Under the pieces are notes generated by a model. The model was given only the letters and a program-made list of their open reading frames with translations, was not told the origin of the DNA and did not search any database. DNA of 64,000 bases from Lineus longissimus (taxonomy: Eukaryota > Nemertea > Pilidiophora > Heteronemertea > Lineidae): NCBI RefSeq assembly GCF_910592395.1, contig NC_088325.1:4371501-4435500 (forward strand), in the 5' to 3' direction. This document shows positions 1 to 64,000 of the stretch, in pieces (positions within the stretch are counted from its first letter, which is position 1; every line of letters starts with the position of its first letter). Made by a program: the position numbers and the translations under genes.

Positions 1-480
1 CCGAAATTCGGTGTCGGCGGTTATATGACGTAGGGAGTCATAGATTTCAAATTCATAGCTTGAGTGTTAAGAAACGTGTCATAGTTACACTCAAAGGGCA
101 AATTTACGCCATTAGACCCCTCTGACCTTAGAAATTGGATCAAATCAAAAACCCTTATGATATGTGATGAACCCTTGCTAGGAGAACCTACCAAAACACT
201 TTTATCGAAAACGAGTCACTCATAAGAGTGATATCACATTTTTTATGTTTCCATTTCTGACCCCCTTGTAGCCAAGTCAAGAATTAGACCGGACCGAAAT
301 TTTGTGTCTGAGGTCATTTGACCTAGGGGTACATGTACAAGATTTCAAGTCCGTAACACCAGCGGTGACGATACATGCCGCTATTATCTAATGGCGATAC
401 CGATAGCGAAATTTTGACCTCTGTGACCTTGAAAAGTAGGTCAAATCAAAAACCCGGGTTACATTTCAAGCATCCTTGTG
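1..480. repeat. Degenerate interspersed repeat, two related stretches
   Basis: Two stretches beginning at 1 and about 291 share openings (ccgaaatt..gtgtc..gg..at..gac) and inner words such as gacctctgtgacctt and ggtcaaatcaaaaaccc. An inverted relative of the same words lies at 5455-5540, so this is a dispersed repeat and not a local accident. No coding frame is convincing. Family unknown. Confidence 0.55.
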
Positions 481-2456
481 AGATGCATCTTAAAAAATAT
501 AAAACATTCAATATTCTAACTAGCAGCGTTCATTAGGTAGAGCCAAAAACAGGTCTTTAAAAGAGCGTCAGCAGACAAGCAGCCAAATTGCGCTAATTTT
601 CATTTCGAAAGAAGGTCTTGCCTGGAAGTACCCACACAGCAAGTATGTACCTTCTAGCTCAGGTGGTTATGAAACGTGGCACTCTTTTGTCAAAAGTTAA
701 CGACAAGCACGGACGACGACGACGTCGACGACCTACGCCACGGTATCGTATAAGCTCCCCTGAACGGTGAGCTAAAAACGTACGACAATACCAATCAAAG
801 CAGCCAAGAGAGAACTGGTATTTTCAAAAAATCATAACAACATACCGGTTTCGTCAATGAAGTCATGCTTGCGTATCGTATGGTCAATTGATGGATATTC
901 GTATATCATATCGAAATCAAACTTTGTATAGGTGGCCTACATTGGTAAATGAGGTGTCTTCAATAACACCATTCGAATGGCATTACTTTGTTATGAGGAT
1001 GCCTACATCATGACGTTGGTGAAGGATGCAACAGAAAAGTTACATTCAGTTTAAATCAAATATAAGTAATGAAAAGCCGCAAAACCCATATGGTTTCTGA
1101 TTTGATTTTATATCAGTATTACCATGACTATCACATGGTGGTTGCCTTACGAAGAAATAAATGCACGCGACCAATCTATGACCAGGCGAACTAGACACAC
1201 ATGTCAGGCCTATTTGGCCCACTTTGCACCAATCCAGGGACCTGGTGGTACAAAAGGTGGTGCCACCTGGTATGTAGAGAGTAAAATTCATTGAAAATGC
1301 TATTAACGTCCATGGTCTGCGTACATGTATGTGCTCTGCCTCTGCTTTCAATACTTGATGTATCTGAAGAGGCATTCTTGCCATGGCATATCAACACACT
1401 GGCTATTCGGACCACTAAACTGACGGGCAATTCCCAATCTGACGAGTTGCCGGTGCCAGATTTAACATGCACCCAGCGATGATTTTTCGATAGATCACCA
1501 GAAAATCCCTTTCTACGTCAATAAATCGCCTGAGTACGAAAGATTAATGCCTCCCTTCGCATCTCCGAACATTATCCTAGAGATTGACATCTAACACATA
1601 ACATTTGATTCAGTGAATAGGTAGAAAAGGCAAAAAGCATGCTCGCATTCAATGCTCGATAAGACTGCCTTGTTTACTTTTGAATCGGCACGTACAATCC
1701 ACGATCATTTGAATGAGTCTTATTCAGCAAATTATCTTATCAAATAGACTGAATAAGTGATGAATGCATTCCAAATCTTCCCTAGATCCGAATATAAGCA
1801 CGTGCAGTACAAGACGATTTTATGAAACTTCATCGAAAATCTTCCATGGGGTGTATATAAATCAAGGCTCGTGCAGATCGTCGGGTATGGCAGTCGGACG
1901 TCAGAATGTAGATCTGATTAGCCAGGGTGATCAAGGAGATGCTCACGGTGCTGAGCCTCTAGCTTGCCTGTCGACTACGATCCTTGCCCAAGACCTTGCT
2001 AGGAGGAGCACACATTTTAAAGTCATAGTAGTTTTTATTAGTTTGATTAAATTTTACCTATCTCACAAAGAAATACGAATATAAAAAGTGGCATACAATT
2101 TTCAGGCTGAGGCACCAAGTGCATTAGCCCTGGATCAGAAAAAAATTTACAAAAGATAGAATATGGACGAGGTATAAAGCGATGTGATAATAACAATGAG
2201 TTACAAGGAAGTAACGCTAGTAGAAGGGTGTAGCCCTAGTTATAGTAGTGATATCGTAATTGGTTCGATTCGGCATATCTGTGTTCTCCTTCATCTCCGA
2301 ATAAAAAGGGGCCCGTTGAAACAAGGCATGCTGACATTGCCTCATTAACGCTATCGGACCAATTGACATACTTTTATATGCAAGCAACCCAGAATTATAA
2401 AGGAAGCAGGAAGGGGGGGGGCGTTTGTGGTTTCTGAGTATGAGGGGGTATAGTGG
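481..2456. other. No gene recognised
   Basis: Open frames here (for example minus 1046-1384 and plus 1764-2084) show no domain, no flanking splice sites that I trust and no similarity to any family I know. I see only AT-rich intergenic sequence and a short G-run near 2413. Confidence 0.5.
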
Positions 2457-2526
2457 TGTCTGTTGACTGTGCTTTAAAAGAGACTAGGCATGATGCCAGT
2501 CTTTCTTAAAGCACAGTCAACAGACA
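2457..2526. repeat. 70-nt near-perfect hairpin
   Basis: The arm tgtctgttgactgtgctttaa at the left end is matched without mismatch by its reverse complement at 2506-2526, giving a 21-bp stem. After a small bulge the pairing continues with agact..ggcat, leaving a loop of only a few bases. The size resembles a pre-miRNA, but such a perfect stem equally suits a tiny foldback MITE. Confidence 0.7.
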
Positions 2527-4073
2527 TGTGGTTTCAGTATTAGGTCTTTCATTGTAGCAATGCGAAAATGTAATTACTTTTGGTTAGGTCCGTCCTTTGT
2601 TATGTCCAAGTAGCTTCTAGAGTGACTCAACCATTCACTCTCTTGATTAAAGCGGCCGCCTCAGCGCCACCACGCGGGGCCTTATGGTATTAGGCTAAGT
2701 AGCTTCACGCGATATGCACCATTCTGGGAAAAACTCATTTAGGAAGTATGCTCATTAGCATAATCCATTCTTTGCTCCAGCTCGAGGTAATATTGCGCAG
2801 TGTTTCTTCTGGCCTGATACATCATGCTGGAAAACGTCTCGAACAAAGAAGGTCTGGCACGCGGCAGACTAATAAGTGAAAAACTTCTGGCTGCGCGAGA
2901 CTTCTGTGATAAAATGACCATTGCAGAGACTCTGTGACGTAGGCATATATTTTTTACAATTAACAATGCTCTCAAAAGACGATTGGAATGATTATTTATT
3001 AACATTTCCAGAACTATATGCCTTCTAATTATCACTTTACATAAATAGGTCGGCGTTAGCTCGCGTGCTTTTCTTTCCTCAATATGCAGCAAAATAGTTA
3101 CAACCCCACCATCGCGCTAAAAGTCCATAATAAGGCCACGGTGACCCGTGAAGGTTCAGGGAAGCATAGATGCTGATGCCGGGGAATACTCCGTATGCGG
3201 CAATTTACAGGCTTAAGTAGTGATGGAGAAGTTCTCCCACAAGGTCCAGGGGCAATTTGAAGGGATTTCCGCCTCGGATGCTTACTCACACTGCCTTACT
3301 GAGCCACCAGCCAGGCCTGGAGGACTAAATTACCTCAGTGCTGTCATCTCGTGACACTAACATAAACTACATGAATAAAGGATCATAATCCGAAAGGGAA
3401 TTTTTTTTCTGACTGTTTTTGTTGTTGCTGATCTGCAAAATATATAGCCATGTCAACGGAGTCTTTGAGTAGCCTACACTGTAAACCCACTGATATTCGT
3501 GGGCCTAAAACTTGCGATTAGGCCCTTTCGTTTTCACATTTAAGCTACCGGTACCTTTAAATTTAGCGTTTCCATTGAAAGTTTAATTGAAAAATGCGTT
3601 AGAGGTTAAATAATATGCGCCTACTTATTTTTTCGCGCTTTTCACTAAATTTGCAAAAATGAAAGGCTCGTGAAAATTAGAGGGTTTACTGGCGTACCGT
3701 ACTACATGGTTTGAACTGAGGGATTTCATCAGATCAGTGTAGCTAAAAGCAGATATTGTATTTTTCTCTAAGGAAATCTCACAAAATCCGTGTAAAAAGA
3801 ACCTTCGAAAATGTCGAGGTTTACAGTAACACATCCAATTGTCTTTCATTCAGGCTTTGTTGACCTGCGAGATGGCCTCTTTCCTTCAATCGCCGAACTG
3901 CTTTAACAATTATATATCACTACACAGCAGTGGCGGAATCTACGGAATCCGCGATTTCGAACTGCCGATGAACGGGGCCACTGAGAGCGATCAATTTATG
4001 ATGATCATGCGATAATGCGTCATTCTCTGTCATCTTTCGTTGTCAATGATATGACATGTGTGTTTGTTTTGTC
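2527..4073. other. No gene recognised
   Basis: The minus ORFs at 2739-3092 and 3098-3289 abut each other but match nothing I know, and I see no splice or start context that supports them. They could be a degraded mobile element. Confidence 0.4.
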
Positions 4074-4222
4074 ACGTGTCAAAACATTATTTACATCTTT
4101 ACATATTTGCGTGTCAAACGTTATTCGTTAACCAATGAACTATGTTTCATTTAAACATGTGACCAGGGGTAGTGCAAGCAATCATAGCAGCGCGCGATGA
4201 CTCCTGGGTAAACGAGGTTGCT
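4074..4222 (+). repeat. Dispersed repeat A, copy 1
   Basis: Shares a series of words (aacgttattcgtt, acatgtga.caggggtagtg, cctgggt.aacga.gttgc) in the same order and orientation with 17370-17513, which lies in an intron of the receptor gene. It is an old interspersed repeat with no coding capacity. Confidence 0.65.
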
Positions 4223-4860
4223 TTGAAATGGTTCATGGATTCACTTACATTACTGTAAACCCTTGGTGTGACATATACTAGCACTGTGTTTGTAATACTA
4301 CGTACGGCAAATGTCACAGTAGGCTGGTTCAAAACTATCTAGGATGGCCGACTAGTTTTCATTATTCATAAGTTGTTTTGATGGCCTAGATATATGTGAC
4401 AAAACTATGCGTGTTTGTGCATGTTCATCATTTCATCCTTCCACCAAAGTAAATGAAATAGGCCTACAGTTAAATTCGGAGCACGTTAATACATCTTAGA
4501 CCCATATGAACTAACATCTTAGATCCATATCAGTGTGAGGATTTGGACAGAGTCAGCAAATCAATGTCCACTTTGGTTACCGAAGCGGCTAGCAGACGGC
4601 GGAATTAAGTTGAAAGCACAGGAAGATTCAACCGCGAATATTGCCTGTTCTATCGCACCCGACGTGAATTTTCTGATATGTTTTCTAGATGATAGCTCTT
4701 ACACATCTGTAAGTAGGTTTAAATTATGGAGCTGTCCTAAATAAGCAGTTAAATCAGTGTCTTTATAGCATACACCAAATTAAGGGTACACAATGCGCTT
4801 ATATTTGCCATATCTGTCAAGTTGTGATTATCATTGCATGTGCTGTTTTGTGTGGCATGT
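4223..4860. other. No gene recognised
   Basis: The plus ORF at 4535-4744 is short and unrecognised. Nothing else is seen. Confidence 0.4.
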
Positions 4861-4955
4861 ACAGTCCTACCAGAAAGTAAATGATAACAGACTTTTCAAA
4901 ATATCACAGAGATTGTATAAGATAATTTAATGTGGTTTTCAGCAGAAAGTAATAG
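4861..4955 (+). repeat. Dispersed repeat B, copy 1
   Basis: Matches 18490-18585 in the same orientation. Shared words include acagtcctaccagaaagtaa, atatcacagagat and aagataatt.aatg.ggtttt. Both copies lack any reading frame. Confidence 0.7.
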
Positions 4956-5221
4956 TCGGCTTTTTATTCTAGTATATTTGTTCTTCTTCTTGTTCATCAG
5001 TTAACTATTGAACGTGTTTGATGCTTTCCAATAGCATTCCGCGACGTTACTATTTATAGCTCACAAGGTCATTTCAATAAGATATTGATGACGTTTTAGT
5101 CACGTGACAGTCGGACATCGACACTTATTTCTACGCATTTGAGCTTATTTCAAAGTCAATTATCTTTGACCCTGCATTGTTTTTAACATGAATGATACCA
5201 TAGAGTCAGAGAGAGAAATAT

Positions 5222-5272
5222 TCAGAACAATTATAATTGTTCTGAAATACTACATAAATGTAGTATTTCCAA
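5222..5272. repeat. Two adjacent palindromes
   Basis: A perfect 20-bp palindrome (agaacaattataattgttct, about 5223-5242) is followed at once by a second hairpin made from aaatactacat and its complement around a 2-nt loop. Two cruciform-prone sequences side by side are unusual, although AT-rich sequence makes short palindromes likelier. Confidence 0.6.
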
Positions 5273-5454
5273 CACTCGGACATGTGCCAGATTGAATCTC
5301 ACTGCCCTAGTTTGAAAGCCCGAATCCATTACGAAACCGCATGTTTGTCCGACATTGCCTGTAATTCAGCGATGGGGAAATAGAGGGCAGCAGCTGCAGT
5401 GACGTCATCTTCGCGGAAGGTTCTTCTCGCAAGGATACATCACATAGCATGCGG

Positions 5455-5540
5455 GGTTTTGATTTGACCTAATTTTCAAGGTCACAGAGGTCAAATAGCA
5501 TACAGTGGCCGTTTGAGTGTAACTATGGCACGTTTCTGAA
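5455..5540 (-). repeat. Inverted copy of the repeat at 1-480
   Basis: Carries the reverse complements of the words at 60-130 and 400-460, including gggttttgatttgacct, aaggtcacagaggtcaaat and gagtgtaactatggcacg. Confidence 0.6.
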
Positions 5541-5544
5541 AAAG

Positions 5545-6690
5545 CAAATGAACGCCCTCCACGAGTATTGCTTGATGTGGGGCCTATCTGTCAATCTGAG
5601 TTAAACGAAGGCAGTAGTTTTTAGATAGAATAATGGTCGAGTTGGCACCAACGATGTGTTCTATTTCAATAATGGCCGAGTAGAGAATGTTGACGAATTC
5701 GATTATCTGGGAGTCCGTTTTAAACACAACTTGAACTTCAATGTCGCAGTTAATCGTATGGTAGAACGTGGCCGGTGTAGTTATCATCAGCTTCTTGAAA
5801 GGTTGAGTAAATTCAACTCTAACATTCGTGATACTTGCTTATGGTTCGACACCATAAGTTATGGGTGCGAAGTCTGGGGCAGCAGTGAATGCAGCCACCA
5901 AGAGACTTCCCACATGAAATGTTGTAAGCGTTTACCTGGTGTTCCAAAAATCGTGTAACAACAGTGTTTGCTATGATGAAATAGGTAGGTACCAAATTTG
6001 GGTAAGGTGTCATCTGGCAATATTAGCATAGTGGCAAAAGTTGGAATCTACTGATCACCAACTGTTAAGGTCATTGTTTATGTCATTACGTGCTTTTGCT
6101 GATTTAGGTAAAATCAATTCGTGCATTAATACAAAGTCTATCCTTAACAGGTTAGTTGCGTCCAACTTTTGGCTGGCAAATAACGCCGGTGATAAGAATT
6201 GTGTATTAAAGTCCCTAGAAATAAGGATCAATGACTGTTTCATATAGGAATGGCGTAGCACTTTACTTAATTCTCGTAAGCTACAATTGTACAAAGACGT
6301 AGTGTCATCTATTTTTGGCCTTCAGAAATGTCTTGACTGTACTGGGTAGAAGCGTTTTAAACATATAACAAGATTCAGACCTTCTTCCCACTCCCTCATG
6401 ATTGAGATCGGTGGACAACGAGGCATTCCGAGAGAAGTCCGTTTATGCGAATTTTGCACCGATACGATCGAAGACGATCATCACTTCTTCTTACAATGTC
6501 CAAAATACGCTGTACTGCGGCAACGCTTTACCAAACCCTTTTATGCAGCACATCCAAATATGTACAAATTATCCTGCCTTTTAAATTGCTCAAGCAAAAG
6601 TCAAACCTCTAATCTTGTCAAATATTTACGGGAGGTAGAACTTATCCGTGTTGTGTATGGGGCACTAATTAAATGGGGGCACTAATTAAT
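5545..6690 (+). pseudogene. C-terminal remnant of a non-LTR retrotransposon ORF2
   Basis: Three frame pieces (about 5545-5958, 6041-6247 and 6398-6685) together resemble the end of a LINE reverse transcriptase protein. First comes the thumb-side F-D-Y-L-G motif, then the Y-G-C-E-V-W-G segment, then a C-terminal zinc motif of the form C-x2-C...H...C (CEFC...DDHHFFLQC near 6440-6510). Frameshifts and stops separate the pieces, so it is dead. The same zinc arrangement occurs in the LINE end at 28407-28991, suggesting related families. The catalytic part of the RT is absent. Confidence 0.7.
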
Positions 6691-6782
6691 GCACTAATTA
6701 ATGTGGATTGTTGGTTGGAGTAGTGAAGGGGAGATCGTATAAACGCAAGAGTAGCTCTCCACCATATATGCTTTAAGTGGGC

Positions 6783-6940
6783 GTTTGTCTTACGCTTGCG
6801 AGGTGGTAAGACTGCGCCGGCAAGAGGGAGAGTGATCCAGGGAATAAATCTTATGCTTGTGAAATGGTAAGAATCGTTCCAGTAATGGGAACAGTGATCT
6901 GGGAAATAACTCTTACGCTTGTAAAATGGTAAGATGATTG
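6783..6940 (+). repeat. Tandem repeat, about 61-bp unit, 2.6 copies
   Basis: Units start near 6780, 6840 and 6901. Each contains ctta.gcttg.ga..tggtaaga, followed in the first two by agagtgatc(c/t) or acagtgatct and ggga. The last unit is cut short. Confidence 0.75.
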
Positions 6941-8049
6941 ATCAAGGAATCACACAAGGTCCTGAGACAAGCAAATGTAAAGACAGCAACACTTTTAATT
7001 GGCACCTGTGATAGATTAGTTATCAATTTCCGCTCACAAACCTAGGGAGAACACTTCATAGCCAGAATTAATGATAATCAAGAAGGTGGTTAATTAAGTT
7101 TGTACCGGGTCAATAATAATAATTACATCATGGTGAAAGGTATGAAATTGGTTAACGTACGTGTCCTGTGCTTGGTTGAAACCGAGTAAGCGTTTGAAAA
7201 TATCCGAAATATGAGAAATACGGGAAATCGGAGACTAGTGACCACGTGTCTCTGATCCATGATCTATCTGCCTGTCGTGTTCTGTTCTGTTCTGAGCCTG
7301 TTCTGAGTCTGTTCCGAGTTTTTTTAATTTAGCAACTTGTTGCTCTTTACATACCGTGTGAGTTCAGAAATTTACCTGTTTTTGAGGAATTATTTATTTC
7401 GTAATGTTAGTCAGTTTACACATCAAATTGTTACCTATTTCTGGTTTAAATTGGCTTTTCTGAAGTGATCTCCCCTGGATTGCGTCCAAATGTATGACTC
7501 AGTGTGTTTCGAAATAATTGGTATATACAGATTCATGATATTTCTCAACAAAACAAAAATCTTACTTAAAGGCAATTCATGATAAATTTATACAATAATA
7601 TTGGATACAAAATAATACTAATCATTACTATTTTACATCTTATTTACAAACAAATATACAATGATTATCAAAGTTTCTCATATCCACCATACATCAACAG
7701 TTGCTGATGTCGTAACTTTACCTGGCTATTGCTCAATTTCATCTTGGCCGCTTTACACATGCAAAGTTTTCCAATGTAACATGGAGAAACATTGAGAAAC
7801 ATGAAACATCGAGAAACCTTACCTTGGACGTTTACACAGTGAAACACTATGAAACAAAAGTTCACTCATATGCATTTGACTTGTCACTTTTAGCCATTTT
7901 GGATATGGAGTAAAAATCACATGACTTTTTATCACAGTCTGATTCTCTTAGTTTCTATGTGTTTCTCCTAAAAAGTTGCATGTGTAAACCGGCCTTAAGC
8001 GATTTGTCATACAGGTATTCCTTTCTTGGTATACGTATCCTTTAGCATG
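6941..8049. other. No gene recognised
   Basis: AT-rich sequence with a short tgttctg array near 7278-7317. The minus ORF at 7668-7865 is unrecognised. Confidence 0.4.
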
Positions 8050-8137
8050 ATGAAATATATTAACTATTTATAATCACTACAAACTCTTGTACGTTTATGT
8101 GAATAAAGTCGTTATCATTATTATTATTATTATTATA
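8050..8137 (+). repeat. Possible LINE 3' tail with (ATT)n
   Basis: An AATAAA (about 8101-8106) is followed about 10 nt later by a run of att triplets up to 8136. A poly(A) signal followed by a short simple repeat is typical of the 3' end of CR1/L2-type LINEs, but no coding relic lies upstream. Confidence 0.4.
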
Positions 8138-8264
8138 AAAGCCGGTCCCTGGAGCACTGTCCGTTATTTTGGTTGAATTTGAATGCAATTTGGGGACATT
8201 TTTTGGAGGTTTTCATGGTCTTGTCTGCCGGATCACTTCACTTAGGATATATGATAAAGGTCCA

Positions 8265-8465
8265 GACTCACTTGCTTCCCCAAGGCTGTGGCTATGCAGC
8301 TACTGGCCTGGTTTGCCTCAACCTGCGCTTCAAAAGATTTAAAGATCCAGACTGCATTAACTGTTGGCCCCAAGGTTGTGACCATGCAACAACTGGACTG
8401 GTTTTTCACAACCTGCACTTCAAAGGAATTATTACAAAGGTCCAGACTGCATTTACTAGTTGTTC
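8265..8465 (+). repeat. 90-bp tandem repeat, about 2.2 copies
   Basis: ccaaggctgtgg at 8280 recurs as ccaaggttgtga at 8370, exactly 90 bp later, with matching flanks such as ggtccagact, actgg.ctggttt, caacctgc.cttcaaa. Since 90 is a multiple of three, the overlapping 104-aa plus ORF (8173-8487) repeats a PQGC..A.TGLV..NL.FK pattern. I do not think it is a gene, because there is no start context or domain. Confidence 0.7.
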
Positions 8466-8499
8466 TAGGTTGTGTACGTCTATTTGAGTGTATGTCTAT

Positions 8500-9194
8500 T
8501 TGAGATACGACACAATATGTTTATTTCAGGTACGTCTCCATTAAAACGAGCGCCACCAAACGTCTATTCGAGTCATAACACAACATCAAATGTCTATTTG
8601 AGACAACCTCTATTTATGCGAAAGTAACCGCCCATAACCATGGGCCACTTGTCAACTTCGCTGTGATGCAATCGATGCAATCGATCAAAATGCAATAGCA
8701 CTCTTTAATCTGCCGTGAATAATGTTTACAGCTACAAACTGACTACCTTCATTGAAAATCAGTGCGATGATTTACAGCCAAAACCGCTGCAACAATAACA
8801 TTAGTTGCTTTTATTTAGAGGAAAATAACCCGATTAAAACATATATTTTTGGTACTTCCGGTAAGAGGCTTCCAAGAATTCTAATTTGCGTATTCCTCAT
8901 GGACCTGCACGTTTTACACCTTTTCCTGATATAGTTCTATTTCGTAGGTGGTATTTTTGTTGGGAAATATCCGTGGAATACAAATTTAGTCGACCAGTAC
9001 CCCATCTCAGAGTCACTAAATATAATATTCTACTTTGTTGCAGTTGATGTTCAGCATATTGTAAGTTTAGTACAACATTCATTCAGCTGTTCGGCGGGTC
9101 ATGGCTCAATAATATTGTATATCACACCTCAAATCAAATCCGTGAATTTCATTTGCTCTAACCTGTGATGTGGTGGGCATAGTTTGGACATGTA
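8500..9194. other. No gene recognised
   Basis: A few tctatttgag words recur between 8477 and 8605 as a loose array. Nothing coding is seen. Confidence 0.35.
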
Positions 9195-10745
9195 CAGTAG
9201 TTCCTTGCATAGCTCACCGTCTGACCCAGGCCCGATTTAAAAAGTCCAGTGAAGTTGTCAATGTTTACCCTAACAATAGCGATGATATCCATTTTACTCC
9301 AACAATAAAAATTGTTGACCCGACCTCTTAACCGACCTGCGCGTTACGGGATACTCAGTTATGTCAGTACTGGAGGTTTCCTGGCGTTTACGAGCAATGT
9401 TGAAACACGTTGCATGTGTTGTCAAAGCCTATTTAGTCAGTATAGTGGACTATAATCACTGACTATCCAAGTCCGCCTAAAATCCTGCAGCACTCACAAA
9501 CGCAAAATCAAAGCTGCCCTTAGAAATGGCTAGTGAGTTGCAACAGTCGAATGCTTACGACGGATGAAATGTTGCTGCGTAAATGAAAGGAAGGCAGATG
9601 CATTATTTCAATGACAACTTGCCATTCTTTTCACCGGGATATGGTTATATTTTATCTGATGAAGCAAAAAACATTTCCGTTTGTTCTTGATATTCTGGCA
9701 GACGGCCTTTTCCATCTCCATCTCCAACTTCAAAAGCAGTGCGCACAGCATCAGCACTGATCCTCTCTCAGTCAAGGATAATTTCATCCGGACAAACACA
9801 TTTCCCGCCAGACAATTGCCCCCAGTAAAATAACCCCCTGTACAATTGCCCCCCCCCCCTTCAGTCAAATTGCTACCAGTGAAAATGCCCCTTTGGAGCT
9901 GAACTCTTTCTTTACAAAGCTCCTCCGTTTGCGATACCAAGACTCCCTCCATCCAGCTAAGTCCTATGCTAATCCAGCTAAAGAGAAGCTTTTAACGCGT
10001 CGTAATGAACTCCATTTTTCAAAATTGTCTATTGGATCTTGAAACAATGTATGCCTTGAATCAGTGGGAAAACTGACCTTTCACCACCATGATACTTCGC
10101 CGTATCTTAATTGGAAAAAGTCCAACCAAGATTTGGATTCATAACTTAACAATAGCGATTAAGATATTAAGAGATTGAGAGATTCACCCCAGGCCTATGA
10201 CCTGAACTAAGTCCAGAAGTTTGTCACTTGTTCCATCTGTCAAAATGACTCGTTGGAAAATTCTTGTCTTTGGCATCTTGGTCTGAGCCACTGTTGCTGG
10301 CCCCCGCGCTTGGCTATGGTAACTGATGAGGATACTAATCGAAACCTTTCGGGACTTGTTAGCGAATGAGGATGATATCAGGAATTCGTGGCCTTACATG
10401 TACATGAACAACGGCTCAGGAACAGCGAATACTGAGCACAAGAGCGATAATTTCATATTCACCAATACTTCACTTGAAACAAGTTATCAAAATTCTGATC
10501 GGACAAACGTTTCACACAAGTCTCAGTCAATTATCGGTATTATTGAGTCATAATTATCCTGCTACTATTGTGCGGGAATAGTTAGACCAATTACGATCAA
10601 ATTATGTCTGTAATCCCAGTCGAAGGGTGATTAATGCCCCGTCTAGAACCCGCTATTGTTTGAGTAAAAATTGACAACTACGAGGGACATCGAAAAATTT
10701 CAAATCAGGTCTGGGTCAGACGGCGAGCTATGCGAGGAACTGCTA
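9195..10745. mobile_element. Inverted-repeat-bounded element, probable non-autonomous DNA transposon
   Basis: About 90 bp at 9195-9285 pairs with 10658-10745: agttccttgcatagctcacc, gtctgaccca, ttgacaac, ctattgtt and others are found inverted at the right end. The interior has no transposase. It has a C-rich degenerate repeat at 9780-9900 and an unrecognised 75-aa plus ORF at 10326-10553. Target duplication not resolved. Confidence 0.55.
9780..9905. repeat. C-rich degenerate short repeat
   Basis: Blocks of the form caattgcccc, ccagtaaaat, aaccccctgtacaatt and ccagtgaaaatgcccc alternate. A similar C-rich pattern recurs at 35600-35850. The minus ORF over it (9608-9952) is a by-product of the repeat. 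Confidence 0.5.
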
Positions 10746-11779
10746 TGACAATGCATCAGACAGTGGCAATCTTATTTCTCTATTCGATTTGTGCCGGTAA
10801 ATGACAAGTATCTATCACACATATTCGAATGGTTCTGGGAATTAACAGAGCTTCACTACAGCCTTATGTGTAAGATAAAACAATGACATTTCGATGTACA
10901 CTTGAAAAAAGGTATCAGGTTATCATATTATAGTAAATACCGGTTTGAAGTAATTAACTGGATTTGAGAGAATGACTACAAAACTTTATGTACATTTTGT
11001 ATGCGTTTTCCTGCTCATTTGAACCTTGATTTCTGTGTTTTGTTCATGGCCGTTTCTTCATTCATTACTTTGACATGCCGGTAATTGAGACTGCCAATGA
11101 AGCTTGGCCTGAATTTCAATTTCATGACTATAAGTCTGATATTGACATCGTTGAACAGAACGAGTGTGGGTCAACGGCCACAACGCTGCCCACGTTGCGG
11201 ACGTAAATGAGAGCATCGAGTGGAAAACCTGAGGCCCAAGATCGATGCAAAATGATTTAGGGCGCAAATTAATTTGCTATTCTGCGAGTTTCCAGAGGGA
11301 ATTTCTCTGAATATACCTGGTATACTTTTGAAAAAGTAAGTATTTTCAATTCTTGATTGAGTTCAAGAAAAACGATTGTTTTTCCTTCCCATGCCCACAA
11401 AGCAGTTTTCCCTGAAAATTTTAAAATATTGACTTCACCGATCGAAACCATACCAAAAACGGCCTACTAAAAATATATCCATATGATATAAAAAAATGGT
11501 TTGCCTTCGTGTCGGGCCATAGAACGAATGTCACGCCTCAGTGTGCTTTCCATACGCATGGTCAACCCCTCCCCCTCCCTGTGTATGTACATGTAATACT
11601 TTTAAACGACCCATTAGCGACCATACCCATAAAACCAGCGAAGCTACCAGGCCGTCAGGTCTTTTTCAAATGGACTATTGTCAGTTTAACCTCGACCAGA
11701 CCTTTTTTCATCGCTGCGTGACCACATACGTATTACCCTAGCCCAAATTAGCGCTGACTATTGAGATACCGATACACTA
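10746..11779. other. Intergenic, downstream of the receptor gene
   Basis: This should hold the 3' UTR of the minus-strand receptor gene. I did not find an AATAAA on the minus strand close to the stop codon at 11780. Small ORFs here are unrecognised. Confidence 0.4.
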
Positions 11780-12503
11780 TTATTCCAGACATGGCTGTAC
11801 ATGTCTGAGGTCCAGATATTCTCCATGCTGAACTGGCTCTACTCGACCTAAATTGGCATATGTTGACACTTGGCTGTGAGCCATATCGTCATTTGAGTGA
11901 CTTTGGGGCCGCTTATTGTCCCCATCGGATTGGCTTGAACTGCTTTCAGTTGTGCTCTGGCCAGGTTGTCCCTGAATGGGGAATGATAAGTTGCTGTCAT
12001 TGTCTTCAGACTCCTGTCTCTCCTGACCGATTATCTTCTTGCTTAAAACATCCTGCCCGAACTGCTCATATGGGGTTGCGTGTTCCGTGTGATGATCCTG
12101 AGGTTCGGGAGCAGGGTTTCCGCCAGAATCATTTTGCAGCCTTCTCGAAGGACTATCCACGTAGTCGTAGGCGTCTACGTCTACTTCATCATCTGAACTC
12201 GTGGGCTCGTTCCCAAGGGCTGCGCGTACTGGATTGTGATGCCCTATAGCCATTGGCAGTGCAGCATTCTGGTCGGACGGGCGTTTAGGGTGAAATGCAT
12301 CATTTTCGTATTCAATCCCAGTGTTCACGTTGGCATGTACAGAGCTATTTCCGGCTGTTTTAAATTCAATCCTCGTATCGTCGTAATCTGCGGTGTCATT
12401 TGTAGATAACTGATTCCCCCTGATTCTTGTATCATCTTTATCTGCGGTGCCATTCATAGGTCGAAGACTCTGCGTCGTCCCCCATCGCGCCAGTGCACGC
12501 TTC
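11780..12503 (-). CDS. Receptor exon 7: cytoplasmic tail with tyrosine motifs
   Basis: Begins after acceptor tacttccgcag with KRALARWG and ends at the stop codon at 11780. The tail is rich in D, E, S, N and Q and probably disordered. Tyrosines sit in AYDYV, TPYEQF, STYANL and GEYLDL contexts. Only STYANL fits the full ITIM consensus. Confidence 0.85.
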
Positions 12504-15500
12504 CTGCGGAAGTAAAAACAGCCTTAATTAACGCGACCAATAAACGTGGAAGTACGAGTAACATGATACACCGCGACTGCATTCACTTTGAATATACAGA
12601 ATTGTAGCGTTTAGTTTTCCTTGATATTTTGTCACTTTCACGCGACTTGCGTGTTCCCGTCGCATATCTTGGGCTCAGGAAGTGGTACTTGCCCTTGCCT
12701 TCCACTATTAGAGATGTCCCCCGTCGTAGATGTGGCGCTTAACTTACATGAGGTCGCTTCGTGTATTGATATCCTGCGGTGTTTTGATTGTATATCTTAT
12801 GTGATCATCGAGAAACTAGTGTTTGTGACTATGTTTCAGACTGTACAGTATCTTACCACAAAACAAATACAGCAATGGTGCCTGCTACAGGTACAATGAC
12901 TCCTCCTACTACCACACCGCCAACGAGAGGAAAAACTGTTAAAAAACAATAACCGCATTTTGATTAAATCTCCATCAGACTTCGCATTTTTAGTGAGGAG
13001 AGCTTACATTAAAGATGAATACATTTGCAATCGACTTGGTTTCGCAGTAGCCTTCGTCATCTTGATCCGAGCTACTGGGGTCAGACTGATACCAGGTATG
13101 TTACACTTTATACATGCTATGTGTTAATAATATATGATCTCGGAAAGCTTTGCTGTGCAACACCATAGCCAGGAATGTGACGAAGACAAACGATTAAATG
13201 AGCTTGTGATAAAAATGCAGGTAACCAGTTTCTGAACTCAGACCAGTTGGGGTCAACTGTCTGGTTGGCCAAAAACTGCATCGATATACTGTCTCAGTCA
13301 CTGCGAATCAAAGTGGTCTGTTTGTTGTACTTTCGCTACCACCAGCTACATTAAGTTCCGAGTGCATTATCAACTTCGTCGCTGGTGATTGCCAAATTAT
13401 CAAAACTGACATGGCCAAATTGTTATCAAACAGAAAAGGCCAAATGGCAACTTAATCCGAAGGTTCTATATTCTGTCGAGCTTCTACATGTATGATATAA
13501 TAAATAGTACAAATAAAAACAGTAATTCTAGCTATACGAGGGATTTAACACATGACCCCGTGGCTTTAAGCCTTTTCAGCTCTACAGTTTTTTCGAAGAA
13601 TATCGATGCAGTTACATACCTGAAACTTTAGCCAAACTCGACTCACCTGATGTGTTTGTTTCAAGATTAACAGCTTGCGAGTTCTTTTTGTCATTGACTC
13701 CATTCTTGAAAACCGTGCTCCTGTATATAACATCTCCACCATCTTCAACCACCACAAAATAATAATATGACTTGTCGGCATCAACGAAAAAGGCTGCAAT
13801 GTTATTATTTGGGTTAGGCGCGGTGTAATTCCTGCAGTCTTCAGTACCTTCCTGGCAGTACACGATCTTAAGTGCCGTATATTTACCAGTCACTTGTTTC
13901 CAGCGCACCGTTACCATGTTGTCTATCCGGTTCACATCCATGAGGGTCGTTCGGGGTTTCTCTGCAGAAGAACAATTAGTTCCCGAAAAAAACATTTTGC
14001 AGTGGCTCAGTCTGTTCAGAGGTCGGTGTAATATTTTAATGTGGTTGTTCCCCATATTTCTTCGTTTCCAATAATACAGTATACAGCTAAAGAAATCAAG
14101 ACTTGCAATAGGGAAATACACAAGAAACAATATGTAATGCGAAAACACGGAAACAACCAAAGAAGTCACACCAGTTCAAAGCCTTAATGCGCTACTAAGA
14201 GTAATGATTCATAGAAACCGCTGATATACATTTAATGGTTTTCGCAAGAGGTGATTAACTGGAGCTCAGTGATGAACTGAATTGCAAATGGGCGTGTCTA
14301 TTAGGAAAAAAAAACAAACCTGCTGTTTTCCCAGATGTTATGTTGCTGAAGTTACTCGGCTGAGTTCCCACAATAGAATTCTTGATGCGCACCCGAAACA
14401 TATACCAGACATTCGACTCAAGACCCATAACCTTGTGATACACGGCTTTCTTGAGACCTGGATCAGTTATTCCTCCATGAGGAACCTCCGAGGCAACATC
14501 CCAGTTCTCAGAAAACTGCTTGTATTGGACGTAAAATCTCTGCTCCGATTCGCCATTGAATTCTGAGATCCATTCGAGAGTAACTGTAACGGCAGTTGTA
14601 TTCACTACTTTGAGTTTGCTGGGTGCAGAGGGTGGCCCTTAAATGAAGTTACGGTTGCGACCTCAGTTATGGGATGGTTGTGCCAATTCTGGTGTCTGTA
14701 CATCGGGCCGTTAACTCGTCTTGAAACAAGACCACTAATGAATATTCATAGGTTGGAGGGTCGAGGCCTATCAATTAAACGAGTGCATGTTTTTAACTCT
14801 CAAGTACATATTTGGAGAGGTATTGAAAAAATATTTGCTGTGGCAAGTCTACAGATATAAAGAAATTATTTGATGAAAAAAATAATTTCGAATTTTGCTA
14901 ATTTGGTAATAGGGGGCGTGTTTTGAGATTTTTCTGCCAGTTGGCTGAAAAGAGTGGAAATATCAATGTCTGTCTAATTTGTCGATTATCAAAAAATTTC
15001 CGTGGTCAACTACCAGTTTATTGTTCACCATTTACTTGCCCGACTGTTCGGAATATCATATCAAAATTTCAGATTCACAACCCCACGCAGTATTTGATGC
15101 GTCGCGGTCAAACATTGACAATTTAACTGCTAAACGGCTTAAAAAATCAATTGTGGTCTTGTCTATCTTACTGGGGTACTAAGGTGAAGCGCCATGAACA
15201 ACCGTTCCGAACCAGCAGGATGTGGCGCAATAAGTCCCATTATCAATAACAGAAAACATAGCAATAAGAAAAAAACGAAGGATGTACTTACTAATGACAA
15301 CGAAATCATGTGCATTGCTTGACTTAGATCCAGCATCATTTTTTGCGACACATACATATTTTCCAGCATGCCCGAGGGTGACGGGTGTAATTAGAAGAGC
15401 ACCGTATGCATCGGTCTCTGGTAATAGAGGTTCGCCATTCTTAGTCCACGTATAAGTGACTGGTTTCGTCACGTTGACATTTTCGGCATTGCAGGTGAGG

Positions 15501-18500
15501 TTTGCAGTGTCTCCACCATTGACCGGCGATTGAATTGTGACTGTTGGGCTGAGGGGTGGAACTGAAATAAAGAGAGAGAGAGGGTAGTCAGCAGCTTGAA
15601 GGGGTAATAAGCTTAAAGGTTGTGGTTTACCTACGGCAAGCACATTTTAAAAGCGGCGATCCTCTGAACTAATGCTTACTTCACACCATTTACATGCAGT
15701 TTTCCCTTCAACACAAATATACCCTTTTCAAAAATGTATTTCAATGACGTATTCGGCTTTCATGGTCGGTCAATTAGAGGCAATTGACCACAAGTTAACG
15801 CAAGTGACCACAGAATATCTGAACAGCTTAGGCAGTGGCGGGAATGACGTGAATTACAATAACAAAGTTGTAGCTTGCGATCGCCACGCGATATTATTAG
15901 ATTTGTGTTACAAGTTTTCTCTTTTATGGATGGATATATTTGAAAAATTATTTTTGTAAATATAGCCATCGGTGCAGTTCAGGTTCCCAACGATCGCTTT
16001 CTTAAAATATTTGGAAGGCAATAGGCAATATTTAGAAAATTGTAAACCAAGGCCTTTTAGGGCATTAATTTGTTAAAACCAATAAAGGGAATGTAGTTTT
16101 AGAAAAAAACGGATCGTTAGTACCTACACGCACCATGCCTCGATGTGTGAGTCCAAATCTGAAATGGATATGTCGCATCGTGAATTCTGTAGGATTGTTC
16201 ATAACTCAAATTATGACCTCTTATAAAAAGCTAATTAACTCAATTCTAATTTGTAAAATTGATATATCTTTTTGCAAATGGGAAGGTAAAGGTTGGAACT
16301 AAAACATACATTGAAATAAATAGATACCCTTTTTGAGTTATATGTTATTTTTGTTGGAAGCGTACACTTGATGTATCATAGGTGAACCCCAGCCATAAGT
16401 AAGCCTACATCTTATTTGTGACTTTCTAAAATCCCGGAGACGCTAACGCAAACGCCTGTCCCCTTGTTCGACATCGTGATCAAGAGCTCGAACAATGGGA
16501 TAGGCGTTCACGTTGGCGTCTCGGGAGCTTTACTCCCTAATACCGGGTATAGATGGCGGGGTAGAGGTAGATAACATAGCCACAGCGTCTGTCATTTCGG
16601 GAATCCCCTGTGGTCATGTTAGTAGGCCTACTAAAAGAGATTAATTTGGTCCTGAATCGTTTGATAAGGCGAATAGAAGATACATTGATCAGATACACCG
16701 AAAGGCAAATAGGCGTGGGGCACACACACAGATGAGCATAATGAGGCAAAAGTCATCGTTGATGAAGATCGAGGTGGAATTTGTGTGTGTTAGGTGTAAT
16801 TATGGTATGCGCCAATTGCACTGGGTAAACAAGGTTTCTGAGTAATCACATATAATATGGTTAAGTAAGCTGAGATCGACATGGGCCCTTCCATTATAGC
16901 TCGATGCATTGCCAATGGGAACATGGCAACTGTGACATTCAATCCTTTTCGCGGGTATGACTTTCTAGCATGTTTGACCTATGACCTGTCTATTCGGGCA
17001 CTACGTGTCAGCATTGTTTCAACATGTCCGAAACCGTTTGTAGCCGACCAAATAATTCTGAAATTTAGCAATTCTCTCAGGGGGTATACAGATAAAGAGG
17101 CATTATACTTGAATATAAACATAAATTACCTGTAGGGATTTTTGAAATCATATTTTCGCAGTAGCGACTCCTTCTGCTCGCGATTGGCATTTGTAACACG
17201 TATTTCTTCGGTCTTTTTTGCTCCGAGGCAATTATCATTGGCTCATATATTATCTGTGTCCATGAAGTTCTATTATGCCGTCGATTGATTTGTTATTGCA
17301 TTAAGGTCAATGGTTTTTGAGACGGATTAGTCGCCTTCTTTGCCCATTCAATATGCCATGAATGCCATTAGTCAAAATAATATTTACATCTTATTTGCAT
17401 GTAAAACGTTATTCGTTTAACAGTCAAATAAGTTTTAGTTTAACATGTGATCAGGGGTAGTGGAAGCGACCATAGGAGCACGAAAAAAACCCCTGGGTGA
17501 ACGAAGTTGCAGTGTTGAGGAGATCAACAGGAGAAGAACGAATATTGTAGAAGACATGCACACACTTTTTAAACATCATTCAAATTGTCGTCCTATTTGC
17601 TGTTACAAATGAAAGGGAAAATCAACCCAAAACCCCCATACCTCAGTGAAACAGTCCTCCCATTTGAGGGAGAACATATGCAAAGGTGCAGTATGTGTTT
17701 TTATCACTTACCTAAAACATCCAACCTCAGTGTAGTTGTGGCCTCTTGTCCATCAGCCTCGCACGCCCATTCCCCGCTGTCCGAAGTTTGAACATTACTT
17801 AATTGAAAACTATAAAAGTTATTCCTATCACACCGTGTGTTTGTCAATCTTGATTTGTACTCCTTTGAAAAGACTAAACAATTGTAAGATAGAACTACTG
17901 CTCCTTGGCTGCCGTGTTTGTCTTTCCACCACCATAAACTTTTGGCGGTTCCACCCGTAATATTACAACTTAGCGTTATCGTTTCGCCGAGGTGTGGACG
18001 GGAATTACTAAGTGTATTCCTTATCGTCATCCCGAGAATATCTGAAATCACAAAAGCAACATGATCATTTTTCATTATGTAACATGCCGCGAAGACAACA
18101 GTTTAACAACGCCTTAAAAGATAGACAGTTGCTAAACCTTATGACTCAATATATCACTCTTCAAACAACAATTCAATGTGAACTATTTTTGTATTAATTG
18201 GACTTTTGAGCAAGCCCCTTTGAACATTGGTCATTTTTAGTAGAAAATGCTATTTACTATGCGTTATTTATAATTCTCACTATCATTATAGAACAATTCA
18301 GCAGGAAGAGATAGTATTTGTTCGACAAATGTATGACACGAATTAAGCAGACGTTATGAGTGGCCTCACAGCGCGCTGGTAGGTTTAATTGTCATTGAAA
18401 TTTCCTACTTGAGCAGTGCGACAAAAACAATTTCTGTTTTTAGATATTTTTTATCTTGGAGGTGAATAAAGAAAACGTGTTCATGATATGTACAGTCCTA

Positions 18501-19236
18501 CCAGAAAGTAAATGTCCAAAGGTTTTTTAAATATCACAGAGATAGAATAAGATAATTGAATGCGGTTTTTAGCAGACAATGATATGTTAAGTTGCTAATG
18601 TATCTGTTGTGTTTTGGCCCAGTGAATCCTGTCTCTTCATTATATAATAGGCATGTCTAAAAATACCCCAAAACTATTTTATTTTGTTTCTTTTTTACAA
18701 TGTATCGGTGAACTATGATGAAAAAAAGTTGTTTTCTCTTTCATGAGAAAATTCCTGCTAAATTCTTCATTTTGAAGAATAATTATAGCTCGCTGCAGGT
18801 GATTGTTTATGTCAGACAGCTGGTGGCCTTTTCGAACCCCCCTTATGATCAGCAATGCAGTCAGTCAGGGTATTTATGAATGCAGCCATTTAACACAATT
18901 GATGGTTCAAATAAACAAAATTCATAGACTTTTCACGACAAGAATATCACCCTACATCTGTCTGATTGTTGTACAGCAGCATTTGCAAGTGACGTGATCA
19001 GACAGATGATTTGCTGCTGCTGATGAGACGTCATCACTCCGTCAGGTAGGTGCCACAGATTAGTAAATCGTTTGAAATGTCAGCCGTAAATAGAATCTAA
19101 AATCGTTTGAAATACAATTTGTACTTGGGAGACACCAGCGAGATAAACCGGCACAACAGAAACAAAATCGACGTTCGCAAAATAACTTACTTTGAAACTG
19201 GAGAAGAATGAATGCCAAAGGTGGTAGAAGTTTCAT
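11780..19236 (-). CDS. Ig/FN3 transmembrane receptor with ITIM-like tail, seven exons
   Basis: I assembled this gene from seven exons: 19191-19236, 17712-18041, 15292-15561, 14320-14637, 13647-13961, 12857-12935 and 11780-12503. All junctions are GT-AG and every phase agrees. The coding total is 2082 bp, giving 693 residues. Order: signal peptide (1-15), V-like Ig (about 16-125), C2/I-like Ig (126-215), two FN3 domains (216-321 and 322-426), one transmembrane helix (about 428-453), and a 240-residue acidic, Ser/Thr-rich cytoplasmic tail. The tail has S-T-Y-A-N-L at Tyr668, which fits the ITIM pattern (S/I/V/L)xYxx(I/V/L), a YLDL at Tyr682, and YxN motifs that could bind Grb2-type SH2 domains. 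I infer a plasma-membrane adhesion or inhibitory immune-type receptor. The ligand is unknown. The model rests on sequence alone; a neural adhesion molecule is an alternative. Confidence 0.85.
12857..12935 (-). CDS. Receptor exon 6: transmembrane helix
   Basis: A 79-bp exon between acceptor ttttttaacag and donor gtaaga. It encodes a glycine/valine-rich span (FPLVGGVVVGGVIVPVAG, then TIAVFVL). It takes phase 1 from exon 5 and leaves phase 2, which completes a Trp codon in exon 7 and runs straight into the basic stop-transfer residues K-R. Confidence 0.85.
13647..13961 (-). CDS. Receptor exon 5: second FN3 domain
   Basis: 315 bp, phase 1-1, acceptor cttctgcag, donor gtgagt. FN3-like strands include VTVRWKQV, ALKIVYC and YYYFVVVEDG. 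An internal pair (YCQ and DCR) may form a disulfide. It is more divergent than exon 4. Confidence 0.75.
14320..14637 (-). CDS. Receptor exon 4: first FN3 domain
   Basis: 318 bp, phase 1-1. It opens with P-P-S-A-P and has the FN3 landmarks: a W in strand B (TLEWIS), Y in strand C (YVQYKQ), then VMGLES..WYMFRVRIKNS, a typical strand E-F tyrosine corner region. Confidence 0.85.
15292..15561 (-). CDS. Receptor exon 3: C2/I-type Ig domain
   Basis: 270 bp, phase 1-1, acceptor ttatttcag after a pyrimidine tract, donor gtaagt. The Ig hallmark residues are present: NLTC, YTWTKNG and GKYVCVAKNDAG. The N-linked site N-L-T overlaps the first cysteine strand. Confidence 0.88.
16432..16526. repeat. Hairpin in the receptor intron
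   Basis: About 39 bp (from tcccggagacgctaacg to ccttgttcga) pairs imperfectly with the reverse complement ending at 16526 around a loop of roughly 16 nt. Probable small foldback MITE. Confidence 0.65.
17370..17513 (+). repeat. Dispersed repeat A, copy 2 (intronic)
   Basis: Partner of 4074-4222, in the same orientation, upstream (genomic left) of the V-like Ig exon. Confidence 0.65.
17712..18041 (-). CDS. Receptor exon 2: four-cysteine V-like Ig domain
   Basis: 330 bp, phase 1-1, acceptor tgatttcag, donor gtaagtg. It has the Ig core LSC ... W ... DSGEWAC, plus two extra cysteines (YNC and TRC) between the canonical pair that could form a second disulfide. The same length and cysteine spacing pattern recur in the exon at 63469-63798. 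Confidence 0.85.
18490..18585 (+). repeat. Dispersed repeat B, copy 2 (intronic)
   Basis: Partner of 4861-4955, in the first intron of the receptor gene. Confidence 0.7.
19191..19236 (-). CDS. Receptor exon 1: start and signal peptide
   Basis: Encodes MKLLPPLAFILLQFQ, a short hydrophobic leader, then ends in phase 1 at a strong donor (gtaagtt). The single leftover base joins the phase-1 Ig exon at 18041. Confidence 0.8.
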
Positions 19237-19298
19237 CGTGATAGCGGTCGAAGCTCTTTAGTTTTAGATGATCATGAACTCCGAGAAAGGTGTAACGA

Positions 19299-19305
19299 TT
19301 TTATA
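19299..19305 (-). promoter_or_regulatory. TATA box of the receptor gene
   Basis: TATAAAA on the minus strand, with its last base 63 bp upstream of the start codon at 19236. A start site near 19275 would leave a 5' UTR of roughly 40 nt. The spacing supports exon 1 as the true first coding exon. Confidence 0.6.
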
Positions 19306-20472
19306 CTTATATCTCCCCTCATTTTCCATGGCAGAAATGTCATACGAATATAACTGACAAAGAAGTAATTGTTTAATTACAATTATGTACTTGGAACTCG
19401 TGACTCTTAATTGTATAATTATTATCCCATAATTATTCATGACTACTCTTTTGTTAGAACTGTGCAATCTCTATTCCAAGGGATCAATGCGCTCCACTTC
19501 CGGGCTCTCATCAACCCCTGGAAATATCTAAAAAAACTTTGGGATAAGTTAATGACAATTGACATACATGTATATATCAATGACGTCACTCGAGATCACA
19601 TGTCATTTGATTATTAGCATAAGATAATTAAAATTATGATTAACATTTTGCTCCTGGTTATCACGTGAACATCACTCAAAGCTTCCTATCGGTTGAATTC
19701 TCTCTTTTGATTTTGGTCATATATTACTATGATTAATTTCCCCAATGAGTCAAATCAACAAATTGCCTTCATATATTACACTAACTACCATAACAAAGAC
19801 AAATACTTTCCATTGTTGTATGATTATTGTAAATTGATTGCAGCAATAAAAACCTATCATCAGGATAAAATGACAGCCCAGTGGGTTTGTTTATGAAGAG
19901 GTACTATTTTTTTAGCAGGAGTCAAAATATAATCTGGAAATTAGCGACGGATATTTTATTCATGTTAGTGTCAGATATTAAGAAAATATTTCACGTCCAG
20001 GCATATAGCCTAAGCTAAAATATCTCATGCCTGGACGTGTCATATTTGCTTTATCATACTGAATACCTGTTTTAATTACTGCAACATAATACATACGGTC
20101 GAGACGGTACCTGGTCGGCAGGATGCTCCTCTTCCGTCGGCTCCTTTCGACAGTTTATCAAAGTGCCGTCCGATGGCGACGACGCTTTTTTATTGAGCAC
20201 GACACGATTCGTCTCGTCCGTGCGCCTTTATTGACAATTATTGGTCTTTTTCATTCATAAAATGCCCTCAAGGCACGGACGGCTTTTCTCCACCACCTTT
20301 TCGGTGCTTGTAGCATCCTAGTTATTTTCAATCGGCGGATAGACTCGCAAATGTGTGTAGCCATTACATGTACTGCATGACTGTGAGTTTATATAAGCAA
20401 ACAAATGTTTGAAGCGTTTTTGGCCTGACTAGAAGTTATTGGAGTTTGCCTTCTGTAGTTTCTGTGCATCAG
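19306..20472. other. Upstream region of the receptor gene, no other gene seen
   Basis: AT-rich sequence that would hold the receptor gene's distal regulatory DNA. A 13-bp inverted repeat, cacgtccaggcat with its complement (19992-20004 and 20027-20039), forms a hairpin with a 22-nt loop. Confidence 0.45.
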
Positions 20473-21177
20473 CTACGGACGTGATGACAAGGTACACGAT
20501 AGTGTCATCGGCGAAAAGAGTCTGACTGTTGGTGATAGGTTTTCTGCGATCTCGTTAATGTACAACAGGAAAAGCAGTGGCCCAAACTCGGATCCTTTGG
20601 GTACTCCCGAAGTGACAGTTCCATCGTATGATTTCTCCCCGTCGAGGGCAACCGTTTGGTGTATGTTGTTGAGGAAGGCAGATATCCAGTTGTTGGTCTT
20701 GCTCGAAACATCATAGTGGAACAATTTGGCAAGGAGTTTGCGGTGGTTCACCTTGTCGAAGGCATTTGAAACGGCCATGACTAGAAGTTATGTTCGTTGG
20801 CTTTGCATCCGTGTGCCTTACATGTATTATAAATTCTAGGAATTGAGTTGTGTCTCGCAGGATTTCCAACTTAGGAAACCGTGTTGGCGGTGGTAGAGGA
20901 TGTCATGGATTTCGACGTATCTCATGGTGTTGGTCGCAAAGATATGCTCCAACACTTCTCATGAGATGTGCACATGCCTATAGGAAATGGGGCGGTAATT
21001 ATCTGGTGTTGACGTATTTCCCTTCTGTATCACTTTGACTGATCGCCAGTCTTCGGGGATGGAACCAGTGTTGCATGAATGACGGAATATTATACCCAGG
21101 ATTCGGGTTAGACTAACTGCAAGGTCTTCGTGACCAAGGAACTGGGCCCGGTTCGGATCCAAGTGGTCTGCGGCCAA
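20473..21177 (-). pseudogene. Reverse-transcriptase fragment of a non-LTR retrotransposon
   Basis: The minus pieces 20959-21177 and 20473-20778 match successive RT blocks: PEDWR...K.G..S.PDNYRPIS, then FDKVNH..LL, SGVPKGS.FGPLLFLLYINE. The ADD box is lost to a frameshift. It lacks both ends and is dead. Clade (jockey/CR1-like) uncertain. Confidence 0.75.
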
Positions 21178-21189
21178 TCGCGGTCCATG

Positions 21190-21430
21190 TAGGATTGATA
21201 ATTGATAGTTTATTAGTGCATTCCACTACGAGCCCAAGATCTCGTATTTTTCTCGTATTTCGATCGTATTTTGTATCAGCATCGTCACCTCTCGTAAATC
21301 CACAGGGGTGCCTAATATGTGCATCGAATTCTTCTCGTATTATAAGCCTCGACTTTGAAGTCATGCAGAGCAGATTCTCGAATTCTATCGAAAAGATTAA
21401 ATCCCTGGTGTTAACCTGATAATCCCCATA
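21190..21430 (+). repeat. Dispersed repeat C, copy 1
   Basis: Words such as agatctcgt, tctcgtatttcgatcgtatt, cagcatcg and cgtaaatc appear in the same order as in the reverse complement of 34985-35175. Non-coding. Confidence 0.6.
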
Positions 21431-22028
21431 GTAAGATATCGAGAATCATCGTAAATTCTCGTAAATTTAATCCTTTATAATCGTGAGTAAATTCGATCGA
21501 ATCCGATCAGAATACGAGACTCTTCCATGTGGGCTCAGGATTTCAGTTCTACAATAGATTGTAGGTGTCGATTTACTGTGATTTAAGCCTTACCTGTTGA
21601 ATCCGCAGGCGGCATAATCCGATGGTCGAACAATCTCGTATTTCGATCGCTATTCATGGCTTTTATTCGGAATGGATCGTATATCTCTTCTCGACTTTGA
21701 AAGAGCCGTTAGATACATATACCAGACGAATCGTTGATACCACTTACAAAGAACCAAACGTGAGTAGATTATGGACATTGCAAGATTGCCTTGCAATGTT
21801 TGCAAGTAATAGAAAATCTGTGTATTGCCAATGGAAATACATGCAAAAATCAACAATATATATAATCTGATCACGAATTGTATTAAATATCTACCTGGGT
21901 AGTAGGCGTGGTGCATTTGTGGATGGTCGACACTCTAAATAGTCGTGAACTTTACAGTAATAAGGTCCTATCCTTGTCTGTGAGACAATGGGCTGCGTGG
22001 TAATGAAACCCCTCACACACATCATTTT
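21431..22028. other. No gene recognised
   Basis: More tctcgtattt-type words at 21470-21640 suggest a continuation of repeat C. The overlapping ORFs on both strands look accidental. Confidence 0.4.
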
Positions 22029-24268
22029 GGCTGAAAGGGTGGATGTCGTCCTAGGTGCCGACAAATGGTACCCAGGTTCCAGATCGACTGGACAATAAGC
22101 ACCCTGGGTACCATTACACTAGACAAACAGCACCCAGCTTCTTTTTGCTTGGCTTACGGATCTTAGGGACGAGAAGGTTTCTTGCAATCTCGTTTTATCT
22201 CGCGCCGTGTACTTGCGGCATTATCAGTGCGCGAAATAAAAAGTACAGATAAACAGAAAAAAACGCGTTTAGGCCTATAGGTCTTTGAAAGCACATTTCG
22301 GATGATTTATTCAGAAAAGGTATGTAGCAAGGAGGATACCGCGGTGACGTCACATCACGTGATCACGACCCATATTACTGATCGCTATGGCCAATCAGAT
22401 TCAGTCTACTGACAGCACCAGCACTGAACGCATCTCCACGTCTCACTGTCTGGTGCGCTCCTGTACACAAAAACACCAATAGACATGAAATATTGCAATA
22501 CCTAGTATGGATTCTTCCTGTGTAAAATAAAATGTACAGAGCAGATTAACTTCCACGAATAAAAAAGACGTTTCGCGTGGCCAAAGTGCGGATTTAATGT
22601 CTCCGCTAAAATACATTACGAAATACACTAGGCAATGCACTACGCGATACACGGTAGATATGCAGTTGAGTTTGTTATTGTTTTGACTTAGAAGCCCGCC
22701 CATATTATAATATATTCATGTATTCATAGTACAAACTCATCTCTGTCCCATACAACTCTAAGAACAGTCAATTTCTCCGTAAATCATCACCGAAACCGCG
22801 ATATCCGCAGGAAGATTTCGTTCTAGTGTCCGAAAATGCATGATCTTACAGGGGCGCTAACTCGACAAATAGAGAGGATCTATGCAAATTTTAGGTCCTA
22901 CAGGTCTCGAACTTGTAAAATCTGTAAACATGCCTCCAAACCCATCATGATAATGAAGAGATTGCCCCATATCTGGGAGACTGTTTTGAAACCATCGCTA
23001 ATTTTGGAAGATCGGTGCCCGGCTATTTGGTTTTAAAAACCCTATTTTTCCCCATCAAAACAGCACTTTTCATTATTCAAATGATAACTTATTGTCTGAA
23101 CACTTATTTCAGAGCAGAAAAGTACTAATAACTCTGATTTGATGCGAAAAATCTAACTTTATTTGATGACTTGATTTTCCCTTGGCCGTGGATCGAGTTT
23201 GTTTACAATATGCAGCGCCATCTTGGAAAAGCCGTGACGTCACCGCGGTATCCTCCTTGGGTATGTAGAAGGGATATATTCAGAGAATGAAAAATTGTGT
23301 GATGACAAAATGAATGGATTTGCTGCGTATTTTTCTTGACTATCAGTCGATATGTACACATTGGCATGGGGCAAGGGAGCGTATGTCAACTTCCTCCAGG
23401 AACCAATGAAAATCCGTTATATTAATGAGGTAAACAATGACACGTGCTAGTCTTGTATACTATGTTGATATACACTATACAGGGCTGGATTATCAAGGGC
23501 AACAGGGCAATTGGAGGACACTATGTTGTTTTGAGGACCAGCTAAACTTGCCTTTTATGTTGTTTTTTTGCTCACCCCCCCCCCCCCCCCCCATTGTTCC
23601 AAATCCGAACACAACATCGATCAGTAGAGCCTACACACAGAGCACCGAGTGCAGTGTGACACACATATGGATGACATGATACATGATGCGTGTCGGGATG
23701 ATGGTAGGCCTAGTGCTGTTGCTGACATCTAGGCCCTTAAGGGGCCTAATTAGCGCTAGCAGCCGATTTAGGCCTACTAGCCTAGACCTTATTTTCAACA
23801 TCGAATAGACTAAAATGTAGCACTGAATTAGCACGATGTGATAAATTGATTATTCACCTTTTTTGCCTAAGCCGAACTCCGTTGTTTATTGTTTGATAAC
23901 GATTGTACAAGACACATGTGTCAAACAGCATGCAGTCACTCGCGGGTGAAGAATTTCGTGACCACGCCCACCTGATGTATGCCGTCACAGTCATCGCTGC
24001 CTGAAGATGGCAAACTCCAAGACTAGCACGTGTCATTGTTTACCTCATTATAATAACGGATTTTCATTGGTTCCTGGAGAAGGTTGACATACGCTCCCTA
24101 GCCCCATGTGATATGTACCACGGCGCGAGATAAAACGAGAATGCAAGAAACGTCCTCGTCCCTAAGATCCGTAAGCCAGGCAAAAAGAAGCTGGATGCTT
24201 ATTGTCCAATCGATCTCGAACGTGGGTACCATTTGTCGGCACCCAGGACGACATCCACCCTTTCAGCT
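22029..24268. mobile_element. Foldback element with long inverted arms, interrupted
   Basis: The left arm, 22029-22211 plus 23349-23455, pairs with the right arm, 24012-24268. Examples are ggctgaaagggtggatgtcg against the complement of cgacatccaccctttcagct, and a long shared stretch from gcgagataaaacgag to gtaagcca. The left arm is broken by about 1.1 kb that includes the 932-bp element at 22328. The core (23456-24011) holds a C-run at 23574-23592 and no transposase. Probably non-autonomous. Confidence 0.65.
22328..23259. mobile_element. 932-bp TIR element with 9-bp target duplication
   Basis: Terminal inverted repeats begin caaggaggataccgcggtga and continue for about 26 bp. They are flanked on both sides by ggtatgtag (22319-22327 and 23260-23268). 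A 9-bp duplication points to a Mutator-like element; 8 bp with a fortuitous base would point to hAT. There is no transposase inside. It lies within the left arm of the foldback element, so it is younger. Confidence 0.75.
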
Positions 24269-24289
24269 AAAGTAAGTCTAAAGGGTAGG

Positions 24290-24812
24290 TGTACGTGATG
24301 AGTACAATATAATTTAAAAAAGGAGAAAAAGGATAATTTAGATATTTATATCTTAATATACTCTGAACATACTAGTACATGCATGTGTGCATAGTAAAAA
24401 TGCACAGCATACATGTACAAAAAAAGGAGATACACTACATGCTGTGTGTAGACTATACAAGGTACAACATGTAGTGCATTTACTAGGGAAGGTGATATAA
24501 GTTGACTGATTAAAAAGTTTAGAAAAAGTAGTTGTAATTACCTATAATTTAATTGACTCTTAGAATCCCTGTGGCATACTTGTAGTAAGTACCACAGGGA
24601 GTTCTGGTTGTAAATTTGATGTGGAAATGGGGATATTTTAGGTTTTTGTAATTGACAATTTTGGAAATGTGTAATTCAAGATGGCTCCAGTCTGCAACTG
24701 AAGTCAACAGATGGCAGCACTAGAAAGTTTAGGAACAGGGATCATAGGTGTGAGCACATGTAGTGAAGCATAAATAATAGAGAGGTTTAGACAGATTGAC
24801 CAATCAGCAACA
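24290..24812 (-). repeat. BEL/Pao 3' LTR
   Basis: Runs TG...CA on the plus strand. The inner end matches 27658-27732 with one or two differences. The outer end abuts gtagg. It is AT-rich, with short internal direct repeats around acatgta. Confidence 0.75.
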
Positions 24813-25652
24813 TTGCCACCCCCTGACAGAGTAAAAAACTTCAATAGAACTAGGTGCAGCAAAAAGTTGAGTGTAAGATCAAATAGCTTGGCACAATATC
24901 TTTTAACTTTAAGTAAGAATTAACTCAATAATTAGAAAAATTAAGCAGGCCATTCTAAACGAACTGAAGTACTGAAAGTACAAAAAAGTGTCAACACCAT
25001 AATATATGGAGTGGACTATTGATATATAGATATAGATAGAATATTTCTCAAAGAAACATTCTTTGTAAAGTTTGCATGAGGCAGTTAAAGATAAATTACT
25101 TCAATGAAGCTCATGAGAAAAAATGATTTGTCTTCAGTTAAAGCTGGACTTGGTCAAAGCTCGCAGTTCATGCATGATTTCTGTTAAACCCATATAAATA
25201 AAGGCGTGAGATTGGCAAGAGTTTAATAAGTAGTTTTAAAGACTGGCAGTACAAAGCCGGAAAAATGTCTGAAATCAACCACGCTATAGATTGATATGGG
25301 TGTAACAAGAATCATGAATGAATTAACTATTTAGTATCAATGTCCTTGGATGTTCTCAACAACCAGTCACTACAGGTAAATTCCGTCTTCGTGAAAAGTT
25401 CTGATATTTGCATAAGCATGAATACTTCCGAGATTGAATCATTGAATCATTGAATCATTTTAGAAAACATGTAGATTCAGCAACAAACCATTGGGTCAGA
25501 GAGGTAGTTAGGATAGTCAAATTGACAAGAATTATCTGTTGATTAACTCAGATCCATAGCTAATGATGGAGAACACATAAATTAAACCAACTAAAGAATT
25601 TGACCTGACCCAAGGATTAATCACCAAATCTACATATTACCAAACACCACAG

Positions 25653-26219
25653 TCACAATGTTTTCGTTATATTCTCCTCAAGGATGCATAGTTTTGAGAC
25701 GGGTCGTACGTAGGTAGATTTGGACGTCTTCACCATTGCGGAACGGATTCTGCCATCACCTCCCGGGTTGGTTACGATGATTCTACCAAGTTCCCACTGG
25801 CCACGTGGTTGGTTGTCATCAGCGATCAGGACCAAATCACCTTCTTCGATGTTACGCTCTTCTCTCTGCCACTTGTTACGGACAGTTAAGGTGGGTAGGT
25901 ACTCATGGAGCCAGCGGCGACATATGTGATCGGCTACCACTTGGACTTGACGCCATCTTCTTCGGCTGTTGATCTCACGATTAACAACGACATATGGTGC
26001 AACAGCATTGACAGCCCTACCAATGAGGAAATGACTGGGCGTCAACGCTGTGAAATATGTTGGGTCACAGCTGTTATGGGTCAGCGGGCGGCTATTCAGG
26101 ACGGACTCGACTTCTACCAGTGACGTTCGCAGGACGGACTCAGCTAGGTTCATCTTCGGCAGGACAGCTTTCAACGCGGTCTTCACTGATCTCACCAGAC
26201 GCTCCCAAGCTCCCCCCAT
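25653..26219 (-). pseudogene. BEL/Pao pol: integrase C-terminal part
   Basis: Starts with the MGGAWERLVRSVK segment that carries the integrase Glu. It continues through LNSRPLTH and ends with a basic C-terminal domain (GDLVLIADDNQPRGQWELGR, the usual BEL/Pao end). It is followed by about 840 bp of non-coding sequence before the 3' LTR, including three ttgaatca units at 25432-25459. Confidence 0.85.
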
Positions 26220-26250
26220 GTGAGGACTGGCTGGAGGATTGAAATGCCAC

Positions 26251-27378
26251 TCAACACTCCCCTAGGGGAAGCAGATGTTCACAGACCTTGGATTGCTTCA
26301 GCTTCTCGAGACACTGCTTCAGCTCATGATCGGCTCCTTTGAAGTTGGTGCCATTGTCGCTATAGATGGACCTTGGATGGCCCCTTCTACCAATAAATCG
26401 CCGCAAGCACAGGATGAAATCATCGGTCTCCAACGAGTCGGCGAGTTCCAGGTGAACAGCTCTGGTACCTAGGCATGTGAATAGGCAACCCCATCTCTTG
26501 ACTGATGATCGACGCACCTTAACCATCATAGGTCCAAAGTTATCTAGACCGGTGTGATAGAAAGGTCCCGATATGACTGATAGCCGGCAATCTGGCAGAT
26601 CCGCCATTCTGGGAACGAATGGCTTAGCTCGATGTAATCGGCACAGCATGCAATTTCGGATGGTTTTCTTCGCAGAGATTCTAGCCCGGATTGGCCAGTA
26701 TGTTTGCCTCATTTCTGCAACTAGATGTTCTACTCCACAATGTGCCTTGGATCGATGTGTGTCTTCGAACAGAAGTGACGTCACAACATGGCTATCAGGC
26801 AGGATTATCTGGTGTTTTGCTTCAGTTGGTATGTTGGCCTTTTTCAATCGTCCACCTACTCTGAGGACTTGTAGGGTTTCATCATAGCATGGTGTCAGTG
26901 GTGCTAATTGGCTTTTCTCGCCAACTGCTTCTTGATTGACTAAGGCTCCAATTTCATCTGGAAACATCTCATGTTGGGCTGAACGGATCCAAAACTGCAC
27001 GGCTCCTTGATATTCGCTTACTGTGACTGTGACATCTCTGATGGGTTTCATTTTGAAGCGTGGGATCACTGAGACTAAGTTGCAGATTGCCCGATTCAGC
27101 CAAGCTGTCCTCATGATAAGTCTGTGCCATGATGAGTAGTGTAATGGATTAACTAGATGGGCCAAATCCATGACCTTCGGCGTCACACCGTTTCCATCAT
27201 TCTGCTCCACCGATTTGGTTGTGACAGCATTTATGACTTTCTTCACCTCCGGATCATTAGCAGCTACATCTTTCAATGGACTGTGGTCATCTAGTCGAGG
27301 CCAGGTATCTTCTTCTTGTCTCAGAAACGTTGGGTCTGTTTTCCACTGCTCATCCGCGCACAATGCTGCAGCCTTCAT
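26251..27378 (-). pseudogene. BEL/Pao pol: integrase zinc domain and catalytic core
   Basis: Contains the zinc-binding H..H..C..C module (about 26640-26770, ending CMLCRLHRAK) and the integrase core. The latter has GLDNFGPMMVK with the first Asp, TRAVHLELA, and YSDNGTNFKGA with the second Asp. A frameshift near 26251-26260 breaks the frame just before the catalytic Glu region, which resumes in 25653-26219. Confidence 0.88.
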
Positions 27379-27387
27379 ACCGCGTGA

Positions 27388-27594
27388 TCAGCAATCTGCA
27401 GGGTTCAGATGAGTTGGGATGTATCGCCACTGGTCTGAGTTGGTTGTTTCTAGGATCTCTGAGATTCTGTTAGCGACAAAGGACTTGAAGCGTTTCGTCA
27501 CATTTTTCAAGTATCTCAGGACAGTAGTTGAATCGGTCCAGTATATGGATGCTGTGATCGGTATGTGTAGCTCCTTCATTAGTGTAGTTCCCAA
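27388..27594 (-). pseudogene. BEL/Pao pol: RNase H end
   Basis: Encodes the region with YWTDSTTVLRYLKN and YIPTHLNPADC, typical of the BEL/Pao RNase H to integrase linker. An in-frame TGA at 27388-27390 separates it from the next piece, which continues in the same frame. Confidence 0.8.
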
Positions 27595-27657
27595 TCTGGA
27601 GGCTAGGAGTGCTCCTTGCAGTTCGAGTCTGGGGATTGAAAGTACACTAATGAAGGA

Positions 27658-27732
27658 GGGATCATAGGTGTGAGCACATGTAGTGAAGCATAAATAATAG
27701 AGAGGTTTAGACAGATTGACCAGTCAGCAACA
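27658..27732 (-). repeat. BEL/Pao 5' LTR, truncated
   Basis: Matches the last 75 bp (plus-strand sense) of 24290-24812. The junction with pol falls at a small inverted repeat: ctccttcattagtgta (about 27570) faces tacactaatgaaggag (about 27642), which may mark how the deletion arose. Confidence 0.7.
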
Positions 27733-27741
27733 GTAGGCATG

Positions 27742-28440
27742 ATTGTTTAGCGATTGTTCGGTGGAGACCGTCACATACCGTCATCTTTACTATGAAGTTC
27801 TGAATCTGACATAGGAGACAGTTGCAACACAACCTAGGCCTATGGAATGGGTGTAATTGTTGATTGTTCTTGTGGTGACCTTCATATCACGTCTTACATG
27901 TCCCATGGAGTTGTAACACGAACACGAAACAGTTACAGCAAAACCGTCCTATTTGTTTTGTGAGTATTTTGGCATCGATATAACACAATCACAGCAGATA
28001 CAAGCAGATACTGTCCTATTCCGCCTCAATACTATGGCGTTGTGACACTGACACAGGACAGTCTTAATCCAACCTAAGCCTAACGGATGGGAATTTATGA
28101 TTGGTTGTTTGTTCCTGAAGAGACAGTGACATTTCGTATTAACTATACAGTTGAGACCCTAAACAGTAAAGACTGAGTCTAAAGAGTGAGCATGACTCTT
28201 CAGTTATTATTCCTTAGGAGACCGTATCATCCCGTCTTTACCAAGGAGTTGTGACGACGACAGTCAGTAAAACGATAGCATCACTGCTGATTGTTCCTGA
28301 AAGACGGTCACATCTTTTCATTTCCTGAAAGTGGAGTTGTGACTCCACCAGGAGACTCTGATAGGAGATAATCACAGCATAACGAATGCCCAGGGGATGG
28401 CCATGATTGCTATTTTTTCCTGAAGAGACAGTTCTTTCTG
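27742..28440 (+). repeat. Cryptic tandem array, about 90-120 bp units
   Basis: A degenerate block of the form gattgttcctgaagagac-gtcacat-cgtcttta-c-atggagttgtgac-gacacagg-acagt recurs with starts near 27749, 27861, 28102, 28199, 28289 and 28405; a further unit near 27980 is more eroded. No coding capacity. It sits between the BEL element and a LINE end. Confidence 0.6.
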
Positions 28441-28991
28441 GCCTTTGGAACATTTGGCAGTCACTCCTCCACTTCCAGGTGTCAAATGTTGATATTTCTC
28501 TGTTTAATATGAGGTTAAAAGATATGTACCAACAGGAATGGCATTCCATATTGTATAATGATGTACGTAGGAACCCTGCACAGAAAAACAAACTCTGTCT
28601 TTACAGACAATTCAAATCATCTTTCACACATGAAAGTTATCTATCAATGATGCTACCGACCATTGATCGAATTCTTTTAACTAGATTTAGGATAAGTAAT
28701 CACAAATTAAAAATTGAGTCTGGCAGATACACGGGCTCCCCGGTTGCAGAAAGATTGTGCCCCCACTGCAATAAAGTTGAAACAGAGATTCATTTCTTGT
28801 TTGAATGTAATCTTTTCAACCATCAACGGTCCCGACTCAACTTACCTAACTGCAATCTTCCCAATGACTTAAAATTCATAAAAACAATGTCATCTACAGA
28901 TTTTCATGTCGTGTCATCATTGGGACATTTTATAACCAAAGCTTTCAAAATTAGGAACGTAAATGTTGAATACGTTCCTAAATATTTCTAG
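28407..28991 (+). pseudogene. C-terminal end of a non-LTR retrotransposon ORF2
   Basis: The 194-aa frame has the post-RT signature LTRFRISNHKL.IE.GR...P, followed by a zinc motif CPHC...EIHFLFEC, a known LINE C-terminal arrangement. Everything upstream (endonuclease and RT) is missing, so it is a 5'-truncated copy. The 3' UTR runs to an AATAAA near 29280 and a simple-repeat tail. The first 25 or so codons may belong to the preceding array. Confidence 0.75.
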
Positions 28992-29283
28992 TCCTGTAAA
29001 TAATCATAGCACTTACTACAATTTTTTGGTCTGTTTGAAATTACATGTACATGCAGTTGCCACATTATTTGTATGTTTACTGTCACTGTGTCTTCATAAT
29101 GCATATGTCTCTGTTTTCTTCAGAAAACTAGAGCGCCTTTAGACCTCTGATTAGCTGTGCTGTAACGATAGCAACGTGGGATTGTGGTTATATTGTAAAT
29201 TTATTGTTTTGATATTCTGATAGTAATGTACATTTGTATTTGTGTTTCGTGCCTTATATGCAAAGATTTTGTTTTGGCCAATA

Positions 29284-29382
29284 AATTTCATTTCATTTCG
29301 TTTCGTTTCGTTTCGTTTCGTTTCGTTTCGTTTCGTTTCATTTCATTTCATTTCATTCATTTCATTTCATTTCATTTCATTG
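29284..29382 (+). repeat. Pentamer microsatellite (TTTCA/TTTCG)n at LINE 3' end
   Basis: Begins immediately after ccaataaa and alternates from ttcatttcat to a block of ttcgt repeats and back. It reads as a LINE 3' tail expanded as a microsatellite. The 66- and 93-aa ORFs across it are artefacts. Confidence 0.8.
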
Positions 29383-30244
29383 CATGTTGTTCTCGGAGAG
29401 GTGCTGTCCGATTTCGATCTCCTTGAAGATGTGGGAGTCATGTGTGGCTCTAGGCCAGCGAGCTACCACATTTATAAGTTTCCCTGCAATAAGTTAAACA
29501 TATTGTTTAGTAGTTTTATATAAATATCCTTATAGAGATCCTTGGGCAGTGATAAGTACCACAGTCACACAAAGAATAGGATAGGGGCAAGATGAAGTTA
29601 CACACAGTGGTCAATACGGGTCTCTCCCATCTCACAGGACGTCAAACATATTCACCCTTGTATGAGGAATATATTTAGTGCTGAATCAAACATGACCCAG
29701 TGCACTAACTGTGTAAGTCTTCTGAAGGTGGACAATTTAATAGCTTCCTGCTCCTGCCCATAGTCCCTCTTTAAGTTTTTTTTGATTGAGCATTAGAATG
29801 ATAAGCATCGCAGGACCTATTCATAGATCAAGCTTTCATTAGATTTTTAGTTTAGATAAATATTATACAGAAATTGATAAAAAAATGTTTTTTGAATCAC
29901 ACTGTAGTTACGATTTTGAAAGATATGTCATCCCATATGCCAGGAAATTTGTGCTATCACACACTGTCATGACTGTCATGACTGTTCTGACAAACAAAAT
30001 CGCATGGTTTCTTTCCAAATTCATGATCTGGGAGAGTAGGTACGCAGTATATAAGTGGATGTCTGTTTACAAAGCGCTTTTCTGTGCGTTTGATGAGTTT
30101 TCAGGTGCCCAATATCCACAGAAATCATGAAATGAGCGAGTGTAGTGTAGGCGGTGACAGTCTATGTACATGATGTACATGATGTACATGTACATGATGT
30201 ACACAAGTCAGTCAGTGGTTAACATACACTCACACTCATTTCAC
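29383..30244. other. No gene recognised
   Basis: An 81-aa plus ORF (29885-30130) is unrecognised. A short tacatga array with inner palindromes lies at 30164-30203. Confidence 0.4.
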
Positions 30245-30915
30245 TTACTGCTGGGGAGTACAAGCAGTAGGCCTTTGTGTGCAACTTACCTCTCTGTGGT
30301 CACATATTCCCTGTGTGTTGATACTGTGGTACTGCCTACGGTTGACGAAGCAAGACTCGTAGGTCGGTTTATTAGGGCCTTCTCCATTTTCACGAAACCA
30401 CACTGGGGTTGATGGTGACTGTATCTTAATGTGGGTACCATCAACGCATCCGATGACTTCTGGAAACCCAGCCATTTCATAGAATCCTGTGTGAATTTTT
30501 CTGCACTCGTCCTGTTCTGTGGACCATTTGATAAAGTCATTTTTGATGCCAACCTGGGCATTACTAACTGCCACGACAATTTTGCTTGCTGTGCCCTTAT
30601 CGTATCCCTGTAAATCTCCAACGATTTGGAGAAAATACACTGAGGCGTAGAAGCGAAGGGCTAACATCACTTTCCTTTCAGCAGAGAGGCTTTTGTTTCG
30701 CCTGGTATAGGCCTCTCCAGTTTGTCGGCCCTTATCAAGTCAGTGATGTAAATAATACTTAGCCTGCTGAATCTATATCGTTTTCTTAACCCTTCATCAT
30801 CATATATATCCAAATCATTCTCTCTATGCCGGAAAGTTTTGGGTTTTTTCATCAAATTGGGAAACAGGAGCATTCTGTGTGCGGCCATTTTGTTTCTGAG
30901 AATGCCTGACAACAA
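30245..30915 (-). pseudogene. HARBI1-like transposase, frameshifted
   Basis: The N-terminal piece (30667-30915) has DIYDDEGLRKRYRFSR..I.YITDLI. The second piece (30245-30670) has ALRFYAS, then PEVIGCVDGTHIKIQSPS with the first catalytic Asp of the DDE_4 family, and HSINTQG. A one-base frameshift near 30690 splits them; the expected A-E-R-K-V-M-L-A-L continuation is visible in the other frame. The later Asp and Glu are missing because of the truncation. Confidence 0.88.
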
Positions 30916-31105
30916 GAGTTGTCAGTGGTTTTTTAGGTTTATCGGTGCTCAAAAGCACCGTTAAATATATGGTGGTTTTGTCGGCAGTTAGAGCTTGTCG
31001 GAGCTTCTAGTAACAACCCAAAACTGTCGGTGGTTAAAGTTATCGGTGGTGTGTCGGCAAACTATCCACCGACAAGAGATATCGGTGCTTTGAACAACCG
31101 GGCCC
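30245..31105 (-). mobile_element. PIF/Harbinger element, one end missing
   Basis: The right end (minus-strand 5' end) reads gggcccggttgttcaaagc, a terminus typical of Harbinger elements. It is followed by subterminal repeats of ccaccga, accgataa and gtcggtgg (30930-31095). The opposite terminus is not found near 30245, so the copy is truncated inside its transposase gene. Confidence 0.75.
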
Positions 31106-31450
31106 AGGATTTCCGGACAAGTAGATAAATTTCACCTTTGAAAATGAAAAGGTTAAAGTGCGGCCACGAAGGTTTGAAGGTTTAAGAAATCATGATCCGA
31201 ATGTGTCTGATGTTTGGCACTGTAACCACTTGCCTGCCACCGTGCTTCAAGGTGTCAAAAAATCACTGTCAAACTTTCGAACAATGAACAAAATTACAAA
31301 ATGCCAGTGTTTTCAAATACTTTTACAACCGTATAGCTTACTGACAGATTAGAGGTACCGACTGTTCCCATTTTAAAGTAAGAGGTCGAACTTGGTATTC
31401 CAACTGTGGAAGTTCGTATTTTGCTTTCAGCTGTTGAATACTCATCATCA
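31106..31450. other. No gene recognised
   Basis: Flanking sequence between the Harbinger terminus and a LINE end. Small ORFs on both strands look accidental. Confidence 0.4.
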
Positions 31451-31696
31451 TCATCGATCGACTGCGCAGCAGGCGGCCACAAGCTTCCTCCAACCAACCC
31501 TATCCTGGGCCAATTCCTCAATTTGTTTTAGGTTCAGCGGTCCTATGAGAGATTTGATATACGTCAGATAAGGCATTCTCTGGCGGCCAGGGCGTCTCCT
31601 GCCGTGCGTCGGTTGGTATAGTGCATACAATCTAGCTTGCTCATTGCTTGGCATCCGTAAAATGTGTCCCAGGAGCGTCAATTGGCGGAGGTGCAC
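31451..31696 (-). pseudogene. RTE-like ORF C-terminus, distal part
   Basis: Contains LGHILRMP, ARLYALY.PTHGRRRPGRQR and ELAQDR.GWRKLV.ACC, the usual end of RTE-type proteins. It would continue the frame from 33635-33832 if the nested LINE were absent, but with a frame change at the insertion site. Confidence 0.75.
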
Positions 31697-33649
31697 ACAA
31701 TGTATTACATACATACATACAAATAGCATTTATATAGCGCAAAATCCAATTAGAAAAATTGCTCAGCTGCGCTTAACAAAAACACTGTTCAAATAGTTTG
31801 GTTTTTAATCTTCTTTTGAACTCGCTGACGGTGGAGCTGTTGCGGGTGTTAGTGTCCAGCGAGTTCCATAATTTGCTGGCATAAACTGTAAAGCTTCTGC
31901 CACCAAATGTCTCAAGGCGATACCTGGGAGTCACCAACAACTCTTGGTTATCCGATCTCAGGGATCGCCCTGGGACATACGATGGCAGGATGTCCGAGAT
32001 ATATGATGGAGCCATGTTGTTTTTGGCTTTGAACACCATGAGTAAAACCTTGAAATCGATACGATATGGTATCGGAAGCCAGTGGAGAGTTCTCAAAACG
32101 GGTGTTATGTGCTCACGTAGTGGAGTCCTTGTAATTATTCTTGCTGCACGGCTCTGCACTAGTTGTAATTTGTGCAGGAGTTGCTCATTAACCCCAGCTA
32201 ACAAACTATTTCCGTAGTCCAAACGAGACATCACCAGTGAGTGCACTAGCTCTTTCGTTGCTGCAGTTGTAAGGAGCTTGCGAGCGCGACCAATATTGCG
32301 CAAGTGGTAAGTTGCAGATTTGACGATGTAGTTTATGTGTGATGCCATAGAAAGAGTTTGATCAAAATACACTCCGAGGTTCCGCACAGGGCCACTGGAC
32401 GGAGTGACCTGGACGCCAGCGACTACAAGTGATTTAACGTTCAGTGAATCGATTACTCTCTGTGAGCCAAAGAGTTCGATCTCTGTTTTAGAAGGATTTC
32501 CTTTGAGCTTGTTAACAGTAAGCCAGTCATGAATATCAACGAGACAGATCTCGAGGTCGATGATCCTTGAAGCGGCCTGAGTGACAGGAAGTGCTACATA
32601 CAACTGATTGTCATCCGCGTATCCGTGCCTAGGGGTGCCAAAACCATCGATAAGGGGACCAAGTGGCAGGATGTAGACCAGGAAAAGGATGGGGCCTAAT
32701 ACTGACCCCTGTGGTACGCCATAATTGAGTGTTTGAGGCGCTGATATCTTTCCGCTGATACACACATGTTGCGTCCTCCCCGCCAGATATGAACGAAACC
32801 ACTTTAGCGGGATACCGTCGATACCAAGGAGATTTTGTAGACGCGAGAGGAGAACTTCGTGGTCGACCGTGTCGAACGCGGCACTGAGATCTAGTAACAC
32901 TAATACAGCTGCACCATGTTTATCAACCATGTTGCGAATATCGTTCTGGACCCTCAGTAATGCCGATTCAGTACTATGCTTAGCCTTGTAGGCTGATTGG
33001 AAGGCATCGTGAAGGTTGTGAGTGTCCATGTACGTATTCAACCGGGCTGCAATAACACGTTCAAGTACCTTCGACAAAAAGGATAAGTTGCTAACTGGTC
33101 GATAGTTTTGTAAGATTTCAGGAACGAGTGACGGCTTTTTTAGTAGGGGTGACACTAGAGCAATTTTCATCTGCTCGGGCACGTCACCACTTTTCATCGA
33201 AGAATTGACAATGTCCCTTATCACCTCTACAACCTCGGGAAGCGTTGCTTTAATCATCCAGGTAGGAAGTGGATCCAACTGGCATGGTTTCGTGGGCGAT
33301 TTCTTCATAACACTGGAGAGTTCATCACAGGTGACAGGCTCAAAAACGGTAAACGAATGGTTCTTGGTGGCGAGTACTGCATTATCCACAACATCCTTGT
33401 CGACGGTAGGTAACCCCGAGCGGATTTTCTTCACTTTGTCATGAAAGAAGTTGGCAAACTTGTCAGCCAGTTCCCTTTGGTCCAAGTGCTGTGGAAGTTT
33501 TACTTCACGACTAGTGTGGAGAATGTTCTGAAAGAGTTTTTGCCTCTCTCTCAGGTTACCGTCCGCCTCTTCAATCCGCCTGTTGAAGTAAGCGGATTTA
33601 GTGGAGTCGATCAACATGTTGAAGATGTTACGTGTTACGTTATTAGGGG
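31697..33649 (-). mobile_element. L2/CR1-like LINE nested in the RTE-like LINE
   Basis: A 5'-truncated insertion ending with a gcgctatataaatgctattt segment and a tgta repeat tail, as in L2-type LINEs. gtgcacc flanks both sides. It interrupts the RTE-like ORF at about its last quarter. Confidence 0.8.
31773..33649 (-). CDS. L2/CR1-like ORF2, RT and C-terminal region, 5' truncated
   Basis: A single long open frame; its first two dozen codons lie in the host LINE, so its apparent start is not native. RT motifs are intact: QNYRPVSNLSFLSKVLERV, LLDLSAAFDTVDH (first Asp), GVPQGSVLGPILFL and HGYADDNQLY (catalytic Asp pair). The C-terminal L2 signature is LDYGNSLLAG, RAARIITRTP, HITPVLRTLHWLPIPYR and LWNSLD. 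The apurinic endonuclease is lost, so it cannot be autonomous. The uninterrupted frame over about 625 codons suggests a fairly recent insertion. Confidence 0.88.
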
Positions 33650-33853
33650 GGTGCACTTCACCAGTGAGTACACTGTTGTATTTGATACATGGTCGGTCCG
33701 CTTGATATTTAACATGATCCTGTAGCATGATGTTGCAAACGCATTGATGTTGTTTTCCATGTGTTTGGTAATCACCCAGGACTCACATCCGTATAACAGT
33801 ACGGTGAGGCAGGTGGTAGTGAAGAGGCGCACTTTTGTACTGATCGATATGGT

Positions 33854-34720
33854 TTAACTTCTCCAGAGTTTCTCGAGCTTCCAGAAGGCAGACCAGGCGA
33901 GGGCTTGTCTTCTCTTCAGGTCAGCTGCACTTGAGTCCATCATGGAGCCCAGATACTTGAAGTCAGTCACATGCTGTATGGGTTCTCCATATACTTTTAG
34001 TGGTGTACTTGTATCGCAGTGGCGTGTCATATACTCTGTTTTTGGGACGTTTATCATCAATCCGATGTCTTTGGCACTGTCCGTCGTTCTGTCGATCTGA
34101 TGCTGTGCGTGTGGTGTTATAGACTCCAAGAGTGCGATATCATCTGCAAAGTCCAGATCATTGAGCCGCCTTGCAGGATATCGCCTAGAAGGGCGGGGAT
34201 GAGTTACAACTCCACTGTCACCACCTAAGGTGGCCTTTTGCAGCAGGTAGTCTACCAAGATGATGAATAGGAATGGAGCAAGAGCATCACCCTGGAGCAC
34301 TCCGGTCGTGACACCAAAGGTTTCCGAGATGTCACCATTGACTGTTACAGCGCTTTGGGAGTCTGTGTACAGGACCTTTATGGCGTCCACTAACTTCTTC
34401 GGGATTCCATAGCTGCGCAGGATGGCAAACATAGCAGTCCTGTTGATGGAGTCAAAGGCCTTCCTAAAGTCAATGAAAGTGACATTCAGTGGGAGTTGTT
34501 GGTCCTGGAAGCCCTCCATAATCCTTCGTAGGGTATGTGTCTGCTGGATACAGCTTCTTCCCCTCCGGAAGCCAGCCTGGTTATTTCTCAGGAGTGGATC
34601 GACTTGATCACGGATTCTATTGAAAAGAATCTTGTTGTAGACCTTGAATACTATCATTCCTAATTTCCATATGTACAAGCTCTTCGCATATACTTTTTTA
34701 TCGCAGCATCTGGATATCAC
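33854..34720 (-). pseudogene. RTE-like reverse transcriptase
   Basis: The 288-aa frame contains LLRNNQAGFRRGRSC, then FIDFRKAFDSI with the first catalytic Asp, GVLQGDALAPFLFII, and LDFADDIALLE with the F-A-D-D catalytic box. KAFDSI and ADD are intact, but the N-terminal endonuclease is missing and the frame closes at 33854 before the thumb continues in another frame (33635-33832). A dead fragment. Confidence 0.85.
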
Positions 34721-34735
34721 TCGTTCGATGTATGG

Positions 34736-34984
34736 GCCTTCGAAACAAAACTTTATAAGATAAAACGTCCAAAAACAAATCGATCTCTATCATTCCTATA
34801 TATTATCGATTTTTGAGGAAAATCATGGGTTACATTGAATTCCCACAGCATATTTTAATGTCAACTCTAATTTTGTCAAGCAGTATCTTTGGTGTATTTT
34901 TGAACTGAAGGTTGGGCACAAAACAGCTATTTGCTTTTCCATAACGCGCCCCCTAGAGATTTCAAGGTAAATCGTTAATCCCAC
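34736..34984. other. No gene recognised
   Basis: AT-rich spacer between the LINE and repeat C. Confidence 0.35.
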
Positions 34985-35175
34985 CAAATGCGATCGAGTT
35001 TTCTCGTAAAATGTCGTTTTAAGGTCGAGTTTCGAAACTCGAAAAACTACGAGAATCTCTAGCCGCAGGGAGTCTAAGGCGATTAGAAACCTCTACTGAT
35101 TTACGAAAGATTTCGATGCTGAAACAGAATACGATCGAAATACGAGACAAACACGAGATCTGGGGTTCGTAGTAT
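34985..35175 (-). repeat. Dispersed repeat C, copy 2
   Basis: Inverted relative of 21190-21430. Shared words include gaatacgatcgaaatacgag and cgatgctga. Both copies adjoin the 5' side of a LINE fragment, which may be coincidence. Confidence 0.6.
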
Positions 35176-36376
35176 TCGCAACAACAACCATTTTTGAGAA
35201 ACACGTTGCTTCCGATTCCTTCGTCAGAAAATGCGTCTAAAAAAGAAAGTAAGGAATTAGATTATCTATAACATTTGGTAGCAGAACATGCGCAGTTGCA
35301 GAGTCATACAATATACGGAAGCAGAACATTTTATGAAAAAGGAACTCTAAGATAGGAAAAATTAGTCGGTGAAAAATGGTATACCCGTCACAGGATCCTA
35401 AAACAATGTGCGCTGTACACGTTGTACACCAGGCAGCGTTCCCTCGATTTTACCCCTTGATTAAAATTAAGATTAAAAATTTTTCTTGAAGAGATTATCC
35501 CATCATTTTTTTGTGCAGTTTCGTTGATATGTTCTCTTCTGATTTCAATGGTAATAAATACTATTTATTGGCCAGTTATTATTTCATATGATGGACGAAA
35601 AGGGTGAAAATCCCCCAAAATACACCCGCTCCCCAATTTTAACCGATACTCAACCCCCCATGCACATTTCGCCCCACGAGCAATAGCCCCCCCCCCCCCA
35701 AAAAAAAGTATTGATACTTGTAAAGAAATACCTCATCTTTCCAATGGAAATAAGTAAAACTGAATATCATGCCTGTGTATTCCACAATTTTCACTTGAAA
35801 ATAACCCGAATGGCAAAAAATGCCCCCCCCCCGAAGATTTTTCAAACACCCAGAACTGCAAGGAAATCATTACATAACTCCCCAAACTATTTTTTGCTGA
35901 TGTGCAACTATCCATCCTACCTATCTGATACAGAATTACCAACACCACTATTGCATATTGATGTAGCAATTTCAGGATTTGGTTTTTCTAAATCGAATGA
36001 GTTGGTTTCCAGTGCCGCTCGACATGGGGCCCTCCAGCATCGCCAGTATATCTTTTCCGTGGCATTCTTGTTACGATGGTAGCAGAAGTCATTGAAAATT
36101 ATAACTTTTGAGTCCTTCCTTAGCCCTCTTGTCACGTACGCCATGCTAAAAAATGACTACCTGCACAGAAAATCGCATGATGCTGGGTCAAGGTGATTCG
36201 CAGAATCGTGTTTCCATGTAGGCTCTACTTGATGATTCCGCGTATTATTGATGCTACATAGACGGGCAACTAAGAATAACATACACGCACTTAAAAATGG
36301 GATTTTGGACTAATGGACCTTCGGACTTGTGGATCATTTTACATTCCTTTCGGACTTATGGTCATTCGGACTAATA
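35176..36376. other. No gene; C-rich repeats and flank of the Harbinger cluster
   Basis: C-runs and ccccc-aattt words at 35610-35700 and 35815-35835 resemble those at 9780-9900. At 36300-36376 the word tcggactt recurs, and taatggaccttcggacttgt there is nearly repeated at 63173-63191, beyond the other end of the Harbinger cluster. Confidence 0.45.
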
Positions 36377-37779
36377 GGTCTGTCTCATAACAGAACGTTA
36401 GGGACGGACGGGAACCAAAATCAACGTCCATGGACGCGTAGTAGGATTAATCTAATAGGCCTTCACATGTCACGTGGAGTACGTTTGCGTTCCAAGTTCT
36501 GAATGGAGGCCGGTCATGTAACAATGATCTTTGCACTGAATAATTGCATTCAATGGCAATAGACCGCCCATATGGGAAGGTTCATGTAATTTTCCTTTAT
36601 TGTGCGTCTAGCCTTATCCCTGTGGTGACATGATTAGACACGCATTGGAAATGGTCAATAAAATATCATTCCTTTGGCCGAAATTGAATTAATTATTGAT
36701 AACATTTAATTGCCATGGTTTGTGTTGGCCAGCAGTCGCTTGGCCTCACGCTACTTTCACCATGGAGAGAATTAGGATGTTTTTGTTCGCTGCTCCGCCG
36801 CCCATACCACCGCCACCAGTTTTGCTTACACCAGCATTTCATAATTTAGAAGTGCGTCCGCCTCCGTTGCCTCCAAGACTTGATGAAGTTCTCACCAATC
36901 AACCAAATAGTCCATACGGTGGTAACGACGTCTTTACCAGGATTAGAAACCACCAGATGGACTTTTGGTATCTATCAGGTGAGACAGTGGCCTCTTTCCA
37001 GCACCTCGTAGAGGACATTACGCCCCTTCTCGAAAACAGGCCAGGACGGTACCGAGATCATTTGCTGTCGGTGGAGAACCGCTTACTACTTTTTTTCTAT
37101 TGGATCAAGAAATATCCGGACATTGTTGCGATGAGTGCAATGTTTGATATCAGCAAGCAATCTGTTTGCAGGGAACTTTATTTTATGACAGATGTTTTGT
37201 GGACTTATTTTCAAGACGGTATAACATGGCCGACCGATGAAGAGTGGGAACAACTGCGGGGCAACTGGGATACTATTCCAGATGCTGTTGGGGCGATAGA
37301 TGGAACGGTACACGCAATCGAGATCCCAAAGACTGAGGATCCCCACCTTATCATAGTCATAACTTGTTACTGTTACTCAGCCACAGTCCAACAATGAACC
37401 GCTTTCTTTTGCATAGTAACTACTTAGATAAAAAATACACTCAATTTGGTTAATACGAGCCAACCAGGCTTTTATCAATAATTGACCGCTTGTCTATAAC
37501 AAGGCCTATTCGGTAACATCGGTAACATCGATTTCCCTTCATTGACAGTTAACCAACGCACGTTGTCAAAAAGCTATTGTATGTATAGGTGGGCGTTCCT
37601 AATGTGCTTTGGTGACCACCAATCAGAAGAAGGACCTTACGTATGTATTCATCACAGCAGCGCAGCCCTGGTGGTAATGCTCGTGTAACCAATAGCATCA
37701 AAGGTAACAAGCATGGTACGTTGAATTAGGTACTTCTTAGGTTCCCGTCTGTCCCGAACGTTCTATCATGAGACAGACC
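36377..37779 (+). mobile_element. Harbinger-type transposon, copy 1 (internally deleted)
   Basis: Terminal inverted repeats ggtctgtctcataacagaac... and ...gttctatcatgagacagacc. taata flanks both ends (36372-36376 and 37780-37784), and copy 2 follows directly. Relative to copy 2 it lacks about 440 bp, corresponding to 38754-39197. It preserves the empty site (around 37511-37530) into which the giant LTR element inserted in copy 2. Confidence 0.85.
36762..37397 (+). pseudogene. HARBI1-like transposase, C-terminally deleted
   Basis: ATG in a good context (caccatgg), then a proline-rich start and the DDE_4-type helical region (FFYWIKKYPDIVAMSAMFD, QSVCRELYFM). Next comes DAVGAIDGTVHAIEIP with the first catalytic Asp at about 37293. 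After ED-P-H the deletion joins unrelated sequence, removing the second Asp and Glu. Non-functional. Confidence 0.85.
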
Positions 37780-38169
37780 TAATAGGTCTGTCTCATAACA
37801 GAACGTAAGGGACGGACGGGAACCAAAATCAACGTCCATGGACGCGTAGTAGGATTAATCTAATAGGCCTTCACATGTCACGTGGAGTACCTTTACTTTC
37901 CAAGTTCTGAATGGAGGCCGGCCATGTAACAATGATCTTTGCACTGGATAATTGCATTCAGTGGCAATAGACCGCCCATATGGGAAGGTTCATGTAATTT
38001 TCCTTTATTATGCGTCTAGCCTTATCCCTGTGGTGACATGATTAGACACGCGTTGAAAATAGTCAATAAAATATCATTCCTTTGTCCGAAATTGAATTGA
38101 TTATTGATAACATTTAATTGCCATGGTTTGTGTTGGCCAGCAGTCGCTTGGCCTCACGCTACTTTAACC

Positions 38170-38890
38170 ATGGAGAGAATTAGGATGTTTTTGTTCGCTG
38201 CTCCGCCGCCCATACCACCGCCACCAGTTTTGCTTACACCAGCATTTCAGAATTTAGAAGTGCGTCCGCCTCCGTTGCCTCCAAGACTTGATGACGTTCT
38301 TACCAATCAACCAAATGGTCCATACGGTGGTAACGACGTCTTTACCAGGATTAGAAACCACCAGATAGACTTTTGGTATCTATCAGGTGAGACAGTGGCC
38401 CCTTCCAGCACCTCGTAGAGGACATTACGCCCCTTCTGGAAAACGGGCCAGGACGGTACCGAGATCATTTGCTGTCGATGGAGAACCGTTTACTACTTTT
38501 TTTCTATTGGATCAAGAAATATCCGGACATTGTTGCGATGAGTGCAATGTTTGATATCAGCAAGCAATCTGTTTGCAGGGAACTTTATTTTATGACAAAT
38601 GTTTCGTGGACTTATTTTCAAGACGGTATAACATGGCCGACCGATGAAGAGTGGGAACAACTGCGGGGCAACTGGGATACTATTCCAGATGCTGTTGGGG
38701 CGATAGATGGAACGGTACACGCAATCGAGATCCCAGAAACTGAGGATCCCCACCTGTTCTACAGTGGCCATGTCCACACTTGTATCAGCACTCAGGTCAT
38801 TATCGACAATTGTGGAATGAGATGTGCTCCCCTTGAAAAATCGGTATATGGAAGTGGCCCCTTTGTTACTGTGCTATTGTTGTGTGGGGT
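38170..38890 (+). pseudogene. HARBI1-like transposase of copy 2, frameshifted
   Basis: The same protein as in copy 1, but one base is missing near 38397-38406 (gtggccccttcc here, gtggcctctttcc in copy 1), which shifts the frame. The second part (38469 on) runs past the first catalytic Asp (GAIDGTVHAIEI) and adds the segment HLFYSGHVHTCISTQVIIDN, which is the expected next DDE_4 block. The distal catalytic residues are again absent. Confidence 0.85.
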
Positions 38891-39142
38891 GCGGGTGCGT
38901 TTGTGGAGGGGGGTATACGATACATGTACTAACTCAGCAATTTCTCTTGCAATAACTTCTCTTATCCTTTGTCGGAGTTGTTTTGCGGTTCGCTTAGCGA
39001 ATAATGCCCTTGTGCGTTTCGGCAAACGGTTGACATTTTGCCGGATGTGGCCTAGAATGCGAACATAATTATTTCTATGTCGCTGGTACCCATCCCGGAG
39101 AAGGGCCATCTCCTCCATGCCAACAAGCACTCTATCACACAT
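38792..39142 (-). CDS. Second Harbinger ORF (116 aa), antisense to the transposase
   Basis: Encodes a basic, Arg-rich helical protein (MCDRVLVGMEEMALLRDGYQ, then RTAKQLRQRIREVIAREIAE). A homologous ORF is found in copy 3 at 61767-61937 (plus), so the frame is a genuine component of the transposon. PIF/Harbinger elements usually carry a second, Myb/SANT-like gene. I see no clear Myb tryptophans, so that identity is inference. Confidence 0.5.
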   Translation of the reverse strand: MCDRVLVGMEEMALLRDGYQRHRNNYVRILGHIRQNVNRLPKRTRALFAKRTAKQLRQRIREVIAREIAELVHVSYTPLHKRTRTPHNNSTVTKGPLPYTDFSRGAHLIPQLSIMT

Positions 39143-39514
39143 GACTGTTCGTTCACTTCGACAACACTATACTAAAAACCTCGCTAAAACTAGACCCATA
39201 TCATAGTCATAACTTGTTACTGTTACTCAGCCACAGTCCAACAATGGACCGGTTTCTTTTGCATAGTAACTGCTTAGATAATAAAAAGAAACTCAATTTG
39301 GTTAATACGAGCCAACCAGGCTTTTATCAATAATTGACCGCTTGTCTATAACAAGGCCTATTCGGTAACATCGTGTACTGGTTCCCTTATAGTCCGCCGG
39401 GGTAACTATAGTTGACCTGGTGGATTGTTCGTGGAATTCGGGCATCCTGCCACGAGCCTCCCAAAACTAGAAACATCATGTGACCGGCTATCATTGGCTG
39501 GCCCTTATAGGGCC

Positions 39515-39523
39515 TATATATAA
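39515..39523 (+). promoter_or_regulatory. LTR TATA box
   Basis: tatatataa, about 30 bp before a likely start site near 39545. It drives the genomic RNA, and the copy at 60070-60078 sits in the 3' LTR. Confidence 0.7.
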
Positions 39524-39657
39524 ACCAGACCACAGAGCGCCCATCTGAGAGAGAGAGCTAGACCAGGAAGAACATCAGGGCTAAAAAGGGAAAACATACT
39601 AAGGCCGTTTAAGAAGACCTCTCGAGTTTTGTACATCTTCCAAAATAAAGATCAAGG

Positions 39658-39663
39658 GTAAGT
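39658..39663 (+). promoter_or_regulatory. Candidate major 5' splice donor
   Basis: aagg|gtaagt lies only 9 bp after the AATAAA in the 5' LTR. It could supply the common donor for spliced env and accessory messages. U1 snRNP binding so close to the signal could also suppress premature polyadenylation in the 5' LTR. That last point is inference from retroviral precedent. Confidence 0.5.
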
Positions 39664-39828
39664 CCAAAGAATTGCGTTATTATCTTCGTGGTCGGATGAC
39701 CTTGCCATAAACATATATAGGGGAAGGATCTCTAGAGACAGACGGTCGAGCATCTGACCTCTGGGAGGCCGTGGACATTTCCCCCTCCAAACGTGACGGC
39801 TCGGGGCGGTTCACGCCCGTACGTTACA

Positions 39829-39838
39829 TGGTAGCAGA
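39829..39838 (+). promoter_or_regulatory. Primer binding site
   Basis: tggtagcaga starts exactly at the LTR end and is complementary to the 3' end (tctgctacca) of eukaryotic initiator methionine tRNA. Complementarity beyond 10 nt is not evident. Confidence 0.7.
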
Positions 39839-39872
39839 CGTCTCTCAGAGATTATTCCCTTTCGTTCTCTCT

Positions 39873-39985
39873 CCAATTTTCGACCCCATATTTGTATATT
39901 CCAATTTTCGACCCCATATTTGTATATTCCAATTTTCGCCCCCATATTTCGTATGTTCCGATTTTCGGCCCCGTATATTGTATGC
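39873..39985 (+). repeat. 28-bp tandem repeat in the leader, four copies
   Basis: ccaattttcgaccccatatt plus tgtatatt is repeated exactly at 39873 and 39901. Two diverged units follow at 39929 and 39958. It lies between the primer site and gag, where packaging or dimerisation signals normally sit. Confidence 0.85.
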
Positions 39986-40263
39986 CCCATCCGATTTCGT
40001 ACTATCTCGTAAAATATGCATAATTGTGGTAGGTGTTGCTGTAAGTGTCTTTATGCAGTAGCCTTATGCCTAAATGCTCTAATACGTTTATTAATGATGG
40101 TTGCTGGTGTTCTACCACCTGTAAATTCTTGCTAAACACATGGTATTAGGCGTTCCTTCGGTGGAGGTTAACAAACACAACAGGTACAGACCTATCGTCA
40201 AGCTCAAATCCAGACTTAGCCACCTGTAAAACTTTTATCATCCCCGTCGGTCACGCAGTTTTC

Positions 40264-42009
40264 ATGCCAGGCTTTAGGAAGCGTCATTTTCTGCGGTCAG
40301 GTGGTGATATTCCCCCTCAGGAATCTAGTGACGCCCTGGAGTCTGACCATGAATCTGCTCAGTCTGATGAATTGGATTTTCCCGAATCATTTAAAAAACT
40401 ATTAGAGAATGCTAATAAATCCTTAGACGAGGCCTTAGAGTCAAACCAGAACCAGCAACGTGAACTGGATACCTTAATTAATGGTAGCCAAAGGGCACCC
40501 TCAGGTTTTACAGAATACATCAAACCACGTAAGTCAGTTGCCTGGTCCATTGACAACACTTTTGATCCTACGAGAGCTAGACAACCGTTTGCACCACAGC
40601 AAGATAACGATTCAAATTTTAAATCTCAGCCTACTTCTAAGTCTCCAAACCAAAACACTTTAGACTGGGGCCAAGATCTGTGCGACCAGGAAGAGCGCCG
40701 TCTCAAATCCAAAAACGACACAAGCCGTAACGAATGCAACGTACCAAATATCAAATTTGAGTCAAACAAAAACACTCCTGATACTGACCTTATGTCACAA
40801 TCTCCGGTTGTACAGAAAATTCAACAACCTTCAGCTCCCACAAGTGAAGAACTGACGACTCCAACAAATCCATTCTTATTGCAACAATCCAGTGAAAAAG
40901 GCATATCCAGTCCAATTTCCCATTCAACACCAGCTCCTTCCTCCAAAATGTCGCAAAGCGACAAACTTGATCACTCCACTCGTGTCTGGGACACTATTAA
41001 AAAGGGTTTTGAAGATATGATTCCAACCACAGCAATGAACGTCACACAAGTGAGATTACCCGAGGTTAAATTAGAAACTTGGCGGGGTTTGTCAGACTCC
41101 CAATCATGCAAAGACTGGTTAACAAGGTTTTCCCTATACACACAAACAAAAGGCATTCGTACTGAAGATAAACCGGCTGTTTTTTCCTTGTTCCTTCGTG
41201 GCCCGGCGTGGCAGTGGTTACTTAATCTTCCCCCAGCTTCCCGTGCAGACTGGGATACACTAGCAAAAGCGTTCTTGGATCATTTTGAAAATGAGAAATT
41301 TCGATTTGTCAAGCTGAACAATCTGATGTCTCGCCAAATGGGTCCTACTGAAACTGTGGATGCCTATGCCCAAGACATATTGGACAACTGTATGCGCCTA
41401 AGTGTAACTGACGAGGAAAAGCTGAGTTATTTTTTGAGAGGGTTACGACCGGCAATTCGAGGGTTTGTATTACGTTCAGCTCCCGCATCCTATGACCAGG
41501 CATGTGTAACAGCCAGGCTTTATGAAGCAACAGAACAATTAGATCCTTCACCAGCTCCAGCTGCTGCAGCTATTGTGGCTGCTATAGATCAATTGAGGCC
41601 ATCAGCGGTAAGTCCCAAAGAGGACACGGACAACAAACTTGAAAGAATGATGAAGAATATCCAGAAAGAATTAGATGGTATCAAATCTTCTATTGGCCAC
41701 TCATCCTCATTTAGGACACCAAGAGGTCTGCAAGGGCAGATAATATGTAATTGTTGTGGGGGAAATCATCATGAATCAACATGTGAGCGTAACATCCCCG
41801 AGGAATCACGTTGTTCGAGTTGTAACCGTTTTGGTCATAGTACGAGAGAATGTTATTCTAGGTCTAGACCACAGCGTGGAAGTTGGCAGCCGCGAAATAA
41901 TAGGTGGAATAATGACAGTAGGCCTCGTAGGTTTAATTTTAATCAACAGGATGCTGTTGCCGGTTTTCGGCCTAACCAGGATAGAACCAACAATCAGCCT
42001 TTAAACTAG
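40264..42009 (+). CDS. gag: Gag polyprotein, 581 aa
   Basis: The structural protein of the particle. Residues 1 to about 235 are polar, rich in S, Q, N and P, and probably disordered. A retrotransposon gag (capsid-like) domain spans about 270-425, with the landmarks WRGLSDSQSCKDWLTRF, GPAWQWLLNLP, F..HFE and LSYFLRGLRP. Near the C-terminus are two zinc knuckles: a variant (CNCC.....H...C, about 41746-41785) and a canonical CX2CX4HX4C (CSSCNRFGHSTREC, about 41812-41853). An Arg-rich end follows. The stop TAG at 42007-42009 directly follows a slippery heptamer. The start ATG is the first in frame after the leader. No disruption seen. Confidence 0.92.
   Translation: MPGFRKRHFLRSGGDIPPQESSDALESDHESAQSDELDFPESFKKLLENANKSLDEALESNQNQQRELDTLINGSQRAPSGFTEYIKPRKSVAWSIDNTFDPTRARQPFAPQQDNDSNFKSQPTSKSPNQNTLDWGQDLCDQEERRLKSKNDTSRNECNVPNIKFESNKNTPDTDLMSQSPVVQKIQQPSAPTSEELTTPTNPFLLQQSSEKGISSPISHSTPAPSSKMSQSDKLDHSTRVWDTIKKGFEDMIPTTAMNVTQVRLPEVKLETWRGLSDSQSCKDWLTRFSLYTQTKGIRTEDKPAVFSLFLRGPAWQWLLNLPPASRADWDTLAKAFLDHFENEKFRFVKLNNLMSRQMGPTETVDAYAQDILDNCMRLSVTDEEKLSYFLRGLRPAIRGFVLRSAPASYDQACVTARLYEATEQLDPSPAPAAAAIVAAIDQLRPSAVSPKEDTDNKLERMMKNIQKELDGIKSSIGHSSSFRTPRGLQGQIICNCCGGNHHESTCERNIPEESRCSSCNRFGHSTRECYSRSRPQRGSWQPRNNRWNNDSRPRRFNFNQQDAVAGFRPNQDRTNNQPLN
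42000..42006 (+). promoter_or_regulatory. -1 ribosomal frameshift site T_TTA_AAC
   Basis: In the gag frame the codons read cct tta aac tag, so the heptamer tttaaac is in the correct register for tandem -1 slippage. The -1 frame (cta ggt agt ...) is the pol frame and is open from here to 47384. This is the canonical X-XXY-YYZ arrangement. A downstream pseudoknot was not tested. Confidence 0.85.
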
Positions 42010-45000
42010 GTAGTAGGGTCCATGCACAACACAATATTAAGGGGCGTGGATCCGTTAATAAATCAGCTCATAAAGACAGGACTAGTTTCACTCAAGGTGC
42101 AATAGGCGGCAACGATGAACCAAAAGTAGCATCCATACAATTTAAGCACCCACATAAGGGAACAGAGGCATCCATTGAAGAGGATGCAGATTTGTTACAA
42201 ATTGTTGAAAAGTTCATGGTATTGGTAGAAAAAGCGACGAGAATTAAGTTTCTAAAAGATCAGATGCAAACAGGGGAGTATCGTGCAATACTCAAAAAAC
42301 TGGAAGAATTGTCTAAAATGCTCCAAGATAAAACTTATAACCAGGGTAATTTTCAAGCTGTTATCAAGCTTGTAAATTCAATAGTAACCTTGCAAAACAA
42401 AGAGTTTGAGATCACTAAATCTCCACCATCACTACCACGACATCTGAAACGGACACTGATGTCCGAAGTACACCAAAATTCTCTTTCAAAGTCACTAACA
42501 AAAATAGACCAAAAAGTAGAAGACCTTGGCAACAACCAAGTTCCAGATACAACATCAAGCTTTAAATCTACAGGCAATATCTCCACAGAACGTACAGAAA
42601 CACCAATATTAGGCGCAAAGCAAAAGGTAGGAATTCTACATAGGGGGCATGGAGAAAACGATCCCACAGGTATAATACAAAATACTGGCAAGACTAACAC
42701 CTCTATTGAACAGGTAAAAGTATATGCAGACATCTATACGCCAACCACACTTCCCCAAAAGGAAGCACATTCTAACGATTACGTTACAGAAAACAACATT
42801 CTTGTAACTCAAAACCTCAAGGAAGATCAGAATGTACAACCCAAGCTCTGCCAAGAAACAGTATCCGACAGTTTCTCTCACCAAATAAGGGATAGCCCAC
42901 CGGTATCAGTACCACGCAAAGTACAGAACTTAACAACTAACACTAAAAACAATACCGTTCTCAGGTGCCTAGACACTACACCTCCACCTATTCCTCCCAG
43001 GAAACACATACCGAACAGTGCACAGGTAGCACCAAGTTACTCAGAAATGGACGCAAACAACATACCAACGATAACAAAAACATCAGGCAATGCTACCAAA
43101 CAACTGGCTGACCTTCAGCCTGATCTTCCACAGAGTTCAGCCTCAGATAACAACAAAGAGCAAGGCAACAAATTAGTTCTAGAAAAACCTTCTCAGAATG
43201 CTAACGACATACCTAGGTTAGGCCAACTTTTACATACCCCTAAAACGGCACAAAATGGTAAAGACCATTGTAAAAATAATATAACTGCAGCAAAACCGAT
43301 TTCAGAAACCAACCTATACAGTACTCAGAAGGAAACCTCCTTGGCGGATACAAATGGCTTCGCGAACACACCAACAGTACTCGCTTCGGTTGCTTCAATA
43401 ATCGAAGCACAAATAGGAACAAATCAGTATCAAATACTAGTAGATTCCGGAGCAGCCATCTCAATCATAAATGAAACCTTGGTAATGCGTGACCCCAAGT
43501 TGAAGTCTTCCCCTATCAGTAAAGGACTTTATACTCAGGCTGCTGCAGTTAACGGGGAAAAGATTAAGCTGAAAGGTACGATTACTATACCAATGCAACT
43601 AGCTGATTCAACACTACAACAGGTATTTTATATCATCCCTCATAAGGCCACTGTGCAACAAATCATACTTGGCAGGGATTTTTTGAATGCCTATGACGTC
43701 TCTCTAAACTTTGGATCAGGCCAACTTCTTATTCCTGGAATTAAATCAGTACCATTATTAGGCTCAATCTCTTTGGATGAATCCACCCCTGTTTTCCTCA
43801 AAAAAGATTGTTGTCTTCAACCAATTTCAGAATCATTCCTGACCATTGATACTACAAATGCATTACCTGAGGGCACTGACAGAATGGTACAGGAACCACC
43901 AAACATATACATCCAACATAAGGTATGTGTGGCGGCTAGTCTCGTTACTGTAGAGAAACAAAAAGTTCCCATCAAAATGTTGAATTTGAATAAAACCAAG
44001 ACCATCATACCTGCTGGAACATTGGTTGCTTACCTAGTCCCGATACCGGAAGTCTCCAACATGAATGTAGTAACAGAGGGCGATGACTTACTATCAGCAC
44101 CTCAGCATTTCCTTCCACACAAAGATGTTGTTCCTGCTCTACCAGGGAAGTCACCAATGGATGTTATAGATTTGTCAACAGCGGATGTAACAGAAGACCA
44201 ACGCCAGGAGTTAACCAGCTTCATAAAAGCAAACGAGGACCTTTTTGCAATGAGTATATCTGATCTTGGGGTTTGTACCGTAGGCTCACATGATATGAAA
44301 TTTATTGGCACGAAACCGGTGGCGCAGAAGCCATATCGACTTGCACCAAATCGACGAAAAATTTTAGATGAAGAAGTTCAAAAATTAGTTGACCAAGGGG
44401 TCTTGGAACCTGGTAATAGTGATTTTGCAGCCCCCCTTATCCTAATAAACAAGCCTGACAATTCTTATCGTCTATGTTGCGATTTTCGACGACTGAATGC
44501 AGAAATTGAAAAAAATCGGGGCCCAATCCCTCATTGTCAAAACCTTTGTGACCTAAGCTGTGCGGACAGTCCAAAATTGTTCACTTCACTCGACTTGAAA
44601 TCTGGATATTATCAAGTATCCATGACAAAAAATGCCCAACGCTTATCATCGGTGGTGTCCGAATCGTCGCAATATATTTGGCGCGTCCTTCCATTCGGGT
44701 TATCTAATGCTCCATCTACATTCTGCAGAATCATGAGTATTGTCTTGTCAGGACTGGTTAACACGAAATGCTTAGTGTACCTTGATGATATTCTTATCTG
44801 GGGCAAAGATTTCGATGATCACCTGCAAAATTTGAAACTCGTTTTTTCCAGGCTACGGCAAGCAAATTTACGAATGCATCCAGCAAAGTGTAGCATCTGT
44901 AAAAAAGAGATCAAATTCCTTGGCCATATTATCTCCGGGGAAGGCACCAAACCTGACCCTAAGAAAACAGAGGCAATAGGTAAGATGGCCCAACCAAAAT

Positions 45001-47384
45001 CCCAGAAAGAAATCAAACGATTTCTAGGAGCTGCTAGTTACTACAGGAAGTTCATATATAGATTCAGTCATATTGCTGCTCCCTTGGTAAAACTACTAAG
45101 ACAAGACGAACCATTCACCTTCACGCCGGAATGTGTAAAAGCGGTCGAAACATTGAAGAAAGCATTGACGTCAGAACCAATCTTTTTACCTCATCCGGAT
45201 GATAAATTACCCTTCATACTTGAAACGGATGCTTCAACCTACGCTGTAGGGGCAGTCCTATCACAGGAAAAAGACGGCCAGGTACATCCAATATCATATT
45301 ACAGTAAGACATTAACAAGGACTCAGCAACGTTATCCAATCACAGAACTCGAATTACTTGCGTTATGCCAGGGATTAAAGGCCTTCGAAATGTATCTAAG
45401 TTATACAACCTTTCGGGTCAAAACTGACCACCAAGCACTTGTGTACTTAATGAAAAAACGGACCGAGAGTCCTCGATTAATGCGCATGAGTCTAGCTATT
45501 CAACAATATAGTTTTCAGCTTACGTATGCCGATGGAAAGTCCATCCCAGTAGCAGATTTTTTGAGTAGGCTTATCCCGGAGGAGGAAGAAAACAGCATTG
45601 CAGCGATCATAGTTCCAACTACTAGACCTACCTATCCGGTAACATTGACAGCCTTGGAACACTTCCAAAGAGAAGATAAAGAGTTGGGGCCTATCATCAC
45701 ATATTTTACAGATGAAACACTCCCTGATGATAAGGTAGCAGCTACTTACATACAAAACCAGGCCGAAAAATATGTTCTTGATAATAACTTATTAAAAAGG
45801 GTCGTATTATTTCCGGAAAAGTCGGACTCAACAATAAAAACTCCTAAAACACTGTATCTTACAGCAATACCAACCACACTAATCAACCAAGTGCTGGAAT
45901 GGTCTCATGATAGTCCAATGGGAGGACATTTTGGCGTTCGGAAGACTACGCAACGGTTACAATGGAAATACCATTGGCCCACAATGCGGAAAGACATTAG
46001 GTATTGGATCAAGACGTGCATGGCATGTCAGTGCAAAAGATTCGATACTAAACATGCAAAAGCTCCACTCCTCCCTATTGTGGCATCACACCCCTTCCAG
46101 CTCATGGTAATGGATTGTAAAGGCCCATTGGTAAAATCAAAGGAAGGATTTCAACATATCTTAGTCTTGGTAGACGCATTTTCCAAATTTACAATACTAG
46201 TACCTATTCGGAGTACTACCTCCACAGAGGTAGGAACAAAGATATTTGAAGAGGTAGTCTGCAGATATGGCCCGCCTGATAAAATCCTTAGTGACCAGGC
46301 CTCATATTTCATGAGCAAGCAAATGAGGCATCTCTGTAAACTCTGTAACATTACCAAGCTCTGCGGCGCTGCCTATCATCCCAGAACACAAGGTCTGGCT
46401 GAAAGAGTTAACCGCTGGTTAGCTGAAGCATTGGCAAAATATTGCAACAAGGAAAACACTGACTGGCCAGTGTACTTGCAACCAATTTCTTGGGCGTTTA
46501 ATTCAAGCGTGTGTGAAAGCACGGGCTATTCACCATATTTCTTGATGTTTGGTCGATTGCCAAAGACATGTCTAGACTTATCGTTGCATCCTATACAAGA
46601 GGATGAGAAGGACCCTCCAGTGGATGAACATATAAAAACTATTGTACAGGCTCTAGATATGGCCCAAATGTTAGCTAATAAACAATTAAAAATCACTAGA
46701 GCCCAGATGAAGCAGCGTTTTGATAGGACAGCAGTAGAACCAAATTGGAAACCAGGTGATTTGGCATGGGTCCTCACACCAAAGCCAAAACGAACCAAAG
46801 GGCTAAGCCGTTGTTTGAGCAATCTGTGGGCAGGACCATTTATGATCGTTGCAGAAACCTCACCAAAAACCTTCAAGTTAAGGTCGGCACAGAATCGCAA
46901 TTTGCCGACGCCAATCCATTGTGACAGGTTGAAACGTTTTTATTATGATGATAGATTAGCATTACAGGTTCCTGAAGCACCTTGTGAGGGCGAGGCAATT
47001 CCAGATAATTTTCTACCAACAGATGCATGTGAACCACTTCAAGACAACGTAGTTGCAACAGGTGAAGCTATCAATCAGAATGAACATAGTAACAATAACG
47101 GACAACAACGAAAAGAAATTCCTGATGATACCGTTATACCTGTAAACTTGGCAGCACCAGAATCACAAAATGATAAAGAAATCACTGACAAGGTGTTTGA
47201 GATTGAAAAGGTACTCAAGCACAGACGTCGTAACAAGGAATCAGAATTTCTTGTCAGATGGCTTAACTATGGCCCTCGGCACGACTCGTGGGTTAAAACC
47301 GATGACCTGGTGCCCCCTGAGCTTGCCACAGAGTTTCTAGCTGAGCTGCAACAAAAAACAAAGCGGAAATCCCGGAAAAGGTAG
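42006..47384 (+). CDS. pol: Pol: protease, RT, RNase H, integrase, chromodomain
   Basis: Expressed as Gag-Pol by -1 frameshifting (1792 codons in this frame). Order by nucleotide: an extra N-terminal region with proline motifs (42006 to about 43400); aspartic protease (LVDSGAA, about 43440; ILGRDFL, about 43667); reverse transcriptase (DLKSGYYQ near 44594; YLDD near 44778); RNase H (ETDAST near 45222; TELELLAL; KTDHQALVYL); integrase zinc finger (H..H from 45905, CMACQC near 46018); core with Asp in MDCKGP, Asp in SDQASYF and Glu in GLAERVN; a GPF module (about 46828); and a C-terminal chromodomain (VLKHRRRNKESEFLVRWLNY, about 47210-47350). All catalytic residues I can locate are present. The chromodomain places it with chromoviruses. 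Confidence 0.93.
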   Translation, partial: LGSRVHAQHNIKGRGSVNKSAHKDRTSFTQGAIGGNDEPKVASIQFKHPHKGTEASIEEDADLLQIVEKFMVLVEKATRIKFLKDQMQTGEYRAILKKLEELSKMLQDKTYNQGNFQAVIKLVNSIVTLQNKEFEITKSPPSLPRHLKRTLMSEVHQNSLSKSLTKIDQKVEDLGNNQVPDTTSSFKSTGNISTERTETPILGAKQKVGILHRGHGENDPTGIIQNTGKTNTSIEQVKVYADIYTPTTLPQKEAHSNDYVTENNILVTQNLKEDQNVQPKLCQETVSDSFSHQIRDSPPVSVPRKVQNLTTNTKNNTVLRCLDTTPPPIPPRKHIPNSAQVAPSYSEMDANNIPTITKTSGNATKQLADLQPDLPQSSASDNNKEQGNKLVLEKPSQNANDIPRLGQLLHTPKTAQNGKDHCKNNITAAKPISETNLYSTQKETSLADTNGFANTPTVLASVASIIEAQIGTNQYQILVDSGAAISIINETLVMRDPKLKSSPISKGLYTQAAAVNGEKIKLKGTITIPMQLADSTLQQVFYIIPHKATVQQIILGRDFLNAYDVSLNFGSGQLLIPGIKSVPLLGSISLDESTPVFLKKDCCLQPISESFLTIDTTNALPEGTDRMVQEPPNIYIQHKVCVAASLVTVEKQKVPIKMLNLNKTKTIIPAGTLVAYLVPIPEVSNMNVVTEGDDLLSAPQHFLPHKDVVPALPGKSPMDVIDLSTADVTEDQRQELTSFIKANEDLFAMSISDLGVCTVGSHDMKFIGTKPVAQKPYRLAPNRRKILDEEVQKLVDQGVLEPGNSDFAAPLILINKPDNSYRLCCDFRRLNAEIEKNRGPIPHCQNLCDLSCADSPKLFTSLDLKSGYYQVSMTKNAQRLSSVVSESSQYIWRVLPFGLSNAPSTFCRIMSIVLSGLVNTKCLVYLDDILIWGKDFDDHLQNLKLVFSRLRQANLRMHPAKCSICKKEIKFLGHIISGEGTKPDPKKTEAIGKMAQPKSQKEIKRFLGAASYYRKFIYRFSHIAAPLVKLLRQDEPFTFTPECVKAVETLKKALTSEPIFLPHPDDKLPFILETDASTYAVGAVLSQEKDGQVHPISYYSKTLTRTQQRYPITELELLALCQGLKAFEMYLSYTTFRVKTDHQALVYLMKKRTESPRLMRMSLAIQQYSFQLTYADGKSIPVADFLSRLIPEEEENSIAAIIVPTTRPTYPVTLTALEHFQREDKELGPIITYFTDETLPDDKVAATYIQNQAEKYVLDNNLLKRVVLFPEKSDSTIKTPKTLYLTAIPTTLINQVLEWSHDSPMGGHFGVRKTTQRLQWKYHWPTMRKDIRYWIKTCMACQCKRFDTKHAKAPLLPIVASHPFQLMVMDCKGPLVKSKEGFQHILVLVDAFSKFTILVPIRSTTSTEVGTKIFEEVVCRYGPPDKILSDQASYFMSKQMRHLCKLCNITKLCGAAYHPRTQGLAERVNRWLAEALAKYCNKENTDWPVYLQPISWAFNSSVCESTGYSPYFLMFGRLPKTCLDLSLHPIQEDEKDPPVDEHIKTIVQALDMAQMLANKQLKITRAQMKQRFDRTAVEPNWKPGDLAWVLTPKPKRTKGLSRCLSNLWAGPFMIVAETSPKTFKLRSAQNRNLPTPIHCDRLKRFYYDDRLALQVPEAPCEGEAIPDNFLPTDACEPLQDNVVATGEAINQNEHSNNNGQQRKEIPDDTVIPVNLAAPESQNDKEITDKVFEIEKVLKHRRRNKESEFLVRWLNYGPRHDSWVKTDDLVPPELATEFLAELQQKTKRKSRKR

Positions 47385-47430
47385 ACATTGAGGCTTGTAT
47401 ATTATGTATTACTGTTCTTCTTATTATTCC

Positions 47431-47432
47431 AG
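47431..47432 (+). promoter_or_regulatory. Candidate splice acceptor for env
   Basis: A pyrimidine-rich ttcttcttattattccag ends here. A second acceptor-like tataacag ends at 47488, three bases before the env ATG. Confidence 0.5.
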
Positions 47433-47490
47433 ATCCAACTGCACTCATCAAAACCATCTGATAAATATCTTCAATCTACATATAACAGGT

Positions 47491-50100
47491 ATGGGTACTC
47501 TTTTCTGCCTATTAGGGTGTCTCCTTTGTCTGGAGGTATCAGTAATAATTTCTGATAGAATAGAAATAGAGGAGGACGTTGTGTTACGCACCGCCTTCGG
47601 GGTAGCATTTTCTAAGTTGGGAAGAGTAAACGTGCGGGAATCTTACTGGTTACATACATTTGCGGTTCCGATTCCTAATGTCAGCAATATAGACCCCAAT
47701 CTACACTTTAATCAGTGTACCAAGAAAACAATCCTCTGTTATCGTATCAGTACCTTGGGCCGTGACTTGTACTTCAGACGGCGAGAACTTGTTGAACGAA
47801 TAAAAAAGTGGACCAAACAAGCACAGGACCTAATTCCCTTCAAGTTGGGTACCCAACCAAGGAGCAAACGTGATGCAATCCTCGCACCTATTGGCGAGAT
47901 TGCGAGCTCTATATTTGGCTTAGCAACTAGTTCAGATGTGCGCAAAATAAAGGCTCATGCTCAGAGAATGTCTGCACAAATAGCCAAAAATAGTCAAGCC
48001 ATTACTAAGTTTTCCGAATCCTTCAGTAGTATGATGGAATTAGCCAATGACAGACTCACAAATACCATGCAAGGGGTGAAAAACAATCACCATTATATTG
48101 AACAGGTGCAGAATACCGTCAACAGTCTAATAAATGCGGTAAATGACACCCAGTTGGCTGTTGTAACCTTGGCCACAATCATGACAGAGGCAATCTCTTG
48201 CTTGTCCTATTTAACAGAGTTGGAATCGCAAATGTTTGAATGGACGTTGGCATCACAAACGTTATTAAGGGGTTATCTTCCGCAAGTTTATGTTCCTCCA
48301 AACGCGTTGGAAGCAGTCCTAAAGGAAACTGCTGTATTCCTGGCAGAAAAGTATCCTACCTTTCGTGTCGCACACCCCAATCCAGAGTTTTATTACCAAA
48401 CCCAAAATGTGGTGTTCACTCGTGACAACAAGTATATCTTTATAGCAGTAAAAATTAACATGCTGTCATCCCAGTCCATGATTGACCTTTATAGAATTTT
48501 GAGCCTACCGGTTCCTTTAAACTCAAGCAGTCGTGCGACCTCTAAGGTCGTAGGCTTGCCACGCTTCCTTGGTGTTTCCATTGATGGTGAGTTTATCAAC
48601 GAGTTTGAGGATGATATTCTGTCTGGCTGTGAACATAACGATGTTATCTATACATGCAAAACAACGGTAGCTCTGCGATCAAGGGCAATACCGACATGTA
48701 CGTCGGCCCTGTTCTATAATGACATCCAGAGAGCATTGGAGTTGTGTGATGTACGATATGATGCTGGCGGACTAGTAGATGGTGCTATTCAGTTGTCACC
48801 AAGCTTGGTACTTATCTCTGGATCAGAATCCAGTTGGAGTCAGAAATGTGGAAATAGGAATGTACAAAGTATTAAGTCCTGCTCCTTTTGCATAGTAAGA
48901 ATCCCCTGCCAGTGTCAGATTAGTGCCGCCACGTGGCTTATTCCGGCATCACTCACCAATTGCAAAGACAAAGCTGAGAGTATAACATATTTACACCCAA
49001 TTAACCTTCCAGTTTTAAAAGCGATACACCCCGAGGTCGATTTATCATCGTATTCGGGACATTCTATTACGGAAGCACCAATTCCTGTGCAAATACCTAA
49101 TATTGATTTACATGAACAGGATTGGAACAACATTGCCACAAAGGATAACACGTTCCAAATGAAGTTGAGCACCGTCATAGCTTCAGCTAGAAATCAAACA
49201 AAAATCTATGCCTCACAAGCTGACTTTTTGGCCAGACAGACAGAAGCGGCTTACGGGAAACTGGATGGCTCATGGTTTGGGTCCGGCTTATCTCTCCAAA
49301 TTGTGTCGGCGGTATTATCAGTGTATGCAGCTGTTGCAGTTACTGTCTTATTATGTCGTGGCAGTGGGATGACAGCACCTCGTTTATTCACTATTGCCAC
49401 GTTTACGCCTAATTCTAATGCTCAGGAAATCTTGAATCTAACGGCTCAAAAGAACCTCGCAGCTGAGGGAAATGATGTTGGGCTGTCCATTATTAACCCA
49501 ACTGACATAAAATTATTACAGGCATTAGATGGTCCAACGGCAGAAGACATACAGGATGTGGTTGCCGAGGTTAGAACTGAAATAGTGCTATTGTACACAC
49601 TAGTCACAATTACAGGGTGTATCCTCCTTCTTATGTTGGCCAAGAGACTCAAAGATGCCATAACTTATTGGCTTAATTACTCGACAGATTGCCTGTTAAT
49701 TGAACTATCAGCTGGTAACCAAACGGAATTCTTAGAAATTCCCAGTACGTCGTCTCTTACTTTCGAACAGATTCGAACTATAAAAGATGTCCATATTTCT
49801 TTCGAAAAAACCTGCGGTGCGCTGCGCCTCTTTTTGCAATGGGAGTGTGGCAAAGAATGTAGACTGCCTACAATGGTTGATCTCAGTTGGACTAGGTGGA
49901 AAATCCGTAAACTAATTGAGGCAACGTGCACAGTGAGGCTCTATCATAAAATCGACAATAAATATTTGGTATTCTTTTGCCAAAGTAATGATGCACTCGG
50001 GCCTGCCTGTGCCATCAACGCCATAATGATAGATGCCAGCACATCTACCCGTGAAGTTTTCACCAACAAAGATAACAGGCAGCGACAAAATAATGTCTAG
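47491..50100 (+). CDS. env: Env-like glycoprotein, about 869 aa
   Basis: The open frame begins earlier (47395), but the ATG at 47491 gives a good signal peptide (MGTLFCLLGCLLCLEV) and follows splice acceptors. A furin-type site RSKR lies at 47860-47871 (residues 124-127). It is followed by a hydrophobic, glycine/alanine-containing stretch that would suit a fusion peptide, then a long Ser/Gln/Asn-rich helical region. Two hydrophobic segments lie at about residues 600-623 and 697-719. About 150 residues follow the second one, much longer than usual retroviral tails. The layout (short N-terminal subunit, furin site, fusion peptide) recalls F-type envelope proteins of insect errantiviruses, but homology is unproven. 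No frame breaks. Confidence 0.8.
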   Translation: MGTLFCLLGCLLCLEVSVIISDRIEIEEDVVLRTAFGVAFSKLGRVNVRESYWLHTFAVPIPNVSNIDPNLHFNQCTKKTILCYRISTLGRDLYFRRRELVERIKKWTKQAQDLIPFKLGTQPRSKRDAILAPIGEIASSIFGLATSSDVRKIKAHAQRMSAQIAKNSQAITKFSESFSSMMELANDRLTNTMQGVKNNHHYIEQVQNTVNSLINAVNDTQLAVVTLATIMTEAISCLSYLTELESQMFEWTLASQTLLRGYLPQVYVPPNALEAVLKETAVFLAEKYPTFRVAHPNPEFYYQTQNVVFTRDNKYIFIAVKINMLSSQSMIDLYRILSLPVPLNSSSRATSKVVGLPRFLGVSIDGEFINEFEDDILSGCEHNDVIYTCKTTVALRSRAIPTCTSALFYNDIQRALELCDVRYDAGGLVDGAIQLSPSLVLISGSESSWSQKCGNRNVQSIKSCSFCIVRIPCQCQISAATWLIPASLTNCKDKAESITYLHPINLPVLKAIHPEVDLSSYSGHSITEAPIPVQIPNIDLHEQDWNNIATKDNTFQMKLSTVIASARNQTKIYASQADFLARQTEAAYGKLDGSWFGSGLSLQIVSAVLSVYAAVAVTVLLCRGSGMTAPRLFTIATFTPNSNAQEILNLTAQKNLAAEGNDVGLSIINPTDIKLLQALDGPTAEDIQDVVAEVRTEIVLLYTLVTITGCILLLMLAKRLKDAITYWLNYSTDCLLIELSAGNQTEFLEIPSTSSLTFEQIRTIKDVHISFEKTCGALRLFLQWECGKECRLPTMVDLSWTRWKIRKLIEATCTVRLYHKIDNKYLVFFCQSNDALGPACAINAIMIDASTSTREVFTNKDNRQRQNNV

Positions 50101-50202
50101 GATGACCACTTGTCAGAGGATGGTGGGTTGCTAACGACTTGAGCAGACAACACACTCTCCTCTAGAATAAGAGCACCTTTTCATCTTTTTCATTTTCATT
50201 GT

Positions 50203-50204
50203 AG
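50203..50204 (+). promoter_or_regulatory. Candidate splice acceptor before the 64-aa ORF
   Basis: catctttttcattttcattg then tag: a strong pyrimidine tract ending 10 bp before the ATG at 50215. Confidence 0.5.
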
Positions 50205-50214
50205 ATTCAGCCAA

Positions 50215-50409
50215 ATGACTACCAGCGACCCACTACGAATTCCACCTTTGGAACAGGCAGAAATTGTGAAATTGTGTCATCCGTCAAAGTACTTTCAGGC
50301 CATAGTCGACAGGGGCGTGGGCTGCACGTACATGTTTCGCTCTCTTAGTTGGCGCCGTTGGCCAATTGCCATCCTAGGAGGTGTCACCTCTGAGAGGCCG
50401 GAACAATAA
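50215..50409 (+). CDS. Small accessory ORF, 64 aa
   Basis: An intact frame after a strong splice acceptor, between env and the zinc-cluster ORF. The sequence (for example LEQAEIVKLCHPSKYFQAIV) is not recognised: no signal peptide or membrane span. Position and acceptor suggest a small accessory protein from a spliced message, but a frame this short could occur by chance. Confidence 0.4.
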   Translation: MTTSDPLRIPPLEQAEIVKLCHPSKYFQAIVDRGVGCTYMFRSLSWRRWPIAILGGVTSERPEQ

Positions 50410-50521
50410 ATATCTAAACGTTGCCCCCCGTTATACCTCGACTCTGGCTTGTGGGTCTTTAGCATCAATAAGGTATGATTCTTTATAATTATTCACCACG
50501 TCTCCCTACTCTTTTACTTGT

Positions 50522-50523
50522 AG
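50522..50523 (+). promoter_or_regulatory. Candidate splice acceptor before the zinc-cluster ORF
   Basis: ctccctactcttttacttg then tag ends 2 bp before ATG 50526, an arrangement similar to the one before the 64-aa ORF. Confidence 0.5.
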
Positions 50524-50525
50524 CC

Positions 50526-51593
50526 ATGAAGCGAAGGCAGGATAGGCGAGATAGGGTATACATTCCCCTTCTCAGTATTTTCCAGGTGTACAGGCTGGCA
50601 TACAGCAGTCTGTACCTCCGCAAAAAACTAATGCCAGGAATGCCCGACATGGAGGCTATCAGGTCCATAAATCATTGGAAGTGGGCAGATACCTGGGCAC
50701 CTCTTGCAATTACTCACCTTATCCTATACCTTCTGGAACACCCACATGCAAACCTTACCCTCTATTCCCTCGGTGACCTTTGGTTGCCGGCCCTCGCCCT
50801 GCATGATAGCTCACTACAAGGCCAACTGTTGGCACTCCATTTACGAGGGGTACTTCAGGCGTCTACGGAACCTTACAGCTTTTGGCGTTTCGTTTTAAAG
50901 CCCCGCCACCAAAATTTTGTTGCTATGTATGTTGACACAAAGCTTACCCTCAAGAACGCTCCGCGCCTCCTGATTAGGGTACAGCAGATCCTTCCTCCGG
51001 GGGCAGTTGTTGTAAGCTATGTGAAGACATTCATAATGAAGCAAGGGCGTGTCACTGAATTAACTCTCGATAATTTCATGGCTACTGTGTGGCACAGATC
51101 ACCCCCAACCACCACACGAGCGCGACCACTTGCCCTCATAATTCGGAATGCACATCGTACTTTAGAGCACCAGTATGCCCGCTATTTTGAGCATAAAATC
51201 TGTAAAATTTGCTATTCTAAATTCCACTGGGGAATTGCAGTGACTGGCCCGAAATTTGATGTGATGTTTGCTCCATGTTGCAACACCCCCTATCACCTAC
51301 ATTGCGTCGGTCGCTACACTGACGACTTTTACGTGCGTAACTGGCGCTGCCAAACATGTGCGACAATTCTGTTCCGCACCCGGCGCACCTCATTTACCCT
51401 CTACATTCCACCTATTGTAGGAGTCCCTTCTGAACCCGACGAGGAATCCCTAGCTCTTGAGGCTAATCGCTTACGCATCCTTCAAGCCAACCCCTCACCC
51501 CCACCTGCATATAAAAAATATCTTCGTCAACTCGAAAAAGAGGGTGCCTCCGGTTTCATGCCCCATTTTGGAAATATCAACGATGTTGATTAA
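50526..51593 (+). CDS. Accessory protein with RING/PHD-like zinc cluster, 355 aa
   Basis: The frame is open from 50475, but ATG 50526 directly follows a strong splice acceptor and gives a basic start (MKRRQDRRDRVYIP). Residues 1 to about 215 are helical and hydrophobic-rich without a recognised domain. At about 225-280 there is a treble-clef-like cluster: CKIC, then APCC, then YHLHC, then WRCQTC. That is C-x2-C, C-C, H-x-H-C, C-x2-C, intermediate between RING and PHD fingers. If RING-like it could be an E3 ubiquitin ligase acting on host factors; if PHD-like it could read chromatin, fitting the chromodomain integrase. Both are inference. It ends with an acidic, proline-containing tail. Confidence 0.7.
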   Translation: MKRRQDRRDRVYIPLLSIFQVYRLAYSSLYLRKKLMPGMPDMEAIRSINHWKWADTWAPLAITHLILYLLEHPHANLTLYSLGDLWLPALALHDSSLQGQLLALHLRGVLQASTEPYSFWRFVLKPRHQNFVAMYVDTKLTLKNAPRLLIRVQQILPPGAVVVSYVKTFIMKQGRVTELTLDNFMATVWHRSPPTTTRARPLALIIRNAHRTLEHQYARYFEHKICKICYSKFHWGIAVTGPKFDVMFAPCCNTPYHLHCVGRYTDDFYVRNWRCQTCATILFRTRRTSFTLYIPPIVGVPSEPDEESLALEANRLRILQANPSPPPAYKKYLRQLEKEGASGFMPHFGNINDVD

Positions 51594-54500
51594 GCACTCA
51601 CCATAAAGGTGCGCAGAAAAAAATTCTAAAAAACCCGTTTGTCTGGGAACGGACAGTACTCAAACAAAAAAAAAAGAACCTCCATGTCGTTCGCATTGGC
51701 ACCCACAATGTGAACCCTATTCAGCATTGGCACCAATTGACCAACAGGCATAAAAATGTATTGAGTCCAGAACATGTGTTAGAGGTAAAAGGCATATCGT
51801 CAGAAAAACATTAGGCTCCACCGACATGAGCATGGGAGTCAAATTATAGTATATAAATGGACTAGTCTATCACTTCCGAGCGGCGGTTGTTCCTGAATGT
51901 CAATGGCACATCTAATCTCCGTAAAATTTATGCATGGTCTGAGGTAAGGTAGTAACCTAATCCTAACCAATCACAAAAAAAAAAAAACATTTTTTTTTTT
52001 TACTTGCCATCAGAGTAACAAATAAAACTAGATCATTAACCTTGATGAATTTAACAAGAAAGTCAGGAGAGTCAAGATCGCGATATAACACGTATACCCC
52101 TCCTACCTTATGGTCCGAAACGTGCAGGTAACCTGCCAAAAAGGTGCCACATAGCTCGGCCTATTATAGCCCTGCGCTTCTACGTAATCGGGCCCGGATA
52201 TTCAGTCAGAAGACGTTCAGGCTGATGTTCTGGATGTACCGGCGAGGTAAGAAGGACACAGTTCCTGGCACCACACTTAACCAAAGGACATTATGGAGGT
52301 AATATCCCAGCCTGCGTTTAAAGATCTAAAGACCACTGACTGTTGAATGGCGTCAATTAGAGAAAACACCTCAGACTCACCATGTCATACTCCAATTAAT
52401 CTCCAATATACTATCTATATTAACGCCAAGAGGAGACTTAACCTCTGTGCTGTTGCGGAACAAGTGTCTTGCTCGGCGGTAAAAAACAAACAACTCAAAT
52501 TAACACCGTCACTGACTCCTATGATCAACGGCTGGGCCTGATCACAATCTAAACAAGTAAAATATGCTAAGAGCCTCGTAAAAAACGGACAGGTATATGG
52601 TTCATTTTATAACAAGGTGGAACGCATAGGTAAACAACTCATTTTGTTTCTTTAAGGTAGGGCGTCGGTGCGTTGCATCAGACTGTCCAACTGAGCAATG
52701 TACGTATATTCCAGAATTTAGAAATGACTTACTGCATTGTAAACAAATTATAAGGTTTGGTATGGGTTGGCAAGGGCCACGCTGGATTGTGATAGCGAGG
52801 ATAATATGTTATTAATTGTGTCATAGGCAAAGTACCTAAGAATATAGTGGATTATAAAAAATCCGCATTGAATAAATGCGCGAGGTCATTCAAGTTTCTG
52901 GTCCAACCAGCATGACTGATGTCGCGAACATAAGAAGCAATTGTATATAAATTGTTGTTTATCCAGATGCAGTTCCTGGATTGACAAAATATAAGCAGTA
53001 ATTCAAATGTTGTTACCCCGACGTAGTTCCGGGATTGACGGCGCATAAGATGAGTGACTCCTAAAGCGGAGTTACTTCTAGGAAAAGAAGTAGTGGTTCA
53101 CCCAGAGGTTGTTCCTGGGTTAACAAAAAGATGTCATGATAACAGGTGGCCCAAATCAAATCATATCACGACGTAACGGTTCCAAAATATCAGAGAAGAA
53201 TGAGTAGAACCATAATGAAGTCATATATGTAAAAGCTTAAGCAAGTAATCAATTAATGCGTCAACGAACAATTATATCATCAAATACTCAACCACAGTAC
53301 TGAAAGTAAGAAAAACCATGAATCAATAATATTGCTCAGCACGATATAAAGTGCGAACCAAGGGTTGAGGTAGTCTGTCACAACGATCTTCCTGTAAGGT
53401 CAATGCTGAAAAGGTCATAATAAGAAATCGAATGTGCAATAAACCCTGTATTTCATCATAAATGTCACATGCTCCATTCGTCAAAATTGCATAAATTATC
53501 GGTGAAATTACACAAATAACAATGTTATTGTATAAACGGGTCAGAAGCTGGTAGTTGGTTGGTTTCATTGCCTGGCCTTATGCTGAAATCAGAAAAGGCA
53601 CCCATACATGTTTCCGAAGCCTTGGCAAGACTGTCCTCGTTTTCACAGGAAGAAATCATGCAGTAGACGCAATGCTAATCTCAGTAATGCGGAAACAAAT
53701 GTCCAGCACCAGGAGACCAAGTCTGAACTCCTTGGGCTTGTCCTGCATCACTTCTTGGGGTTACTGGACGACTTGTCAAATAATTATAGTCCAATTCTAC
53801 ATTTCACTTCATCCTTTGTCGGTATCACGTCTGTTGCATACGCGAAAATATGTTTAAAACTTAAGCCTGTAAAGGTACAAATAGTAACACTGGTACTTAT
53901 ATAAGGTACCCATGCGTGATTTGGTTTTGTCAATATATTGTTGCCTTGGGCATCAGCTTTCTTCGGTAACTATAGGGTTACGCAGTGTGCATCCGAGAAT
54001 AATATTGGCCTCCATCCAGACAGGGGCATAAACATCATGCAAACGAGGTGCAACGGGATTACCTGTAATTCAGCGATAGATCAATGCACCACACATGAAG
54101 AGGAATGCTGAAAACAAAAAACAATGAGTCAAGACAAATGATAAAGGTAGTACAGGTTGATGGAAGGCTCCCTTTGTATGAGGGCCAAGGATACCTTCCC
54201 GGTAAAAATGTATTATTTAAAGAAACTTATCTATAACTGTGTGTTGTACATAGTCAATTTGAATGGCTACGGTCGTGACGTTCCCGTTACCCTTAAGGTA
54301 CGGTGAACTTCAAACTTGGATTTTTGGATCAAAAATTATTGAACCTTAGGTGTGTGTTTGAATTTAACGAGTGTGTATATAGTCAATAAGATAAGACGCT
54401 GTTCCGAAGACTTGTGGGTATGCAACACAAGATCTTCCACTTTGGATTGTTTCGAACAAATAACCTTTTGATCGTGCATAGGGACCCAAGTTGTCACATC

Positions 54501-55307
54501 GCTCCTTTCTACAACAGCATATTTTAATGCTGCAATTCGGTAAATGTAAACTCTTCAATTGGCCGGAATGACTTGTCAAGTATTCTCCCTCATGCCTTGA
54601 TGCCCATTACCTCTTGTTAGCTGGTGTGTCGATCTGTATCGGCCAGGGAACATGCGAGAAGAGGCATAATGATTGGAGAGGCCTTGGTCTGAAAGAAATT
54701 ATCAGATAATGTTAAATTGACAAATGGGCTGGAAATAGCTTGGTGAAACATATACGCCTACCCCATTTGACATTGTCCAGTCTGAGTACGATTACATGGT
54801 TAGATAGTCGAAGGTGACGGTCCCTTGCAAACATCAGATGAACTATAAGATATGTGTACATAGGATGTAACCTTCATATGATTTAAGACTAGTTGAAAGT
54901 CTCGTCCACAGTATAGTAGTGGTTCCCTCAACTTGGGTTTTTTCTGGTTTTTGCTTAGTGTAACGTGTTAGACAAGTTTCGGTGTTAGCGTCCGTATAAC
55001 GACACTATCGGTATAACTTACGGGTTGCTCAGAAATTGGGAAGATAAGAATGAGCGTTATAAAAATAAAAACCATAACTACAGGTAGTTTAACTGAGACA
55101 ATCTACACCTCAATTAAAAGGACATTCGCTGCATGTTGGGATCATGAATTACGAAGTGGTCTCAGGGGTATCTCTCGGTACAAATATTACTAAAACGTAT
55201 TATAGGCGTATCAACTTAACGGGTGTTATCAAATAAGCATCGGCCAAAGGGAGGACGACAGACATTCAGCCGAAGCACTCAATAAAAGTCAGTTACCTTA
55301 GTTAAAA
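51594..55307. other. 3.7-kb non-coding part of the LTR element
   Basis: No convincing ORF. Poly(A) and poly(T) runs lie near 51670 and 51980-52000. Three related blocks with g(c/t)agttcc-gg-ttgac or gttgttcctgggttaac occur near 52960, 53017 and 53100. The plus ORFs at 53555-53904 are unrecognised. It may contain regulatory sequence, the 3' UTRs of both sense and antisense genes, or exons I cannot recognise. Confidence 0.5.
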
Positions 55308-56095
55308 TTAAGACGTGTCCATGGCCGTCTCATGATCGTCATCGCTGTGGTTCAGATCGGTTAGAACCTCTGCCACTGGCATAAGCCTCACGGTCGCCTC
55401 GGGAGTGAAGGCGTCCGCGGCGGTGACGTCCTCAATCTCCACACCAACCATGACTTGTAGGTCTTCTTCCCATATGGTTGGGCGGAACCTCTTCTCGACT
55501 TTATCGGTCCGAACCATCCTGATTTTTAGCCGTGGCTTCGACTCACCGGGCATCATGTAGAGGTAAGGGGTGTACGGACTCTCCGTAAACTCCAACGAAA
55601 TTCCGTGGAGAAGGGTTCCGTCCACCCCCCACATCGCATCTGTGAGATGACGTCGCACTCGTCCGGTGATATCGAACCACCACATGGTTTCGCTCGGGGG
55701 TTCTAGGAGCTCTCCTTCGGGAGGACCCAACGGGACAAAGTCGTCCAACTTCTCTTCACTGGAGGAAGCAACGTTGGGCTCCCGATGGTTCCGTGAACAC
55801 CCCGGCTGTGGTTCGGACCTTTGGGGGCTGGCTTCCTTGTTAGCCGTCGGGGGTGTGACTTGGCGGGTCTCCCCGCGTGCCGCAAGTAGGTGACCCCTCA
55901 TGTCAAGGTCACGGCACCGCGGTAGTGCGACGCAAAGCGTCGCCTCCCGAGACCGCGCCTCCTCACAGGGTTCCGCGTACTCCAGTGCCTCAGATGGGTA
56001 GACACGGTACCACGGTACGGCGACGCAAAACGACGCCGCCCGGGACCGCGCCTCCTGGCGGAGTTCCGCGTATTCCTCTGCCCCGAATCGACGAC
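55308..56095 (-). CDS. Antisense gene exon 4 (internal duplication, acidic end)
   Basis: Acceptor ttctttttatag. It begins GRRFGAEEYAELRQEARSRA and soon repeats a diverged copy (EYAEPCEEARSREATLCVAL). Then comes a P/S/E-rich linker, a folded-looking part (MWWFDITGRVRRHL, ... LKIRMVRTDKVEKRF), and an acidic tail ending DDDHETAMDTS. The stop codon is at 55308-55310. No AATAAA was seen on the minus strand in the next 300 bp. Confidence 0.72.
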
Positions 56096-59000
56096 CTATA
56101 AAAAGAATAAAGAAATAAACAATATTTTGCATATGGGGTTCAAAAACAAATAACTGTTTATCATATAAAAATGTCACCCAACCTTAGAACACTCAGAATT
56201 CAAACAACACCTTAAAAAATGTTGGTAACCTGTGTTTCCTAGAATGACGACTGTCTCGCCTGTAATTGCTTGTCAAAATCAAACAGAGTTACACCTCAGC
56301 GTACCGAGGGTTACCCATCCGTAAGTGTAATGACAAACCATATTGTTTAACTAGTATATGTAGCTTAGCTAAAATCGTTGCGTAAAACGGACTTGACCCA
56401 CCAAAGTAGTACCTAAGTTAACCGCGGTAGCACCGCATGGTGCGCGGCTGGAACATCGTTAACGTCAATCATAATGTATATTAACATTTTCGCCTCGTTG
56501 GCATAAATGAACATAAATACCAGCCTCATTACCTGGATAACCGGTGCATTAATTTGAAGTACCAATAACTAGTATCTCTCCATTCATAGGTAAAGTTATT
56601 CCATGTGTCCGAGGGTATTGCAACAAATTCTACAGTTAATGGCCAAACCTACCTAGATCTTTGGGACCTGGGAAAAGCGGCCTCGGGGGTAGCTCGTGAT
56701 GATCTTGTTCGTAGATCTGCTCCGCCCCCTCCGGCCAGTCCTTGCGGGTGCCTGTATTTCCGTGCAGGTTGAGCACGTGAGGCCTAACGTCCAGGCACCC
56801 CGCACAACGATAGGCGGCTATCCACCGCCTCATATAGGTCTGGAAGCTGCCCCTCCTTCTCATTGCTGTTATTGCACCCCCGCGCCTAGGGTGTTCGGCG
56901 AACATCCGCACGAGTGCAGTAGGAGCGTAGGGGGCGTCGTTCCAGAGGTGTTTGTGTACCTCTACGGCCCGTGTCATCCGCTCCATGACCCGGCGGTTCG
57001 CCCGACACTCCTTCTTTGAGCGGTGACATGCGGCTGGGCACATGCCACAAGCGATTTCCGCCCGACTGTACAGGTGGGTTGTAACCACCGCTGCTGTACT
57101 TAGCCACTTTAGGCTAGGCGGCAATACAGCAGCTTCCCATGGCTCAAGTTTGACCTGACACACAAGGCCAAACATTACAACTCTCTAAAAAAAAAAAGGA
57201 AAAGGTCGTCCATAAACAATCTTAAGTTACCTATTCTTAAATTTTTATTGTTCTTGTTTCATTAAATGTGTTATTCCTTCATAAATAGTTCTCACCATTT
57301 CACTAGTTAATAAACAAATCATAACCTCATGATGCACATGAGTAGTTGAAGTCACCACGTCCGCCTCCTATCTCCCAGGTACCGTGCTGTTTAACATCAT
57401 TCACACCCTAAACAGTTGTATATAGGCTGGTTCCGACCCTACGTCAGATTTCTACAGGTACACCTTCGCCAACAGCGATAACAAGTCTACCTTAACCAGT
57501 GTATCATGCCATGCCAAGATAACGCTACATTACTATGCTCATAACTCAACTATTAATGGGTAATTAGTTGTTTAACATCTTCACTTAGCAAACGTCAGCA
57601 TCTCTTACCTATTTCTGATGGGCGGTTTTACAACATCATTCTGACGTGCTCATTAGACATGCGGCATCAATTTGTTACACTCTTGGGTTAGTACCTAGTT
57701 AGAATATGGCATGCCACGGTTATCAATAAGGTTAGCGTTAATATAGTTTATATTAACAAATCAACAATAGGGCGAATGGAACCTATGCTATTAATTACCA
57801 TGAATTGTGCAACTGGTGTTATGAATGTTGGTTGTCATGATTCCAGCTTTATGATGGGTACGGTTAGTGTATGAATTTTATATTGTGTTCCTCCACAAAC
57901 GGTTACTGTTTTTTCAGGTGGAGAAAACGATTCATTATGGTAAAAAAAAAAAACAACGTTTTTTTGTAAATATTAATATGTTCAGCGAATAATTTTTGTT
58001 CTTCCATATTTCATATTGTAACAACGTTGAAGGTTCCAACAGTCAAAACACCGTGAAAACGGCTTCTCGACTTGAAATCTTAACCGTGGTCACTTATGGT
58101 TGTTGTTCGAACCAATTGTTTACATTGATAACTTGTGGTCGAACATAAACAAACCAGACAACCAGCTGTAATTAGTCAAAATTATCTTCCCATTTGTCTA
58201 GTCATCGTTGCGATCCAGGGAAAAAACCTAACTAAAACAGACCCGCAGCTGGTTAGTAATGGTACTCAAGGTTATCCTGCCATCATGACGTTATCGAATG
58301 AAATTTCACTCCCAGCGTCGTGGTGCCAGGCAAAAAGAAAAAATTGTCCCACACTCTGTCTTTATCATCAAATTAGTCATGGGGCCATGACTCTTAGATT
58401 TGGTCGAGGGGAGCGTTTAATTGAAGCGTTTTGTCCTTTATGAACAAAAACAAAAGGAAGGCAAACAAATAAGGTGCAATCTACAGGCAGAGTAAGTAGC
58501 AGACCTCCGGCTACAGTTAATATATACCTTTGGTGAGAAGGGAATTTGGCCTTCAACGTCAGCGGACAGGTCGGCGCTCATATTATTCATGGGGGGTGCT
58601 GAAAGTTGAGTTATTAGTATGAACAAATGATTTCGACTTTTGAAATTGCGGTTATGTGAAAAGGGTATCACGTTATGTTATGTACTATATATATATATAT
58701 ATATGATTACTACTTAGAAGACAATGATACGGCCTGCAACTTGAACGACTATACGAGGAAGGAATCATCAGAATCGAGAGCAGCGGTACACATAACGATC
58801 GGAGTCAACTCAATTATACGTTGCAGATCGGAATCAAATCGAGAAACGATCGATAACGTCGATTAACGATACATTTTACGTTCTTGCATCTTTTATGAAC
58901 TAAGTATGAAAGGGACATGACACTATTTTGGCGATGGACTTGATCGTAGAATTTGGACATATTTACATATTTATTTAAGTACAACCTTGCGGACAGGCAG

Positions 59001-59332
59001 GAAAGTACGTTCCTGATTCACTTCAGATTATATTTGAATGGAGAAATGGTGGAAATTGCAAAGTGATGCACGCGGCATAGAAGTTAAGATAAAACCTTTC
59101 AGTTAATGCATGAATGTTCATTAAAAAATTGTATATAAATTGTATAAAAAAGGTATTTTAGGGAGGTCTTCTATAAATCGAGTATTTTAAATCGGAAGAA
59201 TAGTCGAAATATGAGTAGGGAAGTGTTAAGTAACTTACCTTGAAAGGACAAGATCGGTAAATTGAAATGGGATTGAAAATTGATAGTCTCCGTTGTGATC
59301 TTGTCGGCTGGAAGTTCCCTGGGTATCTGCAT
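55308..59332 (-). CDS. Antisense four-exon gene inside the LTR element, about 494 aa
   Basis: Exons on the minus strand: 59239-59332, 58528-58598, 56653-57184 and 55308-56095. All introns are GT-AG, phases are 1, 0 and 1 at the three junctions, and the sum is 1485 bp (495 codons with stop). TATAAAA lies at 59351-59357. The exon-1 ATG is only 25 bp below that box, so translation could instead begin at ATG 58588-58590 in exon 2. The product has a Cys/Arg-rich middle (exon 3), a duplicated 20-odd-residue block (start of exon 4) and a C-terminal acidic end. I recognise no family. Exons 3 and 4 are clearly more GC-rich than the rest of the element, hinting at separate origin. Antisense genes near the 3' end are known from HTLV-type retroviruses; any functional parallel is inference. 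Confidence 0.72.
56653..57184 (-). CDS. Antisense gene exon 3 (Cys/Arg-rich)
   Basis: Follows a long pyrimidine acceptor (poly-T then tag) and ends at donor gtaggt, phase 1. It encodes about 177 residues with a cluster CGMCPAACHRSKKEC and a later CAGC, which could bind metal, and basic segments (RANRRVMERM, AMRRRGSF..YMRRW). No known domain recognised. GC-rich compared with flanking introns. Confidence 0.7.
57185..58527. other. Intron 2 of the antisense gene, otherwise empty
   Basis: AT-rich sequence. The plus ORF 58135-58443 (102 codons) is unrecognised and probably accidental. Confidence 0.5.
58528..58598 (-). CDS. Antisense gene exon 2
   Basis: 71 bp between acceptor caactttcag and donor gtatat. 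It reads PPMNNMSADLSADVEGQ then IPFSPK. It takes phase 1 and leaves phase 0. It contains two in-frame Met codons that could serve as the start. Confidence 0.65.
58599..59238. other. Intron 1 of the antisense gene
   Basis: Contains a (TA)n run at 58685-58704 and nothing recognisable as coding. Confidence 0.5.
59239..59332 (-). CDS. Antisense gene exon 1
   Basis: Open from ATG 59330-59332 (MQIPRELPADKITTETINFQ...) to donor gtaagtt at 59238, phase 1. If transcription starts about 30 bp below the TATA box, this ATG would fall at or just outside the transcript, so the exon may be partly or wholly 5' UTR. Confidence 0.55.
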
Positions 59333-59350
59333 GCTCTCGGAAGAACCGGT

Positions 59351-59357
59351 TTTTATA
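59351..59357 (-). promoter_or_regulatory. TATA box of the antisense gene
   Basis: TATAAAA on the minus strand in ggtataaaaaccgg, followed within about 120 bp by a perfect donor (aag|gtaagt). It lies about 570 bp inside the 3' LTR boundary, so the antisense gene does not seem to depend on the LTR promoter. Confidence 0.6.
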
Positions 59358-59919
59358 CCACAAATATCAGGTAGCAGGGCGGCAGAAGATTTATGACGTT
59401 CCTTCCATTGACAGGTGACTGAGCTAGTACAATTTAAAAAACCAGAGTCAGGCTACTAGACATGACTCCCTTTGTGAGCATGCCGGCCCTGGCTTATTTT
59501 TTGAGGAACTTTTGTGTTTTATAGCTCACCAAACGGTGATAGTGGTGAGATATGAGGTGGGCAAGTTTCGCAGCGGTTTTGCTGGAAAGTTATTGGCCTA
59601 TTGGAACGAATTGGTTGTGGATACTATGCTGCCCTGATGCAAAAATTTAAATCCGGGTTATATTGAAATTGTTCTCTCTCTGGTCATTCAACAACATTCC
59701 TAAGTAAATTATAAATATATGTAACAAAAAACAGATGGAGCTCCTGCAAGTCTGGGAACGTTTGGTCAAACAAAGCCATGACGATTCGGTAAATACCTCT
59801 TAAAAGGTACATTATACAAAAATTAGCATACATCGGTATTGCCCATGGACCAGCCAATTGATTAATTACCTGCCGGTTGAATTTTCCTCTTTAACATTGG
59901 GACAATGTTTTTCATCTAG
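59358..59919. other. Non-coding stretch before the 3' LTR
   Basis: Upstream region of the antisense promoter and 3' untranslated part of the genomic RNA. No ORF. Confidence 0.5.
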
Positions 59920-59928
59920 CTGTGGGGA
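59918..59928 (+). promoter_or_regulatory. Weak polypurine tract
   Basis: agctgtgggga abuts the 3' LTR. Only the last bases (gtgggga) are purine-rich, shorter than typical for Ty3/gypsy. Given intact LTR ends it must still suffice, or this copy used a longer signal that I cannot see. Confidence 0.45.
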
Positions 59929-60383
59929 TGTACTGGTTCCCTTATAGTCCGCCGGGGTAACTATAGTTGACCTGGTGGATTGTTCGTGGAATTCGGGCAT
60001 CCTGCCACGAGCCTCCCAAAACTAGAAACATCATGTGACCGGCTATCATTGGCTGGCCCTTATAGGGCCTATATATAAACCAGACCACAGAGCGCCCATC
60101 TGAGAGAGAGAGCTAGACCAGGAAGAACATCAGGGCTAAAAAGGGAAAACATACTAAGGCCGTTTAAGAAGACCTCTCGAGTTTTGTACATCTTCCAAAA
60201 TAAAGATCAAGGGTAAGTCCAAAGAATTGCGTTATTATCTTCGTGGTCGGATGACCTTGCCATAAACATATATAGGGGAAGGATCTCTAGAGACAGACGG
60301 TCGAGCATCTGACCTCTGGGAGGCCGTGGACATTTCCCCCTCCAAACGTGACGGCTCGGGGCGGTTCACGCCCGTACGTTACA
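59929..60383 (+). repeat. 3' LTR
   Basis: Same length and, by eye, same sequence as 39374-39828. It is followed by the duplicated target atcg and Harbinger copy 2 sequence. Confidence 0.93.
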
Positions 60384-60781
60384 ATCGGTAACATCGATTT
60401 CCCTTCATTGACAGTTAACCAACGCACGTTGTCAAAAAGCTATTGTATGTATAGGTGGGCGTTCCTAATGTGCTTTGGTGACCACCAATCAGAAGAAGGA
60501 CCTTACATATGTATTCATCACAGCAGCGCAGCCCTGGTGGTAATGCTCTTGTAACCAATAGCATCAAAGTTAACAAGCATGGTACGTTGAATTAGGTACT
60601 TCTTAGGTTCCCGTCTGTCCCTAACGTTCTATCATGAGACAGACCTATGAATACATATGTAAGGTCCTTCTTCTGATTGGTGGTCACCAAAGCACATTAG
60701 GAACGCCCACCTATACATACAATAGCTTTTTGACAACGTGCGTTGGTTAACTGTCAATGAAGGGAAATCGATGTTACCGAT
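60384..60781. repeat. Large inverted repeat at the junction of Harbinger copies 2 and 3
   Basis: 60384-60517 and 60647-60781 are almost perfect inverted copies, about 134 bp per arm, separated by 129 bp that end with the copy-2 terminus. The junction of copy 2 with truncated, inverted copy 3 created it. Confidence 0.85.
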
Positions 60782-60877
60782 GTTACCGAATAGGCATTGT
60801 TATAGACAAGCGGTCAATTATTGATAAAAGCCTGGTTGGCTCGTATTAACCAAATTGAGTGTCTTTTTATTATCTAA

Positions 60878-61629
60878 TGCCCGCCGTTCACGATCAAATT
60901 TAACTTGACCAAAAAAATATGGCCAAAAAGTTTGATCGTGAACGACGGGAAATTGAATGAAATATGTTCCTAGGATAAAAATTGTTGTGGATAGAACCGG
61001 TCCTATTTATTTAGTACGATTCGGAAATATTGGATCGTGAGCGGCGGGATTGGATTTTTTCTGTACGATTAACCGTTTGAGTCAAAGTAGCCATTTCAAT
61101 ATTATCGGGCCATCAATCAATGAACACATCAATTAGATGGGTTTTTTTCAGGTGTGACGCGCATTGGCGTTTTTAGTAACAATTAAAGCATGGTCTTTCA
61201 CTATCCGAGCTGTCCAAATAGGTAGGCCTATTCATATACTGTATCGATCCTTTGTGAGCCGGGACAGCGACAAAGACAGTTGATAGTTATAATAATGAGT
61301 ATTATGCGCCAAGAAATAATTCAGGTACACTTTATACAAGCAACTCGCACCATACCTGCACACTCGGTCGAAACGCAGGCTTGTACCAAGATGGTTTGGA
61401 CACAAAATGCTGTAGATGTGTTGATCGAAGAGTATAGGGCTCGCAGCAATTGCAGTTATGGCTGCACATGCAGCAGCTGCCGCAATCAGTCTTGACTGCA
61501 CGGGAGCCATATTGGAAAAGATTTGATGAAATAAATCCATCGTGCACGACGGGCGGCTGAACTAGAAAATTTGACACAAAAGTTTGACCAACAGATCTGA
61601 TCAAAAACTTTGATCGTGAACGGCGGGCA
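60878..61629. mobile_element. 752-bp TIR element nested in Harbinger copy 3
   Basis: Termini tgcccgccgttcacgatcaaa and the matching tttgatcgtgaacggcgggca. Flanks are taa on the left and tta on the right, where the other copies read ctaagc, so a TWA-type 3-bp duplication with one change is likeliest (Harbinger-like). TIR-like words recur inside (atcgtgaacgacggga near 60935, atcgtgagcggcggga near 61034, and atcgtgcacgacggg near 61540). A minus ORF of 102 codons (61232-61540) is alanine-rich and unrecognised. Confidence 0.75.
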
Positions 61630-61706
61630 TTAGCAGTTACTATGCAAAAGAAACCGGTCCATTGTTGGACTGTGGCTGAGTAACAGTAACAAGTTATGAC
61701 TATTAT

Positions 61707-61937
61707 ATGGGTCTAGTTTTAGCGCGGTTTTTAGTACAGTGTTGTCGAAGTGAACGAACAGTCATGTGTGATAGAGTGCTTGTTGGCATGGAGGAGATGG
61801 CCCTTCTCCGGGAAGGGTACCAGCGACATAGAAATAATTATGTTCGCATTCTAGGCCACATCCGGCAAAATGTCAACCGTTTGCCACAAGGGCATTATAC
61901 GCTAGGCGAACCGCAAAACAACTCCGACAAAGGATAA
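61707..61937 (+). pseudogene. Second Harbinger ORF in copy 3, truncated
   Basis: Matches the 116-aa ORF of copy 2 from MCDRVLVGMEEMALLREGYQ (ATG near 61764) to NRLP, then diverges through a frameshift at about 61888. A C-run at 61986-62002 lies further along in what was the same gene. Confidence 0.65.
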
Positions 61938-62089
61938 GAGAAGTTATTGCAAGAGAAATTGCTGAGTTAGTACATGTATCGTATACCCCCCCCCCCCCCC
62001 CCTCCACAAACGCACCCGCACCCCACACAACAGTAGCACAGTAACAAAGGGGCCAATTCCATATACCAATTATTCAAGGGGAGCACAAC

Positions 62090-62713
62090 TCATTCCACAA
62101 TTGTCGATAATGACCTGAGTGCTGATACAATATTTGTGGACATGGCCACTGTAGAACAGGTAGGGATCCTCAGTCTCTGGGATCTCGATTCCGTTCCATC
62201 TATCGCCCCAACAGCATCTGGAAAAGTATCCCAGTTGCCCCGCAGTTGTTCCCACTCTTCATCGGTCGGCCATGTTATACCGTCTTGAAAATAAGTCCAC
62301 AAAACATCTGTCATAAAATAAAGTTCCCTGCAAACAGATTGCTTGCTGATATCAAACATTGCACTCATCGCAACAATGTCCGGATATTTCTTGATCCAAT
62401 AGAAAAAAAGTAAATGATCTCGGTACCGTCCTGGCCCGTTTTCCAGAAGGGGCGTAATGTCCTCTACGAGGTGTTGGAAAGAGGCCACTGTCTCACCTGA
62501 TAGATACCAAAAGTATATCTGGTGGTTTCTAATCCTGGTAAAGACGTCGTTACCACCGTATGGACCATTTGGTTGATTGGTGAGAACTTCATCAAGTCTT
62601 GGAGGCAACGGAGGCGGACGCACTTCTAAATTCTGAAATGCTGGTGTAAGCTAAACTGGTTGCGGTGGTATGGGCGGCGGAGCAACGAACAAAAACATCC
62701 TAATTCTCTCCAT
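62090..62713 (-). pseudogene. HARBI1-like transposase of copy 3, broken
   Basis: The ancestral ATG is at 62711-62713. A TTG-to-TAG change near 62650 stops the frame, which reopens at 62623. Part of the linker after RYRDHLL is deleted relative to copies 1 and 2, and the frame closes after GAIDGT, where sequence equivalent to the VHAIEI segment is disrupted. Confidence 0.8.
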
Positions 62714-63098
62714 GGTGAAAGTAGCGTGAGACCAAGCGACTGCTGGCCAACACAAACCATGGCAATTAAATGTTATCAATAATCAATTCAAATTCGGACA
62801 AAGGAATGATATTTTATTGACCATTTTCAATGCGTGTCTAATCATGTCACCACAGGGATAAGGCTTGACGCATAATAAAGGAAAATTACATGAACCTTCC
62901 CATATGGGCGGTCCATTGCCATTAAATGCAATTATCCAGTGCAAAGATCATTGTTACATGGCCGGCCTCCATTCAGAACTTGGAGCGCAAACGTACTCCA
63001 CGTGACATGTGAAGGCCTATTAGATTAATCCTACTACGCGTCCATGGACGTTGATTTTTGTTCCCGTCCGTCCCTGACGTTCTGTTATGAGACAGACC

Positions 63099-63468
63099 CT
63101 TCGGAACTGTCGACCTCATAATTTTAGAAATTATGAGTCGTTTTCACAATGGAATTTTTCCTTTGTGGTCTTATGGACCTTCGGACTTGTACAGAGGCTG
63201 ACACCACCAGGAGGGGAGCCGCGTCAAATTCACGACGTCATGTTTTCATGCATGAGAGAATCAAGAGGAAGACTTAAAAAAGATGGTGAAGCAACATTGG
63301 GAGCTTGAAATACCCAGGCAACCTTTACACATTTAATCAAATTTTAGACCAATTAGTTACTGTAAGCAGCCTATTTCAAGAGAAAATACTTATACTTAGA
63401 AAACTGTTTAATTAACCCCTTTAATAACAGTCAGGTCAAGATAGTACATATTTATTAATTCTTTTCAG
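63099..63468. other. Flank of the Harbinger cluster; possible intron
   Basis: Contains tggaccttcggacttgt, echoed at 36314-36331. The sequence upstream of the Ig exon ends in a usable acceptor. No signal-peptide exon was found here. Confidence 0.45.
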
Positions 63469-63798
63469 CATTGACCGGTGTATATTCCCTGAACGATATC
63501 ACAGTACAGCCAGGACCAGTCGAAGTGAAGCAAGGACAGAACGTCAGGCTGTGGTGCAAACTGAAATACGACCCTAATAAAGTAGTGCCGGTAGTCTGGC
63601 AATCGCCGCCAAATTTCCGAACAAGAACCAACGATTGTTCTTCTTTTGCAAAGGATAAATATGTCATGTCGTGTTCAGACACTGATGACCCTTTTGGGTA
63701 TTATAATATGACAATAATGGATGTCCAATGGGCTGATAATGGGATATATCGGTGCCTGTATACCAACCATATGACCCCTGTGGATTTACAAGTTTTGG
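63469..63798 (+). CDS. V-like Ig exon of a second IgSF gene (partial gene)
   Basis: An exon of 330 bp between acceptor ttaattcttttcag and donor gtaagtt, phase 1-1: the same length and phase as exon 2 of the receptor gene. It has the Ig core (VRLWC, VVWQS, DVQWADNGIYRC) and two additional cysteines (NDC, SCSD) placed as in the receptor's V-like domain, with similar C..F.K-type residues around them. The rest of the gene lies beyond 64000 and its signal exon was not found. It is a probable paralogue in opposite orientation. Confidence 0.85.
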
Positions 63799-64000
63799 GT
63801 AAGTTATAATCAGGAGCTACACCAACATAAGGCATAAGGGCACCCTAATCTAAGAACTCACGAATTAGAAACAAAGTTGATTGCAAATGACAAGGATGCA
63901 AGAATGGTTCTATTGGCGCCCATGACACTAAAACTAATTAAAGTGCTCATGTCGTGATTTATATTAAGGTGTACAAAAGTGTACCATGATTGAAGTAATG
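63799..64000. other. Intron of the second IgSF gene
   Basis: Sequence after the donor gtaagtt. No further exon before the window ends. Confidence 0.6.

What the first reader, a model, noticed from the sequence alone, without database searches (positions are those of the whole stretch)
39374..60383. 21-kb Ty3/gypsy element with the layout of a complex retrovirus
Seen: intact gag, frameshifted pol with chromodomain, env-like ORF, two further ORFs behind splice acceptors, an antisense spliced gene, and paired LTRs. Known: Ty3/gypsy elements are usually 5-8 kb with two or three ORFs. Inference: this is an undescribed lineage that acquired accessory genes and may behave as an endogenous retrovirus-like agent.
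Basis: partly seen in the sequence, partly recalled or inferred. Interest (0 to 1): 0.92.

Follow-up and report, generated by a model that had tools for sequence, protein, structure and literature searches.

The report
Giant retrovirus-like element in ribbon worm
A 21,000-letter jumping element in a ribbon worm carries virus-like envelope, spliced accessory and backwards-read genes, so its layout recalls a complex retrovirus although its enzymes belong to the Ty3/gypsy family.

Summary
Positions 39374-60383 are a complete Ty3/gypsy element: identical 455-bp LTRs, a 4-bp target duplication (an uninterrupted paralog of the site lies in the window), gag with a UUUAAAC slippery site, pol with chromodomain, F-type env, a 355-aa ORF3 behind a splice acceptor, and a two-exon antisense gene. 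The host is very probably Lineus longissimus (Nemertea).

The extra 10 kb is not private. A C8 copy with two LTRs and a target duplication has all these genes in order, with gaps and nested inserts. ORF3 is under purifying selection (dN/dS 0.25-0.42 where significant) and has a 22%-identical counterpart behind env in a sister family (pol 45%, env 42%). Antisense exon B is constrained against divergent copies (0.32-0.37), not measurably against near ones; exon A and the 64-aa ORF2 are not shown to be.

A C10 copy lacks env by an exact GT-AG excision, so env behaves as an alternative intron. In both families the env start codon lies inside a donor-like AG|GTATG. C10, C7 and C15 copies lost all or part of the antisense gene by deletions that are not splice-like.

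Env-carrying gypsy elements are known across animals. Apparently new: the size, conserved ORF3, spliced antisense gene and splicing fossil. Functions and RNA are untested.

The parts
39374..39828 (+). 5' LTR, 455 bp, TG..CA; TATATATAAA at 39515 and AATAAA at 39644; candidate splice donor G|GTAAGT at 39658
   Evidence: identity and ends; motifs read by eye
39370..39373 (.). target-site duplication ATCG (second copy 60384-60387)
   Evidence: uninterrupted paralog of the site at 37485-37560
39829..39838 (+). putative primer binding site TGGTAGCAGA (resembles the 3' end of initiator-Met tRNA, recalled, not tested)
   Evidence: read
40264..42009 (+). gag (first ATG of the 619-codon frame): Ty3-type capsid and two zinc knuckles (knuckles read by eye)
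42000..42006 (+). TTTAAAC -1 frameshift heptamer directly before the gag stop; identical in the C10 and C8 copies
41985..47384 (+). pol frame, 1799 codons: protease, RT, RNase H, integrase, chromodomain
47433..47488 (+). 56-nt leader exon (inferred) between the env acceptor (..TTATTCCAG) and the donor AACAG|GTATG
   Evidence: donor use fossilised in the C10 copy; same layout in the sister family
47491..50100 (+). env, 869 aa: signal-like N terminus, RSKR cleavage motif at 124, two further membrane-like segments, Baculo_F match
47489..50204 (+). env-containing alternative intron (GT..AG) precisely missing from the C10 copy
50215..50409 (+). ORF2, 64 aa, directly behind the acceptor at 50204; no significant selection signal
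50526..51593 (+). ORF3, 355 aa, behind acceptor CTTGTAG (50523); zinc-type motif C-x2-C-x21-CC-x4-H-x2-C-x14-C-x2-C; purifying selection; homolog in sister family
51594..55307 (+). internal region without long frames of known domain; most of it present in C8, C10 and C7 copies, with gaps and inserts
56653..57184 (-). antisense gene exon A (ATG at 57175), acceptor TTTTTTTTTTTAG before it, donor CTAG|GTAGGT after it; no significant selection
55308..56095 (-). antisense gene exon B, acceptor CTTTTTATAG, in frame with exon A (436 aa in all); purifying selection against divergent copies
57185..59928 (+). non-coding 3' internal region up to the 3' LTR; would hold the antisense promoter and 5' exon (inferred)
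59929..60383 (+). 3' LTR, identical to the 5' LTR

Best explanation
This is a recently inserted, env-carrying, chromodomain Ty3/gypsy element of 21.0 kb in a ribbon worm whose gene layout has converged on that of complex retroviruses. Shown from sequence: genomic RNA would give Gag and, by -1 frameshift at UUUAAAC, Gag-Pol (signal present and conserved in two copies); env has been excised as a GT-AG intron in one copy, and the donor contains the env start codon; ORF3 lies behind its own acceptor; ORF3 and antisense exon B evolved as proteins. Inferred: a leader donor joins a 56-nt exon in front of env; leaving the AG|GTATG donor unused gives env, using it skips env and gives downstream accessory mRNAs; ORF3, with a RING/PHD-like zinc module, helps replication or counters a host factor, perhaps as a ubiquitin-ligase-type protein; the antisense protein regulates the element from a promoter near the 3' end, as HBZ does in HTLV-1; Env allows cell-to-cell or germline entry as in insect errantiviruses; deletion copies that lack these genes move with the help of full copies.
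For: LTRs, target duplication and domains. A C8 copy with two LTRs (10 mismatches, 3 gaps) and CCAG flanks has gag, pol, env, ORF2, ORF3 and the antisense gene in order, interrupted. The C10 copy lacks exactly 47489-50204; among 400,000 random junctions 0.57% could be read as GT-AG and 0.005% also had the pyrimidine tract, and the other four deletion junctions examined are neither GT-AG nor CT-AC in any register. Sister family: same pol-env-ORF3 order, same AG|GTATG donor/start overlap, pol 45%, env 42%, ORF3 22% identity, E 6e-17; chromodomain in its pol. ORF3 dN/dS 0.25 (p 0.0015), 0.38 (p 0.002), 0.38 (p 3e-6), 0.42 (p 5e-5); wrong frames 0.81-2.09. Antisense exon B 0.32 (p 2e-4), 0.34 (p 1e-6) and 0.37 (p 0.016).
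Against: No RNA was examined. Antisense exon A and ORF2 give no significant selection, and antisense exons are not less diverged than their intron (C8 exon B 2.04%, exon A 3.41%, intron 1.97%; L066 5.16%, 7.66%, 4.86%). Exon B against C8, C15 and two C8 duplicates is not significant (p 0.09-0.39), and for C15 the right frame (0.54) barely differs from one wrong frame (0.61). C8 copies have a frame break in exon B. Three copies lost all or part of the antisense gene. Two of six ORF3 comparisons are not significant (0.29 p 0.13; 0.58 p 0.14). ORF3 reaches no curated Pfam cut-off shown, C7 has Ser for one motif Cys, and its single-sequence model failed (pLDDT 38). No homolog of the antisense protein was found outside this family.
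Confidence: 0.72

Rival explanations
1. Ordinary env-carrying gypsy element whose extra 10 kb is passenger DNA (captured host or nested transposon sequence) that merely contains open frames.
For: The antisense gene or part of it is missing from C10, C7 and C15 copies; long stretches (51594-55307, 57185-59928) hold no frame with a known domain among those tested (two of about 100 aa); some copies hold nested inserts.
Against: The genes are in the C8 copy in the same order; an ORF3 homolog stands behind env in a sister family with 45% identical pol; purifying selection on ORF3 with wrong-frame controls, and on exon B against divergent copies; the antisense ORF matched only C19, C15:0.99 Mb and C8:15.05-15.28 Mb, 20 matches from 22 scored candidates.
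Confidence: 0.15
2. The antisense region acts as RNA, not as protein: antisense transcripts regulate or feed silencing, and the ORF is a by-product.
For: Exons are no more conserved than the intron; exon A has no significant selection; non-coding antisense transcripts exist in other retroelements (PMC7264820, passages).
Against: Exon B changes against the divergent copies favour third positions (22 of 40 against L066; 54 of 100 against L067) and, for L066, synonymous sites in the right frame only (wrong frames 0.78 and 1.62; L067 was not tried in wrong frames); clean in-frame splice signals.
Confidence: 0.2
3. The C10 env loss is a chance deletion, not a reverse-transcribed splice product, so the splicing model has no direct support.
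For: The same copy has two other internal deletions that are not splice-like.
Against: Exact GT-AG with 84% pyrimidines before AG, a 0.005% event among random junctions, and it removes env with little else; donor and acceptor motifs conserved in the C8 copy.
Confidence: 0.05

Closest known systems
Env-carrying gypsy elements of metazoa (errantiviruses / insect ERVs; Chary and Hayashi 2025, Senti et al. 2025)
   Same: Ty3-type gag-pol, F-type env with signal, furin-like site and membrane segment, env from spliced RNA
   Different: 21 kb rather than the 5-8 kb that the finding gives as usual; chromodomain; env start codon inside a donor-like site; ORF3 and antisense gene behind env. The first paper was not held, so overlap with its elements is unknown; Senti et al. 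(PMC12992720) seen as passages
Chromoviruses (chromodomain Ty3/gypsy)
   Same: chromodomain at the pol C terminus
   Different: classical chromoviruses lack env and accessory genes (recalled); no RT tree was made
Complex retroviruses, HTLV-1 with HBZ in particular
   Same: env and accessory genes arranged for alternative splicing, spliced antisense gene near the 3' end (HBZ layout recalled)
   Different: RT is closest to Ty3 (7q5b E 9.9e-97) and far from retroviruses (best about 3e-30); homology of the accessory genes was not detected, and was tested only by Pfam and PDB sequence
Plant Grande, RIRE2, Retand elements with antisense ORFs between pol and 3' LTR
   Same: long pol-3' LTR region with an antisense gene; own promoter reported for Grande (passages of PMC7264820 and PMC11963269)
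   Different: plants; the Retand paper reports no known domain or membrane segment in sense ORFs there; the antisense gene here has a predicted intron and no Pfam match
Bdelloid rotifer LTR elements with extra ORF3 (PMC5408684, passages)
   Same: animal gypsy-like elements that captured additional ORFs
   Different: there GDSL, DEDDy or paramyxovirus-like env; here F-type env plus zinc-motif ORF3 plus antisense gene

Membership tests
Ty3/gypsy (Metaviridae) | LTRs with TG..CA and 4-6 bp target duplication | tested here: met
   matching 4-bp flanks at solo LTRs L014, L022, L026, L029
Ty3/gypsy (Metaviridae) | protease-RT-RNase H-integrase order and Ty3-like RT | tested here: met
Ty3/gypsy (Metaviridae) | tRNA primer binding site | not tested
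   TGGTAGCAGA follows the LTR; no tRNA of the host was compared
Env-carrying gypsy / errantivirus | F-type env downstream of pol | tested here: met
   Baculo_F E 2.8e-8, 33.3 bits over a cut-off of 24.1; RSKR and membrane-like segments
Env-carrying gypsy / errantivirus | RT places within the errantivirus clade | not testable with these tools
Chromovirus | chromodomain at pol C terminus | tested here: met
   PF00385 E 3.8e-8
Chromovirus | RT places within the chromovirus branch | not testable with these tools
   as above
Retroviridae | RT closest to retroviral RT | tested here: not met
   by PDB sequence: Ty3 9.9e-97, 'Enzymatic polyprotein' 8r0s 2e-43 (caulimovirus-type by recall), retroviral about 3e-30 at best
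Complex-retrovirus layout (works like) | env excised by splicing; accessory ORFs behind acceptors | tested here: met
   C10 junction; acceptor motifs; at DNA level only, no RNA seen
Complex-retrovirus layout (works like) | accessory proteins with regulatory or host-antagonist function | not testable with these tools
   only selection on the sequences was tested
RING/PHD zinc finger (ORF3) | match above a curated Pfam cut-off | tested here: not met
   window protein: Prok-RING_1 16.1 bits against 29.1, PHD 8.9 against 24; among the 5 members zf-RING_5 best E 0.012, PF24046 (At4g08330 beta-tent) in 3 of 5 at best E 5.7e-4, cut-offs not shown
Troyka superfamily | CG..CG ends and 3-bp target duplication | tested here: not met
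   TG..CA and 4 bp; definition from PMC12440569 (first of five parts read)

The most novel reading that the evidence does not exclude
A Ty3/gypsy lineage of ribbon worms independently evolved the full organisation of a complex retrovirus: a regulated splice switch in which the env start codon is part of the donor, a conserved spliced zinc-module accessory protein, and a spliced antisense regulatory gene.
Probability: 0.45. Interest if true: 0.82.

Novelty: new variant of a known kind. Interest (0 to 1): 0.64.

Why it matters
Complex gene organisation with spliced accessory genes and a spliced antisense gene is the mark of retroviruses such as HTLV and HIV. An invertebrate Ty3/gypsy lineage with the same plan, young copies and a sister family would allow a direct test of which features of a retroviral genome arise repeatedly once an LTR element gains an envelope, and of how old the env-intron switch is. 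The env-donor overlap gives a simple, testable rule for such a switch.

Tried and rejected
Troyka was considered and rejected on ends and duplication length. A private insertion of the 10-kb block was rejected. Antisense splicing as the cause of the C15 gap (56645-58893) was tested and rejected, no CT-AC or GT-AG. In one search three of the four control junctions were tested one to three bases out of register; one search repeats them with the overlap of the aligned pieces taken into account, with the same outcome. PDB sequence searches of ORF3, the antisense exon-B frame and env gave nothing significant. Viral contigs: no relative of pol, from six peptide patterns. Rfam at gathering scores over 37000-62500: none. 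My first ORF3 and exon-B selection figures used wrong frames (ORF3, exon B); replace them. The listings of eight paper searches showed no report of this element or of a spliced antisense gene in an animal gypsy element; most subscription papers and the key 2025 eLife paper are not held, so absence from print is not claimed.

Left undone: genome searches for antisense exon A and for spliced junctions in either family were asked several times and never answered. A tRNA comparison was not asked.
Full report
WHAT IS THERE. The window lies at G000:C19:4371501-4435500 of a 391.1-Mb genome in 30 contigs. Contig lengths C3 29.08, C4 25.59, C5 23.93, C6 21.66, C7 21.16, C8 20.96 and C10 19.40 Mb agree with the chromosome table of the Lineus longissimus assembly to about 0.01 Mb (PMC8593623, passages). 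Two things do not fit that paper exactly: it gives 32 scaffolds and 19 chromosomes with 99.81% of the sequence, while a match here lies at C20:8.36 Mb, so a twentieth contig is large; a later version or another contig order would explain it (not checked). The host is very probably the bootlace worm, a nemertean.

The element runs from 39374 to 60383, 21,010 bp. Its LTRs are 455 bp, identical, TG..CA. The 4-bp duplication ATCG is confirmed by a paralogous, uninterrupted copy of the target repeat at 37485-37560 of the same window. gag (first ATG 40264) ends in TTTAAAC-TAG, a classical -1 slippery heptamer (recalled), and pol continues in the -1 frame; the site is identical in the C10 and C8 copies. 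Pfam finds capsid, protease, RT, RNase H, integrase and chromodomain, and Baculo_F in env. By PDB sequence the RT-integrase part is nearest Ty3 (E 9.9e-97), then an 'Enzymatic polyprotein' (8r0s, 2e-43; caulimovirus-type by recall), then retroviral RTs (about 3e-30). Env has a hydrophobic N terminus, RSKR at residue 124 before a fusion-peptide-like stretch, and two further membrane-like segments.

Behind env come a 64-aa frame (50215-50409), ORF3 (50526-51593, 355 aa), 3.7 kb without a long frame of known domain, an antisense gene, and 2.7 kb before the 3' LTR. The antisense gene has a strong acceptor before exon A, a donor after it, and a strong acceptor before exon B; the join is phase 1 and in frame, 436 aa.

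OTHER COPIES. The LTR search listed 42 matches; 40 of 59 candidates were scored, and the best 30 were compared by their flanks. That shows solo LTRs with matching 4-bp flanks (L014, L022, L026, L029); 3' ends with identical outer flanks, so probably segmental duplications (eight loci L030-L037, six on C7:9.62-9.74 Mb and two on C13; three on C8:15.05-15.18 Mb); and two further two-LTR insertions. (a) C10:6107858-6122918, flanks CTGC/CTGC, LTRs 456/456 identical, 15.1 kb. (b) C8:15179412-15216315, minus strand, flanks CCAG/CCAG, LTRs with 10 mismatches and 3 gaps, 36.9 kb because of inserted DNA. The C8 copy carries gag, pol, env, ORF2, ORF3 and the antisense region in order, but with gaps against the window of 425 bp (58517-58941), 74 bp (54444-54517), 11 bp in ORF3 (where a 15.5-kb insert lies), 114 bp in env (49480-49593) and 173 bp in pol (44428-44600), and with small indels in pol, env and exon B: it is defective. 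A C7 copy (ORF3 at 13121041, env at 13075552-13078250 far upstream, 3' LTR at 13129010, no 5' LTR in the list) has ORF3 in an open frame of 377 codons, with a 1-bp deletion near its end, but lacks 54980-58708, the whole antisense gene. A C15 copy (3' LTR at 993587) keeps exon B open but lacks 56645-58893, exon A included.

THE SPLICING FOSSIL. Against the window, the C10 copy is contiguous except for three gaps. The first removes 47489-50204, from AACAG|GTATGG to ..TTTTCATTGTAG|ATTCAG: env as a GT-AG intron. Of 400,000 random junctions in the element, 0.57% could be read as GT-AG in some register and 0.005% also had the pyrimidine tract. The other two C10 gaps (50492-51701, 54836-56822) and the C7 and C15 gaps, 4 of 4, are neither GT-AG nor CT-AC in any register; the C10 antisense gap has three shared bases (ATC) at its ends. 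The simplest reading is that this copy was reverse-transcribed from an RNA whose env intron had been spliced out. The env ATG (47491) lies inside the donor, so using the donor removes the env start.

SISTER FAMILY. ORF3 used as query gave 14 matches from 24 scored candidates: close ones on C19, C7, C8 and C15, and distant ones (21-24%) on C6, C14, C8, C4 and C15. Around the C6 locus (L052, L059) pol (45% identical over 1220 columns), env (42% over 837) and ORF3 (22% over 363, E 6e-17) stand in the same order; its pol has a chromodomain, while its env reaches no Pfam family at 0.01. Its env start shows the same device, a TTTCAG acceptor, then AAAG|GTATGAAG, and its ORF3 ATG directly follows CTTCCTCAG; that these sites are used there is inferred. 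The reverse search with the sister ORF3 gave 21 matches from 25 scored candidates, including the window copy (E 4.8e-10) and loci on C11 and C4 next to env matches. No ORF2 stands between env and ORF3 in L052: the gap there is about 100 bp. Thus env + ORF3 is an old pairing. Whether the sister family has LTRs of this kind or the antisense gene is unknown. Env itself is widespread: 51 matches, 50 of 123 candidates scored; 17 of the 51 rows lie in open frames of 780 codons or more without a stop in the match.

SELECTION. Nei-Gojobori counts, Fisher test one-sided. ORF3, 6 comparisons: C8 0.25 (p 0.0015) and 0.29 (p 0.13, short piece), C7 0.38 (p 0.002), two C15 loci, perhaps duplicates, 0.38 (p 3e-6) and 0.42 (p 5e-5), a C8 fragment 0.58 (p 0.14); wrong frames against two of these 0.81-2.09. 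Sister-family ORF3 (no test made): 0.22 and 0.19 against the two more distant copies, 0.34 and 0.75 against two near ones, none computable for the C14 copy (no synonymous change) and no alignment for L057. Env 0.31 (p 1e-4), 0.39 (p 0.018) and 0.39 (p 0.20); pol 0.28 (p 4e-7) and gag 0.36 (p 0.004) in C8; C10 comparisons of gag (0.49) and pol (0.41, 0.55) are not significant. Antisense exon B: 0.32 (p 2e-4) and 0.34 (p 1e-6) against the divergent C8 loci L066 and L067, 0.37 (p 0.016) against L068/L069, which gave the same numbers and count once, and 0.45-0.76, not significant, in 4 other comparisons, two of them duplicates of the C8 copy. Wrong-frame controls for exon B: L066 0.78 and 1.62, L062 0.61 and 1.38, so L062 (0.54 in frame) does not separate the frames. 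Exon A: 0.45-0.73 in 4 comparisons, none significant, one stop in L066; the C10 piece has two changes only. ORF2: not significant in 4 of 4. The copies compared are partly dead, which pushes ratios towards 1, so low values are conservative; but several C8 copies are related by duplication and are not independent. Against a protein reading, the antisense intron is about as conserved as the exons.

ORF3. Eight residues form C-x2-C-x21-CC-x4-H-x2-C-x14-C-x2-C in the window copy; the sister family has the same pattern with x16 in place of x14 (counted by eye); the C7 copy has Ser for one Cys. Pfam gives only sub-threshold RING and PHD matches, and the PDB profile search is insignificant (RNF25 RING, E 0.63). 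A RING/PHD-like module is therefore a motif reading. A PPxY-like PPAY stands near the C terminus of the window protein, PPRAF in the sister (by eye).

HOW IT PROBABLY WORKS. See best explanation. Shown: anatomy, conservation, the env excision in one copy, selection on ORF3 and, against divergent copies, on exon B. Inferred: use of the LTR donor, order of splicing, protein functions, cell entry, help of full copies for deletion copies.

WHAT IS KNOWN. Env-carrying gypsy elements are reported widely in metazoa (Chary and Hayashi 2025, cited in PMC13172572 and PMC12859917; passages; paper itself not held). Env is typically translated from spliced RNA in insect ERVs (PMC12992720, passages). [quoted passage not shown] Extra ORFs in animal LTR elements are known in rotifers (PMC5408684, passages). 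The listings of eight library searches showed no paper with this combination in an animal; that is no proof of absence. Verdict: a new variant of a known kind, strong in anatomy, open in function.

Noticed in passing
25653-27387 (-): Fragment with DUF5641 and an integrase-like stretch, a BEL/Pao-type remnant by recall.
   Followed up: no
31773-34786 (-): Two long frames with RVT_1, non-LTR retrotransposon-like by recall.
   Followed up: no
37000-39373 and 60384-62480: The element sits inside a repeat with direct and inverted copies on both sides (arms up to 254 nt, 98% complementary), as if the target were a larger nested or palindromic repeat.
   Followed up: partly
39872-39983: 28-bp tandem repeat, 3.9 copies, in the leader between LTR and gag.
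   Followed up: no
L030-L037 (six on C7:9.62-9.74 Mb, two on C13): Eight loci with the same 3' end and the same outer flank, so segmental duplications probably carried the 3' LTR.
   Followed up: partly
L060:3829-4347 (-): A 173-codon frame that looks like a Tc1/pogo-type transposase remnant (by eye) nested in the C7 copy.
   Followed up: no
G000:C15:6341165-6341959: A third ORF3-like frame (21-24% to both families) next to a 69% copy of ORF3, perhaps a third subfamily.
   Followed up: no
G000:C8:15.228-15.276 Mb (L050, L066, L067): Rearranged cluster of element pieces in which an antisense segment lies inverted relative to env and ORF3.
   Followed up: partly
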